Source of the DNA: Pseudeuparius sepicola
Taxonomy: Eukaryota; Arthropoda; Insecta; Coleoptera; Anthribidae
Direction: 5' to 3'
DNA: 64,000 bases
NCBI GenBank assembly: GCA_963920635.1
Contig: OY987307.1
Location: 5,890,001 to 5,954,000, forward strand
The position numbers and the translations under genes are program-made. The notes under the pieces were generated by a model. The model was not told where the DNA came from and did no database searches. It saw nothing but the letters and a program-made list of their open reading frames with translations. Shown here in pieces: positions 1 to 64,000 of the stretch (position 1 is the stretch's first letter; the number at the start of each line of letters is the position of its first letter).

Positions 1-561
1 ATTATGGGACTGCAAGAAAAATATAAACGTGCTTTTAAAGGTTGGTTTGGACCAAGACTTATCTACGTCTTATCTCAACCAAACCACATAGAAAAAGTAC
101 TGGCGAGTTCGAAAACTTTAGAAAAAGACCATTTATATAAACATCTCGAAGATGTTTTAGGACCTGGTCTTTTAACGGCACCTGGTTTGACGTTTTTTAG
201 GCTTTTAGTTAACATCCGATAGCAAAGTTTTTTTAGTATCCCTTTGGAAAGTACATCGGAAGGCAATCGCTCCGTCTTTCAACCAAAAAGTACTAGATTC
301 TTTCGTCGATATATTTGCATATAAAAGTGTAATATTTGCTGATATCCTTGAAAAACATATCGGAGAAAGACTTAATATTTTCCAACTAACCTCAAAGTGC
401 ACCTTGGATATAATTTTGGGTAAAATAATATTTGAATTTTGAACAATATAACTTTAGGTAGGTAATGATTCCTATTTTAGAAACTGCCATGGGTGTAAAG
501 TTCGACATCCAAACTGGCAATACTGACCATCATCTTGTTATGGACAGGTAAGTGTTGTTAT

Positions 562-588
562 CTCCGATCAAGTCATATTTGATCGGAG
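562..588. repeat. Micro-palindrome insert, 27 bp, 8-bp duplication GTTGTTAT
   Basis: Arms CTCCGATCAA / TTGATCGGAG around a 7-nt centre, flanked by GTTGTTAT at 554-561 and 589-596. It sits six bases inside intron 3 of P450 copy 1. The paralogous intron at 9215-9230 lacks the palindrome and has only one copy of the target, so this is an insertion. Unlike most members it starts CT rather than CA. Confidence 0.85.
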
Positions 589-783
589 GTTGTTATTATG
601 TGACTAAAAATAAAACTAATAAAATAAAAAAATGTAACAATTTTTGAGAATTTCAACATCATAATATTAATCATGTATTTCGAAATCGAGGGGGTGTGAA
701 AAAGGTATATTATTATTTTTTCTTTCCCTATTATGGTTGTCCCCCGAAAAAAAAAAACTCATTACTATAAGAGTTACGCTCTA

Positions 784-2321
784 TACACTGTGTCCCGGAT
801 AAGAATGAACAGCATGGGGATATTGCAAACAGTGAGAGATAGAGCAACGGTTAAATGGGGAAAAAGTTGCGCAATTTCGAGGTCAATAAAATGGCACAAA
901 CAGATTTCTAATATCTTTTTTCGTTTTTGAGTTATTTTGAAAAAAGTAAAATTTTGCGTTTTCGATTTTATTTTTTTCTGAAGTTGTTATCACAGATAGA
1001 AAAAAAAGAAAAACACTTTCTTATGGCACTTTTTAACGGGCTTTAAGACGGCGTTTTTAGATTTGTTCTACAACGTTTCGTTTTTGAGAAACCATCTTCA
1101 ACTTAATTTTTTTAAATACGGACCTGGATTTTTTTTGCAGATTTTGAAAGCACTTTTCATTGCAAATACCATGATGTATGACACGAAATATTTTTAAATT
1201 GTTTTGAGACAATTATTCTGAAAATTCCCTTTTTTCCATTCATTTTTCTCTAATGCGGCCCTGTATTTAATAATAAGAAGTCTAAATATTAATCAGTATT
1301 GTCAACAATTTAACTTATAACTTATCTTTCGATTATTGGAGAACCAAAAAAAAGGACGGCAAAGACTAATAACAGTCACATGCGATAATAAAAAATAAAT
1401 AAAACCCCCCACCTAGAAGGCTTTGAAACAACGAAACCAACCCCTTGTCATTTGTCATAACTCCCACTGTATCATTTAGTTAACAATTTGTATCATTAGA
1501 AATGGAGGGTGCTTTTTCAAATGGGGACAAATTTAACATGTCAGCATGTTATATCTTGCGTCACAGAAATAGTGTAGAGGCCGAACGAATGTATTGTTGC
1601 AATTAATAAATAGCAAAAGTTATTGATTTCGTTGGCTTAAAGCTTTCTTCTGACAATTAGAAAAAGCTAAGAATTTACTCCAAAACACAATGCGACACTG
1701 TTTGCTGTAGAACAACAGAGGAAAACACTTACCAGACAGGGCCGTATTTAAAAATATTAAGTTTTCGAAGTAAAAATAAACTGTAAATAAATTGTTGTCA
1801 ATACTGATTAATAATTAGACTTCTTATTATTAAATACAGGGCCGCAATAGAAAAAAAATGAATGGAAAAAAGGAATAATCAGTATAATTGTCTCAAAACA
1901 TTTTAAAAATATTTCGTGTCATACATCATGATATTTGCAATGAAAAGTGCTTTCAAAATCTGCAAAAAAAAATCCAGGTCCGTATTTAAAAAAATAAAGT
2001 TGAAGATGGTTTCTCAAAAACGAAACGTTGTAGAACAAATCTAAAAACGCCATCTTAAAGCCCGTTAAAAAGTGCCATAAGAAAGTGTTTTTCTTTTTTT
2101 TCTATCTGTCATAACAACTTCAGAAAAAATAAAATCGAAAACGCAAAATTTTACTTTTTTCAAAATAACTCAAAAACGAAAAAAGATATTAGAAATCTGT
2201 TTGTGCCATTTTATTGACCTCGAAATTGCGCAACTTTTTCCCCATTTAACCGTTGCTCTATCTCGTTTGCAATATCCCCATGCTGTTCATTCTTATCCGG
2301 GACACAGTGTATAATATGACA
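784..2321. mobile_element. Foldback element with about 530-bp inverted arms
   Basis: Ends TACACTGTGTCCCGGATAAG are inverted at both sides and flanked by TA at 782-783 and 2322-2323. The arms run about 784-1310 and 1795-2321 with only a few mismatches and small indels. No coding capacity was seen. It is inserted in intron 3 of P450 copy 1 and absent from the paralogous intron, so it arrived after the tandem duplication. TA duplication and long arms suggest a non-autonomous Tc1/mariner-type element. Confidence 0.85.
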
Positions 2322-3280
2322 TCAAAATAGATACGTACCTACATCAAGATAGAGATCATAAAGCGAAATGACGTCTTATGAATGTGTAATGCTGTTATTA
2401 TTAACGAAAGTGAAAAGTTATATTATTTGTTCCTAAATATGTATCTGCTGTTTTTATATTTATAGATTATTGGAATTGACTCTATTAAAAGTTTTCCAAA
2501 TTTGGTACCACGTGGATTTCATTTGAAACTGAGCGACTTAAAAAACGATTCAGTGATTTGATAGACAAAGTAGGTAAGTCAGTCTCACATTTTTTTAAAA
2601 AAATTTTTGTGTATTTTTTGTAGGTTATCGAAGAGAAAATTTGCTCAAAAGAAAGAAGACGTTCGTCGTCAGTAGCACAAGTCGACTATGGTAATGACAA
2701 ATATAAAAAAAATTAAAAAAAATCACAAATTTTTTTAGGTAACACCAAATTTGCGTTTTTGGACTCGATCATAGAAACCACCAATTTCACACTCAGGGAC
2801 GAAGTTAACATTTTTATTTTCGCCGTAACTACGATCTTTAATGTTTTGTAATATTTCTGATTCGTTTAAATTTCGTAGGGTACGGATACGACCGCAGCAA
2901 CAATGAGTTTCTTTTTTTCGGTTTTGGGTATACACCAAGATGTGCAGGTATATATAGGGAAAAATATCCCAATCGAACCTCAAACATTTCTTTTAGCAAA
3001 AAGTCTACGAAGAAGTTATCGAAATCATGGGCCACGACCGCATGCCGCAAACCAGCGACTTGCCCCTGATGAAATACACTGAGAACGTTATAAAAGAAAC
3101 TCTCAGATTATTTCCAGCCGCTCCGGTTATATTAAGAGTTATATCAGAAGATGTGGACGTAGGTAATAACTTTTTACGATTTTTGTTGGTGGACATGCAA
3201 AACCCGCCCAATAACATCATTTAAATTTCCAACCTCGTTCAAATACTATATTTTTCGGTCGGTTTGGGGTTTGAACGTCT

Positions 3281-4458
3281 ACAGGGTGTCCAACTTTAAA
3301 ATTGTACAAATCCGTAAAATCTTCATTATTGGAGATAATCGCCTGAACTTTTTTTTGTTTGAAAGGCCGTCAAAAACCGCTTCTTTCGACCTTCCTGCCA
3401 TTTTCAAAAAGCAAATCCAGGGCCAGCTGCGATTTTTTTATACCCCCAATTTTCACGAAAACCATTTAGCGATTTTTTTATTTAAAATCTGACACCACAG
3501 CGTTAATTAGAACACCCAAAAACCCCTATATACCAAATTTAAATAAAAAATATACAGGGAGTTCCATTCTGCAGGGTGTCAAAGTTGAGCAAAATAGGAA
3601 TTTTAAAGGCATCTGGCGAGTCAAGTGTGCCATGGAATCCATTCAAATTAGTTAAATGGTCAACAGGACCACTCAAAATGTTGGTGTGAAAATATTTACT
3701 ACAAAAATGTACAGGATATTTTTCTCTGAGCCATCTCAAAATTCGGAAATTTTATGAAACTTATACGGATCAAGAGTGCTGTGAAATCATTGAAAAAAAA
3801 ATATTGATAAACACAAAAGTAATGTATTTCTTTACAAAGTGCCAACTAACAAATAAAAACAATTTAAATTATTGGACCTTTCTCAACAAAGTCACTGTGT
3901 AAGAGGATACATTTTCTGTGCGTTTCCTGTTGTGGCACACCAGCCACCTTAACTTTATGCACTTACTGACTGGCAGGTTTCTGTATTTTTTAGATTTAGT
4001 TCGTTTATAGTGTGTGGAGCGGTTTTGATATACTCGATTTTTGACCCGTATAAAGTTCCAAAAATTCAGTAATTTGAGGTGGTAGAGATAAGAACACTCT
4101 GTATATTTTGTATTATACCTTTGCACACCAACACCTTGAGTGGTCCTATTGACCATTCAACTGTTTTAAGGGGATTCCATGGCACACTTGACTCGGCACA
4201 CGTCTTTAAAATTCCTATTTTGTTCAACTTTGACACCCTGCAGAATGGAACTCCCTGTATATTTTTTGATTAAATTTGGTATATGGGGATTTTGGGGTGT
4301 TCTGATTAACGCTGTGGAGTCAGATTTTAAATAAAAAAATCGCTAAAGTCAAAAGAAGCGGTTTTTGAAGGCCTTTCAAACAAAAAAAAAGTTTAGGCGA
4401 TTATCTCCGAAAATGAAGATTTTACGGATTTGTACAGTTTTAAAGTTGGACACCCTGT
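3281..4458. mobile_element. Foldback element, end ACAGGGTGTCCAACTTTAAA
   Basis: Almost the whole element is an inverted repeat: the left half (3281 to about 3850) matches the right half (about 3900 to 4458) in reverse. It lies in intron 8 of P450 copy 1. Relatives are at 38086-40075 and inside 42300-43190. Open frames in it are palindrome shadows, not genes. Confidence 0.8.
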
Positions 4459-4983
4459 TTGTAGACCGCAAGAGAGTGGTCAGAATACGGCTGTAAGTCA
4501 GTTGCGTAGTTTCTTTAAATTCCACATTCATTAATAAAAAGTCGGGCTTCACTGTCGTGGTACACAAATATCCATTTTTTATCGATTTGTTTAACACCTG
4601 AAGGTGCTTCAATGTGTTTTGCCACAGTTTCCATACATAGAAACCCAGAGTTTTGGGAAGACCCCCTGAAATTCGATCCTGAACGATTTTCTCCTGAAAA
4701 TATTGGAAAAATTCCACCTGGTGCCTACCTACCATTTGCTCTAGGACCTAGAAACTGCATAGGTGAAAAATATCTTCCTTTTTTCTGATTATTTTCTTAA
4801 ATTTTCTTTTCAGGAATGAAATACGCGTATATGAGCATGAAAACTATCATAGCCAACGTCGTGAGGAGGATTAAATTTAAATCGGAATACAAGCCTGTTT
4901 TAGATATAGAAATTAAAATAAATCTTTTGCTTAGGTATAAGATGAACGACCCCAAATTGTATGCAGAAAAAAGAACTCATTAA

Positions 4984-5894
4984 TTTTTTGTTTATTTTTA
5001 ATTAAAAAATACTTAATATTATTATTATTTATTTATTACCAAAATCCTTTATGTTCAGGATGATAATGCAAAAGCCAAATTATTATGCCCTTCTGTCAAC
5101 AAAAAAAATATTTTTTTTTACTCGAATTTACGCTAATCAGGGGCAATAGCGTGAATATGACCAAGTTTTGAGAAAATGCAAAATGGCGTCACAAGTTTAC
5201 CTTCAGGAATCAGAAATCAAACACAGATTAATGGCAGTAAGGTTTATTGACAATAATTTACAGTGAGGCAGAAACAATTTTTTTAACGAACTTCAATATG
5301 GTCAAATGAAATTCCAAATTTAAAGAGACTTTTGGTCAAATTCTCAGTATTCCATTTAGCTCTAGTATTCTTCTTTTGATATTTCTGAACCATCTGTAAA
5401 ATAACAGATTATGCAAAACAGTTATCAGAAATTGTCACGTGGGATAATTGCGTATTCATGGGGTAATAGCGTATTCACGCTATTACCCCCACGCTATTGC
5501 CCCAATTACATACAATATGAGCAAAATATTTTATAGAGATTAGGTTGAACCGTGTTAACGCAATACTGCACAAGATTGAAGACAAATAAGCATATTTGCA
5601 AAAAACATGTCCACTGAACGTATTACCCACCTTATAGATACACAACAGTTTCCTGCTTTTGATAGCACTAGAACTAAAACCGGCAAAAAAACTCAAAAAT
5701 AAGTTTTCTCCACGAGTGTATTTATTCCGGCGATAAGTGATGGAACAATGACGCCTACTTATAATCTTCATATTTTAATGCCTGCACAATGCTGCCATCT
5801 ACTGTAGAATTTCCAAAACATTGCCCCACATTCCCCTACTTTTGCGTTAAGATCACACAGTTGATGCTTAATATATGCTTAATATATTTCTTAA
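4984..5894. other. Intergenic, no gene seen
   Basis: A+T-rich sequence downstream of the P450 stop. It holds a 30-bp hairpin at about 5469-5500 (GGGGTAATAGCG / CGCTATTACCCC) whose core phrase is repeated nearby at 5139-5156, but no flanking duplication. No reading frame here looks like a protein I recognise. Confidence 0.5.
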
Positions 5895-5901
5895 GCAATA
5901 C

Positions 5902-5931
5902 CACAGAATAGCCTACGGTGGCTATTCTGTG
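5902..5931. repeat. Micro-palindrome insert, 30 bp, 7-bp duplication GCAATAC
   Basis: Arms CACAGAATAGCC / GGCTATTCTGTG. GCAATAC is exactly repeated at 5895-5901 and 5932-5938. The insert is nearly the reverse complement of the one at 37539, so these two belong to one sequence family. Confidence 0.85.
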
Positions 5932-6026
5932 GCAATACTCTATAATATGTTAGTACTTACTTTCGACACATAAAATGGTTTTACAAGCTTTTATTTATTT
6001 ATTTAACTTTACCTGTTAGATAGTAC

Positions 6027-6059
6027 CATTGAGTAAATGAATAATTCCTTTACTTAATG
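6027..6059. repeat. Micro-palindrome insert, 33 bp, near-exact 7-bp duplication
   Basis: Arms CATTGAGTAAA / TTTACTTAATG with centre GAATAATTC. Flanks ATAGTAC (6020-6026) and ATAGTAT (6060-6066) agree at 6 of 7 positions. Belongs with the CATTGA-type inserts at 16924, 24998 and 35535. Confidence 0.65.
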
Positions 6060-6081
6060 ATAGTATGTATGTTTGTTATAC

Positions 6082-6116
6082 CACAGAATAAATAGCTTAT
6101 TACTCGTTAGTCTGTG
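6082..6116. repeat. Micro-palindrome insert, 35 bp, near-exact 7-bp duplication
   Basis: Terminal inverted CACAGA / TCTGTG with a decayed interior. Flanks GTTATAC (6075-6081) and GTTTTAC (6117-6123) agree at 6 of 7. Probably an older member of the CACAGA type. Confidence 0.6.
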
Positions 6117-6425
6117 GTTTTACCTATAATAAACAATAACCTTTACCTTGACAAAGGCGTGTTAAAAGCTTATTTTCTAAATAGGCAGAACACAATAATT
6201 GGATAAATTATATTGTATAATATAACACACCAGCAATCTCAAAAAGTACTCTGATAACATAATTATTAAGTAAATAAATACTATACTTGATAGGAAATCA
6301 AATAGTTGCTTAAATTCTTTCCAAAAGAATGCAACGTAAGTAAGCTTTTGCATTTACAACGGCAGAAGTACTTCAAACATTAGTGCCCCACTTAAAATAT
6401 CCCCTAGCGATAGGTACTAATAAAT

Positions 6426-7816
6426 AAAATATTAGAAAAAGGAAAATTTCCCAAGAGTTTAAAAATAGGACTAATAAAGCCACTCTATAAAAAAGGTGCC
6501 AAAGACTCCGTTGACAATTATCGACCTGTATGTTTGACTAGTGCTTTATCAAAAGTAATTGAAAAAATAATTAAAAAACGCATTGTTTCATATTTGAATA
6601 AATATGAATTAATATCCAGAAATCAATTTGGTTTCAGACAAGCAGTATCTACAGAAATAGTCCATCTAACAAATAATATATATTCCAACCTGGACAATAA
6701 CAGGAAGACAATAGCGATATTTCTGGATTTGGCAAAAGCCTTTGACACCGTTGATCAGGCAAAATTGATAAATTCACTTGAAGATCTAGGCTTTAGAGGT
6801 CCAGCTATTAGACTCATTACTACTTACCTTAGTGAAAGAATCCAGTATGTCAAAATTGGTGATGAGATCAGTAAACCACTACCAGTCACTTACGCTGTTC
6901 CTCAAGGTACGGTGCTGGGACCAATATTATTCTCCATCTATATAAATGGTATCCTGGAATTAGAACCTATTGGCAAAATAACATCATTTGCCGACGACAC
7001 CGTGATTGAGTACTGATTGAGTTACCTGGAACCACGTGAAACAAAACGCTGAAACAGAATTAGTCAAAATTAAGGATTGGTTTGACGACATGAGTCTAAC
7101 AATAAATTTTAATAAAACTAAGTATATAGTTTTTTCGTGTAAAAACACTGCCGTGCCGAATTATATAATTCTATAACAATAAATCAAGATGGAAAGGAAG
7201 TCACTCTGGACGAGGTGAACAGTATTAAGTACCTGGGAATTGAAATAGATAAGTTTATGAAATGGGTTGTTCATATTAAGTCGCTAATAAAAAACAAGAA
7301 GCATCCTGTTCAAGTTTAAGCAACTAAAAAACATTCTTAATCTTCCTAAGCTTAAGATGGTTTACTTTACTTTAGTGTATTCTTTAATACAATACGGTAT
7401 TGCAGGCTGGGGCGGTGCATATGATAACTTTATAAATCAGATCGAAATTGTTAAAAAACTGTTTATTAAAATAATGTTAAGAAAAAAGTCTACTTACCCA
7501 AGTGATCTGGTATACGAGTACCAGGAGAGCCACCTTCTTGACATCAGGCCGATATACTGCATGAAAATTGCTACCCTGCAACACAGAAAGAGGAGTGAGT
7601 TAAGACAGATCTCACATCTCAAAAGGAATATCAAACGTGGAAAGCATTTAGAGATCGACACACTTTCTTGCTCCACATCTGTACCGGCTAATTTCAAAAG
7701 ATATAAGAAATACTTTACAAATAATTTTGTTTAAAAATAGCGTCGAGAAATGGCTTTTATCTAAGCCTAGAATTCCTAGAAATATGGCTAAGAAACTAAT
7801 AAACATGAAGTAAAAA
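6426..7816 (+). pseudogene. LINE (non-LTR retrotransposon) reverse transcriptase fragment
   Basis: The frame starting near 6426 reads IGLIKPLYKKG, NYRPVCLTSALSKVIEK and NQFGFR (RT motifs 1-2), then FLDLAKAFDTVD, PQGTVLGPILF and the catalytic FADDT near 6990, in the usual order of a jockey/CR1-like LINE. After about 7013 the thumb and C-terminal part (KIKDWFDDMSL, SIKYLGI, LPKLKMVYFTL, ending about 7733) needs several frame changes. No endonuclease domain is present, so it is 5'-truncated, as is common for LINE copies, and dead. Clade assignment beyond LINE is tentative. Confidence 0.85.
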
Positions 7817-8032
7817 TATACTTACCAATCTTCATTGATCAATACTTACCTACCTGTCTGGAAGTTCTTTGGCTCCATAATATGACACACCTCCCCTTTC
7901 TTCTCGAATTCCTTGATGTGGCCTGAGTGAACCCCACATAGGGGCATTCATTTATTTATTTTGGCTAGGAAAAGTGAATACGTACCTACCTACATAGAGA
8001 CATAATAGAGACATAATATATATATATATATA

Positions 8033-8627
8033 TAATGACAACAAGGATGTAAGATTAGCGAGTGCAAATGTAACAATTACAAGAAAAGGTGATAATGGGC
8101 AAACACTCAAAGTTAACAAAAAGAAAAAACTAGTAACCGCATACACGTGTTTCATGCTATTTGGCAATCATCGGTACGGTGTAACATTAACCAAATCAAA
8201 AGATAGGCATGATTTGGGAAGCAACAAATGAAGTCCAGGCAGGAGCCAACAGCACATTTGCAGCTTCAGTCAGCACATCCCCGATTTTGGGGCTTGTACT
8301 AACATCGCCACGGAGGCTGCTAAAGCGACCTGCGTGGAAATCTTCATAACCCAAGATACAATGACAACAAGGATGTAAGATTAGCGAGTGCAAATGTAAC
8401 AATTACAAGAAAAGGTGATAATGGGCAAACACTCAAAGTTAACAAAAAGAAAAAACTAGTAACCGCATACACGTGTTTCATGCTATTTGGCAATCATCGG
8501 TACGGTGTAACATTAACCAAATCAAAAGATAGGCATGATTTGGGAAGCAACAAATGAAGTCCAGGCAGGAGCCAACAGCACATTTGCAGCTTCAGTCAGC
8601 ACATCCCCGATTTTGGGGCTTGTACTG
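8033..8627 (+). repeat. Direct tandem duplication, period about 327 bp
   Basis: A block of about 268 bp beginning AATGACAACAAGGATGTAAG occurs at 8033 and again at 8360, essentially identical. The first copy carries about 60 bp of extra tail (8302-8359). Copy 2 of the P450 follows directly. Short frames (for example ANVTITRKGDNGQTLKVNKK) occur but match nothing I recognise. The near-identity implies a recent duplication or an assembly artefact. Confidence 0.8.
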
Positions 8628-8669
8628 ACTATAAAAAAGTGGCTTTTGACAATTTTTGTGGTTTTTTAG

Positions 8670-10869
8670 ATATCTACTACGTTATCATGAAAATGCAAGA
8701 AAAATATAAACGTGGTTTTAAAGGTTGGTTTAGACCAAGACTTTTCTACGTCCTAGCTCATCCAAACCACATAGAAAAAGTACTGGCGAGTTCGAAAACT
8801 TTAGAAAAAGACGATTTATATAAACACGTCGAAGATTTTTTATAGGGCGTACTCTTTTAACGGCACCCGGTTTAAGCCTTTAGTTAAATTCTGTAACAAT
8901 GGTGTTTTAGTATCCCTTTGGAAAGTACATCGGAAGGCAATCACTCCGTCTTTCAACCAAAAAGTACTAGATCCTTTCGTCGAAATATTTGCAGATAAAA
9001 GTGCAATATTTGCTGATATCCTTGAAAAACATATAGGAGAAAGACTTAATATTTTACAAGTAACCTCAAAGTGCACCTTGGATATAATTTTGGGTGAAAT
9101 AATATTTGAATTTTGAACAATACAACTTTATATATATTATATTTTAGAAACTGCCATGGGTGTAAAGTTCGATATCCAAACTGGCAATTCTGACCATCAT
9201 CTTGTTATGGACAGGTAAGTTTGTTATGTGACTAAAAATAAAACTAATAAACACACCTTCCCGAGGTTTAGATTCGAAAATACAGGGTGCAGTAGTCTGG
9301 GACAGAAATATTTTATGGTGGTCACTATAGGAGAGCAAATAACTGTTTACGCTGTATAATAATGCCACATCTACATCTATAAAATAGGTAGGTACCATAG
9401 ACATAACTAGGTCGTATTTTTAGGGGGGGCTGATCAGGACCGGCTCAAGATTTTGCGGGGCCGGGTGCCGCATGAAAATGCGGGGCCCCGACAAGGAATT
9501 ATTTAATCCATTAAGAAGAAATTTTTGAAAGTCGGTACGTTACTTACAAAGATATATTTTTTACATGTCATTCTGTAAAATGGTAGGCCGGGGCTACGAG
9601 TTTGGATCACTTCTGTGACGTATATAGGAATTAATTTCGAGTGGTGGAGGGACAATTGTTGTGTCTTTTTTAAACAAGGGCATTTAAAATAATTCTAAAA
9701 AATGAGCCGCAGGCGAAATTTTTTAAAAATTCGAAGAAACATTACATAAAATTAGTCTTGGGAAATCCCAATATCTTCAAATTTACAAGCTGGTGTGAAT
9801 ATTTTCAAATTCCGAAATGGGTTCGGTCCCGCCCTTCTAAATACGTTACTGATTGGATCACCCTGTACCACCCTTGAGGTGCCACACCCAAAAACGTTAA
9901 TTTTAAGGCTTCAAAAAATAATGTATAGGCCTATCTACTGGTAATTTTGAATCATCTTTAATTGATTTAAGAAAAAACATTATGAAAAAGTGGCGGTTTC
10001 CGAGTAGAAACCAGAGAAAAAATGTTGGAAATGTCTGCTATTTTGTGATGCAAGATTATTTACATACCTAGTACATATTATAACGAAACAACAATACAGT
10101 GGATGAATAACAAAATAAAAGTCTGGAGTCTGGAGTCTGGCACAGCAAAAGTACATTCTCCGACGCCCGTCTCGTCTCTCTTTCTCTCGGCAGCAGGCAC
10201 GGTGTGTTCGCTCTCGCTTGCGCGTTTAAATTTCAGCCGGATTTTGTGGGGGCACAAGGCGCAAGATTCCGCAAGAGCAAGCGATTCGTCGAAACTGGTG
10301 AATTTAAAAAGGCGCGTGCGGTGTTCGCCGTGTTGCGTAACGTTGCTTTGTCAGAATGTTAGATCTATTCTGTTTCCGAGAAGCATATCTTCGCACATCC
10401 TTTACATTTTAGGGACGACTAATAGAAATGTAGGAGGGCTAAGCCCCCCCCCTAGTTACGTTTATGGTAGGTACCTACATCAAGGAAGAGATCATTAAGC
10501 GAAAATGTCTTATGAATGTGTAATGCTGTTATTATTAACGAAAGTTAAAAGTTATATTAATTGTTCATAAATATGTATCTACTGTTTTTATACTTATAGA
10601 ATAATGGAATTGACAGTATTAAAAGTTTTCGAAATTTGGTACCACGTGGATCTCATTTGGAAACTGTCACCAGCTGGACGTGAAACTGAGCGATTCAGTG
10701 ATTTGATAGACAAAGTAAGTCGATTATGGGAATGACAAAAAGAAAAAAAACAACAAAAAAAAATATTTTTTTAGGTAAAACCAAATTTGGATTTTTGGAC
10801 TCTATCATAGGAACTACCGATTTCACAATCGCAGAACTCAGGGACGAAGTTAACATGTTTATTTTCGCC
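8670..10869 (+). pseudogene. CYP4-like cytochrome P450, copy 2 (truncated tandem duplicate)
   Basis: Exons homologous to copy 1: 8670-8869, 8911-9093, 9148-9214, 10600-10714 and 10775-10869. The first carries a frameshift and stop after KHVEDFL. Exon 4 is complete through SPAGRETERFSDLIDK. Intron 4 and nearly all of exon 5 are deleted; only its last bases survive at about 10721-10730. Homology ends about 10890, so the oxygen-binding helix, ExxR and heme exons are missing and the copy cannot encode a working P450. Intron sequence also matches copy 1, which shows a segmental tandem duplication rather than retroposition. The first exon here extends 5' further than in copy 1 (IYYVIMKMQEKYKR), which helps define the exon cut by the window edge. 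Confidence 0.88.
9428..9850 (+). repeat. Interspersed repeat shared with 21061-21470
   Basis: Starts AGGACCGGCTCAAG, contains GCGGGGCCCCGACAAGGAATT and later GCCGCAGGCGAAATTTT. The same order occurs at 21061-21470 inside the large palindromic element. It sits in intron 3 of P450 copy 2, where copy 1 lacks it. Confidence 0.75.
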
Positions 10870-10999
10870 GTAACTAAGATCTCTTATATTTGTTATATTT
10901 TTAATTATTTATTTAAGCAATACTAAGTTTGATAACTGGCAAATAAAAACAACTGTCAAATAAAAACAATTGCTTCTATTCTCTCCTACTCATCAATAT

Positions 11000-11647
11000 C
11001 GATTAATATGAAATTAAACTTAAAGGTAATAATTATTTGTTCCATAAAAGTCAAGAATTTTGCTTAGATACGTAAAATAGTTTGATGATATTTTAATTTA
11101 TTATTATTTGGCATCAATAATTTAGAACTGGGAAACGTAATGTAACTAAATTTATACCCCAAATGCTAGACGGTATATCAACTTTGCAACAAACATAACA
11201 GAATTTTGAAGCGTAAATATCATTTTCTTTTGAAAGATACCTATTCTTATCGGTAATTAGTAATAAAAAATTAATAGAATCATAAAGCTAGTGATATAAA
11301 ATAGTTATTACGAAGTTTCGAGTTTTAAAAATTTTCAGAAATTTTATAAATACTAAAAATTGGCAAAAAACTAAATATTTCGGTAGAGCGTTCAAATTTG
11401 GTACACTTACGTAAAATTGAAAAACAAGCAACTTTTTCAAGTACCTAAAACTTTTTGATATTTTAACAACTAAACCCATTTTTGGCGATATATTTTTTTA
11501 AATGTCATTTTTGACAGATAACAAAAGTCACATGACCACGATTGAGTGGGTCAAAGCAGAGATGATTGCCCCAGAGTAGTTTCATCTTAGCCCAAAAATA
11601 AAAATAATCCCATATTTATGGTTCCAATTTTTTGGCGGGCACTGTAT
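11000..11647. mobile_element. Decayed element with GGCGGGCACTGTA end
   Basis: The right end TTTTTTGGCGGGCACTGTA matches the ends of the foldback at 57455-58364. Internal A+T-rich sequence near 11300-11470 resembles the repeats at 30295-31680 in reverse. The left end was not located. Confidence 0.5.
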
Positions 11648-11777
11648 ATATTTTTTTTTTTTCTAAATATAAAATTATACCTAAACGTAAATGGATGCAA
11701 CAAAAATCTGAAAAAGCAAATTATTTTGAATTTGCCGCACTTTCGTGGGTTAAAATGGCGATATAGTATATTTCCTA

Positions 11778-12005
11778 ACAAGTGCGGAAAGTGCCACTTT
11801 TCCGCACGCGATTGCAGTTCGCTACGCGTCGTTCAGCCAAGAAATCGAATGTGGAAAAGACACTTTCCGCAAGAGTTAGGAACACTATTTTTTCTACAAG
11901 CGTACGGAAAAGTAAGACACTAGTGCTGAAAAGTTGTGCGGAAAAGTGACACTTTCTAAACTAAAATGCGTGCGGAAAAGTGTACTTTTCCGCACGCTTG
12001 TAGAA
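11778..12005. repeat. Cluster of GTGCGGAAAAGTG hairpins
   Basis: At least five forward or reverse copies of GTGCGGAAAAGTG lie within 230 bp, forming hairpins. One, at about 11968-11998, is a 30-bp near-perfect palindrome (GCGTGCGGAAAAGTG and its complement). A G+C-rich loop TTCGCTACGCGTCG lies at about 11818. No duplication flanks the 30-bp palindrome. Confidence 0.7.
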
Positions 12006-12201
12006 AAAAAAATTAGCAGTTTTGCGGTTGGCAGCATTCTCCCCCCTCTATATCTCTGCACGGCCCTCGTGCATTTGACAGCCAATGACGTGTGGGCCCA
12101 ATATGGCCGACCTTTCTGTGGAACATATATATGTTAGGTGGAACCATAGTTATCGTAAAAGTAGCAGTCCAGTTTATTTTACGAGGGCTGTGACCCGTGA
12201 C

Positions 12202-12217
12202 CAAGGTAGACCTTGGG
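12202..12217. repeat. Possible minimal micro-palindrome, 16 bp, 7-bp duplication CCGTGAC
   Basis: CAAGGT-AG-ACCTTG plus two G lies between exact CCGTGAC repeats at 12195-12201 and 12218-12224. It is much shorter than the others, so chance is harder to exclude. Confidence 0.4.
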
Positions 12218-12582
12218 CCGTGACTACGATACACAGATAACGGTGTATCTAACGAACAAAAATGAATTTTTGAATTTTGATGTTATTTTATTCAAATTTC
12301 ATTGTAGGTACCTATGTTATATACAGTTTATAAATTACACAAAAATAGAAAAACCTTTACACTGCCTAAACAGCTTACCTGAAAATTTGGCAGGCAACAG
12401 TAAACATTTTTCCACGGTTGTTTCATTGTCTCACTGTCCAAAGCCTACTTGTTGAAAGGGCGCGCTTCCAATTATGCATATGAAATCATATGCTATTAGT
12501 AATTGATAACTACTGAAGTAAATCATTAAGTGTTATATATTTTTGGAATGGCAATTTTATACTCTATTAAAAAATGTAAAAT

Positions 12583-13030
12583 ATACAGGGTGTTCCATTT
12601 AAAAAATAATTTTTTTCATCGGTAACTCTTATACCATTGACTTGAAAAAAATGTAGTAGCAGCATTGGATTCTACGTAAAAAAATTGCTTTAGTAATGTT
12701 TTTACAGAAGTACAAAATTTTCAACCCGAAAAAAGTTACCGCTACTTTTCGAAAACGCACATTTTCGAAAAACGCCCTGTAACTCATGAACGGTGATAGA
12801 TATCGATTTGCGGTTTTCGCCATTAAGTTTATTATAAAAAATAAGCCTCAGACACCGATATCAGTTTCCGTCTATCTCCGTCAAAAACACGAGTTTCCCT
12901 TTAAAGTGTCCAATTTGGCCCACCCTCTACAATGTTTACCTGTGATATCTCAAATAGAAGATAACTATCAATTTGGCCACACACCACACACTTTCTGCGT
13001 CCTATTGTATACAAAATCAGTCACTATATC
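12583..13030. mobile_element. Solitary TACAGGGTGTTCC-ended repeat
   Basis: Begins TACAGGGTGTTCCATTTAAA like the foldback families at 36182 and 46262. A matching inverted end was not found nearby, so this is probably a decayed or deleted copy. No coding potential seen. Confidence 0.4.
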
Positions 13031-13397
13031 CTAAATACTAATAAATAGCCTATAAATTAACAGAAAAACAATTGAAAACCCGAAAAATGTATACCTACGT
13101 AAACAATCGGAAAGTTTGACTATAATACATATACTGATTTTTAACCGTCTGCGCACGCTAGTGCGCGGGTCATAGTAAAGGATGCATGATGCCGCCATTT
13201 GTAACTTTATATTTACATTTATCGGAACAGCTGTTTTGTGTTTATTCGTTCTCCCCGCTCGTTTTCGGTTTTCCCACAAGTTTTTGTTATCTAGGTATTT
13301 CGAAAATAGCCTGTTACTAACCGTTTTTTAGTGACAGTGTAGTGCTTACATATACAAGAAAGTGTTTTACTGCGATTATTACGACTAGACGAGAACA

Positions 13398-13471
13398 ATG
13401 GCTTGCTTTGTGAAGCATTGTAAAAATGTCAAAAGACTGGTGCCTCCTGAAAGTTCTATTAAATTTTACAG
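13398..13471 (+). CDS. First coding exon of a THAP-domain protein (rest not found)
   Basis: ATG at 13398 opens 24 codons beginning MACFVKHCKN and ending SIKFY, then a donor AG|GTAATAAG at 13471. M-x-x-C-x4-C followed by a basic stretch and an F-x-R/F turn is the start of a C2CH zinc-binding THAP domain, which binds DNA in P-element transposases and host THAP proteins. The expected next residues (FP...W, then C-x2-H) would be on another exon that I do not find before 15500. The upstream 250 bp are unusually G+C-rich with no repeat, like a 5' UTR. It could be a host gene fragment or a P-type transposon remnant. Confidence 0.5.
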
Positions 13472-13695
13472 GTAATAAGTTATTACTTTTGTACAAAGTA
13501 ATATCTAGGTAGGTATTTTTGCTGCATTATTAGATTTTACGCAGTACCTATTGCGTTTTTTTAATAAAAATAATTCTATGTGAAAACAAGCTTATTAAAA
13601 AAATGAAAAGATAAACCAAGCATAATACTTACATATTCGGAGCAATGACATGCTTAGGCTCGGTTTCTATCTATTTCTTAGCGTTACGTGTACGA

Positions 13696-13722
13696 CACAT
13701 ACCTATATTATATAGGTATGTG
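13696..13722. repeat. Micro-palindrome insert, 27 bp, 8-bp duplication GTGTACGA
   Basis: A perfect palindrome with 13-bp arms (CACATACCTATAT) around one T. GTGTACGA is exactly repeated at 13688-13695 and 13723-13730. Confidence 0.85.
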
Positions 13723-13749
13723 GTGTACGACCATTGTTAGTCGTTAAGG

Positions 13750-13781
13750 CACAGAAAATATACTACGATATATTTTCTGTG
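13750..13781. repeat. Micro-palindrome insert, 32 bp, 7-bp duplication GTTAAGG
   Basis: Arms CACAGAAAATATA / TATATTTTCTGTG with a short centre. GTTAAGG is exactly repeated at 13743-13749 and 13782-13788. Same sequence family as the insert at 54360. Confidence 0.85.
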
Positions 13782-13960
13782 GTTAAGGGTTTACTTACAG
13801 TTCACCGTAACGCTAAGAAAATCCTGAGAAACCGGGTTTTATGGATTTAATTTTAAGTGTTTTAAAATTCCCGCCTTAAATAAGGTTACAAATGGCCGCC
13901 GTCCTTGATTGAAAAGTTACCCCGGTCGGTTGACTCTTTTGCGCCGTATGTGTATCATAG

Positions 13961-15254
13961 TACAGGGTGTTTCATTAAGGGTGAAGAGGTACCATATCTC
14001 AGGAATTAATAGTCCTGGAGCTTTGGGAAAAAATCTTGTTAAGTAATGTGGTTACGAAAAATCGCTGGAAATTATTTTTAAGTTTCTCACTTTTTATTCT
14101 GTTAAACGTATTTCTAATTTACACTTACCTGTCGTATTATATGAAATTATGTCGGAAATTATCTAGTAAGCCATGAAACAAAATCGTTTGGTTTCTAGTG
14201 AAGCAAAAAAGTAAATGTCACATGAATCAAGCTTTAACAAGTATTGTGTCAAATCTTGATTTTTGTAAATTTTGAGTTAAAATTGTGTGTTGCATTTATT
14301 AAAAAATGCGAATGCCGAAGCTTACGATATGCCTGCCGTATATTTTCAAAGTTTTGAACATGCTCCACTTGCGGAACGTGAGTATGCTGTCAGGTACCAA
14401 ACGATTTTGTTTCATGGCTTACTAGATGATGTCCGAGATAATTTCATATCGATACGAGATACGACAGGTAAGGTATAAGTAAATTAGAAATACGTTTAAC
14501 GGAATAAAAAGTGAGAAAAATAGCAATTTAGGAAAAGCTCAAGTAGATTTTTATTTATTTCATGGCATGCTTGACCACGGAAATATTTGACAACAAATAC
14601 CTACCTTTTTCTTTCAAATAAATAACATGTTAACAATAACAATTATTCTTTTGGAGATAACTCCTAAACTAATGAATATATTCATTTGAACCTTGGGTAT
14701 TTTTTGTTGTAAATTTAATCTACTTTTCGATTATAGCAGAATAAATATTCCATTGCATTTAAAATTTCGGAGAAATTTGTAAAAGGTAAATTTTTCAAAT
14801 TGCGCCCTCTAGCGGTGACCACGAAATTCGAAATGACCTTACTGGAAATCATTTGATAGAAGAAGGAAAGCTCTCTTCAACAAGCCCAAATTCGACCAAT
14901 TCGGTTAAGCCAAACCGGAGTTACAGGCATTTTTTCAAGTCGAAGTTTATCCGCCCGTTTCACCTCTATTTGAAGAGCTAGAGCAAAAAATCCTTAACAA
15001 AAATTTTTCAGAATTTGCCGAAGATTGCAATAAAAGTATTTTCGATATACCTTTATTAGTAATTTTTTTGAGAAAACTAATTTTTCAAATTTACTGTTTC
15101 GAATACGCCCCCTAGCGGCCGACTTAACGAACTTAAAAATAATTTCCAGCGATTTTTCGTGACCACATTGCTTAAGAAGATTTTCTTCCAAATGTTCCAG
15201 GACTATTAATTCCTGAGATACGGTACCTCTTCACCCTTAATGAAACGTCCTGTA
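13961..15254. mobile_element. TACAGGGTG foldback element
   Basis: End TACAGGGTGTTTCATTAAGG is matched in reverse at 15254 (ends CCTGTA). Outer arms are about 140 bp (13961-14100 / 15115-15254). A second inverted repeat, sharing CATGAAACAAAATCGTTTGG, lies inside at about 14085-14520. The internal 63-codon frame at 14287 is part of this repeat and not a recognised gene. Confidence 0.8.
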
Positions 15255-15455
15255 TAGGTATGTGCGAGTAACGAACGGGGCGCCCGCGGCGGCAACTGCG
15301 GCGTTGCCATGTCATGTCATGCGACTTTTTTCCTTGAACAATAAAATTCCCGACTTTCCAGAAAGTGGAACACCAGAAGTGACTTCTCAAGCATACACAA
15401 CGCTCGAAAATTCGACCCATTTTTGTATCATTGTGTCAACAGGGTATTACGTTTA

Positions 15456-15460
15456 TCAGT
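15456..15460 (+). promoter_or_regulatory. Possible initiator (TCAGT) of the GH20 gene
   Basis: TCAGT is the arthropod initiator consensus and lies 76 bp before the ATG at 15536, in unique G+C-richer sequence. No TATA box was seen at about -30. A short match like this can occur by chance. Confidence 0.3.
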
Positions 15461-15535
15461 CGCCTCCATATCTTATCGATATCATCTTCGTCGGTAACCG
15501 AACGCCGCAGTAGTTCGAGGTGTTTGGTCGCGACC

Positions 15536-15738
15536 ATGTCGGACGGCGAGAACGCGGCGTTGTTGGAAGACGAAGACGGCGATTCCGGCCCTCGGCTACC
15601 GCCCGCGCGCAAGCCGGCATCGCGGTGGGCCGGCGGCGGCCTCTGCGGCTGCGCAGTCTTCGGCACGGCGGTCGCCCTGCTCGTCCTCTACGGGGACTCG
15701 GCGTGGGGCTCGGACGAGGGCCACCGCTTGACTATCGG
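15536..15738 (+). CDS. GH20 hexosaminidase exon 1: cytosolic tail and signal anchor
   Basis: ATG at 15536 has A at -3 (CGACCATG). Codons 1-30 are acidic then proline/arginine-rich (MSDGENAALLEDEDGD...). Residues about 32-52 (WAGGGLCGC...ALLVLY) are hydrophobic and can act as a signal anchor, giving a type II or secreted luminal enzyme. The exon ends ATC GG|GTGAAT and completes a glycine codon with the G opening exon 2. G+C is high. A transposon starts only 25 bp after the donor. Assignment to the gene rests on phase, strand and order, not on homology of this poorly conserved region. Confidence 0.7.
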
Positions 15739-16346
15739 GTGAATATATCTCGGCAAATGGACACAAGCGTCTAGAGTCTGGCTATGGACTTTTCAACCGG
15801 CCAATCATAGGCCGCGTCAATATGAGAATACTTAAATCTGATTGTAATAACTGCTGAGAAATGAGCAAAGTGATATTCATTGTCAATGTGAAGTAGGCAT
15901 CGGGCGTAATAATACGAAGTCATTTCGCGGAATGTCTAGTCATTACACGTATTGCCGGCAAATTAAAGGTGTAATAAAATAACTATTACCTTTTATTATT
16001 TTATTATTATACATCTTTCTTTAGTCTCTTCAAATGTCGTTTTGGAAGCTACCCACTGTTCATTTTTTGGGAAATGCTTCTTTTTCTTGAATGATTTCCT
16101 GAAAATCAAAAATATTTTGTAGAACACTCGGTAGAACATATTATAGTTGATCACAGGAATGTATTGCGCTACGCAATCCAAATTGAAATTACCTGTTGGT
16201 GTTTGTAATGCCAATGATTTGGACTATGCTTTAATAGAGAAGGTGTTGCTTTCTTCCAATCTCCTTTCTGTCGTTCTGGCTTAAAGGCGTCAACTGTACC
16301 TAATAAAAATTGAGTTTCAATTGTGATATTTGCACAAAGAAATAAA

Positions 16347-17033
16347 CTAATACAACCCTTCTTCTGTTTCCTCTACAATAAAGTTAAAATCTTTATTTGT
16401 CTCGTTAATATTTGATTTTTGTACAAGTATGTTGGTTTCGAGATTCTCTTGATCTTCATTGTCCAAAATATAATCATGATTACTAAAATATCCTTTGTCA
16501 TTTTCAGTAGATGCTTCTGTACCATCAACTACTACAATAAAGTATGAATATAATACACAGAATTTACGTAGTGAAAAAAAAAATTGAATACGTTAATACT
16601 TACGTAATATGGCATCACCATCAAGCTTTGAATCAAGCCCATCAATTCGTACTCCCAATATATCTTTAACTTGTTCTTTAACGGGAGTGAATCTTACATT
16701 CTCCGGGGGTCCTCCACCTGTATAAAATATGGAGCTCTTTTCTTCGGCACATTTTTTCTTTGTCCTTTTTTTAATATGTTCATACTTATTTTTTAATATT
16801 TTTATATCCCGATATGTTACTCCCGAAGAGCTATTAAACTCAGAAGCAATCTTAGCCCAACAGCTATTTTTCTTCTCATTGTTTACAGCATCCGTTTTAC
16901 GGCATTCTATAATTGCCTTATACCATTGAATAAGGAATTCGTACCTTAATCAATGCTTATACTTTTGAAGAAGGGAAAGCAAAAGAGACTCTTCTTTGCT
17001 ATTAAAATTTGAAGCGCGTTTAACACTACACAT
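16347..17033 (-). pseudogene. Transposon Myb/SANT-like DNA-binding protein, interrupted
   Basis: On the - strand ATG at 17033 reads MCSVKRASNFNSKEESLLLS and continues after an interruption with IIECRKTDAVNNEKK, CWAKIASEFN and DIKILKNKYEHIKK. This is the trihelix Myb/SANT-like domain (EKYK..IIE.KKTD...KK..W..I...FN..) of transposon accessory proteins. A donor GTAAGT follows 16604; the next exon 16531-16347 restores phase and ends TAG (acidic tail). The 39 bp made of the micro-palindrome (16924-16955) and one target copy introduce TGA; removing them gives a continuous frame of about 190 codons. It would be a DNA-binding partner of a transposase. Confidence 0.75.
16924..16955. repeat. Micro-palindrome insert, 32 bp, 7-bp duplication CTTATAC, inside an ORF
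   Basis: Arms CATTGAATAAGG / CCTTAATCAATG. CTTATAC is exactly repeated at 16917-16923 and 16956-16962. On the - strand it splits the Myb/SANT-like frame between QKYK and AIIECRKTD. Confidence 0.9.
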
Positions 17034-17315
17034 TGTGCCGGTATACCTAATTATTCCGCAAAATTTTCATAAATATGGTAATTCGTATTATTATGAACAA
17101 TTTATTTTGTTACAGCACAGCCGACAGCTGACTGATTTGACAATATTGCGCCTGGGCAGACAAAAAAGTTGTGCCAACTGTTAATGAACGGAAGTTTAAC
17201 TGAACTGCTCCATTTTTAAGTTTCAACAACAACATGGTGCTTGAACTGAGTTCAAAGATGAACTTAGGTTTACGTGAACTCAAGTTCACTGACAAGTTAT
17301 ACAACCGGCCCTGAA

Positions 17316-17403
17316 CGTTACAGCGTCTGACTGCCGTTTGTTCAATCATTTGTTGAAAATTTGTAGAATTTGACTGAACAAACGGCAGTCAGACGCTGTA
17401 ACG
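17316..17403. repeat. Hairpin with about 29-bp stem
   Basis: CGTTACAGCGTCTGACTGCC and the following bases are perfectly complementary to 17375-17403, with a loop of about 30 nt. It lies inside the 9-bp-duplication transposon. Function unknown. Confidence 0.7.
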
Positions 17404-17995
17404 GCCGATTACTCTGTTTGACTAACAAGGGCGAGGGGAATCCTTGAAATGACGCAAAATTTGAGTCAAACAAGGTAATAGTTATTTTATTACAGCTTTT
17501 GCCGGCAATACGTGTAATGACTAGACATTCCGCGAAATGACGTATTACTCCCGATGCCTACGACATATATATGTATAAGTCTGTACAACAACGTCAACAA
17601 CCGAAAACCGCGGGCTTTCGATTTAAACCTCCAAATTTCTTTCGACGACGACCGCCTGTGATTGGCCGGTTGAAAAGTCCATAGCCAGACTCTAGACGCT
17701 TGTCAAATGGACGCCCTGAAAAATGTCCCCTTATACAAATTTAGTTAGATCGCAGAGTTATGTAGATACGCAAAGGCGTCGCCAAGGGGGGGCAGCTGCC
17801 AGAGACTGAAATTTTATTTACCAAATGCCAGCCAGGTCACCTATTATTTAAACAGTAATGGAGAAATTCACAAGAAAATTAATATTTCATTAAGTTTTTT
17901 CTTGTACCTACTTATTATTTTGTTATAATGCATACTAGACTTTAATCTTAGAGTCTCGCCAGAGTCTTTCATATTGAAATTATGCATGCTGATAT

Positions 17996-19262
17996 AGTTT
18001 TAGTTAGGCTGCCATGTGTTTTAAAAATAAGTTTAAAATAGAAGATTCTTCGGAAAAACATAGACATCTCGTCAGCATGGGCCCAAGCAGCTATTATGTT
18101 CACATTTACTTGGAGGTATTTTAATAAAGTATGCAAGTTTTTGATATAAAACTGCTAAAGAAAAGATCGCATACCGTTTGCGCATGCTGAAGTACAGTTT
18201 CTATTGAATGTCATTTAACAATTTACACTATTTATTCAAAGTAAACGATCCTTGGGCATATACGCAAACAGTAGGCCATATTTTCTTCAATAGTTTTATA
18301 ACAAGAACTTTCATCTTTATCATTGGCAGCCTGTTCAGAAACGGAAAACATTATTTATTAAAACACAATTTCACGTAACCATAATAGCCCTTTGGGCCCA
18401 CACTGACGGTCTGACTATTGGACCGGGAGAAAGTGACAGATTTGTGGACGTGATTTTACTCAGATGCCTTGCAAAGGGCATTATGTGGCACATATTCTCA
18501 CAATAATAAGGTATGAATTAGAGAGTCATCCTGGGTTCTTCATATGAAAACTGAGTTTTCAATTATTCGAAAAATATGCGTTTTGATATGATTTTATACA
18601 GGCTGCCATGTGTTTTATAATGAACTTCAAAATAAAAAATTCCTCGGAAAAAATAGGCATACCGTTAGGGTGGGTCCAAAGGGCTATTATTGCCACGTGA
18701 TCTTGTATTTTAATAATTAATTTTTCCACGTTTCTGAACAGGCTGCTAATGAGAAGTATATGCAAGTTCTTATTATGAAAATGCAGAAAAAAAGATGGCA
18801 TGCCGTTTGCGCATGTCCAAGTACACTTTACATCGAATAAATCGTTTAAATGATTAAATAACATTCAATTTAAACAGTACTTGGACATGCGCGAAAGGTA
18901 TGCCATCTTTTTTTCAGCATTTTCATAATAAGAACTTGCATACTTCTCATTGGCAGCCTGTTCAGAAACGTGGAAAAATTAATTATTAAAATACAAGATC
19001 ACGTGGCAATAATAGCCCTTTGGACCCACCCTACCGGTATGCCTATGGTTTTCTGAGGAATTTTCTATTTTGAACTTTATTATAAAACACATGGCAGCCT
19101 GTATAAAATCATATCAAAACGCATCTTTTTCGAATAATTGAAAACTCAGTTTTTCACATGAAGAACCCAGGATGACTCTCTGATTCATACCTTATTATTG
19201 TGAGAATATGTGCCACATAATGCCCTTTGAAAGGCATACTGAGTAAAATCATGTCCAAAAAT
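17996..19262. repeat. Two adjacent large palindromes of one repeat family
   Basis: The phrase GGCTGCCATGTGTTTT recurs at about 18008, 18600 and, reversed, 19092 and 19330. The first palindrome centres near 18215, the second near 18860, with arms of several hundred bp (shared CATGCCGTTTGCGCATG, GAGAAGTAT, CCAAAGGGCTATTATTGCCACG). Non-coding, in intron 1 of the GH20 gene. Confidence 0.7.
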
Positions 19263-19399
19263 TTGTCACTATCTCCCGGTATATGGTTTTCCCAGGAATC
19301 TTCTATTTTGAACTTCACTTCAAAACACATGGCAGCCTAACTAAAATCATTCAAAACGTATTGTTTTCGAATAAATGAAGACTCACTATGCTATTATGA

Positions 19400-20518
19400 A
19401 GAACCCGGGTTGATTATTTAATTAACACTTTGGTATCGTGAAAGGCATAGGTACTGAGTAAAATCGTATCCAAATATCTGTCCTATAACGATATATGATA
19501 CTGGGCCGTGTGCTGGCTCAGCGAGTCCATACAGGCGAATTTCAGAGAGTGGGGGTGCAGTGCATGCCTGGATGTTTTTATTCTAAGGAATCGAATTATT
19601 TAATTATAGAGACGTTTTCAACCTGATAGATTTGTTTTAAGAAATTCCTAGGTTTCTAGTTTTGTGAAAATGTAATGTCTTGTGTGCTAAAATGAAAAAA
19701 ACAATTCCCTCAGAATTCGGCTGCGTCTAACAAAACAACTTCAGTTTAAAAAAGACCAACTTAGGACGTTAACTGAAATGCAAATAAATATTAATTTAAA
19801 TATCTGGATCTTTAAACTAAAATAGTTTCTTTCATTTTAGGGCGCTAACCAACAAATTAAGTGTAGGTATTCAATTAACAAACGTTATAAAATTAATTCA
19901 AAGTAATGTTTTTATTTCAAGAGTACAGTATGTCAAATGGAAATCAAAATTTTAAAGAAATATGTGTACTGAATTTAAGATACTTTTTTTTCTGTGAAGA
20001 TAAGCGATACGCCGTCTGGTGTGCAAAAGTCATCAATAAAAAGTTTGCCGGGGTGTACCACTTTAAAGTGTGGCACATATCATCTTGCCCCCCTCTGGAC
20101 CATTGGCTGGCGACGCCCTTAGTAGATACGCTAGCTTGACTGCAACATACAGCGTCTAAAAAATACTGGCCTGATTTCAAAATACAAGTAGTTGTTGAAA
20201 TATGACGTGTCCAACGAGTTCTTATACAGGGTTTCCCAACGAAAACTTGACCTGCCCAAAAATTAGAAATCGAAAAATATTTGAAAATTTGCCGAGACCC
20301 GGCCAATTTTTGTTTTTGGTGGGAGCTTTTTTGGCAGTCAAGCCAACCCGATATGTTCATCCCCCTAATCCCTAGCAACCCCAACTTTACAATTTCAAAT
20401 GGAACTACCCCCCTTGTGGCGCATCATTTTAAAGCCCTTTTTATTGCGAATACAGTGATATAAGTATCGTTTTTAGAAATCTGTGGCGATTTGACAGAAT
20501 TATTGGCTAAAAACGGAA
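19400..20518. other. Intron 1 stretch without recognised genes
   Basis: A+T-rich sequence. A TACAGGGTTTCCCAACG motif at about 20225 looks like one end of an uncharacterised foldback family. The open frames here overlap and resemble no family I know. Confidence 0.4.
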
Positions 20519-23307
20519 AGTTGACAATGCACTGTACGCGTAGTAATTTCTACACAAATGCCCGCCACTAATAACTTTTTTTACTACTAACCTGAGAAAT
20601 CACCCTAGGTAAATAATGATGATAAAAAAATACCTAGGTAAATAATGAAAAATTTTCTATATGACATTTAAAGATTAGTGTCATTTTATCAGCTTGACAA
20701 CTGAACTCCCAGGCTACTTAATATTTCGAAGTATTTGAAAAAATCGAGAAATGACTATAATAAACTAAAATATGGCAATATTTCAATGTTAGTAGTAAAA
20801 AAAATTCTATATACACTTCGGTTGAGAAGGCCATTATTTACCTCGCATATTATATCCTACGCTACGCGCCTCAGGATATAAAAAAGCTCGGTATATAATG
20901 GCTCACTTCTCAACCTAAGTGTATAATATAGGTACTATTATCTACTACACACGACCAAATTACCTAGTTTTTATTGACCTGTCTATCAGTTTACAAAAAA
21001 GTCTCAAATGAAAAAGCTGAAGCAAAATAAAAAAAGTTCATAAGAATTCAAACCTTATATCCAGGACCGGCTCAAGCTTTTGCCGGGTGCCATATGAAAG
21101 TGCGGGGCCCCGACAAGGAATTATTTAATCCATTAAGAAGAAATTTTTGAAAGTTGGAACCTACGCTACTTACAAAGGTACCTATATTTTTTAAATGTAA
21201 TTTTTTAAAAAGGTAGGCCGGTGCGACGAGTTTGGGTCACTTCAGTGACGTATATAGGAATTAATTTCTGGTGGTGGAGGGACAATTTTTGTGTATTTTT
21301 TTTTAAACAAGGTAATTTAAAACAATTCTAAAAAATGCGCCGCAGGCGAAATTTTAGGAAATTTGAAGGAAAATTACATAAAATTAGTCTTAGGAAATCG
21401 AATAGGAAAGTGAATATTTTCAAATTCCGAAATGGCTTCGGTACCGCCCTTCTAAATACGCTACAGGCTGCTTATATATTTTTAAAATATGTAACAAAAA
21501 GTCACTGTCACGAAAAAAGTTCCCGTTTTTTGCTTGTAACCTCGAAATCGTTACTTTCAGCCTGCTATTGAAAGTGGAAACGTATTTTCGAAATTGTTTA
21601 TTCTATCGCGGAAAAGGTATAAATGGTTGCAATTTGTTATCGAAATCATGATTGCGCTAAAGCTACAGCACGAATTGCAACAATTTCTAACCTTTGCGTG
21701 ATAGAATAGACCATTTCAAAAACACGTTTCCACTTTCAATAGCAGGCTGAAAGTAACGATTTCGAGGTTACAAGCAAAAAACGGGAACTTTTTTCGTGAC
21801 AGTGACTTTTTGTTACATATTTTAAAAATATATAAGCAGCCTGTAGCGTATTTAGAAGGGCGGTACCGAAGCCATTTCGGAATTTGAAAATATTCACTTT
21901 CCTATTCGATTTCCTAAGACTAATTTTATGTAATTTTCCTTCAAATTTCCTAAAATTTCGCCTGCGGCGCCAATGACATTTAATATTTCTTAAAGATAAA
22001 GAAAAATTAAAAGATAAAGAAGCTGTATGAACCAGGCCTTATATATTTTTAAAATATGTAACAAAAAGTCACTGTCACAAAAAAAATCCCGTTTTCTTGC
22101 TTGTAACCACGAAATCATTAGTTTCAGCCTGCTTTTGAAAGTGGAAACGTGTTTTTGAAATGGTCTATTCTATCGCGCAAAGGTTAGAAATTGTTGCAAT
22201 TCGTGCTGTAGCTTTAGCGCAATCATGATTTCGATAACAAATTGCAACAATTTCTACCCTTTCCGCGATAGAATAAACAATTTCGAAAATACGTTTCCAC
22301 TTTCAATAGCAGGCTGAAAGTAACGATTTCGTGGTTACAAGCAAGAAAACGGGATTTTTTTTGTGACAGTGACTTTTTGTTACATATTTTAAAAATATAT
22401 AAGGCCTGGTTCATACAGCTTCTTTATCTTTTAATTTTTCTTTATCTTTAAGAAATATTAAATGTCATTGGCGCCGCAGGCGAAATTTTAGGAAATTTGA
22501 AGGAAAATTACATAAAATTAGTCTTAGGAAATCGAATAGGAAAGTGAATATTTTCAAATTCCGAAATGGCTTCGGTACCGCCCTTCTAAATACGCTACAG
22601 GCTGCTTATATCTTTTTAAAATATGTAACAAAAAGTCACTGTCACGAAAAAAGTTCCCGTTTTTTTGCTTGTAACTACGAAATCGTTACTTTCAGCCTGC
22701 TATTGAAAGTGGAAACGTATTTTCGAAATTGTTTATTCTATCGCGGAAAAGGTATAAATGGTTGCAATTTGTTATCGAAATCATGATTGCGCTAAAGCTA
22801 CAGCACGAATTGCAACAATTTCTAACCTTTGCGCGATAGAATAGACCATTTCAAAAACACGTTTCCACTTTCAATAGCAGGCTGAAACTAATGATTTCGT
22901 GGTTACAAGCAAGAAAACGGGATTTTTTTTGTGACAGTGACTTTTTGTTACATATTTTAAAAATATATAAGGCCTGGTTCATACAGCTTCTTTATCTTTT
23001 AATTTTTCTTTATCTTTAAGAAATATTAAATGTCATTGGTCAGTTCAAATCAAGGCACAAATGTCATTGGTTATTTCTTAAAGATAAAGTAAAATTAAAA
23101 CATAAAGAAGCTGCATGAACCAGGCTTAAGGTTTGAATTCGTATGACCTTTTTTTGTTTTGCTTCAGCTTTTTCATTTATGACTTTTTTGTAAACTGATC
23201 GACACGTCAATAAAAACTAGGTAATTTGGTCGTGTGTAGTAGATAAAAAACCTATTAGTGGCGGGCATTTGTGTAGAAATTACTATGCGTACAGTGGATT
23301 GTCAACT
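20519..23307. mobile_element. 2.8-kb composite palindromic element
   Basis: The outermost arms share GTTGACAAT, then GTAGTAATTTCTACACAAAT, at 20519-20580 and 23250-23307. Inside, a further inverted repeat (TAGTAGATA...ACCTAGTTTTTATTGAC) encloses three successive palindromes built from the same 250-310 bp arms, centred near 21655, 22215 and 22790. All contain CTTTCAGCCTGC and GTCACTGTCAC. No transposase was seen. Confidence 0.8.
20809..20924. repeat. Hairpin of about 115 bp with G+C-rich loop
   Basis: Arms TATACACTTCGGTTGAGAAG and its near complement ending AAGTGTATA enclose a second stem TATATCCT / AGGATATA and the loop ACGCTACGCGCCTC. Similar loops occur at 11818 and 54880. Confidence 0.65.
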
Positions 23308-23319
23308 ACCAGTGGCTGT

Positions 23320-24080
23320 TGAAGTTGAAATAGCTTTAATGGTTAAAAAATCATTATATTTTTAAATGGCTTTTAATAAAAAACTGAAAGTTGAACAAGT
23401 TTAACATTAAAACTTTAAAAATATTAAATATTAATTATAATAATAGCTGAATATTCCTTCTCGCATTTATACCTATCCCTTTTCTACTTATTTGATTTCT
23501 TATTATTACGGATATATTCCTACACATTCTTCGCCTGGCCTGACGACACCATTAGAATTGCTAGTAGAGGTATGGTAAAAAATTTCTTCGCGCCACTTGC
23601 CTAACTAAACCTTTCATAAATGTAATAAATAAATCTTCAAATACAAATACAGTGTTCCCGGTTATGTTTTATTTTATTTGAAAGCATATTTTGATGATGA
23701 AACTCGGTACTACGGCACTGATCCAAAAGTTATGTTTTGTTGGCAGTTTTCGGGCGGGTTTCCATGCTCGTTCTAGTGGTGGTGCAAAAGCATATAAAAT
23801 GGTGATATTTCGGGGGGGAGTTGAACCCCCCAACCCTCCCCTCAGATACGGCCCTGTCCTGCCTACTCGCTTAAATAAAGTTGATAGATATTTGTTGTAT
23901 TTAGGTACCTATACCTACCTACCCCAGAAAAATAAAAAACATAGAATTGGCTTTGCATAGGCAAGTTTGTTCCCATAATAAAAAATTAATGTTTACAGTT
24001 CGGGTGACAGATCTGGTGCTAACGATTAGAAGGCAGTAGCGTACCTCTTATTTTTTAAAATAGTCATAAAAATAGGAAAA
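23320..24080. other. Intron 1 stretch without recognised genes
   Basis: Low-complexity A+T-rich sequence. An open frame at 23691-23960 contains poly-G-derived residues and a GGTACCTATACCTACCTACC tract, and I see no protein family in it. Confidence 0.4.
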
Positions 24081-24681
24081 AAATATTTTCTTGAAATCGG
24101 CAGTGAAGTGTCCCAAAATCGTCATTAATATAGCTCAGAAAGTAGCCCATTATTGTACTATTTTTTCAATAAGTAGGCTTTGGCGAGAAGTAAATATCAA
24201 ACGTCAGACTCGGAGCTATCGCCCGTTAAAAGTGACCAAATATTCAAAACCTGGCCAATAAAGGCCCATTTAGCTTTTCGTATATATTGCGAAATTGTTA
24301 CCGCAATCTTTCAGTATAAATATTTTAGTAGGTTTCAATATCGATAGATTTGTTATGGAGGCTGCACAACAAGCAGCAGTTTGGTTTTTCTGTTCGAAGG
24401 CGCCGTGTCTTGTCATACTTGACCTAAGTAGAGCGATCGCCAAAGTCAAGCAACGCCGCGCGCAGTTGGTTCATGGACGGGTGATCCCGTATGATTATTT
24501 TCTTGCCTAATAAAACATTTTTTTTCCGATTTAAAAAAAAATATAACTAATATATGTACCTCGGCACTGAATTTCTTTTTATGACTCATGTGGTTTATTT
24601 GCCTATGCCAGAGGCCTCGGCAACTAAATTCCACATGAGTCATAAAAAGTTGAACTTCAGTGCCTTGGTACATAAATAACT
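24081..24681 (+). repeat. Interspersed repeat R, copy A, with terminal hairpin
   Basis: Starts near TTTTCTTGAAATCGGCA, includes AAGTCAAGCAACGCCGCGCG and GGTTCATGGACGGGTGATCC, and ends with a 110-bp hairpin whose arms share TTTTTATGACTCATGTGG. Three more copies lie at 52871, 53488 and 63306. The GGTTCATGG...GATCC stretch vaguely resembles a pol III B box, so a SINE-like origin is possible but unproven. Confidence 0.75.
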
Positions 24682-24740
24682 ATTTTGCCTTTATATCTCA
24701 ATTTTTTTATACAAATGGAAGTATGACTCTGACTCTGTAT

Positions 24741-24871
24741 ATAATAGCTGTGTTGGCAGAACGATCCCGAAATGGTTTTGACTAGTACGCGTCAATTCTA
24801 AAATTCAAACTTATCAATGTTATTGACAGTTACCTACTAGTTCGGGATTGTTCAGCGAAGACAGCTTATTA
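24741..24871. mobile_element. Small inverted-repeat element (MITE-like)
   Basis: ATAATAGCTGTGTTGGCAGA...CGATCCCGAA is inverted at 24839-24871 (TTCGGGATTGTTC...ACAGCTTATTAT). About 130 bp, non-coding. Confidence 0.6.
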
Positions 24872-24938
24872 TACGTATAGTATAAAATAAATAGGACCGT
24901 GAGTAAACGTGAACAGGGAGAATTATTTTCCCTCTGGT

Positions 24939-24964
24939 CAAAGATCATAATATCATGATCTTTG
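24939..24964. repeat. Micro-palindrome insert, 26 bp, 7-bp duplication CTCTGGT
   Basis: Arms CAAAGATCAT / ATGATCTTTG. CTCTGGT is exactly repeated at 24932-24938 and 24965-24971. Another insert follows 33 bp later. Confidence 0.85.
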
Positions 24965-24997
24965 CTCTGGTTGTAAAGGTTTCCTGTACCGTGCCCC

Positions 24998-25032
24998 CAT
25001 AGAGAAATGAATATATTATTCCTTTGTCTATG
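24998..25032. repeat. Micro-palindrome insert, 35 bp, 8-bp duplication CGTGCCCC
   Basis: Arms CATAGAGAAATGAATA / TATTCCTTTGTCTATG (two mismatches). CGTGCCCC is exactly repeated at 24990-24997 and 25033-25040. Confidence 0.88.
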
Positions 25033-25040
25033 CGTGCCCC

Positions 25041-27153
25041 GAACTAGGTACGTCTGTGTACTTACACATGATATGTAACCTCCTTTGGAAACTTGCTTGA
25101 TCTGGCAAACAATACACTTTTTTGCCCATAACGTATAACTTAATTATATGTAAGCACTTTAAACACACGAATACTTAAGAAAACAGTTAAAAACGGCTAA
25201 AAATTGCTTCTAAAAGGCACAGCACCAGCTATGTCAAACACAAGTTGACGCACACTTTTGACCGACTTGCGCGTTTGCCAGATTGTGCGATTGGTAGGTC
25301 TGCTTTCCTTAGTTGTAGTACTAATAGCACGAGTACTTAATAGTATAGGAGTAATACTAATAATAGTAATAATAGTACCGAAGTGTCTAGATAATTAGAA
25401 AAAAAAAACAATAGATTCACCCATTATTCAGGCAGACCTTTTCTTATAAATAGATATCATCACCATTATTTACTTCAAAGTAAATATATTTGTAACTGGT
25501 TATTTATCTACATGTAAAGGAAACCATTGTTGAAGTTGAAAAATCTACTAGTATGTAGTATGAATTAGTTTAGTTATCTATTAATTTACCAGAAGTAATA
25601 ATATATGTTTTTCATAATGAATTTTGGCAACGCTGTTAAACTTTAACTAGTAAATAAATAATAGAATATAAAAAGTGCTACCGCTTACAAACATTCCAAA
25701 CTACAGACGCCATTTCTATGTTTTTTTCTGAGCTACCTACTTATAATAAAGCCGACTCTACTTCAGAAGAAGTATCGGGAAGGTTGACTTCTAGCAATTA
25801 CGAAACTGAAGCTGTATTGCCTGTATCTCAAGAAGAACCTACTTTACATCAGGAAGTAGGTACCTACCTATATCAAACAACTTATTGGTTCAAGAAATTT
25901 CCACTCCAGAGAAAAGTGAAAAAGTCGAGGAAAAAGTTGCCTATAGCACCCCTCAACCTGGATGTAGCAATATGTATACTGTGCCATGTAATTCAGAACG
26001 TCCTACCAAAGTCTAGAGAATACTATAAGTCCGATCATTCCTTGAAGTAGTCGAAAAGCCGCCGATTTTTTGCGACCGGTCCTAAATCAATGTCAGCTCG
26101 CCACTCGGTTATTTACGAGGATGGACTATACAAATCACCGTAAAACTAGTTGCACCAAGTTATATGGGGGCACCTTTATATTTACTTTCCATTATGCACC
26201 GTGAAGCATTAGTGTATATCGTTAGTTTTTGGTACAATGTTAAAAATTAAAATAGGAGTAATAGGTATAGTAGAAAAATAAGGAGCATAATGCATAATAA
26301 AAATGCAGGTATTTTACTTTTTACGTTTAAATAAAGTAAGATATACCTAACTAAACATAGAGTAAGTAAAAATATACAGTGTGTATATAGTTTACAAGTT
26401 TTCAAAATTATAAGTTTTGCATTTGATTTATTTTGTCTTTGGGTTGTTAATTCCCTATTTGCAAAGTTAAGTGTGTAGTAAATACGAACTCACGTATATA
26501 ATGAAACCAAATAGTCATGGGGAAAATTTGCACACGGATGTATATATTTTACTGATCGGAATTTCTTTAGTAGGCGGCTAGAACCTAAGCCATCCTGATA
26601 AGTCATTAAATTATGATAAGAAAATATGGTGTAAATTGATTATATATATATACACTAAATTCTCGTGGAGGTACTGTCAAACTGCCAAATGGTCCTGAAC
26701 TGCCAGATTACCCATACGTAATATGCCTAAAACCATAAGCTTCTGGTAATAATCTTATATGGAACAGCAGTTGTTAATAAATTTTTCCATACGAAGTTAA
26801 TGATTGGTCATATACGTTTATGTGTATGTGCCTCTTGTTCAAGTGCAATATTCGCAAATTTATGGTCTTTGAGGAACCCTAAGGCTTTCTTCCATTGCTG
26901 ACATCTGCAATTATCAATATTTTTATTTACAACAAAGAAAAAACACACCTGTGACATGAATAATTATTCCTTTACTCAATGGTATTATGTAATAATATAA
27001 TAATATTTCGATGACTATAGAAATAATTGATTAACACATTTTTCTTAATTATACGTCAAACTAAATCTTTACCTGTCGGGGTCTTTAGGAATTCGAAAAA
27101 GGACACACTCTCTTTTGAATTGCTTTTACAGCCATCCGCACTGCAAGAAGAAC
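25041..27153. other. Intron 1 stretch, mostly unassigned; one weak ORF
   Basis: An open frame of 110 codons at 25718-26050 on the + strand (MFFSELPTYNKADSTSEEVS..., a basic middle KVKKSRKK) is preceded by sequence without obvious repeats. I do not recognise it, and a chance frame in an intron is likely. A one-armed relative of the CATTGA micro-palindrome lies at about 26955-26981 without matching flanks. Confidence 0.3.
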
Positions 27154-27160
27154 CCATAAG

Positions 27161-27194
27161 CACAGACCTATTAGCGAAGCTATATAGGTCTGTG
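27161..27194. repeat. Micro-palindrome insert, 34 bp, 7-bp duplication CCATAAG
   Basis: Arms CACAGACCTAT / ATAGGTCTGTG with centre TAGCGAAGCTA. CCATAAG is exactly repeated at 27154-27160 and 27195-27201. Confidence 0.88.
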
Positions 27195-27634
27195 CCATAA
27201 GCCATAACTACTCAAAATTGGCAACGGTATTGGATATAATTTACGCGCACCCGGTACAATACGATGTAGGTACGCCGTTCCGAGAGACACTGTGTAACAA
27301 AGTGACGCTCGGAATCGCCCGCTCAACGGGATACCGATAGAGGGCTAACGCGAAGGGAGCGGGATCGGGCAGGGGGGAAATATTTGTTTACACAGGCCAA
27401 ATGAGCGGACTTATAGCATTCTCTAGACTTTGGTCCTACAGTTTTATATTTAATCAGAAAAAAAATTGTCCCACAGGAAAGTTAGGTACCTGGCATGACA
27501 TAAAGACACTTAAAGTTGTAAAAGAGCATCCGGATTCTTTTTCAGAATTTATATTCTATATTGAATTTGAATTTGTGTTTATACTATATTCTCAACTATT
27601 ATAACAACTAACAATGTTTTTTTTGCTATTTCAG

Positions 27635-28602
27635 GTCCTACCAAGATCAAGAGGCGGCACCCAATTGGACATGGACCTGCACGAACAACGTTTGCCAGCG
27701 CCGCCGTTTGACATCGTTAGAAAACATGACGTCGCAAGAAACATGTTCCATGACATGCGGGCTAATTCCTCTTTGGCCCCTTCCCAAACACGTGTACCAA
27801 AATTCTTCTTCTTCTGCCACGTTCAGGCGTCTCCTACTCGCACCCATTACACCTTCGGACAGCGCAGAATACTTGCACGAAGCGTTTGAAATATTTCGAT
27901 CCTACATTACCAGGAACAACGCTTCTAAATTGGTCGATGTCGAGTACGTTCTAGTTAATTTTAACGTGGAGAGTGACAGCACAAACTTGACCGCGTCTAC
28001 GAACGAATCGTATACGCTGTTGGTTAGGAAGGACGACGAGATCGTTGTGGTAAACATAACCGCTGCCACGTGCTATGGTGCTAGACATGCTTTAGAAACG
28101 TTGAGTCAACTTATTTGGTTCGACACTGTTTTCAATCAGTTCAGAATTTTATACGGCGTCTATATTACAGATGAGCCTAGTGTCCAGCATAGGGGCTTTC
28201 ACATAGACACCGCTAGAAACTTCTTTTCGGTGGCATCTCTAAAGAAACTAGTAGACGGAATGGCAGCAAATAAACTCAATGTTTTCCATCTGCACCTTAC
28301 AGATGCGACTAGTTTTCCGGTGGTGCTTCCAAATAACCAACAATTCGCGGAATATGGAGCGTACAGCGAAGACAGCAAATATTCGGTGGAGGACATGAAG
28401 CATTTGGTCGAATATGCGAGGTACAGGGGGATCAGGACGATATTAGAAATAGACGCGCCAAGCCACGTATACGAGGGGTGGACCTGGGATGAGAACCTCG
28501 TGATTTGTGGGGAAGGCAACGTTTTTAACGGACATCTGAATCCAGATTATCCAGGGACGTACCAGGCACTAGAAAACATCTACAGGGACTTGCTGGAATT
28601 AG
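27635..28602 (+). CDS. GH20 hexosaminidase exon 2: N-terminal domain and start of catalytic barrel
   Basis: Acceptor TTTCAG|G at 27634; codons 69-390. NWTWTCTNN and SMTCG (codons about 80-110) are the cysteine-bearing start of insect NAG/fused-lobes enzymes. CYGARHALETLSQLIWFD (about 214) ends the GH20 N-terminal domain; HRGFHIDTARNFF (R254) opens the TIM barrel and binds the sugar. MAANKLNVFHLHLTDATSFP follows, then EIDAPSHV (D341, H345) and GWTW. Relatives have DAPAHAGNGW and then a loop with CGEPPCGQLNP; here the loop reads CGEGNVFNGHLNP and is about 20 residues shorter. The exon ends GAATTA G|GTAAAA. Several NxS/T glycosylation sites fit a secretory enzyme. The frame running on past the donor to 28661 is read-through only. 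Confidence 0.93.
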
Positions 28603-28795
28603 GTAAAATCAAGGTGGCTTTGACAATAGCGTTTTCCTGTGCGGGTATAGAGTGGGTTTAAAATTGTATTAGGAAAATTTGTTCAGAATTAACAATTATT
28701 GTACTCTTCTGAGAAATTTGATATTAATTGGCCTACTTTGATATTTGTGAATTTTTAAGTGACGTGAAATACTTAAAAATAATCTAATTAAAGAA

Positions 28796-29070
28796 AACAA
28801 TGGTTTTCTTTTGAAACCAATTTGCACTAAAAAGTAGAAAATAATTTGCAACATTTGTTAAAAGAAAGCCATTAAGAGCTAATGAAATATTACATTCTCC
28901 TATCATTTTGATTTACGTTTACATTTACCTACATTTATTAATCTGTACAAGTTAATGAATTACATGTTGTAAGTATTAACAGCAACAGTAATAATGTTCT
29001 ATGAGTGCCTAATGGTTTTCTTTTTACAATACATTTTAGTGCAATTTGGTTTTAAAACAAAACCATTGTT
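28796..29070. mobile_element. Small inverted-repeat element (MITE) in intron 2
   Basis: ACAATGGTTTTCTTTTGAAA...CCAATTTGCACTAAAA at 28797 is inverted at 29031-29070 (TTTTAGTGCAATTTGG...AACCATTGTT). About 275 bp, no coding sequence. Confidence 0.7.
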
Positions 29071-29074
29071 GATC

Positions 29075-30290
29075 TTATATTTTTAAAATTATTTTTATTT
29101 TTTGCCTTTTATTCGTAATTATTTTTATTTCATTTGAAAAACAATGCATTTTCTGAATTTTCAGTTTATACAATTTGGAAAAATACATTACATATCTCAA
29201 TTTAAAAATAATCCGTCATCTTAGGGCATCCGCCATATTTTGTTTAGAATGACTTCACGTGGCTTATCGTTGTATTCAACTCTCAAACCCTTTCATTTGA
29301 TACCCATATCAAGGAGGCTGTGAAGAAAAACGTAAGCCGCCACCTTGGGGCGTCCGCCATATTGGATTTCGAACGATATTAAATATTGTTTCCATGGCTA
29401 GCTAGATTTCGGATTTCGGAAAACCGATCCTGGTGATTAGAAAAAGATTCCGTGTTCTTTTTACATATTTGACCCTTTAGCCTGTAGATTTTGAACAATA
29501 ACAGATACAGAAAATTTTTTCCTACAAAAGTTGTTAAGAATGATATAAGGACTTTTAATATATTATAGGGAAAACATTGTGTGTTTATGGGGAATAAAAA
29601 AACAGCGAGCATTTTCCCAAACGTTAAAAAAGCAAATTTTCAGTCATAATTATTGGACCATTTAAGAACCCCTATTCGAAATTTTACTTTCCGTTTTCGT
29701 ATTCCCGCAGTAGGCCTGGGCCTGGGAGGTCGAGTTTCACTCACTCTGTACAAATCCACTATTCCACATTACAGAAAGGCATTTTTACACATGTCACGGA
29801 ACACAACTGGACACATCATTGGAAAGAGAATTTCCTCTAGGTTTGAAATTTGCACAAATGAAAACCTTTTCTAATAAACTAATATTACCATTAAAACGGT
29901 TAGATAAGAGTGCCTTAATAGTTCAAGTCCTGTGCTTGCGTAACCATCGGTTTTTAAGATGTCTAACATAAAAGAAAATGGGGAATTCAAGTTTTTGAAA
30001 ATAACTCGAAAACGATCGCAGTTAGCCTTGATTTATTAACAGCATCAGATTTACCATAAAATTGTCTAAAACTTTTCCCATTTAACTGACTCTATAGTCT
30101 ATACGGTGTCCTCCAAAAAGTGCGCATCATAGGGGGAAATTTTGAATTAATAATTTATTTTTAAATTCAATTTTGGGGTTACCTTTTGCTTTAAAAAAGT
30201 TGAAAAATGACTCGCTCAAACGTGGTCACGTGATTTTCGCTATATGTCAAAAGTTACATTTAAAAAATAAAATCGCTGAAAATAGATTTG
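29075..30290. other. Intron 2 stretch without recognised genes
   Basis: A+T-rich. Around 29220 and 29340 the phrase CGTCCGCCATATTGGATTTC and a variant recall the 122-bp satellite units at 31815, and may be an older relative. An ACGGTGTCCTCCAAAAAGT motif at 30102-30120 looks like one end of an element; the matching inverted end ACTTTTGGAGGACACTG is far away at 36159. Confidence 0.4.
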
Positions 30291-30294
30291 TTTG

Positions 30295-31680
30295 TTGAAA
30301 TTTTAAAAAGCTTTACTTGAAATAGTTGTTTCTTTTGCAATTTTGGGTGTACCAAATATGAACGTTCTATTAGAAGGTTTTGCTTTTTGTTATTTTTTAA
30401 TAATTTTGAACTTTCTGAAAATTTTAAAAACTTGTAACTGCACAAAAACTATTTTATACCACTAGCTTTATGACTCTATTCACTTTTTATTGCTGAAAAT
30501 ATCGATAAAAGTATGTTTTTAAAAAGAAAATGATATTAACAATTTAAAACTATGTAAGGCGCAAATTTGAGCATTTAGGATATACATTTATTTATATTAA
30601 ACTTTCCTGTACAAAATTGATGCCAAAATAATAATAAATTAAAAAATCACCAAACGATTTCACGTACCCAACCAAAATTCAAAACTTTTTACGGCGCAAT
30701 TTGTCTTTCATCTTAACTATATTGTATTTTGGCCGTAAAAAATCCTGGATTTTTTTTAGGTGCGTGAAATAGGTATTGATGACATTTTAATTTATTACTA
30801 TTTTGGAACCAATTTTATACAGGAAAATTTAATTAATATAACTAAATTTATATCCTAAATGCTTGATGGTACAGGATTATCCAACGAAATGACTCATCCC
30901 CCCCCCCCGTATTTTCTTTATTGTTGGTCTTACAAAAAAATGTTTTATATAAGTACTATAAGTAGTAAGTGATTTGTTGGTTAAAAATTCAAAAACTTTA
31001 CATAAAAAAGTTGTTTCTTTTGCAATTTTATAAGGGTGTACCAAATATGAGCGTTCTATTAAAAGGTTTTGCTTTTTGTTATTTTTTAATAATTTTGAAC
31101 TTTCTGAAAATTTTAAAAACTTGTAACTGCATAAAAACTTTTTTATACCACTCTATTCACTTTTTATTGCTGAAAATATCGATAAAAATATGTTTTTCAA
31201 AAGGAAATGACATTAAGACTTTAAAACTATGTATGGCGCACATTTGAGCATTTAGGATATACATCCATTTATTTATATTCAATTTTCCTGTACAAATTTG
31301 ATGCCAAAATAATAATAAATTAAAACATCACTAAACGCTTTCACGTACCTAACCAAAATTCAAAACTTTTTACGGTACAATTTAATTTATCTACTAAGTA
31401 CAATTTACCTTTCATCTTCATTATTATTGTATTTTGGCCGTAAGAAATCCTGGATTTTTGTTAGGTGCGTGAAATAGGATGATGATATTTTAATTTATTA
31501 CAATTTTGGAACCAATTTTATACAAGAAAATTTAAATAATGTAACAAAATTTATATCCTAAATGCTTGATGGTACAGGGTTATCCAACGAAATGACTCAT
31601 CCCCCCGTATTTTCTTTATTTTTGGCCTTACAAAAGAATGTTTTATATAAGTACTATAAGTAGTAAGTGATTGCGGCTTA
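30295..31680 (+). repeat. Direct duplication, period about 690 bp
   Basis: Two head-to-tail copies share TTTGCTTTTTGTTATTTTTT, ATTTTGAACTTTCTG, GACTCATCCCCCC and ATAAGTACTATAAGTAGTAA. The copies differ by scattered substitutions and C-tract length. Non-coding. Confidence 0.8.
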
Positions 31681-31705
31681 AAAGGAATAACAACATAGTT
31701 TTAAT

Positions 31706-31737
31706 TTTAAAAGCTTTTATTTAACTTGCAATGTATG

Positions 31738-31768
<31 letters not shown>

Positions 31769-32450
31769 TTTGTTCGGGTGGAATCTTGCAACTCAATTTT
31801 GAAGCAGATATCTTCAACCGATCGAGCTGAAATTTTGTACACACGTTTAATTTGGATGACAATGCATGATTATATGTGTGACGTCATTCTAAATCCAACA
31901 TGGCGGATCACCCAAGATGGCGGACTAGTTAAATTTCAACCGATCGAGCTGAAATTTTGTACACACGTTTAATTTGGATGACAATGCATGATTATATGTG
32001 TGACGTCATTCTAAATCCAACATGGCGGAACACTCAAGATGGCGGACTAGTTAAATTTCAACCGATCGAGCTGAAATTTTGTACACACGTTTAATTTGGA
32101 TGACAATGCATGATTATATGTGTGACGTCATTCTAAATCCAACATGGCGGAACACCCAAGATGGCGGACTAGTTAAATTTCAACCGATCGAGCTGAAATT
32201 TTGTACACACGTTTAATTTGGATGACAATGTATGATTATATGTGTGACGTCATTCTAAATCCAACATGGCGGAACACCCAAGATGGTCATTAGAAGGTCT
32301 CCTCATTGAAGAGCTAGACTGTTCTAAACTAACCGGCAAACGACCTTGCAACAATGATGCGTTAACTGAGATGAATAGACTCAGACACCTGGCCAAACTA
32401 AAAATTACAAAATAAATTAAAAGTAAAAAAATATTTTTAAAAAAAGCTTT
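31706..32450 (+). mobile_element. Repeat element with 4 x 122-bp satellite core and (GTAT)n
   Basis: Begins AAAAGCTTTTATTTAACTTG, then a GTAT microsatellite (about 31733-31767). Next come four near-identical units starting AACCGATCGAGCTGAAATTT at 31815, 31938, 32060 and 32182 (period 122-123), then a unique tail ending in AAAAAAGCTTTTATTT. An inverted copy with the same order occurs at 38456-39406, so the satellite travels as part of one mobile unit. Superfamily unknown; microsatellite plus short tandem core recalls Helitron-like or other MITE-type elements. Confidence 0.8.
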
Positions 32451-32452
32451 TA

Positions 32453-32700
32453 TTTAAATGCGCTAAAAAGAATAAAATAATCTTTTCTTTTAAAACTTTT
32501 ACTATCAACTTATAACGTCATTCCACAATTTATATGATATAAAAGCTTGTCGCGAGATTTAAGTTTTCAAACTAAGTAAATACCACTACTTAAATCTCGC
32601 GACAAGCTTTTATATCATATAAATTGTGGAATGACGTTATAAGTTGATAGTAAAAGTTTTAAAAGAAAAGATTATTTTATTCTTTTTAGCGCATTTAAAT
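32453..32700. repeat. 248-bp near-perfect palindrome
   Basis: ATTTAAATGCGCTAAAAAG at 32453 is mirrored at 32682-32700. Arms of about 115 bp enclose a short loop near 32576. The related locus at 38463-38690 has the same palindrome with one arm partly deleted. Confidence 0.85.
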
Positions 32701-33189
32701 ATTTAAATCGAAAACCCTATATATTTTTCTTCGCAATGCCAGACTATATAATATTACGAATAAGTAGGGGGAACTACGCGGCGCACGGCGTTCAGGGCGA
32801 ACACGTGCGGGAGTAAGTAGACACCCTGTATATTAAATTATTGTTTTTGAGAAATTCTTCGGAATTCTATTGTGGCTCAAATTGACTATGGATTTACCTA
32901 ATTTCATCTTCCTAATTAATACAGGGTGCTGGCAGCAAAGGAAGGAAACTCGAGAAAAAGCAACTTTTATTGTGGTGTTGATTCTAATCTCAGCCTTGAT
33001 ATTTATTATTTTTTTATTTCATTATCATAAATACTAGACGGTATAGTAACATGATAAAATAGTACGAAATATTAAATACCAACACTGGGGTTGGAATTAT
33101 TACCAGCACAAAGTTGCATTTTCCTCGAATTTTGTTCCTTTGCTGTGAGAGGCTGGAGGCTGTAATTTGCATTTTATGGTTCTATTTTT

Positions 33190-33420
33190 AGCAGACCGGC
33201 CGGCTGCAGACTCCAGCGCGATGTTGCCGTCTCCGCGCGCCCTGTAACGATAGCCACGAGAAACCTCTTCAGGTCGTTCGATACCAACTGTCCGCGACTG
33301 TACATACCTACCTAGTACGTCCTCATCATCAAACCGTAGACTCCACCCACTGCGCGCGCCGCGTCGCCCCCTTCATCTGTCTCCTCACTATCTAGGGAAA
33401 GATACCGTTTCTCCGTTGTC
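33190..33420. other. G+C-rich island in intron 2, unassigned
   Basis: Sequence around CCGGCCGGCTGCAGACTCC and CTGCGCGCGCCGCGTCGCCC is much richer in G+C than its surroundings. No open frame with recognisable protein was found. It may be part of an old element or a regulatory sequence. Confidence 0.35.
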
Positions 33421-33856
33421 CATCAGTACCTTTGTATTATGCCAACAAACATAAAACAATGTAAACAAACATTAAAATCACAACAAAAACGTAAACATCT
33501 TTTTTACATCACGTTACGTGCCTATTTATAAGTGGCACATCTGCCGCACAAAACACAATTATTAACCATTTCGGTAAAATAAAAAGTACTTTGCACTGTA
33601 TAACACTTCTCCAAAACCCTCTGTAACGCAGGGCTTCAGGGATTGGCCCACTCCGTCCACTCCATCTATATGTGTCTGTCTTGGTCACTTGATAGTCACG
33701 TGAGTACATCCGCCATACATCATACATGTTTCTCCGTTGAGAAACATAAATAGAAAACCAACAAATCAACAAAAAAACACCGATCATGTTGGCACCGTGT
33801 ATTTATTGTGTTTATTCCGGTATCTTCCCCTCCTCTATCAACGCTTAATACTATAG

Positions 33857-35525
33857 TAGGGGAGCCCAAGAGGGGATTTTGGGATTTACTCAAGCGCGGC
33901 AGATTAACATATGGGCGGATACCTTGCACCCTGTTGAGTACCTCCACCATATCACAGAATAACTAAAATTATTCTGTGACCATATCTAAGCCCTCTATAC
34001 AGGGCCGCGCGTGTAGGGCAACCGATCAGAATAGTAAAAAAATATCTATAGGTGGATATACTCGAGCGCGTCAGATTAAGATATGACGGGTTAATTACAT
34101 GCTGAAAAGTGTGCATTTCAATAATCTGACGATTTGAGCGTGACGTAAGGGGGTGGGAGGGTCACAAACTTGCAAAAAAAAAACGTCACCTCAACTTTCT
34201 CGAGCGCGGTCGAATATTTTTTTTATTTTGAAGGAAATAATTCAAGGATAACGCGAAAAATATAATCTGCCGATTTCCACAAGCCGAAGTAACAAAAATC
34301 GTCGATAAAGTTTAGCGCGTGCAGCTAGCTGCAGTGAAGCATGTATTCCCCACTCCGCGCCTCTCTCTCCTCTTTCATTGTAAATTATTGACTATTGTTG
34401 ACTTGTGTAAAAATCTTGTATTTGGTAGCACCAATAAACACTATTCTATTCTATTCTATTCTCCCTTTCACTCTTTCTCTCGCACCGTCTCCACACGCCA
34501 GCCATCACAGCTGATCACAGCACTCGTGGTATTTTATGTACACAGTTATTCAAAGTCGATGTCCCTGGCCTATTGTAGGCAAACGAAAAGAGAAAAAATA
34601 TATCTGCTTCCGGGGTCTTAAATGGGACCAAATGAAGACTAAACTAAGATGAAATTGAGAATATTTGACAAACGACGCTCTGCGTCGCGGCGCCGTTCGA
34701 GTTTTTTTTTGTAACGAACGTACATTTTTTATTTGACATTTGGCAAGACATGCTTTTTATATATAAGTTTTATTTTAGACGTTTTGTCAAATTTTGTTTC
34801 GTTTAAGAAATATAGGTAATACAATATTTGCAAAGACAACGTTCAACACCCTGTAATATAAAAAATAAATTATTGAGAGCATATGTTTAAAGACAAAAAT
34901 TCCTTAATTTTTAACAGACAACATATTTTTCTTAGAAAACGCAAATATTCCTTAAAAAATAATGAAAAAATTTTTTTTTCAAACCGTCAGATTAAGAAAG
35001 TCCCTCCAAATAATCGTCAGATTATGAATCAGCACGACCAGGACATCAAGCAACCGTCTATATGAAAATCTGAGCGCTCGAGTATGTCAAAATGGCGATT
35101 TTTTTTGCATTTTCAAAAAGCCGCCACGAGCTGGCGTCACATCCGAATCGTCAGTCTATTGAATGGGAGCTTATTTCGGGTTCACTTAACATCCCTTCTG
35201 AATATCTGACGCGCTCGAGTAAATTTTTTTTCTTCCCATTTTTAACTCTTCCGTACGGCCGCCCCCACTATGCAAACCGGCAGATTAACATACCTACGTC
35301 ATCGGAGACACGTGGGGCATATACACTATCGATATCTGACGCGCTCGAGTATCTCCATGTGACTATTTTTTTTTACATTTGTGAAAGCCTATAGACGCTC
35401 CCCCCACCAATGGAAGGGTATATATATCATATAACCTTTTTTCTTTCTACCATCTAATCTTCAAAATCCAATAGGTCCCCATGACGCTCGAGTAAATCCC
35501 CATTTAGCATCGTGGGCTCCCCTAC
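33857..35525. mobile_element. hAT-like non-autonomous element with internal motif array
   Basis: Ends TAGGGGAGCCCA (33857) and TGGGCTCCCCTAC (to 35525) are inverted. TACTATAG is repeated at 33849-33856 and 35526-35533. An 8-bp duplication and TAGGG ends fit hAT. The interior carries about a dozen variants, in both orientations, of CTCGAGCGCGTCAGATTA. These lie near 33893, 34061, 34124, 34197, 34265, 34985, 35016, 35065, 35205, 35280, 35335 and 35484. No transposase is present. A fragment ending in (CTATT)n at 34441-34465 looks like a retroposon tail. Confidence 0.7.
33953..33978. repeat. Micro-palindrome insert, 26 bp, 7-bp duplication ACCATAT
   Basis: Arms CACAGAATAA / TTATTCTGTG. ACCATAT is exactly repeated at 33946-33952 and 33979-33985. 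It is inserted inside the hAT-like element. Confidence 0.88.
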
Positions 35526-35534
35526 TACTATAGT

Positions 35535-35563
35535 CGTTAAGTGAATTATTCCTTCACTCAACG
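35535..35563. repeat. Micro-palindrome insert, 29 bp, 7-bp duplication CTATAGT
   Basis: Arms CGTTAAGTGAA / TTCACTCAACG with centre TTATTCC. CTATAGT is exactly repeated at 35528-35534 and 35564-35570, overlapping the right target copy of the hAT-like element. It starts CG instead of CA. Confidence 0.82.
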
Positions 35564-35605
35564 CTATAGTGGTACATTGAATATGGGGCCTGCATAGAAA
35601 AGTGT

Positions 35606-36105
35606 TCAAACCAAGGTTAGTTCATTAGGACATTCGACGGCTTGGAAGGGAAGGGGGGGGGGGGGAGAGAGGCATCGGGCAGGAAGGCCGAATTTAAGCT
35701 GGTAGTCCTTACACGTAAATTGGCGAATTCCCTAAACATTTGACTCTCCAGCCATAGGCGCACACAGACTTGTTTGGCATGTTCTTTGTTTCTGGCCTAT
35801 ATTTATGTTGGTTTGTCTGTTTTCGGTTTATTTCTTCTTTTTAAATGTTTGTGCAATGAAATAACGGAACTTTGTGGAGTACATTGTTGCATCGCACTTT
35901 TGTTTTATGTTTGTGTTTTTACTTTGTTTTCGGTTTCCAATACCTGTGTTGTCCCTTTTGATACGCCAGTGGTATCAAGCTGAAGGCCAGCTGGTGAGAG
36001 CGGTACCGTCACGCGATGTTGCCGGTGCAAAGGGACGGCCTTCGGTTTTGTTTAAGAGTGGGGGAATGTCCTAACCTTTCTATAAACTAACTTTGGTTCA
36101 AACGG
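35606..36105. mobile_element. Inverted-repeat element of about 500 bp
   Basis: GTTCAAACCAAGGTTAGTTC at 35606 is inverted at 36085-36105, with AGGACATTC / GAATGTCCT inside. It holds a poly-G tract at about 35650. The frames inside are low-complexity and unrecognised. Confidence 0.6.
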
Positions 36106-36181
36106 TATATATTTTTAAAGAAAAATCATTAATTAAAATCCCCCCCCCCATGGTACGAACTTTTGGAGGACACTGCATGTA

Positions 36182-37748
36182 TACAGGGTGTTCCAATAAG
36201 GACTCCCGTCGGCGATATCTCCGGAACAAAAAGAGATATTTTAATTCTGCAAGCTCCGTTCCCTAGGACGTGAAGAGGGCTTTATTTGAAACTGCTAAGC
36301 GTTCATTTTGATATTAGCGTATAGATGGCGCTGCGGTGCAAAGAAACTTTTCGATCCTAGGAACGTTACTAGTTTCTCAGATAACCGCTCTACAATGTCA
36401 ACTAAAAAATGAGGTAACTGGCGTAAGACTCAATGTACAGCGTGTCCCAAATAGTTTGTCCTACCCCCTGGATCTCAGGAACCGTAAGAGATACGAAAAA
36501 AACTTGAATACAAAAGTTGTAAGGTTCGCAGTGGACGTAACGTCTCTTTTATTTTCACATATACAGGGCGATTCGTATTTGCAGGACAAAAATAAAATAT
36601 TTAGATTTTGACAATTGCATTAATCCTTTGGAATATTTGCATTCTACATTAAATTTGCTACAGAACCGGTTTTTTTTGTTTTGTATTTTGGATGCAGCGT
36701 TGCCAAGATATCGAATTTTTCTTGGAATTTAGGGACTTTCGTGGAGGTTATGGAAACTGAATGCTGTATCTTTATTTTAATAGATAGGTATCAAAGATAT
36801 ATTTTAGCCTAAGTATGACAGCACAACCGTGTGTGGGTGGTATGTCGAAACTGGTTTTTGCCTCAAAATCAGATAATTTCAAACAGCAATAACTTTTTTT
36901 TTCAAATGGAATGGCCCATATTTCTATAGTTTGTTGAATGCCGGCGGCCAAGCCCCACATAACATTCTATACCAAAAACTACCCGTTTTCGAGATATTTA
37001 GTATTTAAGAAAATTTCTTTGCATTTTTCATTCAGGTGAGAAGGTTTTATCAAGCAGGCCATAACTATTTATCCAGACAGTGGCAGAAATAATTGCCATT
37101 TTAGATAATACGGGAAATAAAATTCCTATACCCGTATACAGCTTTTCACATTATAAAGGTCGCTTTCCTTACATTAGTGATTAGGATATGAAATAAAAAG
37201 AAGCAAAAAAATTGTAAAATTGGTCATTTTGTATAAAATTATTTCTTGATTTTGAATCAGAGGAAATATAATATAAAATTTTATTTTTTTTCCCATGAAA
37301 TATAGGACCTAATGTGCATCTGAACAACATACCACACCAGACGTGCATAGATTTGTGCCCTTGTTTTTTAATAACTTTTTCCTCTAAGGTTAAAACTTTA
37401 AGCGAGTTAGCTCATTTTTTGTAAATAACATTGTAGAGCGGTTATCTCAGAAACTAGTAACAATAGGAAAATCGTCCAAAGAACAAAAGTGTCTCCAAAT
37501 TACCCAGGCTTTCAGATGCGTTCCAACGTTCCTAGGATCACAGAATAGCCACCGTAAGGCTATTCTGTGCTAGGATCAAAAAGTTTCTTTGCACCGCAGC
37601 GCCATCTTTACGCCAATATCAAAATGAACGTTTATCAGTTGGAAATACAGCCCTCTTCACGTCCTAGCAAACAGAGTTTGCCGAATTAAAATATCTTTTT
37701 TTGTTCCGGAGATATCGGCGACGGGAGTCCTTATTGGGACACCCTGTA
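36182..37748. mobile_element. TACAGGGTG foldback element in intron 2
   Basis: TACAGGGTGTTCCAATAAGG at 36182 is inverted at 37748, with TA at both edges. Arms of several hundred bp share GAGATATCGCCGACGGGAG (as complement) and GCGCTGCGGTGCAAAGAAAC. The right arm has an extra micro-palindrome (37539) absent from the left arm. Non-coding. Confidence 0.85.
37539..37569. repeat. Micro-palindrome insert, 31 bp, 7-bp duplication CTAGGAT, with empty site
   Basis: Arms CACAGAATAGCC / GGCTATTCTGTG. CTAGGAT is exactly repeated at 37532-37538 and 37570-37576. The mirror position in the other arm of the host foldback (36354-36360, ATCCTAG) has a single uninterrupted target. Confidence 0.92.
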
Positions 37749-37821
37749 TATTGTAGTAACCAAGATCCCAAACGGTGAGGGTCGAATTTGGGACACACCG
37801 TATAAATAAATATAACTTATC

Positions 37822-38083
37822 ACCAATGACGTCAAAACCTATAGACGTGGTGCCCCATTGTTAAAATGCCCTTTATTTTGACTCAAAGATTAAATATATC
37901 CATACTACTCTAAAAACATGCTACACACAAAGACAGAAAGTCAACCATCAACCAACTATACACCCGGTGATTCCCGGTTATAGTTCCTCCAGAATCACAC
38001 TTAGATATCGCATGTTTTTTCTTGTTTGGGGGCGCCGGAAGCATCGGGACCTCACCTGAAGACTCGGGGGATGGTCTAACTAA
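37822..38083 (-). mobile_element. Partial copy of the CAATGACGTC element
   Basis: Matches 49862-50295 in reverse orientation from CAATGACGTCAAAACCTATA through CCCCCAAACAAG (as complement) to about 38083, where it is truncated. It retains the same peptide-like frame as the longer copy. Confidence 0.75.
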
Positions 38084-38085
38084 TT

Positions 38086-40075
38086 AAAATATGACCCCAC
38101 AGCGTTAATCAGAACATCCCAGAACCTTTATATACCAAATTTGAATAAAAAATATAAAGGGAGTTCCATTCTGCAGGGCGGCAAAGTTGAGCAAAATAGG
38201 AATTTTAAAGGCATCTGACAAGCCAAGTGTGCCATGGAATCCCCTCAAAACAGTTGAATGATCAAGATTACCACTCAAGGTATTGGTGTGCAAAGGTCCA
38301 ATACAAAATATACAGAGTGTTCTTATCTGTGCCATCTCAAATTACTGAATTTTTGGAACTTTATACGGGTCATAAATCGAGTATATCAAAACCGCTCCAC
38401 ATACTATAAACGAACTAAATCTAAAAAATAAATTAAAAGTAAAAAAATATTTTTAAAAAAAGCTTTTATTTAAATGCGCTAAAAAGAATAAAATAATCTT
38501 TTCTTTTAAAACTTTTACTATCAACTTATAACGTCATTCCACAATTTATATGATATAAAAGCTTGTCGCGAGATTTAAGTAGTGGTATTTACTTAGTTTG
38601 AAAACTTAAATCTCGCGACAAGCTTTTATTTATTTATTAAAAGAAAAGATTATTTTATTCTTTTTAGCGCATTTAAATAAAAGCTTTTTTTAAAAATATT
38701 TTTTTACTTTTAATTTATTTTGTAATTTTTAGTTTGGCCAGGTGTCTGAGTCTATTCATCTCAGTTAACGCATCATTGTTGCAAGGTCGTTTGCCGGTTA
38801 GTTTAGAACAGTCTAGCTCTTCAATGAGGAGACCTTCTAATGACCATCTTGGGTGTTCCGCCATGTTGGATTTAGAATGACGTCACACATATAATCATGC
38901 ATTGTCATCCAAATTAAACGTGTGTACAAAATTTCAGCTCGATCGGTTGAAATTTAACTAGTCCGCCATCTTGAGTGTTCCGCCATGTTGGATTTAGAAT
39001 GACGTCACACATATAATCATGCATTGTCATCCAAATTAAACGTGTGTACAAAATTTCAGCTCGATCGGTTGAAATTTAACTAGTCCGCCATCTTGAGTGT
39101 TCCGCCATGTTGGATTTAGAATGACGTCACACATATAATCATGCATTGTCATCCAAATTAAACGTGTGTACAAAATTTCAGCTCGATCGGTTGAAATTTA
39201 ACTAGTCCGCCATCTTGGGTGATCCGCCATGTTGGATTTAGAATGACGTCACACATATAATCATGCATTGTCATCCAAATTAAACGTGTGTACAAAATTT
39301 CAGCTCGATCGGTTGAAGATATCTGCTTCAAAATTGAGTTGCAAGATTCCACCCGAACAAATTACATACATACATACATACATACATTGCAAGTTAAATA
39401 AAAGCTTTTAAAAATACAGAAGCCAGTAAGCCCATATCAGTTAGGTAATATGGCTGATGTGCCACAACAGGAAACGCACAGAAAATAATTTAAATTGTTT
39501 TTATTTGTTAGGTTGGCATTTTGTAAAGAAATGAATTACTTTTGTGTTTATTAATATTTTTTCAATGATTCCAGAGCACTCCTGACCAGTATAAAGTTTA
39601 ATAAAAATTCAGAATTTTGAGATGGCTCAAAGAAAAATACCCTGTATATTTTTGTAGTAAATCTTTTCACACCAACATTTTGAGTGGTCCTGTTGACCAT
39701 GCAACTGTTTTGAAGGGATTCCATGGCACACTTGACTCGCCAGATGTCTTTAAAATTCTTATTTTGCTTAATTTTGAACCCCTACAGAATGGAACTCCCT
39801 GTATACTTTTTGTTCAAATTTTCTATATGCGGGTTTTGGGGTGTTCTGATTAACGCTGTGTGGTTAGATTTTAAATAAAAAAATCGCTAAATGGTTTTCG
39901 TGAAAATCAGGGGTATAAAAAAATCGCAGCCGGCCCTGAATTTGCATTTTGAAAATGGCAGGAAGGTCAAAAGAAGCGGTTTTTGAATGCCTTTCAAACA
40001 AAAAAAGTTTAAATGATTATCTCCAAAAATGAAGATTTTACGAATTTGTACAGTTTTAAAGTTGGACACCCTGTA
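38086..40075. mobile_element. Foldback relative of 3281-4458, split by a nested insertion
   Basis: 38086-38420 and 39416-40075 together resemble the P450 intron foldback. The right end CAGTTTTAAAGTTGGACACCCTGTA is at 40075; the left end is deleted. The unit at 38420-39416 is inserted near the centre. Exon 3 of the GH20 gene starts 40 bp after the right end. Confidence 0.75.
38456..39406 (-). mobile_element. Inverted copy of the 122-bp satellite element
   Basis: Reverse-orientation counterpart of 31706-32700, including four 122-bp units (about 38845-39317), the microsatellite as CATA repeats (39361-39390) and the end AAATAAAAGCTTTT. It is nested inside a foldback element. The two copies lie about 6 kb apart in the same intron in opposite orientation. 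Confidence 0.82.
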
Positions 40076-40114
40076 GGTTCTGGCGTCATTGCTTATCACT
40101 CATCTCGCCAACAG

Positions 40115-40509
40115 GTACCACCCCGGACACCTTCCACATCGGCGGCGACGAGGTCAACCTCACCTGTTGGGCGGACACGGCCACCAGGTCGAAGTTCCCG
40201 GACGGGTACCGCATGTGGGCCGACTTCACCAACCGAATGGTGGAGGCGGTGAGGGTCGCCAACAACGGAACCATCCCCGAGCAGGTGGTGCTGTGGTCCA
40301 GCCCCCTCACCGACAGCCACATCGACCTGTTGGACCACAAGGAGAACCTGGTCGTGCAGTACTGGTTCGGCAAGGCGCAGCCGATACTGGACGCTGGCGT
40401 CAAAGTGATCTTCTCCACGGTGGGCAAGTGGTACTTGGACTGCGGGTTCGGCCCGTGGAGGCCGGGCGAGGATCGGGGCTCTTGCGATCCGTACACGCCG
40501 TGGACCAAG
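40115..40509 (+). CDS. GH20 hexosaminidase exon 3: catalytic Asp-Glu
   Basis: Acceptor CCAACAG|G; codons 391-522. FHIGGDEVNLTCW holds the GH20 catalytic pair D402-E403: the aspartate orients the 2-acetamido group and the glutamate is the general acid. LWSSPL, VVQYWFG and KWYLDCGFGPWRPGED with the closing cysteine region (SCDPYTPWTK) are the usual barrel motifs with substrate-stacking tryptophans. Donor AAG|GTGAGC, phase 0. G+C is clearly higher than in exon 2. No frameshift or stop. Confidence 0.95.
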
Positions 40510-42143
40510 GTGAGCGCGAGAAATGCTTATTTCTGAGAAATCTTTTGTAACCACCTTCTTGACTTGCGGCCATAGCACGGCAAGACATGTGGTTCCGGTT
40601 CCGACCTCCTCAAAAGATGCCTAAGAAAAATCATATATATCATAAGGTATTCATTTATTTCTGGCTTCGCGTTTTACGGTTCAACTTCACAATTTTTTGG
40701 AAAAAGGTATTTTTTAAATAACCGTCATATTTGAATGCCTCTGGGAATAGGGTACTTGACTAAATTTTACAAACTTGATAAAACAATTCCTGGACACTTG
40801 CCTAAGGTCCTACGATTATTTAAAATATATATATTTACGTAATTAGCAAGTTGTTAGACTTTCTTCGAAATTTGGCGGGAAAGCACTTATGACGTCACAT
40901 GTGTTTTAAAAAGGCAATTTGGCAACATAGCGATACCACTGAACTGTTCTGAGACATAACCGTATTCGGCAGTGAAAGTTGCAAGGAAAGTTGAAATTTC
41001 AAAATTCTAACCTCAAACTCCCAGACTTATGATGCCCCGTGTAACCACATTTTAGCGTTGATTGATTCCTTCCTCCATCGACGATTTTAGTCAAGAAGGG
41101 TTTTTTCTTAAATACTTATTCAATCGTTTTTCTGTGAATTTTTTTGGCTAGGTTGGGAATAAAGTCCGGAATTCGGGCTCAGTACTTCTAAGCACTATTA
41201 TGGCCCCTTCATAAACGCGCCTTCAAGGATTGTCCCTAGGCTGAGGTTCTCTCTTTATTAACTCATGATACTGTACTATTACTACAACGTAGGTACAAAC
41301 CTTTGCAGTTTTATCCCATGGATTTCGGCAGACGCTAACATCGGATTATTAGAAAAAATTGTGCTACTAAAAAAGCATCAAATTTCGGCAAATTACGGAT
41401 TGTCCTTTCAGGGTCCATGATACCTTACCTTACACATGTAACAACACGGTAACTAGGTCCGCAAACAATATATAATAAAAATAAAGTGTTAAGTGGCAGA
41501 GATGAAGGATATAGTTTCCAGCGTGTGCAGCATAAACAGACACTATTTTGATATAGAGGAGTCAATATACGGAACATAATTCGTAATAAAAAAGTCTTTA
41601 TGTGACAAAATTTGTGTGTGTAATTGCGTTAGTTAAAGCTCAAAGGTTTCAATACATTAAGTAACAGATATTCATAGGCAACCTGGAGATACTTGAATAG
41701 AAAACTGCAATTTGCATTTGTTCCACGAATGATTGCAAACGGGCACCGGCAACGTTACAGTTCCGTTTCTCCTGAGAGGCACAGAGTTGTCACGTTTGGC
41801 GTTCTGGACAATAGAACAACGAAACTGTAGATTTCTGCCTGAACAAAATTTTGCAACTTCGTCTTTAATTATCATAAAAAAATAAGGGTTAAAAGCAGTT
41901 GTTTCATTTATTACGTGTTGTGTTGGTGCATATACTGTAAACAGAGTACAATTTTAGAGCAATTAAAAATATTGTCAAGTACCCTATTCTACACAAGTTT
42001 AGTTTTTGAACCATCAATTACCGAGAAAATCGACATTTCCATGCAAATAGGGACACCCTGACATAGCGTTAGTAGGCAAAAATGACGGCGTGATAAAAGT
42101 TCCGCCAATCGGACGTCTCTATTCAGCGGTATATGTGCATATA
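40510..42143. other. Intron 3 stretch without recognised genes
   Basis: A+T-rich, no clear inverted repeats of length and no plausible protein. Possibly the least transposon-disturbed part of intron 3. Confidence 0.4.
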
Positions 42144-43345
42144 TACAGGGTGTTTCATCTTAAGTGCGAACACCCCCGTAAAATTTTTATTCTCCGTCCG
42201 ATTTTAGCCGCGTTTTTTTCTAAAAATAGGCCACAAAAAACTCTACGTTGGTGCAATTTTCAAGGCTTACTACAATTTTTTTTCTAGTAAAAAATGACGA
42301 AAACCATTTAGCGATTTTTTATTTAAAATCTGACACCACAGCGTTAATCGGAACAACCTAAAACCCCCGTATACCAAATTTGAACAAAAAATATACCATC
42401 CTGCAGGGTGTCAAAATTGAACAAAATAGGAATTTTAAAGGCATCTGGAGAGTCAAGTGTGCCATGGAATCCCGTCAAAACAGATGAATGATCAACAGGA
42501 CTACTCAAAGTGTTGGTGTGCAAAGATTCAATACAAAAATGTACAGGGTCTTTTTCTCTGGGCGATGTCAAAATGCTGAATTTTTATTAAACTTTATATT
42601 GGTCAGGAGTGCTCTGGAATCATTGAATAAATATTAATAAATACAAAAGCAATTTATTTCTTTACATTATCCAACCAACAAATAATTATTTTATTAATTA
42701 TCAATAAAGTCACTGTCTAAGATGATACATTTTCTGTGCGTTTCCTGTTGTGGCACACCAACCATCTTAACTTCTATGGACTTAGTGACTGGCAGGCTTC
42801 TGTATTTTTTAGACTTAGTTCGTTTGTAATGTCTGGGGTGGTTTTTATATACTCGATTTTTGACCTGTATAAAGTTTAAAAAATTCAGCATTTCGAGTTG
42901 CTACAGAGAAGAACACCTTGTATATTTTTTATTGGATCTTTGCACACCGACACTTTGAGCGGTCCTGTTCATCATCCAACTGTTTCGAAGTAATTTCATG
43001 GCACACTTGACTCGCCAGATGAGTTTAAAATTCCTATTTTGCTCAACTTTCACGCCCAGCAGAATGGAACTCCCTGTATATTTTTTGTTCAAATTTGTTA
43101 TACGGGAGTTTCAGGTTGTTCTGATTAACGCTGTGATGTCAGATTTTAAATAAAAAAATCGCTAAATGGTTCTCGTCATTTTTTACTAGAAAAAAAATTG
43201 TGGTAGGCCTTGAAAATTGACATTAAGACCTGAAATTTTGCACCAACATAGAGTTTTTTGTGGCCTATTTTTAGAAAAAAAAACGCGGCTAAAATCGGAT
43301 GGAGAATACAAATTTTACGAGGGTGTTCGCACGAAACACCCTGTA
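42144..43345. mobile_element. TACAGGGTG foldback with a nested older foldback
   Basis: TACAGGGTGTTTCATCTTAAG at 42144 is inverted at 43345; arms of about 150 bp share GTGCGAACACCC and ATTTTAGCCGCG. The centre (about 42300-43190) is a diverged relative of 3281-4458, with GCGTTAATC and the TCAAGTGTGCCATGG phrase on both sides. Confidence 0.78.
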
Positions 43346-43364
43346 TATATATATTCAATATATT

Positions 43365-43680
43365 CAAAGATACTAGCACAAAGCACAATTTACAAAAAAA
43401 AAACTATATATATATTATATAAATATATATATATTTATATATTTGTGTGTGTGTGTGTATACAGGATGATTCAGTCATGATGTAAAAAAATTTAACCACA
43501 GGGGGAAAAGATATTCTGCGCACCTGTTCGCGCAGCCACCATTTGGGAATAGATTCTGTCAAATAGATGCAGTGTCGGGGCGATTGGGTACTTCTTGGGC
43601 TGTATTAGAGATATTACAGTGCCGTGGAGTGTGTTTTTTTTTTTGTAAATTGTGCTTTGTGCTAGTATCTTTGAATAAAG
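43365..43680. repeat. Inverted repeat around AT and TG microsatellites
   Basis: TTCAAAGATACTAGCACAAA at about 43365 is inverted at 43640-43675. Between them lie (TA)n, a GTGTGTGTGTGTG run (43444-43456) and TACAGGATGATTC, another end-like motif. Confidence 0.6.
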
Positions 43681-44212
43681 AATCCCAGGAAGGAGTCAAA
43701 GCTCTATGTGTATTATAAAATACGTGAGACGGAAATCGCCCTACTTTTTTCTAGTTATTTATGCTTAGCTTTGCGGGTTGTGGTTGTGGCACTTCCCTGA
43801 CCGCCAAAACTAAAATGTTTGAGGATAATAATCCATCGGTAAGTAATTTTGTCATTTAAATTAACTTTTGAGGCCGTGTACCAAAGGGGGTATAGGTATT
43901 TGAGTAGGTACCTACTTCTCCATAATTGGAAATTTAAAATTAGAATTGCTATATTATCAAAGATTCCTAAACTTAAAGACAAAAACGTGCCTTATAATTT
44001 TTTGCCTGTATTGTAAGTACTGATTTCACAAAAATGAGGATTCCTGCCTCAATCAGTTGGTCGAAACGACTCAAAGGTACGCGCCACTGTGAAAACGGAA
44101 ACGGCATCGTCGGCATCCCACCATATACAGAGACTGTCCCGGTACAAATTTGCTCCTTCCTGAGGTTCCACATTCCGATCTAATTTCTCCTGCTTGTGCT
44201 TACCACACACTA

Positions 44213-46688
44213 TACAGGGTGTCTCACCACGAACTGCATCGATTGATATCTCAAAAAGTAAACATAGATTTTTTTTGAAAATTTGGCAGCTGACCAATGT
44301 CGATGAGTACTATTCATCTAAAATACTTTCAAAATGGCGGCACCTCCTATACCTAAATTTAACCGTTTTTGAGATATTTGCCATTTTAGACAAAAAATGA
44401 CAGATGCAGACCCGTACTTAATTGACAGTTTCTTCATAACGGCTACATATTTCGTAACGCGCTCTTGGCATTTTGTAGTCAAAGGCTCGGTGCAGAGATA
44501 TACCATAAAGAAAGTTTCCGATCTTGTACAGGGTGTTCCCGTATATTTTGACCCACCCCTATAGAGCCTTGTAGGGTACCAAGGTGATTGATAGGAATGC
44601 TCTTGTCTAAGTTGAAATGTTTTTCCATGGCAACCTTGAATAAATATAAAGATCGTATTTATCTGAAATAATTTGGAATATCATGCGAATGCTTAAAGCA
44701 AACATATAACATATTGATATTGTTGGAATCGGAAAAATGTGTGCAATTCAAAAATCCCCTAATATACAGGGTGTTCCATTAAAAAAGTCAGTTTATATTT
44801 TTTTATAAATTTGGGACGCTCATTTGTTTTATCTAGTAACAGATCCTAGCGGTTCAGAAAAAACCCTACAACTTTCATTTAAGTAATTTTTTCTAACTCG
44901 TAAAATAAAGGCTGTAGGGGTGGGTCAAAATATACGGGAACACCCTGTACAGGGTGCTCACAAAAAATTATTCAAATATTAATTTAAAAAAAAACTCAAA
45001 ATTTTCAAATGGAAACCCCCATTTTTTTGTAGTAGCCGTATTCAGCACAAAAAATTAGGGCAAGTTTGTGTTTGGTTCCCTGTACCTAAATGTTATCATT
45101 TTCGATTTATTTACAAAAAACTAATTTTTCACTTCTTGTAAATGTCATTTAGTTTAAAATTATTGTAAACAATGCCGGCACGGTTAAATTACACAAACGA
45201 AGACTATTTAAATTTATGAAGTGGAAAATTAGTTTTTTGTAAATAAATCGAAAATGATAACATTTAGGTATAGGGTACCAAACACAAACTTGCCCTATTT
45301 TTTTGTGCTGAATACGGCTATTACAAAAAAATGGGGGTTTCCATTTGATAATTTTGAGTTTTTAGCTTTTCTTGAATTAATATTTGAATAATTTTTTGTG
45401 AACACCTTGTAAAAGATCGGAAACTTTCTTTACGGTATTTCTCTGCACCAAGCCTTTGACTACAAAATGCCAAGAGCGCGTTACGAAATATGTAGTCGTT
45501 ATGAAGAAACTGTCAATTAAGTACGGGTCTGCATCTGTCATTTTTTCTCTAAAATGGCAAATATCTCAAAAACGTTTAAATTTAGGTATAGGATATGATA
45601 CATGAAATGTACAGGGTTATTCACTGAGAATTGACCCCCCCACCTAACTTTTTTGTTTTTTAAGATAAAAGAGTGATTCAAAAAACAGAATCAATGGTTC
45701 GGCGAATACTTTTTTATGCCATGACCGTTTAGTGTTCCAAAAAAGTAGGACCAATGGCAACTTAATTTTTTTAAATGAAACACCTTGTATATTATTGAAT
45801 TTTTGAAATCTGCTCATCAAGGCAATCAAAATGATATTAAACATTGTAGCATTATCTTTTTCCGTTTTTGAAAAATTCCGTATTCAAATTTTATACTAAA
45901 TTTATTTAACTCGATAGATAGACGATCAATGTAATAACGAAGAATATTTGTTTTAGACTAGAGAGTAATATAGTGAAACTCCAAAATGTTTGGGAGCCTT
46001 TTCAAATTTTACTGATTATATTCTCGAAATAAAGAATTTCAGGAAAATCGTAAAAGCTCCTAAACATTTTGGAGTTTCACTGTATTACTCCCTTGTTTAA
46101 AACAAATATTTTTCGTTATTACATTGATCGTCTATCTTTATCACGAGATCCACAAATTCGAGTTAAATAAATTTAGTATAAAATTTGAATACGGAATTTT
46201 TCAAAAACACAAAGTTTAATTTCATTTTAATTGCCTTGATGAGCAGATTTTAAAAATACAATAATATACAGGGTGTTCCATTTAAAAAAATTAAGTTGCC
46301 ATTGGTCCTACTTTTTTGGAACACCCTGTACACTAAACGGTCATATCATAAAAAAGTATTCGCAGAACCATTGATTTTGTTTTTTGAATCAACCTTAATC
46401 TTAAAAAACAAAAAAGTTAGGTGGTGGGTCAATTCTCAGTGAATAACCCTGTATCTAGAATTTTCCGTAGAATCCAAAAATGCAATAAAATATATGGTAT
46501 TCCATTTAAAATAACGAAGTTGTCATCGACTTCCGGTATAACCGGAAGTGCCGCCATTTTGAAAATATTTTGGATGGATAGTACTTGATAGTACTAGACA
46601 TTGGTCAGTTGCCAAATTTTCAAAAAAAAATCTATGTTTACTTTTTCAGATATCGATCGATGCAGTTCGTGGTGAGACACCCCCTGTA
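44213..46688. mobile_element. At least four nested foldback elements
   Basis: Outer element: TACAGGGTGTCTCACCACGA at 44213, inverted at 46688. Nested members: 44527-44949 (ends TACAGGGTGTTCCCGTATAT), 44948-45421 (TACAGGGTGCTCACAAAAAA) and 45610-46453 (TACAGGGTTATTCACTGAG). The last contains another inverted pair with GTTGCCATTGGTCCTAC at 45738-45762 and 46297. Each inner element interrupts an arm or the centre of an outer one. Non-coding. Confidence 0.82.
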
Positions 46689-47338
46689 TACTTCACTAAT
46701 ACTACTCTGTATTTCTTAATTGATTTTCCCGAATGCACCTCCGACTTCTATTCCCCCAATATATGGCGTCAAGGTTATTGAATTTGCGGATGATTTCTCA
46801 AGAGTAAGTTACACTGCTGGTTGTTTTCTGGTATTATCTTCATAGTACAGGATAATTAGCCAATTATTATTAGTAAAGATTTCTTAAAACAATATATAAA
46901 GCTAAAAATTGGTAAACGGGTAGCTTTTAGTATAGCGATTCCTAATTTGTGGTGTTGCAGCGTGTGCCGGGTGGTGGGAACGCGGGACGGGTGGAAAGAG
47001 AACGCGGCAGTGACGGCACGCGGCGCGGCTGTTTAGTTGGTTTCTAGACACGTTAAAGATAAGTTGCGTCTAGTTTTTGAAGAGCGCGGAACATCATCAC
47101 ATCACAGGTCAGCTGTCCCAGAAGATCATCAATAAATATTAAGGACAAAAACGGCCCAAGATTTAAACCTTGTGCCACACATGCTTCTTTATGCGTTTCG
47201 TTTTTAATACCACGCTTCTCCAAATACTTGGTGATGTAAAAAGACCACATTGCTTTTTCTACGCCTTTCTCCATGCAGTTACAAGTTGCGATACAACTTC
47301 TTCACTTTTCAATAAAGGCAAATAAACAAGCTTTTATA

Positions 47339-49044
47339 TACAGGGTCCGTCAAATGTATGGAATAATGGGTGTATCTTTTTTATTTATGTTTCTGAAAAA
47401 AAAAATGTGTTATACAAAAGTTTCTTGGTTAATTTTTTGGCACTTTCTTGTAACCTTGAATTTTTTTCATCCGTCATAGTTACGCTGCTATGGAGACCAA
47501 CTTTTTTTTCAAATGGCACCCGCTCTTTTTTATTTAGATTTTGTGATCAGCGTTCATTTCTGCATTAGGTACTTCAAAAATATCTAATGGTTGCATAAGA
47601 AAATAATCGACAAAAATCACTTTCACGCAAAATCAGCGTTAACAGCAAGGTGTGATCCCCTGTTATTGTCCCCTTTTTCTGTTTGCGGTTTTTTTGCACT
47701 TTTTTATTGTCCTCTTTTTCTGTTTGCGGTTTTTTGCATTTCGAGGTACCCGTGGATCAGGGCAACTAGTACTTTCATTGTTGTTAGTTTGACAAGTTTC
47801 ATTATCTGCGTTTAATACATTAGAACCCATTTTTAACAAAATGGTTCATTTGTCAGAAAGGGAAAGGATTGATGTTCTCATCATGGTAGGATTGGTAGGT
47901 TTCGGAGACCGAAAAAGGACTCAAGAGGAAGTGGTTATACTATTTAATGAGACTTATCCTAATAGACCACGTATCAGTCAGTCTTGTGTTTCCAGAGTGG
48001 TAAAGAAATTCAGAGAAACAGGTATTGTTAAAGATAAACAGAAGAGCTGGATCTTTGACCGATAGGTACAGTTTTGTGAGACATTTCTTCACAGAATACA
48101 GGATAATCCAAATTTTGTCGATAACGTTTTGTTTTCTGACGAAGCCACCTATTTATGTTTAATGGAAATCTTAATAGGCATAACTGCCGATATTGGGCTC
48201 CGCAAAATCCCCACTGGTTCGATGAAGTTCATACGCAGAGGCCCCAAAATTTAAATGTTTGGGCGGGCATTCTAGGCAAGCGCATCATAGGTCCATTTTT
48301 TATAGACGACAATTTGACAGCAGAAAGATATTTAGATTTGCTACAACATCAGGTTCTACCCGAAAGAGGACAAAATGAGGATGGAGTGTGGTTTCAACAA
48401 GATGGGGCTCCCCCTTATTTTAGAAGACACGTGAGGAACTACCTGGACAATGTTTTCCCAAACAGGTGGATTGGGCGGCGAGGAACAATTGAGTGGCCAG
48501 CACGATCACCAGATCTCACACCGTGTGATTTCTTTTTGTGGGAATACATTAAAAATAAAATTTATGTGGATAGGCCAAATAACTTGTATGACTTATTGAA
48601 TTATTGGAGAAATGAGGGATCTGAGGGATGAACTATTTCAAAATGTAAGAAGATCGTTTGTAGAAAGACTGGAACTTTGTAGTGACGGTGCACACTTTGA
48701 ACATTATCTTTAAGTTAAGTTTTATTAAGGTTGTAAAAATAAATTAACGCTGGTTTTACGTGAAAGTGATCTTTGTCGATTATTTTCTTATGCAACCATT
48801 AGATATTTTTGAAGTACCTAATGCAGAAATGAACGCTGATTACAAAATCTAAATAAAAAATAGGGGGTGCCATTTCAAAAAAAGTTGGTCACCATAGCAA
48901 CGTAACTATGACGGATGGAAAAAATTCAAGGTCACCAGAAAGTGGCAAAAAAGTAACCAAGAAACTTTTGTATAACATTTTTTTTTTCAAAAACAAAAAT
49001 AAAAAAGATACACCCATTATTCCATACATTTGACGGATCCTGTA
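47339..49044 (+). mobile_element. Tc1/IS630-type transposon with about 300-bp TIRs
   Basis: TACAGGGTCCGTCAAATGTA at 47339 is inverted at 49044 (TACATTTGACGGATCCTGTA). Arms extend to about 47635 and from about 48758 with small differences. TA borders both ends. It carries a damaged transposase gene (47841-48713). End sequence and long arms match the style of the non-coding TACAGGGTG foldbacks, so this is a candidate source type. It lies in intron 3 of the GH20 gene. Confidence 0.88.
47841..48713 (+). pseudogene. Tc1/IS630-type (DDE) transposase, disrupted
   Basis: ATG at 47841 opens an HTH region: MVHLSERERIDVLIMVG, RTQEEVVILFNETYP, ISQSCVSRVVKKFRETG, ending with TAG at 48063. The catalytic part resumes out of frame: NVLFSDEATY (first Asp), then after a one-base loss NRHNCRYW, NVWAGILGKRIIGPFF, WFQQDGAPP (second Asp) and SPDLTPCDFFLWEYIK (third acid). 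Near 48600 a further frame change leads to a tail ending HFEHYL and TAA at 48713. The segment between the HTH and the first Asp is much shorter than in the family, so an internal deletion is likely. The protein would cut and paste the element; this copy cannot. Confidence 0.88.
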
Positions 49045-49049
49045 CTTTT

Positions 49050-49853
49050 GAAATCGAACGAGACACCAAGGCAATATATTTCTGCAATCAATGATACAAA
49101 TGCAATACAAATGTTTTTGGAAAGTTTGATCAGCAAGTTTGAACAGCACAGCTACAGAGTTTTTCATCAAGTTCAGTCTTGGCGTGTTGTAGAACTTCCT
49201 GCTACTGATTGGGGATGGAAGAAAAAAGAGGGACACTTGACCCTCTGGCTCCCGAAAATTTATTAAAGTTGTTTTTTTGTAACTGTAAAATTAATTGTGT
49301 CCAAAGATATGATTGTCACCGAGGGGAACTTCCGTGTCCCGCGGTGTGTGGAAAATGCAATGGTGAAACTTTCAGCAACATACCTTCCATGCTAGTTGAT
49401 GAGGAATAACAATCGGAGATAAAAGAATGCTCCTTAGACGAGGATTATAATACTCAACCCAACGAACGTGGACCCTCCAGATTAGCCAACTAAACTGTTC
49501 GAAGTATTGGTTTGTAAGGTATGAAAATCATTTTAAATCTTATAGAATCTTATAGAAATTAAGTTTTCATTTATTTCAGCAAAATGGTGGCGGCTTGGAA
49601 TATTTGAAACATGGTTCCTTCCTAGCATTCTTGACACATTTTTGATAATTATATCAATAGTTATGTGAATTACTTTTAAAATAGAAAATTTTGGCGGAAC
49701 TATATTTTTTTTCTTATAACTTCCAAGATGGCGGTCAATGGCGGCTGCCCACCAACACGTACAAGGTGCAAGACTATCAAATTTTATTTACATACCCATA
49801 AGGTATCTTCAAACAAATGTTTAGCTTTATATTTTGTTTTTAGTTTGAATAAG
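49050..49853. other. Intron 3 stretch, unassigned
   Basis: Contains a frame with SLISKFEQHSYRVFHQVQSWRVVELPATDWG (49120-49220), then LLKLFFCNCKINCVQRYDCH and a CGKCNGE-like cysteine cluster (49268-49370), in two frames of the + strand. The cysteine spacing recalls the C-terminal tail of some transposon or DNA-binding proteins, but I cannot name a family. Probably a decayed transposon ORF. Confidence 0.4.
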
Positions 49854-49861
49854 CTAATTAC

Positions 49862-50295
49862 CAATGACGTCAAAACCTATAGACAGGTTTGTTTTGACAA
49901 ACGCTTGACGCCCAGAACTAATCACAATCTAAGCGCTCCATTAAATTATTCCGAAAATGTCGCGAGATTGTCAGAAATTGCCCCTTTTTGTCGAGCCGTA
50001 GCGAACTTATTTCGACTCTGGGCTCGGAGGCTGGCGTCGCTAGACCGTCCCCCGAGTCTTCAGGTGAGGTTCCGATGCTTCCGGCGCCCCCAAACAAGAA
50101 AAAACATGCGATATCTACGTGTGATTCTGGAGGAACTATAACCGGGAATCACCGGGTGTATAGTTGGTTGATGGTTGACTTTCTGTCTTTGTTTGTAGCA
50201 TGTTTTTAGAGTAGTATGGATATATTTAATCTTGGAGTCAAAATAAAGGGCATTTTAACAATGGGGCACCACGTCTATAGGTTTTGACGTCATTG
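49862..50295 (+). mobile_element. CA...TG-ended element, 434 bp, 8-bp duplication CTAATTAC
   Basis: CAATGACGTCAAAACCTATAG at 49862 is inverted at 50295. CTAATTAC is exactly repeated at 49854-49861 and 50296-50303. The ends (CA/TG) and duplication length are those of the micro-palindromes, but this copy has an interior. The interior includes a frame reading SPESSGEVPMLPAPPNKKK that is also present in the partial copy at 37822-38083. It ends 50 bp before GH20 exon 4. Confidence 0.82.
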
Positions 50296-50345
50296 CTAAT
50301 TACCCTGCACTATCAGTCACACTTCAGTCGCCCGGTCTCCCGCAG

Positions 50346-50645
50346 GTGTACGAGTACCGGCCGTGGTCCGGCCTGTCCGCCGGCCGGCGGCGCCTGGTCG
50401 CCGGCGCCGAGGCGTGCCTGTGGAGCGAGCAGGTGGCCGAGGGCGAGCTGCAGGCGCGCGCGTGGCCGCGCGGCGCCGCGTTCGCCGAGCGCGCCTGGTC
50501 GGACCCGCCGGCGGCCGGCGCCGCGGCCCGCGCGCCGGTCGCGGCGCGCCTGCAGGCGCAGGCGGCGCGCATGCGCGCCCGCGGCGTCGACGGCGCCGCC
50601 GTCTGGCCGCGCTGGTGCTCGCTCAACCCCGAGCGGTGTCGGTGA
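50346..50645 (+). CDS. GH20 hexosaminidase exon 4: C-terminal part and stop
   Basis: Acceptor CCCGCAG|GTG; codons 523-621, TGA at 50643-50645. VYEYRPWSG, GAEACLWSEQV (substrate-binding Trp) and WPRGAAFAERAWSDP are standard GH20 C-terminal motifs, and the end WPRWCSLNPERC matches the conserved cysteine-bearing tail of insect enzymes. Base composition is extreme: nearly every third position is G or C and alanine/arginine codons dominate (ARAPVAARLQAQAARMRARG), unlike exon 2. All overlapping long frames on both strands here are by-products of that composition. Confidence 0.93.
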   Translation: MYEYRPWSGLSAGRRRLVAGAEACLWSEQVAEGELQARAWPRGAAFAERAWSDPPAAGAAARAPVAARLQAQAARMRARGVDGAAVWPRWCSLNPERCR

Positions 50646-51150
50646 ACGGCCGGGACGGACGGAGAAACGGACCGATGGGGATAAGCTTCGAGATGCCCCA
50701 ACTTCCTAATACTGAATCGGCCATATTCGGTCGTGATGTGAACAATTTTAACCGCACAGTGGGGAAATGCTAAGAAGGAAAATGCAAAAAATGTCCAAGT
50801 TTTAAATAATCACGTTTTTTTTATCCAAATGACATTTTTTATTGTTTAATTTTTTTAGTTAGTCATTATTTTGACCTTGGTCTATTTGTGATTTTGTTCT
50901 CAGGATGGTATACATTTCTTATCAATAGTGTTGGCAGTCAACTGGTCATGCCATTAAGCAACTTGTCCAGGTGGTCGAGGACATGATCAACTTGACCAGT
51001 CAAGTTGATCAGTTTCACGGAATTTTAAATTTCCCGCCAATTATCTAGGACCTTTCACATCTCATACCTCATAATTGGCGTATTACGCATCAATTATCAT
51101 CAGTAAAAGTAATAAAAGTAAAAACAATAGCTGGTGTTCTGTGCAATTGA
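50646..51150. other. 3' flank of the GH20 gene
   Basis: Composition drops abruptly to A+T-rich within about 60 bp of the stop. A 28-bp palindrome TGATCAACTTGA-CCAG-TCAAGTTGATCA lies at about 50988-51013, without flanking duplication. No clear AATAAA was found in the first 150 bp. Confidence 0.45.
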
Positions 51151-51153
51151 TCT

Positions 51154-52387
51154 GTGTTGGGTGTAACTAAACTGATGGTAAAAAATGAAACCACGTATTC
51201 TTGCAGTCAAAATAAGGGCACTTCTTCATATATTTTTTTTTTCCTACGGGCTATAGTTTTTTTTATACAGAGCGTAGAAATTTAGAGAAAAATACACATA
51301 TTTCTTAGTATCTCTAGAAGTAAGTATACGAGATATTTTCTTCAAACTTGGCGTGTCACATGAGCGGATGAGTTGTCAAATTTAAGGTTAATATGAAGCT
51401 TGTGAGGCGCCCAGTTGCGGAGATACAGGGTGTTATTAAAATTAATTAGTTCAGAAAAATATGACCCTGTATAATCGCATTTTTTAAATTTGTTTTGAAT
51501 GGTAAATTCAATGGTTAACAAAAAGTATCTCTTAGTATTTTTTCATATTCTCAGCCGTTTTTTAATTATTTTCAAAGAACGGCAATGCTGCAATAAAAAA
51601 GTCACTTTAAGAATAAATCTAACAATCTGTGGATGTCAATTAAACTTGGCATTATTTGAATCATTTGGCTGCCAACTTTGCACCTTAGTATCAATATTTT
51701 GAAAAATTATATTTTCATTTGAAGAATTGACTGATAGGCACTTTTGCTATGGACTTGCGAATGGCAATAATAAACATGCGGAAACGCATAGTTGCGTGTA
51801 TTGAAAGAGACGGCGGTCATTTCGAACATTTAATAATTTAATTTTCTAATAGCAATACGTTTCTTTTATTATTGTTTTTGCTTTTGTATTTTGTTAAATA
51901 AAGTTTAATTGACATCCACAGATGAAGAAGTGACTATTGTTCATTGCAGCGTTGCCGTTCTTTAAAAGTAATTAAGAAACGGCTGCGAATATGAAAAAAT
52001 ACTAAGAGATACTTTTTGTTAACCATTCTATTCGCCACTCAAAACAAATTAAAAAAATGCGATTATACAGGGTATTCATATTTTTCTGAACTAATTAATT
52101 TTACTAACACCCTGTATCGCCGCAACTGGGAGCCTCAGAAGCTTCATGCCAACTGCCAACCTTAAGTTTGACGGCTCATCTGCTCATGTGACACGCCAAG
52201 TTTGAAGAAAATATCTCGTATACTTCTAGAGATACTAAGAAATATGTGTATTTTTCTCCAAACTTCTACGCTCTGTATAAAAAAAACTATGGCCCGTAGG
52301 AGAAAAAAATATATGAAGAAGTGCCCTTATTTTGATTCCAAGAATACGTGGTTTCATATTTGACCATCAGTTTAGTTACACCCTGTA
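51154..52387. mobile_element. TACAGGGTG-type foldback with inner pair
   Basis: GGGTGTAACTAAACTGATGG near 51160 is inverted at 52387 (CCATCAGTTTAGTTACACCCTGTA). Inside, a second pair of TACAGGGTGTTATTAAAATT ends faces outward at 51425 and 52124. Arms exceed 400 bp. Non-coding. Confidence 0.8.
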
Positions 52388-52870
52388 TATTTTGTTAAAT
52401 TAAAAATTAAATGGATCTGTTTGCGCCACAAAGAAATTTCTGACAATATTTAAATATTTTGTTTTTGTGGCTCTCTCCAAACAAGTAAGACAAATAATAA
52501 CGGATAAAAATGCCAAAATCGAAAAAGAAAAGTATCATTTGACAAATAAATATTCACGGCAAAAAACAAGCACAATGTAGGTTCAAAATAAAAAAATACT
52601 ACATTAAAACAAGCAAAATGGTATATATGAAAGTTCATTTATTTACAATTTCATATGACAAAAACATTCCTGAAAATATATTTATATAAGTATTAATTAC
52701 CATTTTTATGAGAAAATTATGACCGATCGAATGGCACACTTTTCTGCAATTTTTGAATTTGTCCACTTGTGTGACCCAAAATGACTTGTCACGATAGTCC
52801 GGTCAGTCACGAAAATATCGTGACCGGACATTTAACCATCACTATTTATCAATAATTTGGATAGGAATTA

Positions 52871-53490
52871 GAAAATAATTTTTCTTGAAATCGGCATTAA
52901 AGTGTCCCAAAATCGTCATTAAAAGCTCAGAAATCGGCATTAAAGTAGCCCATTATTGTACGATTTTTTCAATAAGTAGGCCTTGGCGAGATGTAAACAT
53001 CAAACGTCAGACGCGGAGAAATCGCTCGTCAAAAGTGACCAAATATTCAAAACCCGGCCGATAAAGGCTCATTTACCCTTTCGTACACATTGCGAAATTG
53101 TTTCCTATAGAAGCGCAATCCTTCAGTATACATATTTTAGTAAATTTGAAAATCTATAGATTTGTTGTGTAGGCTGCACAAGAAGCAGCAGTTTGGTTTT
53201 TCTGTCAGAAGGTGCCGTACATCATTATACTTATCGTAGGTAGAGCGATCGGTAAAGTCAAGCAACGCCGCGCGTAGTCGGTTCGTGGACGGGTGATCCC
53301 TTATTATTATTTTCTTGCCTAATAAAACTTTTTTTTTCGATTTCAAGAAAAATATAATATGTACCTCGGCACTGAAGTTCTTTTTATGACTCATGTGGTT
53401 TATTTGCCTCAGCCAGAGGCCTCAGCAACTAAACTCCACATGAGTCATAAAAAGTTGAACTTCAGTGCCTTGGTACATAAATAACTATTT
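52871..53490 (+). repeat. Interspersed repeat R, copy B
   Basis: Matches 24081-24681 in order, including the AAGTCAAGCAACGCCGCGCG block and the terminal hairpin with ATGACTCATGTGG arms. Head-to-tail with copy C. Confidence 0.78.
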
Positions 53491-54094
53491 CTTGAAATCA
53501 TCATTAAAAGCTCAGAAATCGGCACTGAAGTAGCCCATTATTGTACGATTTTTTCAATAAGTAGGCCTTGGCGAGATGTAAACATCAAACGTCAGACGCC
53601 GAGCCATCGCTCATCAAAAGTGACCAAATATTCAAAACCCGGCTACAAAAGGCCCATTTAACTTTTCGTACACGTTGCGAAATTGTTACCTATAGCAGCG
53701 CAATCCTTCAGTATGCAAATTTTAGTAGGTTTAATTTGGTTTAAATATCAATAGATTCGTTATAGAGGCTGCACAACAAGCAGCAGTTTGGTTTTTCTGT
53801 TCGAAGGCCCCGTACACATCATTGTACTTGACCTAGGTAGAGCGATCGTCAAAGTCAAGCAACGCCGCGCGTAGTTGTAGTTAGTTCATGTACAGGTGAT
53901 CCCGTATGATTATTTTCTTGAACAATAAAACATTTTTTTTTTTCGATTTCAAAAAAATATAATATGGACCTCGGCACTGAAGTTCTTTTTATGACTCATG
54001 TGGTTTATTTGCCTCGGCCAGAGGCCTCGGCAACTAAATTCCACATAAGTCATAAAAAGTTGAACTTCAGTGCCGTGGTACATAAATAACTATT
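53488..54094 (+). repeat. Interspersed repeat R, copy C
   Basis: Begins immediately where copy B ends (ACTATTTCTTGAAATCATC), so B and C form a tandem pair. The terminal hairpin is intact. Confidence 0.78.
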
Positions 54095-54359
54095 AATATC
54101 ATGTCATACAGGAAATTTATTACACTATTCATTTGTGAAAATCAGAATTTGAGGAAACAAATGAGTTTATCAAAAGCAGGTCAGGTATAAAAATGTTCAG
54201 AGGAGGTAGGTACAAATATTTTCCAGCTCCCTCCCCCGTAAGTTCACTTTACCTGCTCACCAACAGGTTCGAAAGCGAAAATGAAATGTTCGAGATGCCC
54301 TGTTGCTAGGTACAAAAAGTATTGCCTAGCAACGATGCACCGATTTATACAGCAAGGAC

Positions 54360-54394
54360 CACAGAAAATATATGCTACGCGTATATTTTCTGTG
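54360..54394. repeat. Micro-palindrome insert, 35 bp, 8-bp duplication GCAAGGAC
   Basis: Arms CACAGAAAATATA / TATATTTTCTGTG around TGCTACGCG. GCAAGGAC is exactly repeated at 54352-54359 and 54395-54402. It shares arms with the insert at 13750, 40 kb away. Confidence 0.9.
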
Positions 54395-54837
54395 GCAAGG
54401 ACTTTAAAACCATTAATAAAATATATGTAGCAACTTGAAACTGGCGTCAAATTTAATATGTTTCACATCGATTGTTTTATAAACTGATTTTAATCAAAAA
54501 GTATACGAATTAAGCCAAAGAAAAATTAAGAAGATAGACTTATTTTCCAGTGACAAGTAAAATGGCTAATAGCAAAGTCAAGCAACAGTGTACGTAGCGT
54601 CCGAATAGTAAACCGTAGGTCACGGGTTCAGTTACACACAACATTAAAGTTTTTTTTTATTATTTTTTTATTATCCCTGCATTCTAATTCTTATATTTAT
54701 TACTGATTTTAATTTTTAGTAATTAAGCAATGGTTATTTTGAATATTGTTACTCAGAATCTACTCCATAGCGTTTAATTAAAATTACAAATTACCTATAC
54801 CTAATTAGGAACTTGTCGGAAGCAGGAAAACTATAAT

Positions 54838-54945
54838 ACATTACACGATGCGTAAGCTCTTTTTTGGCCTCGCAACGCCCGCGTTGCCTCGGTCCTTAAA
54901 CAACCTTCTTGGCCAAAAAAGTGGACTTACGCATCTTGCAATGTA
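54838..54945. repeat. Hairpin of about 107 bp with G+C-rich loop
   Basis: ACATTACACGATGCGTAAG and CTTACGCATCTTGCAATGT form the outer stem, TTTTTTGGCC / GGCCAAAAAA the inner one. The loop contains GCAACGCCCGCGTTGCC. Similar in plan to 20809-20924. Confidence 0.7.
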
Positions 54946-55472
54946 AATAACTAATTTTTGTTCGAATATGTCAAATATTGACGTTTATCGATATAGACTG
55001 TTGGTCCGTGAGCGTCCACAAAAGTACCTTTCCGTAGTGTATCAAGATCATTTACGTCGAGTTCTAAATCCCGATATTTTAACATTACTTGAAACTAACA
55101 AAATGAATAGCTTTGTATAGCAATAAAAGGCATTCGATTTTTTTTGTAAATTTTAATTGTAAACAAAAACGTTCTGTGTCATGGTTTCATAGCAAATTTG
55201 ATTTTTCCTATTTCGGGGTTTTTCTGAAAAATTAACTTGAAAATTTCACACCTCCATTTTTTAGCCAATCAGGTCTCTTAAATTTAGCTCGTTCCCATGA
55301 CAACGAAAAAATTTCAGCGGATATTTTTTGACATTAGGGTACCAAAGCAAAATTATAGTGAATATTTTTTGACGTTTAACAGATGAGTTCAAAAGTGACA
55401 TTATACAATACCATCAGAATCACCTTTCACAAATCAAAATAACATATTTTTTATTCAGGTTCATTATCAAAA

Positions 55473-55847
55473 CTACATTTTATTTGATTGCATAACAAAA
55501 TTTAAGTGTTTTTGAAATTCCTCTTCAAAATCATCTTTTCCCAATGGCGAATAGCAAAGGACAGGAGACTCCAAATTTACCAAATGTCTGTGCTTAAGCA
55601 CGTAAATGTAATATTTTGAAACTATTTTGTTCAATTCATTCTTGCTAATTCTGTTAAACTTAGCAGATATTTGCAACAGCTTTTCTTGAATTTCCTTGAA
55701 TAAGCCTTTACGATTTGCTACATTTGACATTTCTGGTACACAATATTCAATTAAGTCCACTAAATAGGTTAGTTTGGAATGGAACATTTTTACCTGACTC
55801 AATTCGTCGCAATATGAACAAACCCCGTACTTTTTAAGACAACTCAT
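55473..55847 (-). CDS. Hypothetical protein, 124 residues
   Basis: An uninterrupted frame on the - strand from ATG at 55847 to a stop at 55473. It starts MSCLKKYGVCSYCDELSQV and ends LNFVMQSNKM. It has a C-x6-C-x2-C pattern near the N-terminus, otherwise mixed charged and helical sequence with a KFNRISKNELNKIVSKYY stretch. No signal peptide or membrane segment is visible. It overlaps no inverted repeat I can see, and its codons and lysine-rich composition are compatible with A+T-rich coding DNA. I recognise no family. It may be one exon of a host gene, a transposon ORF, or chance. Confidence 0.4.
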   Translation of the reverse strand: MSCLKKYGVCSYCDELSQVKMFHSKLTYLVDLIEYCVPEMSNVANRKGLFKEIQEKLLQISAKFNRISKNELNKIVSKYYIYVLKHRHLVNLESPVLCYSPLGKDDFEEEFQKHLNFVMQSNKM

Positions 55848-55989
55848 CGTATAATCTGCACGGACTTATTAAACTATCTGACAATGATTTTGTAGAAAAT
55901 ACAGAGAAGAAATAATGACATTCGTGAAACATCTGTCATAGCCATGACCGCCTATCCCCAATAAGCAAAATTTACTTTTTTATATAATT

Positions 55990-56530
55990 TGATTCGCTTG
56001 AAAAATAGAAACTATCATTTGCTAAAAACAAATATAGTTCCTCCAATTTTAGTAAATCAAATTTAACTCAAGAACAGAAAGTAGACCAAATGTCATCTGT
56101 TTTAACCAATTTAATACAACTAAAGTAGGTGGATCAAAGGTATTTGAAATCTATATTTTATTGTTGGTTAGTTGACGGAAAAAAACTATTCTCTAAAAAT
56201 ACATATAGTTCCACCAATTTTAGTAAATAAAATGTAACTCAGAAACATAAAGTAGACCGTGTTTAATCTACTTTTAATAATTACATACAACTAAAGTGGG
56301 TGGATCAAAAAATACCTAGTACTGATTTTAATGTTATTGTACGTCAGTTGCCGAAAGGAGACTATTTGCTCAAAAACACACATTTTCACCAATTTTAGTA
56401 AATAAAATTTAACTCAGAAACATAAAGTAGACTGTGTTTAATCTACTTTTCGTAATTGCATGCAACTAAAGTAGGTGGATCAAAAAATACTAGATACTGA
56501 TATTTTAATAATTACATACAACTAAACAAC
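55990..56530 (+). repeat. Tandem repeat, three units of about 175 bp
   Basis: CCAATTTTAGTAAATAAAAT followed by ACTCAGAAACATAAAGTAGAC recurs near 56045, 56215 and 56390, each followed by ACTAAAGTAGGTGGATCAAA. Units differ by about a tenth of positions by eye. Non-coding. Confidence 0.75.
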
Positions 56531-56592
56531 AACTTTTAATGTTATTGTACGCCAGTTGCCAACATAAGAAATTGAATACATTTTATTGTTAT

Positions 56593-56914
56593 ATACAAGG
56601 TGATTCATTTTTACTAAAACAATTATTGTACTATAATTACCTACTTCTCCGCCAATGGTTGCTAAAGGTGTTTGATATTAACAGGTTTTATGATAACCAA
56701 TTATGCCGTTATAACTTGTACCAAATATGACTTAAGTATCTTAACTAGTTTGGTAAATATTCAATAAACTCCACATACTTTTTACGACTTTAATATCCTG
56801 TAACTTTTTTATAATGCCTTAAAAATATATAGTTTATACAAGACAGTGCGGTTCTTTTTTGGTTTTCTATCACATTTTGAAGTGTCCAAGAATAAAACTG
56901 AATCACCCTGTATA
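56593..56914. mobile_element. Short element with TACAAGGTGATTCA ends
   Basis: TACAAGGTGATTCATTTTTAC at 56593 has a partial inverted match ending GAATCACCCTGTATAA near 56914. Resembles the TACAGGGTG class but is short and weakly paired inside. Confidence 0.5.
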
Positions 56915-57352
56915 ATATTATATAAATTTGCATTTTGTGACTTATAATACACTCGCATTCCAGGCGACGAATTATCTAGTTGATTATTTTTGCATGCATA
57001 CAGCACAATTTTATTCATCCAGGCATAGTCTGAAAAAGAATTAAATAGTTTAGAAAAACACTACCTACAGAAAATGCAAAATATTTGCTTCTCTTAAAAA
57101 GAATATACGAATAATTAATCGCTAATAAATCTAAGCAAAACCAGAAATTATAGTATTGAGAAGAGATCCCACCGCTGTAGCTACTAAGCTTAAGCTGTAA
57201 GCTCTATATTATGTACTGATTAGAATGCTATAGTAATCACCGCTACATGCTACATGCAAATTTCTTGACTCGTTACATACCGCCCTCTATGGATGATAGC
57301 CTGAAGTTTAATTTCTCCCGTCATAGTTTCCCTCTTGATCGCTGGATGAACC

Positions 57353-57396
57353 TGGACCGACACTATATTAATAATAATATAGTGTTGGTTGGTCCA
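57353..57396. repeat. Micro-palindrome insert, 44 bp, 9-bp duplication GGATGAACC
   Basis: Arms TGGACC...ACACTATATT / AATATAGTGTT...GGTCCA; the right arm has four extra bases. GGATGAACC is exactly repeated at 57344-57352 and 57397-57405. Longer, less perfect and without CA/TG ends, so it may be a different kind of event. Confidence 0.6.
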
Positions 57397-57454
57397 GGAT
57401 GAACCCAACGGCGCTGCTTAAAATGCCTATGCCGGACAATCGCAGAGATCATTA

Positions 57455-58364
57455 CACAGTGCCCGCCAAAAAGTCTGCACCATATGGGAAAAATTTTTAG
57501 TAAATAACTTACGGAAAATTTGTTTGCGGCATCAGGTTTTGCTTGCTCTAGAACCAAAATTGACATAATCAAATGTTGTGACGTAGTCTTTTTTGTATGT
57601 CAAATTTGACATTAATGAAAAAAATGTCCGAAAAATGGGCTTATTTAACCGAATTTCGAAAAAAGTCATAAGAAAAATATGTTTCTTTCTCAATTTTATA
57701 CCCCTGTGCAAAATTTCAAGAGCCTACTACGATTTTCATATTTTGCCCTTTGTTGCCCTTTTCCGTATTTGTTAATCCATAAAAGTCGATCCTATGTAAT
57801 TTAAAACACTCATTGAGTGAATACATACTGCACAATACTTAGTTTACGGTCTAAATATCATTCTTTTCCTTTTTTTGCAAAAAAATTAAAATGAGGGCTT
57901 GTTGAAGAAGCACGCTTGGTGCAAAACTGATCTCATTTTTACAGATAAACACATAAATTCGATTTACAAACTTCTTTCTATAGTAAATGGTTGTAAAAAC
58001 ACACAAATATTTCTGTCATGCTGATCTGATCAGAAATATCTAGAAAATTTAAAATATTATGTCCAATAATATCCAACAAAGGGCAAAATATGAAAATCGT
58101 AGTAGGCTCTTAAAATTTTGCATAGGGGTATAAAATTGCGAAAGAAACATATTTTCCTTATGACTTTTTTCGAAATTCGGTTAAATAAGCCCATTTTTTT
58201 CATTAATGTCAAATTTGACATATCAAAGAGACTACGTCACAACATTTGATTATGTCAATTTTGGTTCTAGAGCAAGCAAAACCTGTTACCGCAAACAAAT
58301 TTTCCGTAAGTTATTTACTAAAAATTTTTCCCATATGGTGCAGACTTTTTGGCGGGCACTGTAT
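57455..58364. mobile_element. Foldback with ACAGTGCCCGCC ends
   Basis: ACAGTGCCCGCCAAAAAGTC near 57457 is inverted at 58362; arms of about 320 bp share CCATATGGGAAAAATTTTTAG. The same end occurs alone at 11647. Non-coding. Confidence 0.85.
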
Positions 58365-58745
58365 ATACCCACAGGAAATTTAAAGGAACTGAGATAAATT
58401 GATTGAAATTAAAAATAAATTTTATTTTATGTGCTATTTTCAGGGCCGTCCTTAACCTATTGGAGGCCCTGGGCACATGACCCTATGACCTTGACAGAGC
58501 ACTATTTTGTTAGAATAGACAAAGAAACAAAGAAAGGATATGACCGTTTCGTCATTTTATATTATAATTCAATACTTATTTTTACACCGAAAATAGTCGC
58601 CAACACAAAACAAAACAGGCAAACGACGATTTAATCCACAATTTAATCAAAGAATACCTCAGAGCACAGTCAGTATGAACTATAAACAAAACAAACGTGA
58701 CAACACCACAGACAAATACAGGATACAGGACAGGGAAATTCCTTA

Positions 58746-59031
58746 AGGTGGATTTATAAACTTGTCGTTTGCGTTGGCGCTCGAAGTTGAGGGTGACCTT
58801 CGCAGTTTGCGTCCAGAAATGTGAACGACGGATCGTGAAAGATGAAATTAGTTTATCTGTCGGACGCAGAGAAATGGAGAATCTCCATTTCTCTGGTCGG
58901 ACGGCATCGGACGCAGACGGCAACGTTCGACGGCGTTTATAAATGGTTACACGTAAAATATTGGGATTTAATTTTCGACGCAAACGGCAACGGCGAGCGC
59001 CAACGCAAACGTCGAGTTTATAAATCCACCT
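58746..59031. mobile_element. Harbinger-like MITE, 3-bp TTA duplication
   Basis: AGGTGGATTTATAAACTTGT is inverted at 59031 (ends AAATCCACCT). TTA flanks it at 58743-58745 and 59032-59034. The arms extend inward with GCGTTGGCGCTCG. The 286-bp size and TTA target fit PIF/Harbinger MITEs. A micro-palindrome sits in its centre. Confidence 0.75.
58867..58895. repeat. Micro-palindrome insert, 29 bp, 8-bp duplication GTCGGACG
   Basis: Arms CAGAGAAATGGAGA / TCTCCATTTCTCTG around a single A. GTCGGACG is exactly repeated at 58859-58866 and 58896-58903. It is nested in the TTA-flanked MITE. Confidence 0.92.
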
Positions 59032-59079
59032 TTATCGTCCAGTGGGTTTATTTAAGAGGGGGTTTCCAACCGAGAAAGT

Positions 59080-59362
59080 GAGGTTAGATTTCGTATTTTT
59101 TTAAGTTGTACAGCATAAAATCTAATAATATTTTACATGGCAAAAATTTAGTACAAACATCTTTGTCTTAATTTGATAAGATCTTATAAGCACTGTTTCG
59201 TTTAATGGGTTGGGAAAACCTTGGCGAAAATAATAATTCCAGTGCATATGCTTTTAAGATCTTATGATTAAAATGAAGACAGCAATGTTCATACTAAATT
59301 TTTGCCAGGTAAAATGTTACCAGATTTTATGCTATACAACTTAAAAAAATTCGAAATCTAAC
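59080..59362. mobile_element. Inverted-repeat element of about 280 bp
   Basis: GGTTAGATTTCGTATTTTTTT and AAGTTGTACAGCATAAAATCT are inverted at 59326-59362; the arms also pair through GTACAAACATCTTTGTC. Non-coding. Confidence 0.7.
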
Positions 59363-60043
59363 CCCCCCTAAATCGATCGGTAACCGTGACAATTAATAAT
59401 TATTATATTGATTAACAATTATATTAATGTGTTGAAAATATGAATATCACTTTTGGAACTAGGGGGCCCTATCGATCGCGGGGCCCTGGACACGTGCCCA
59501 GAGTGCCCAGTGGGAAAGGGGGGCCTGGCTATTTTAGGTCTAGACAGACATGCATTTGGCACTACATTTGGCGTTTATTTTGCGTTTTTTTACTACGTTA
59601 GTTCAAACCTAAAGTTAAAAAAATAACAAATAGAAACCGAAAGATGCAAACATTTTCATAGTTCCTCTAAATTTACCGGTGTGTGTATTGTGTATTTGTG
59701 CGGAGATCACAATGCGATCCTGACGATTCATTACAGAACCGCAAAGACAGATTAATTCATGCTAAACTCTCAGCCTAAAGCTGCATTTCTAAAGCACTTC
59801 GCGTGCCAAGTGGAAAGTCGGTAGGGGCACGATAAACTCACAACGGTATGCCGATTGCCGCTTCAAATTTCGTCCAGTCTGCGCATCTACGTCACTCGGG
59901 AATCTTGTTTTGACGCGTCGCGACTTTTAAATTTTAAATTCAATGGATTCGCTTATTAGAATCTTGTTTATCTACTGTATTTCTGTTATTAATGTTATTT
60001 AATCGTGTTTTTAATAACCAATAATAATAAAAACGAGATTAAA

Positions 60044-60419
60044 ATGCCGGGTTGTGTTGTGGCCACTTGCAAAAACACAAATAAAAAACTAAAGGTTCTG
60101 ATGTTAAATACTTTAGATTTCTACAAAATGGGGATTTGTCGAAGCAGTGGGTAAATGTGTGCCGAAGAAATGAAAAAAATAATTAAAAAAATGGTGAGTA
60201 AAATTGATGAAGCGAATTTTAAACGCCGCTCGCGTGCAGAAGGGTGTGCAGTTCAATTTTCCGTTTGCATGAAAAACCGATGTCTTCGAACGATTTTCAA
60301 ATGCATGCCAATATATTGTATGATAAATTTGAACTACCAAACGACAATTTACCGATTGGCATGCAGTTCTGTGATGTAGAACATTGTCAAAAGTTAATGC
60401 GAAAAGTGCAAAAAATTGT
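60044..60419 (+). pseudogene. THAP-domain ORF remnant
   Basis: ATG at 60044 reads MPGCVVATCKNTNKK, then a one-base shift leads to GSDVKYFRF and GDLSKQWVNVCRRNE. This matches the C-x4-C start, the F-x-F turn and the W of a THAP zinc finger. Further frame changes give VCSSIF...SSNDFQ, corresponding to the CSxHF...DF end of the domain but lacking the histidine. At least two frameshifts, so non-functional. A possible downstream exon begins after TTTATTTCAG at 60880 (QESVPYILSKVALKF). Confidence 0.6.
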
Positions 60420-60464
60420 AGGTTTTTTCAGATATGAGCAACCTCATGACAAGAACTTACAGAA

Positions 60465-60545
60465 GTGGATATAGCCTAGTGGGTAAAGGCGTGTGCCTAC
60501 GAAAAATTCATTTATTTCGTCGTAGGTTCAAATTCCACGCAATAC
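60465..60545 (+). repeat. tRNA-like sequence (SINE head or pseudo-tRNA)
   Basis: TAGCCTAGTGGGTAAAGGC is a good A box/D arm and GTAGGTTCAAATTCCACG a good B box/T arm, about 45 nt apart. The acceptor stem does not close well, so a functional tRNA is unlikely. It probably marks a tRNA-derived SINE or a pol III promoter within the THAP element. Confidence 0.45.
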
Positions 60546-62145
60546 TTTGCCTTTTTTTAAATTATCAACGAAAATTCAGATTTAGTTTTTTATTTTTATT
60601 GTATACTATGATATAATATTATAATAGTAAACAATACAATCTGCATTTTTGTTGATAATAATAATAATCGTTCGGAGACATCGCTTTTTCAAGCAAACAG
60701 AAAATTGAATTGTATACCTACCCTTCTGCACGCGAGCGGCGCTTAAAATTCGCTTCTTTGGCTTATCCATGGCATTTATATTATAATATATATGATTGGC
60801 ATGCATTTGAAAAACGTTTCATCTGACTGATCGTGTACCGCCGATCTATTATTATATGTTTTGTTTTTATTTATTTCAGCAAGAATCTGTTCCGTACATT
60901 TTGAGCAAAGTTGCTTTGAAATTCCTCTTAGACAAGATTGCTGCAATACAATCCGAAAAACAGCCGAACTTTAAAGTGTGATGCTATGCCCACTTTACAT
61001 GTACCAGGTTCTTCATACAAAGCAATAAAAAATAAGGAAAGGCAAGCACGATGCAAAAAAAGAGAACAAAAAAATATTCTAACAGAGTTACTAGAGGAAA
61101 ACGAAAACAAAAAATATTTTATTACATGTTTTTTCGATAATTGGCCATTATTTGTCCTCTGCTACAATTTCCCAAGTTTATGCGTATAGGTTGAGGAACA
61201 CCCTGTATGTCAATAAAAGGATTCTAACTGCACATTGGTATTATTGTGTTAATTGTGTATTATTTCAAAATGATTTTGCTTACCTATTTCTGTTTTAAAT
61301 ATTTTTAAATCTTTTTTTGTAGGTATGGCTTTGAATAGAAAGTTGAAAGAAAAAAGTAAAAATACCTATCTAATCCAAAATATTTATTACATATGTACGT
61401 ACATATCTATGTAATCCCGTTTTGAATATTATTAATTCCCAGCATCCTACTATTTATCAAAAAAAGGAAACTGAATTACAAATTTCATTACTCTCTAAAT
61501 TTGAAATCACTTGTTTTTATTGTAATATTTCGTATCATGTTTAATAAAACATGTCACATTTAGATAATCATTCAAAAAAACGTGGACATATGCAAAAATA
61601 TTAACCACAAAGAGTATTTCCCATATACTTATATCGTCCTCAATCAACGCTTATATTGCGAATAGATTCCCACGTGACGTCACACGCTAGTGGCTTCATG
61701 CGCGAGAACATACCGTTGTGAGTGTATCGTGGGTAGGGGCAACGGGCAACTGAACGTGTCACCACTGTCACCTCATTTTCAATAGACTTCAATTTTTGAC
61801 AGCTGCGCATGCGCATTTACGAGTCTATCTTTGTCTATCTGAGAAAAATATCAAGGGAGGGTTTATCTTTTAAAAACCCAAGCGGAAACATGAAAATACA
61901 AACATAAACTCAAACCATATTTTCACACATCTATTTCTTCTCGCTAATTTACTGTTCATAGTTCCTTGTGCGCATGCTCCACACTGGGCACGGAGCACGA
62001 ATGTTTGTAGCTTGCAATGTTTCGTGTCACAAACACACACACGAGCACGCTTACCTTATTGAAAATGGATACATTACGAAACACTTGCTAAGCATGCGTG
62101 CCGAATTTACACTTGGCACGCGAATTGCATTAGAAATGCCGCTTC

Positions 62146-63300
62146 GGCCTAATGTCCTTTGCCGCCGTCATCTATCGGACGGAAGCTGATGCACTCCACG
62201 ATGGAGCATTCATGCTATGGAAAGTCGTTTTGTACAGTTTTCGTACACGCCTCGAGTTATAATTCCCAATCCACGTAATAGGGGGCAAATGGTAGCGACA
62301 CCTCGCGCCGGGAATTATTTGTCAGTCGTATATTGCCAATTGGCGTGGAATCTTATACAATACTATAATCACTGGCAAAATACAAAGAAGTTGGTTTGAA
62401 CATACGCTAAACGGAAATCTTCAAATTACAAACTTTTGTTAGCCAGCCAAACACCAAAAACGCAACGAAAGCATATAGGCATATAAAAACGAACGTTGTC
62501 GTCTCTGACGTTGGCTTGACCAGCGCATATACAACAACGAGCAATTCAACTAACTCTTGAGAAAACAGGAGCAAATTCAATAGAAATCAGAGATGTATTC
62601 AGAAAAATCGTATGATATATGGTAGAAGTATACAGTTTAGTACAGTTTGTACAGCAAATGTTCGGCCCTACGTCATAAAAGATGAAGCAATCACGAACGT
62701 ATCATGTTTAGTTAAAACGTGTCCTACTCAAAGGAACTACCGTCTTTGTCTAAAAGCGCATGTTCAACCTCCCACAATACCTGGTTTTGTTATATCTTGA
62801 TGTACGTGACAAAGACAGAACATCCCGGTAATGCCTGTGACCCCCCAAGCGTCGTTTGGGGGTTTTGTCCAAATAGCCTATTATTAGATGTTAATTGTAT
62901 ATAAGCAACTAAAACAACACCTAGACCTAGGTGTTGTTTTAGTTGCCTATCTTCAATTCAAATGCTAATTATTAATATTTTTGCAGTTCATTATTAAAAA
63001 TGCCAAGATAAAATCTTTAATAAAAGAGCAATTCTCCTTGATTTGACAGTAAAGACAATATTTTCTTCTACTCCTATTAAAAAATAAACCCGAAGTATTC
63101 ATCATTTTTTGAATCTACCTTCTTATGCAACCTAATTTACACGCCATTAATTTCTAAAAATAACGTCGCGCCACTGACTTTTTGACAGTGCACTGGAGTT
63201 GCAGTTTTTGACATTTGATGACGTAGGGCCGAAGATTCGCTGAACAAACTGTACGTAAAATTTGTCAAGCCATTGGCCAACTTTGTATAATAGGTAGTCT
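62146..63300. other. Intergenic, no gene seen
   Basis: No convincing coding sequence. A 40-bp perfect palindrome, CAACTAAAACAACACCTAG with its complement around a short centre, lies at about 62904-62945 without flanking duplication. Confidence 0.4.
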
Positions 63301-63305
63301 TAAAA

Positions 63306-63830
63306 ATATTTTTCTTTTAATCGACAGTGAAGTGTCTCAAAATGGCCATTAAAAGCTCAGAAATCGGCACTGAAGTAACCCATTTTTGTACGATTTTTTT
63401 CAATAAGTAGGCCTTGATTGGCGAGATGTAAACATCAAACGCTTGACGCGGAGCCATCGCCCGTCAAAAGTGACCAAATATTCAGTAATTTAGTAGGTTT
63501 GAATACCTATCAATCTATTTTCATGGAGGCTGCACAACAGACAGCAATTCGGAGTTTTTGTTGGGAAGCGCCGTGCCTCGTCATACTTGACAGTGGTAGA
63601 TCGTCAAAGTCAAGCAACGTCGTGCGCAGTCGGTTCATGGACGGATGATCCACTATGATCATTTTTTGCTTTTTTCCAATTTCAAAAAAAAAATAATAAT
63701 ATGTTTCTCGGCACTGAAGTTCCTTTTATGACTCAAGTGGTTTATTTGCCTCAGCCAGAGGCAAATAATCGGCAACTAAATTCTACACGAGTTATAAAAA
63801 GTTATAAAAACTTGAAACTGGAATAAAATT
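63306..63830 (+). repeat. Interspersed repeat R, copy D (internally deleted)
   Basis: Follows copies A-C but lacks the TTCAAAACCCGGC block (deleted between TATTCAG and TAATTTAGTAGG near 63485). The terminal hairpin with ATGACTCAAGTGG is partly decayed. Confidence 0.72.
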
Positions 63831-64000
63831 TAATGTTTCACATCGATTGTTTTTAGTTAGGAGAAGTAAGGTTAAATGAAGAGGTATCACAAAAAGTTAT
63901 TTAAAATAGTTGTTTTCATTGTAATTCTAGACCTTTGTGCAAACCTTGAGGTAGTTATTAAAAAAATTGAAAATTACAATTTTTCAAATAGTATATTTCC

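What the first reader, a model, noticed from the sequence alone, without database searches (positions are those of the whole stretch)
562..58903. Dispersed 26-44 bp palindromes flanked by 7-8 bp target duplications: a population of micro-insertions
Seventeen sites (562, 5902, 6027, 6082, 12202, 13696, 13750, 16924, 24939, 24998, 27161, 33953, 35535, 37539, 54360, 57353, 58867) have a short palindrome between direct repeats. Fifteen repeat pairs are exact and two agree 6 of 7. Thirteen of the palindromes start CA and end TG in the full 26-35 bp size class. Different sites have different target sequences, so the flanks are duplicated host DNA. Such small inserts with full target duplications are below the size of ordinary MITEs, and I know of no named nuclear family like this.
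Basis: seen in the sequence. Interest (0 to 1): 0.92.

Follow-up and report, generated by a model that had tools for sequence, protein, structure and literature searches.

The report
Scars left by departed P transposons
The short palindromes scattered through this insect chromosome are most likely not tiny jumping genes but repair scars: each marks a place where a P-type transposon once sat, was cut out, and left the stubs of its two ends joined together between its duplicated target site.

Summary
16 of the 17 sites are 26-46 bp palindromes between 7- or 8-bp direct repeats (14 exact, 2 with one mismatch). The 17th, 12202, does not fit. Of 60 Markov sequences, 50 gave no hit and none more than 2. 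Among CA..TG palindromes in the window, exact flanking repeats occur at 7 and 8 bp and at no other length from 3 to 12. Paralogous empty sites hold one copy of the repeat.

They are best read as excision footprints of P-superfamily transposons, not micro-elements. One arm family has 662 palindromes genome-wide and also full transposons with the same terminal inverted repeats (TIRs). The decisive test used the TIR of the window's own decayed P element (26007-27432, transposase C-terminus, 7-bp duplication): 570 matching palindromes exist, 0 for the reversed pattern. 45 of the first 50 listed are at most 34 bp, that is 2 x 17. One hAT TIR gave 1. Junctions show microhomology and TIR-templated filler. 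Published Drosophila P-excision junctions have the same anatomy.

The kind of scar is known; the scale, perhaps tens of thousands, was not found in nine literature searches. The autonomous parent of the CACAGAAAATATA family was not identified.

The parts
562..588 (.). scar, 27 bp, CT..AG ends, 8-bp repeat GTTGTTAT
   Evidence: empty site in a paralogue at window 9086-9251
5902..5931 (.). scar, 30 bp, CACAGAATAGCC arms, 7-bp repeat GCAATAC
6027..6059 (.). scar, 33 bp, CATTGAGTAAA arms, 7-bp repeat with 1 mismatch
   Evidence: same arm family as L007:1166
6082..6116 (.). scar, 35 bp, CACAGAATAA end, 7-bp repeat with 1 mismatch
13696..13722 (.). scar, 27 bp, CACATACCTATA arms, 8-bp repeat GTGTACGA
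13750..13781 (.). scar, 32 bp, CACAGAAAATATACTACG subfamily, 7-bp repeat GTTAAGG
   Evidence: family counted genome-wide
16924..16955 (.). scar, 32 bp, CATTGAATAAGG arms, 7-bp repeat CTTATAC
24939..24964 (.). scar, 26 bp, CAAAGATCAT arms, 7-bp repeat CTCTGGT
24998..25032 (.). scar, 35 bp, CATAGAGAAATG arms, 8-bp repeat CGTGCCCC
26007..27432 (.). decayed, internally deleted P-superfamily element; TIR CAAAGTCTAGAGAATACTATAAGTC (one mismatch between the two ends), 7-bp repeat GTCCTAC
   Evidence: TIR and repeat; transposase remnant inside; its TIR predicts 570 palindromes genome-wide
26400..26597 (-). remnant of the C-terminus of a P transposase (last ~70 residues, one in-frame stop)
   Evidence: tblastn 62% over 66 aa to P0162, E 3e-18; blastp E 4e-23 to the C-terminal end of P0162. 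No Pfam family matched the piece itself
27161..27194 (.). scar, 34 bp, inside the P element above; CACAGACCTAT arms, 7-bp repeat CCATAAG
   Evidence: shares 23 nt with the presumed TIR at L013:456 (read by eye)
33953..33978 (.). scar, 26 bp, CACAGAATAA arms, 7-bp repeat ACCATAT
35535..35563 (.). scar, 29 bp, CGTTAAGTGAA arms, 7-bp repeat CTATAGT
37539..37569 (.). scar, 31 bp, same family as 5902 in opposite orientation, 7-bp repeat CTAGGAT
54360..54394 (.). scar, 35 bp, CACAGAAAATATACG subfamily (read on the minus strand), 8-bp repeat GCAAGGAC
57352..57397 (.). scar, 46 bp, CTGGACCGACACTATATTA arms, 7-bp repeat GATGAAC
   Evidence: full 2954-bp element with a closely similar TIR and a 7-bp repeat at L014:2042-4995; related, diverged sequence without the palindrome at L006:8602-8792
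58867..58895 (.). scar, 29 bp, CAGAGAAATGG arms, 8-bp repeat GTCGGACG

Best explanation
Each palindrome is the excision footprint of a P-superfamily DNA transposon. Step 1 (shown for some sites): an element inserted and duplicated 7 or 8 bp of target. Step 2 (inferred from P-element biochemistry): its transposase cut it out with a long stagger inside the terminal inverted repeats, so both chromosome ends kept the outer ~17-24 bases of the TIR as single-stranded 3' tails between the two target copies. Step 3 (inferred from the junctions): the two identical tails were joined by end joining of the polymerase-theta type, at microhomologies or after copying short stretches of TIR as filler. The product is target copy - TIR stub - variable junction - inverted TIR stub - target copy. 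The scar itself should be inert: it is far shorter than the ends P transposase is reported to need. Many P-type families did this, so arm sequences differ while anatomy stays the same.
For: (a) P link: the window's element 26007-27432 holds a P-transposase C-terminus, CA..TG TIRs and a 7-bp duplication. Its TIR, tested as a prediction, gave 570 palindromes, 0 for the reversed pattern. From places alone, 45 of the first 50 listed (all on C1) are 34 bp or shorter, with peaks at 33 (12) and 28 (10); 34 is 2 x 17. One hAT TIR, from L008 (hAT domain), gave 1, although that TIR is no rarer in the 150 kb held (3 copies against 1).
(b) Parents: among the first 100 listed places, CACAGAAAATATACGCTACGC forms + / - pairs mostly 3.6-9 kb apart. 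The one whose ends were read has a 31-bp identical TIR at both ends and an 8-bp repeat, GTCTATAG.
(c) Size class: spacers 0-16 / 17-46 / 47-76 give 662 / 106 / 20, some places overlapping. In the 72 junctions read (first 50, 22) the match to the TIR never exceeds 24 bases per side, while the TIR of one subfamily runs to 31.
(d) Repair signature: 30 distinct centres among 50; the two commonest (8 and 7 copies) sit on 2-nt and 4-nt microhomologies. In 20 of 22 long junctions the filler copies TIR beyond shuffled expectation, p<0.05 each.
(e) Empty sites: L022 against L013, L020 against L015, window 562 against window 9086.
(f) Target preference in 33 sites: 7-bp repeats lean to GTANTAC (T2/A6 in 28 of 36 positions, G1/C7 17 of 36); 8-bp ones to G..C ends (18 of 30). 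Galileo, a P-superfamily element, has 7- or 8-bp TSDs, GTANTAC (PMC4168063, passages).
(g) Drosophila P excision in Rad51-deficient flies gives acccagac-CATGATGAAATAACATA-junction-TATGTTATTTCATCATG-acccagac (PMC2895639, section 9 with Tables 2 and 3).
(h) P-type transposase domains are abundant: 150 matches over the cut-off, 150 scored of 1302 candidates.
Against: The transposase of the CACAGAAAATATA family was not found. None of the PF21787 places listed (11 of the 150 lie on C1 below 45 Mb) falls inside its elements there, compared by eye. The slice read of one parent's interior (1201 bp) is tandem repeats without a gene. That family keeps up to 24 nt per side, more than Drosophila's 17. 3 of the 15 CACAGAAAATATA loci fetched lack an exact repeat (L016; L029 and L030, which look like one tandemly duplicated place). 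Three scars (562, 35535, 57352) do not begin CA. In flies with normal homologous repair most recovered products come from partial copying plus end joining, not from direct joining (PMC2895639 passage). hAT targets also favour nTnnnnAn (recalled), so the 8-bp target preference alone does not separate P from hAT. Parents of most window arm families were not sought.
Confidence: 0.9

Rival explanations
1. Micro-MITEs: the 26-46 bp palindromes are themselves mobile, moved in trans by a transposase that recognises only the short arms.
For: Some exact palindromes recur at different sites: the 40-mer 7 times and the 29-mer 8 times among the first 50 listed. The copies fetched have different exact 7-8 bp repeats (L019, L023, L027).
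Against: 30 distinct centres among 50. The recurrent ones are those expected from CGCG and TA microhomologies in the parent TIR. Long fillers are copies of TIR pieces in 20 of 22. Drosophila P is reported to need at least 138 and 216 bp of its ends (PMC1562414 passage), and two ends with no loop between them could hardly be synapsed (inference).
Confidence: 0.04
2. Internal deletions made by aborted gap repair (copying from the sister, then end joining) of any cut-and-paste family, with no special role for a staggered cut.
For: Drosophila P breaks are often repaired by partial synthesis followed by end joining (PMC2895639, passages). Short deleted copies also exist here, e.g. TIR pairs 292, 606 and 611 bp apart.
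Against: Partial copying should give a broad size range. Instead counts are 662 for spacers 0-16, 106 for 17-46 and 20 for 47-76, no side exceeds 24 nt in the 72 junctions read, and 45 of 50 P-family palindromes listed are at or below 34 bp.
Confidence: 0.04
3. hAT-superfamily footprints or hAT-derived micro-MITEs (8-bp duplications, CAGAG-like ends).
For: 8-bp duplications and ends such as CAGAGAAATGG at 58867 look hAT-like (recalled).
Against: One hAT TIR gave 1 palindrome genome-wide, against 570 for a P TIR. hAT excision cuts at the flank and leaves little element DNA (recalled). 7-bp repeats fit Galileo/P. For single families such as 58867 hAT is not excluded.
Confidence: 0.03
4. Chance palindromes near chance repeats.
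For: Fits site 12202 only.
Against: Markov controls, repeat length confined to 7-8 in the window, genome-wide counts against zero controls.
Confidence: 0.001

Closest known systems
Drosophila P-element excision (end-joining) junctions of Chan, Yu and McVey 2010 (PMC2895639; passages, and section 9 with Tables 2-3, seen)
   Same: Two copies of the target duplication around two TIR stubs in inverted orientation, variable centre, microhomology or templated filler, stubs at most 17 nt
   Different: There: recovered in the laboratory from one marked element in repair-mutant flies. Here: a natural, genome-wide set from several TIR families; duplications of 7 as well as 8 bp; one family keeps up to 24 nt per side
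Galileo (P superfamily; PMC4168063, passages seen)
   Same: 7- or 8-bp target duplications with the GTANTAC-type preference seen here
   Different: Galileo is a full element with long TIRs; no short palindromic scars appear in the passages seen
P-MITEs of Anopheles (PMC1562414, passages seen)
   Same: Non-autonomous P relatives flanked by 8-bp duplications, with P masters whose TIRs are 27-31 bp, comparable to the tandem-repeat parent at C1:26917708-26921359 (31-bp TIR, 8-bp duplication)
   Different: P-MITEs keep P-derived 5' and 3' ends around an internal sequence; the palindromes keep only joined TIR stubs

Membership tests
P-superfamily excision footprint | 7-8 bp target duplication on both sides of the residue | tested here: met
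   14 of 16 window sites exact, 2 of 16 at 6/7; 12 of 15 CACAGAAAATATA loci exact; no other length in the window. Not readable for the 570 palindromes
P-superfamily excision footprint | Residue is the outer part of both TIRs of a known full element | tested here: met
   Same TIR on full elements: one family; window P element; L014, similar to 57352. Parents of the other window families were not sought one by one
P-superfamily excision footprint | Parent carries a P-type transposase | tested here: met
   Met for the CAAAGTCTAGAG family. Not established for the CACAGAAAATATA family or the other arm families (not tested)
P-superfamily excision footprint | Stub length limited by the 17-nt stagger | tested here: inconclusive
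   P family: 45 of the first 50 lengths at most 34 bp. CACAGAAAATATA family: up to 24 nt per side
P-superfamily excision footprint | End-joining signature at the centre (microhomology, templated filler) | tested here: met
   for the CACAGAAAATATA family
P-superfamily excision footprint | Full element and scar as alternative alleles of one site | not testable with these tools
   no second genome of the species available
MITE (mobile short element) | Copies share internal sequence and end sequence | tested here: not met
   only outer TIR bases are shared; 30 distinct centres among 50
MITE (mobile short element) | Long enough ends for transposase synapsis | not tested
   no assay; the reported requirement for P is 138/216 bp (passage)
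hAT footprint | Palindromes arise from hAT TIRs | tested here: not met
   1 palindrome for one hAT TIR; one family tested only

The most novel reading that the evidence does not exclude
This genome keeps a fossil record of tens of thousands of P-type excisions, so that most P-type insertions in its history have left and only their scars remain. Different P lineages left stubs of different maximum length (about 17 against about 24 nt) and duplications of 7 against 8 bp, so the scars record how each extinct transposase cut. They are also a natural library of germline end-joining products large enough to read the rules of polymerase-theta repair in a wild animal.
Probability: 0.4. Interest if true: 0.75.

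Novelty: new member of a known kind. Interest (0 to 1): 0.62.

Why it matters
As far as I know (recalled), repeat annotation does not recognise such scars. They would turn a 'mystery microtransposon' class into a countable record of transposon departures, which is usually invisible. The two sets counted here already give up to 662 and 570 repair events (some may be duplicated copies of one event). The scars would let cut geometry, target choice and repair outcome be measured for P-superfamily lineages known only from the genome, and would allow loss rates of DNA transposons to be estimated.

Tried and rejected
A reading as RNA-like hairpins with UNCG-type loops was considered and dropped: in the CACAGAAAATATA family the TACG centres are simply TIR sequence (CGCTACGCG). 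THAP as a P marker in L001:6080-8001 was dropped: the THAP domain is real, but the frames beside it look like PIF/Harbinger (my reading, recalled) and no P match was found there. The search for a gene inside a CACAGAAAATATA parent failed: the 1201-bp slice read is tandem repeats, and no PF21787 place listed on C1 below 45 Mb coincides with its elements (by eye). The 55-bp palindromes at 32549 and 38565 that the detector also found were left out: their flank is 6 bp (AAGCTT), and the 38565 copy lies in a larger inverted repeat. The first detector had a boundary error, was replaced, and its counts are not used. The hAT copy number genome-wide and the P-family 31-60 spacer count could not be obtained, because the machine did not answer. 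Nine literature searches listed no paper that, from title and start of abstract, reports a genome-wide natural set of P excision scars; only open-licence papers are held. The host as a beetle rests on the GH20 hits (Diabrotica, Rhamnusium); the species was not determined.
Full report
Where it lies. The window is G000:C9:5890001-5954000 of a 769-Mb assembly in 16 contigs, eleven of them chromosome-sized (28-154 Mb). The nearest named protein relatives of its GH20 hexosaminidase exon are from beetles.

Checking the observation. I re-read all 17 sites and refined their ends. Sixteen are palindromes of 26-46 bp between direct repeats of 7 or 8 bp, 14 exact and 2 with one mismatch; 13 of 16 run CA..TG. 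Site 12202 does not fit. A de novo detector found 16 hits in the window, 13 of them with repeats of at least 7 bp. Of sixty Markov sequences 50 gave none and none gave more than 2 (11 hits in all, 6 with repeats of 7 or more); the mirror control gave 1. When the palindrome is fixed first and every repeat length from 3 to 12 is tried, exact repeats occur in the window only at 7 and 8 (7 and 4 of 23 CA..TG palindromes); in 15 other stretches of 10 kb, 4, 1 and 1 of 33 at 7, 8 and 6. In those 15 stretches I count six sites of the class with exact 7-8 bp repeats (L005:2295, L007:1166, L009:1357, L013:2057, L014:2852, L014:4108). Left out are two longer hits (L008:1491, L009:7932) and L011:4913 (6 of 7). 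Extrapolated, six per 150 kb is of the order of 30,000 in the genome, with a wide error.

They are insertions. Joining the flanks of 38 sites and searching the sequence held gave paralogous copies that run through some of them with one copy of the repeat. The cleanest are L022 against L013 (95% over 300 bp, CTATAACC once), L020 against L015 (CTGGCAC once) and window 562 against window 9086-9251 (TTGTTAT once). The other seven comparisons (57352, L009, L026, L013:2057 three times, L020 against the window) are diverged or gapped at the junction and are weaker evidence.

They belong to full-size transposons. The arms CACAGAAAATATA with 0-16 bases between occur 662 times genome-wide, reversed control 0. 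The longer end CACAGAAAATATACGCTACGC occurs 480 times on + and 452 on -, control 0. Among the first 100 places listed many form + / - pairs mostly 3.6-9 kb apart, a few shorter. One such element, C1:26917708-26921359, has an identical 31-bp TIR at both ends and an 8-bp repeat GTCTATAG; the 1201 bp of its interior that were read are tandem repeats without a gene. Of 15 palindromic loci of this family fetched, 12 have exact 7- or 8-bp repeats; L016 has none, and L029/L030 look like one tandemly duplicated place without an exact repeat. Repeat length follows the TIR subfamily: of the loci with an exact repeat, those beginning CACAGAAAATATACG on either strand have 8 bp (9 of 9) and the others, mostly ...ATACTACG, have 7 bp (6 of 6), with window 13750, window 54360 and L014:2852 added to the 12.

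They look like junctions, not elements. In the first 50 listed palindromes of this family (all on C1) there are 30 distinct centres. The two commonest, a 29-mer (8) and a 40-mer (7), correspond to joining the two TIR stubs at a 2-base and a 4-base (CGCG) microhomology. Spacers of 17-46 give 106 and of 47-76 give 20, some places overlapping. In the 22 longer junctions whose letters were shown (of 106), 20 fillers contain stretches of TIR longer than shuffled fillers do (p<0.05); the two exceptions have fillers of 5 and 2 bases. The match to the TIR is at most 24 bases on any side of the 72 junctions, although the TIR of the first subfamily runs on to 31; the second subfamily's TIR is known to about 20 bases only, and by its pattern admits at most 42 bp in all.

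The P connection. P transposase is described as cutting the 5' strand 17 bp inside the element, leaving 17-nt tails, with 8-bp duplications and 31-bp TIRs (PMC7776569, passages). Drosophila P excision junctions from Rad51-deficient flies are two target copies around two stubs of at most 17 nt with short microhomologies or templated inserts (PMC2895639, passages, section 9 with Tables 2-3). In flies with normal homologous repair most products come from partial copying followed by end joining, so direct joining on the scale seen here is not what that paper would predict for every setting. The Galileo branch has 7- or 8-bp duplications with consensus GTANTAC (PMC4168063, passages). Our 7-bp repeats lean the same way. 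The genome holds many P-type transposases: 150 scored of 1302 candidates, all over the cut-off; L031 carries PF21787, PF21788 and PF21789. With 120 P homologues tblastn found one remnant in the sequence held, apart from L031: window 26400-26597, the last ~70 residues of a P transposase, lying inside the TIR element 26007-27432 with its 7-bp repeat GTCCTAC. I then used that element's TIR as a prediction. The pattern CAAAGTCTAGAG N0-30 CTCTAGACTTTG occurs 570 times, reversed control 0. From the places of the first 50 (all on C1), lengths run 24-48 bp, 45 of 50 at most 34, with peaks at 33 and 28. Their flanks could not be read. A hAT TIR (element L008:4929-5818, hAT domain) gave 1 palindrome, although that TIR is no rarer in the sequence held; only one hAT family was tried.

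What is shown and what is inferred. Shown: insertion with duplication at some sites, shared TIRs with full elements in the families tested, junction-like centres in one family, a steep fall in size, and a successful prediction from a P element. Inferred: that the cut is staggered inside the TIR, that repair was by polymerase theta, and that all arm families, not only the tested one, are P-type. The family with up to 24-nt stubs is either a P lineage with a longer stagger, or its stubs were lengthened by limited synthesis before joining. Its transposase is unidentified.

Novelty. Excision footprints of P elements are known from experiments. A natural set of this size was not found in nine searches of the open-licence library (listings and starts of abstracts, with passages of five papers seen). 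I therefore file it as a new member of a known kind, unusual for its scale and for its use as a record of past transposon loss and repair.

Noticed in passing
window 32549-32603 and 38565-38619; L012:9119-9173: 55-bp sequence with 16-bp arms GTCGCGAGATTTAAGT and AAGCTT on both sides. Two of the three copies lie inside a larger inverted repeat (38467-38679; L012:9021-9271), which looks like a palindromic foldback element.
   Followed up: partly
window 49862-50295; L003:518-951; related ends at window 37824 and L002:4507: 434-bp repeated element with CAATGACGTCA ends and 8-bp duplications (CTAATTAC, GCTATACC), probably a non-autonomous DNA transposon family.
   Followed up: no
window 27708-28661, 40060-40533, 50259-50642: Open frames of a GH20 beta-N-acetylhexosaminidase-like gene. 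The first matched beetle GH20 proteins; the other two are my reading of frames. If one gene, its introns hold the scars 33953, 35535 and 37539.
   Followed up: partly
C1:26917708-26921359 (L032-L034): Non-autonomous parent whose interior, where read, is diverged tandem repeats; + / - TIR pairs of this family vary from about 3.6 to 9 kb, as if repeat number varied.
   Followed up: partly
L001:6080-8001: Element with ~32-bp TIR, a 9-bp repeat ACCGGCACC, a THAP domain and frames resembling a PIF/Harbinger nuclease; its superfamily is unclear.
   Followed up: partly
L014:4108-4127, L013:7011-7038, window 562-588: Palindromes with CT..AG ends (CTCAGAC, CTCAGAGAAATAACC, CTCCGATC). L002:6406-7067 is a 662-bp element with similar ends, so a second end class also seems to leave scars.
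   Followed up: no
window 48155-48631; 6414-7016: Open frames resembling a mariner-type transposase and a LINE reverse transcriptase (recognised by eye, not tested).
   Followed up: no
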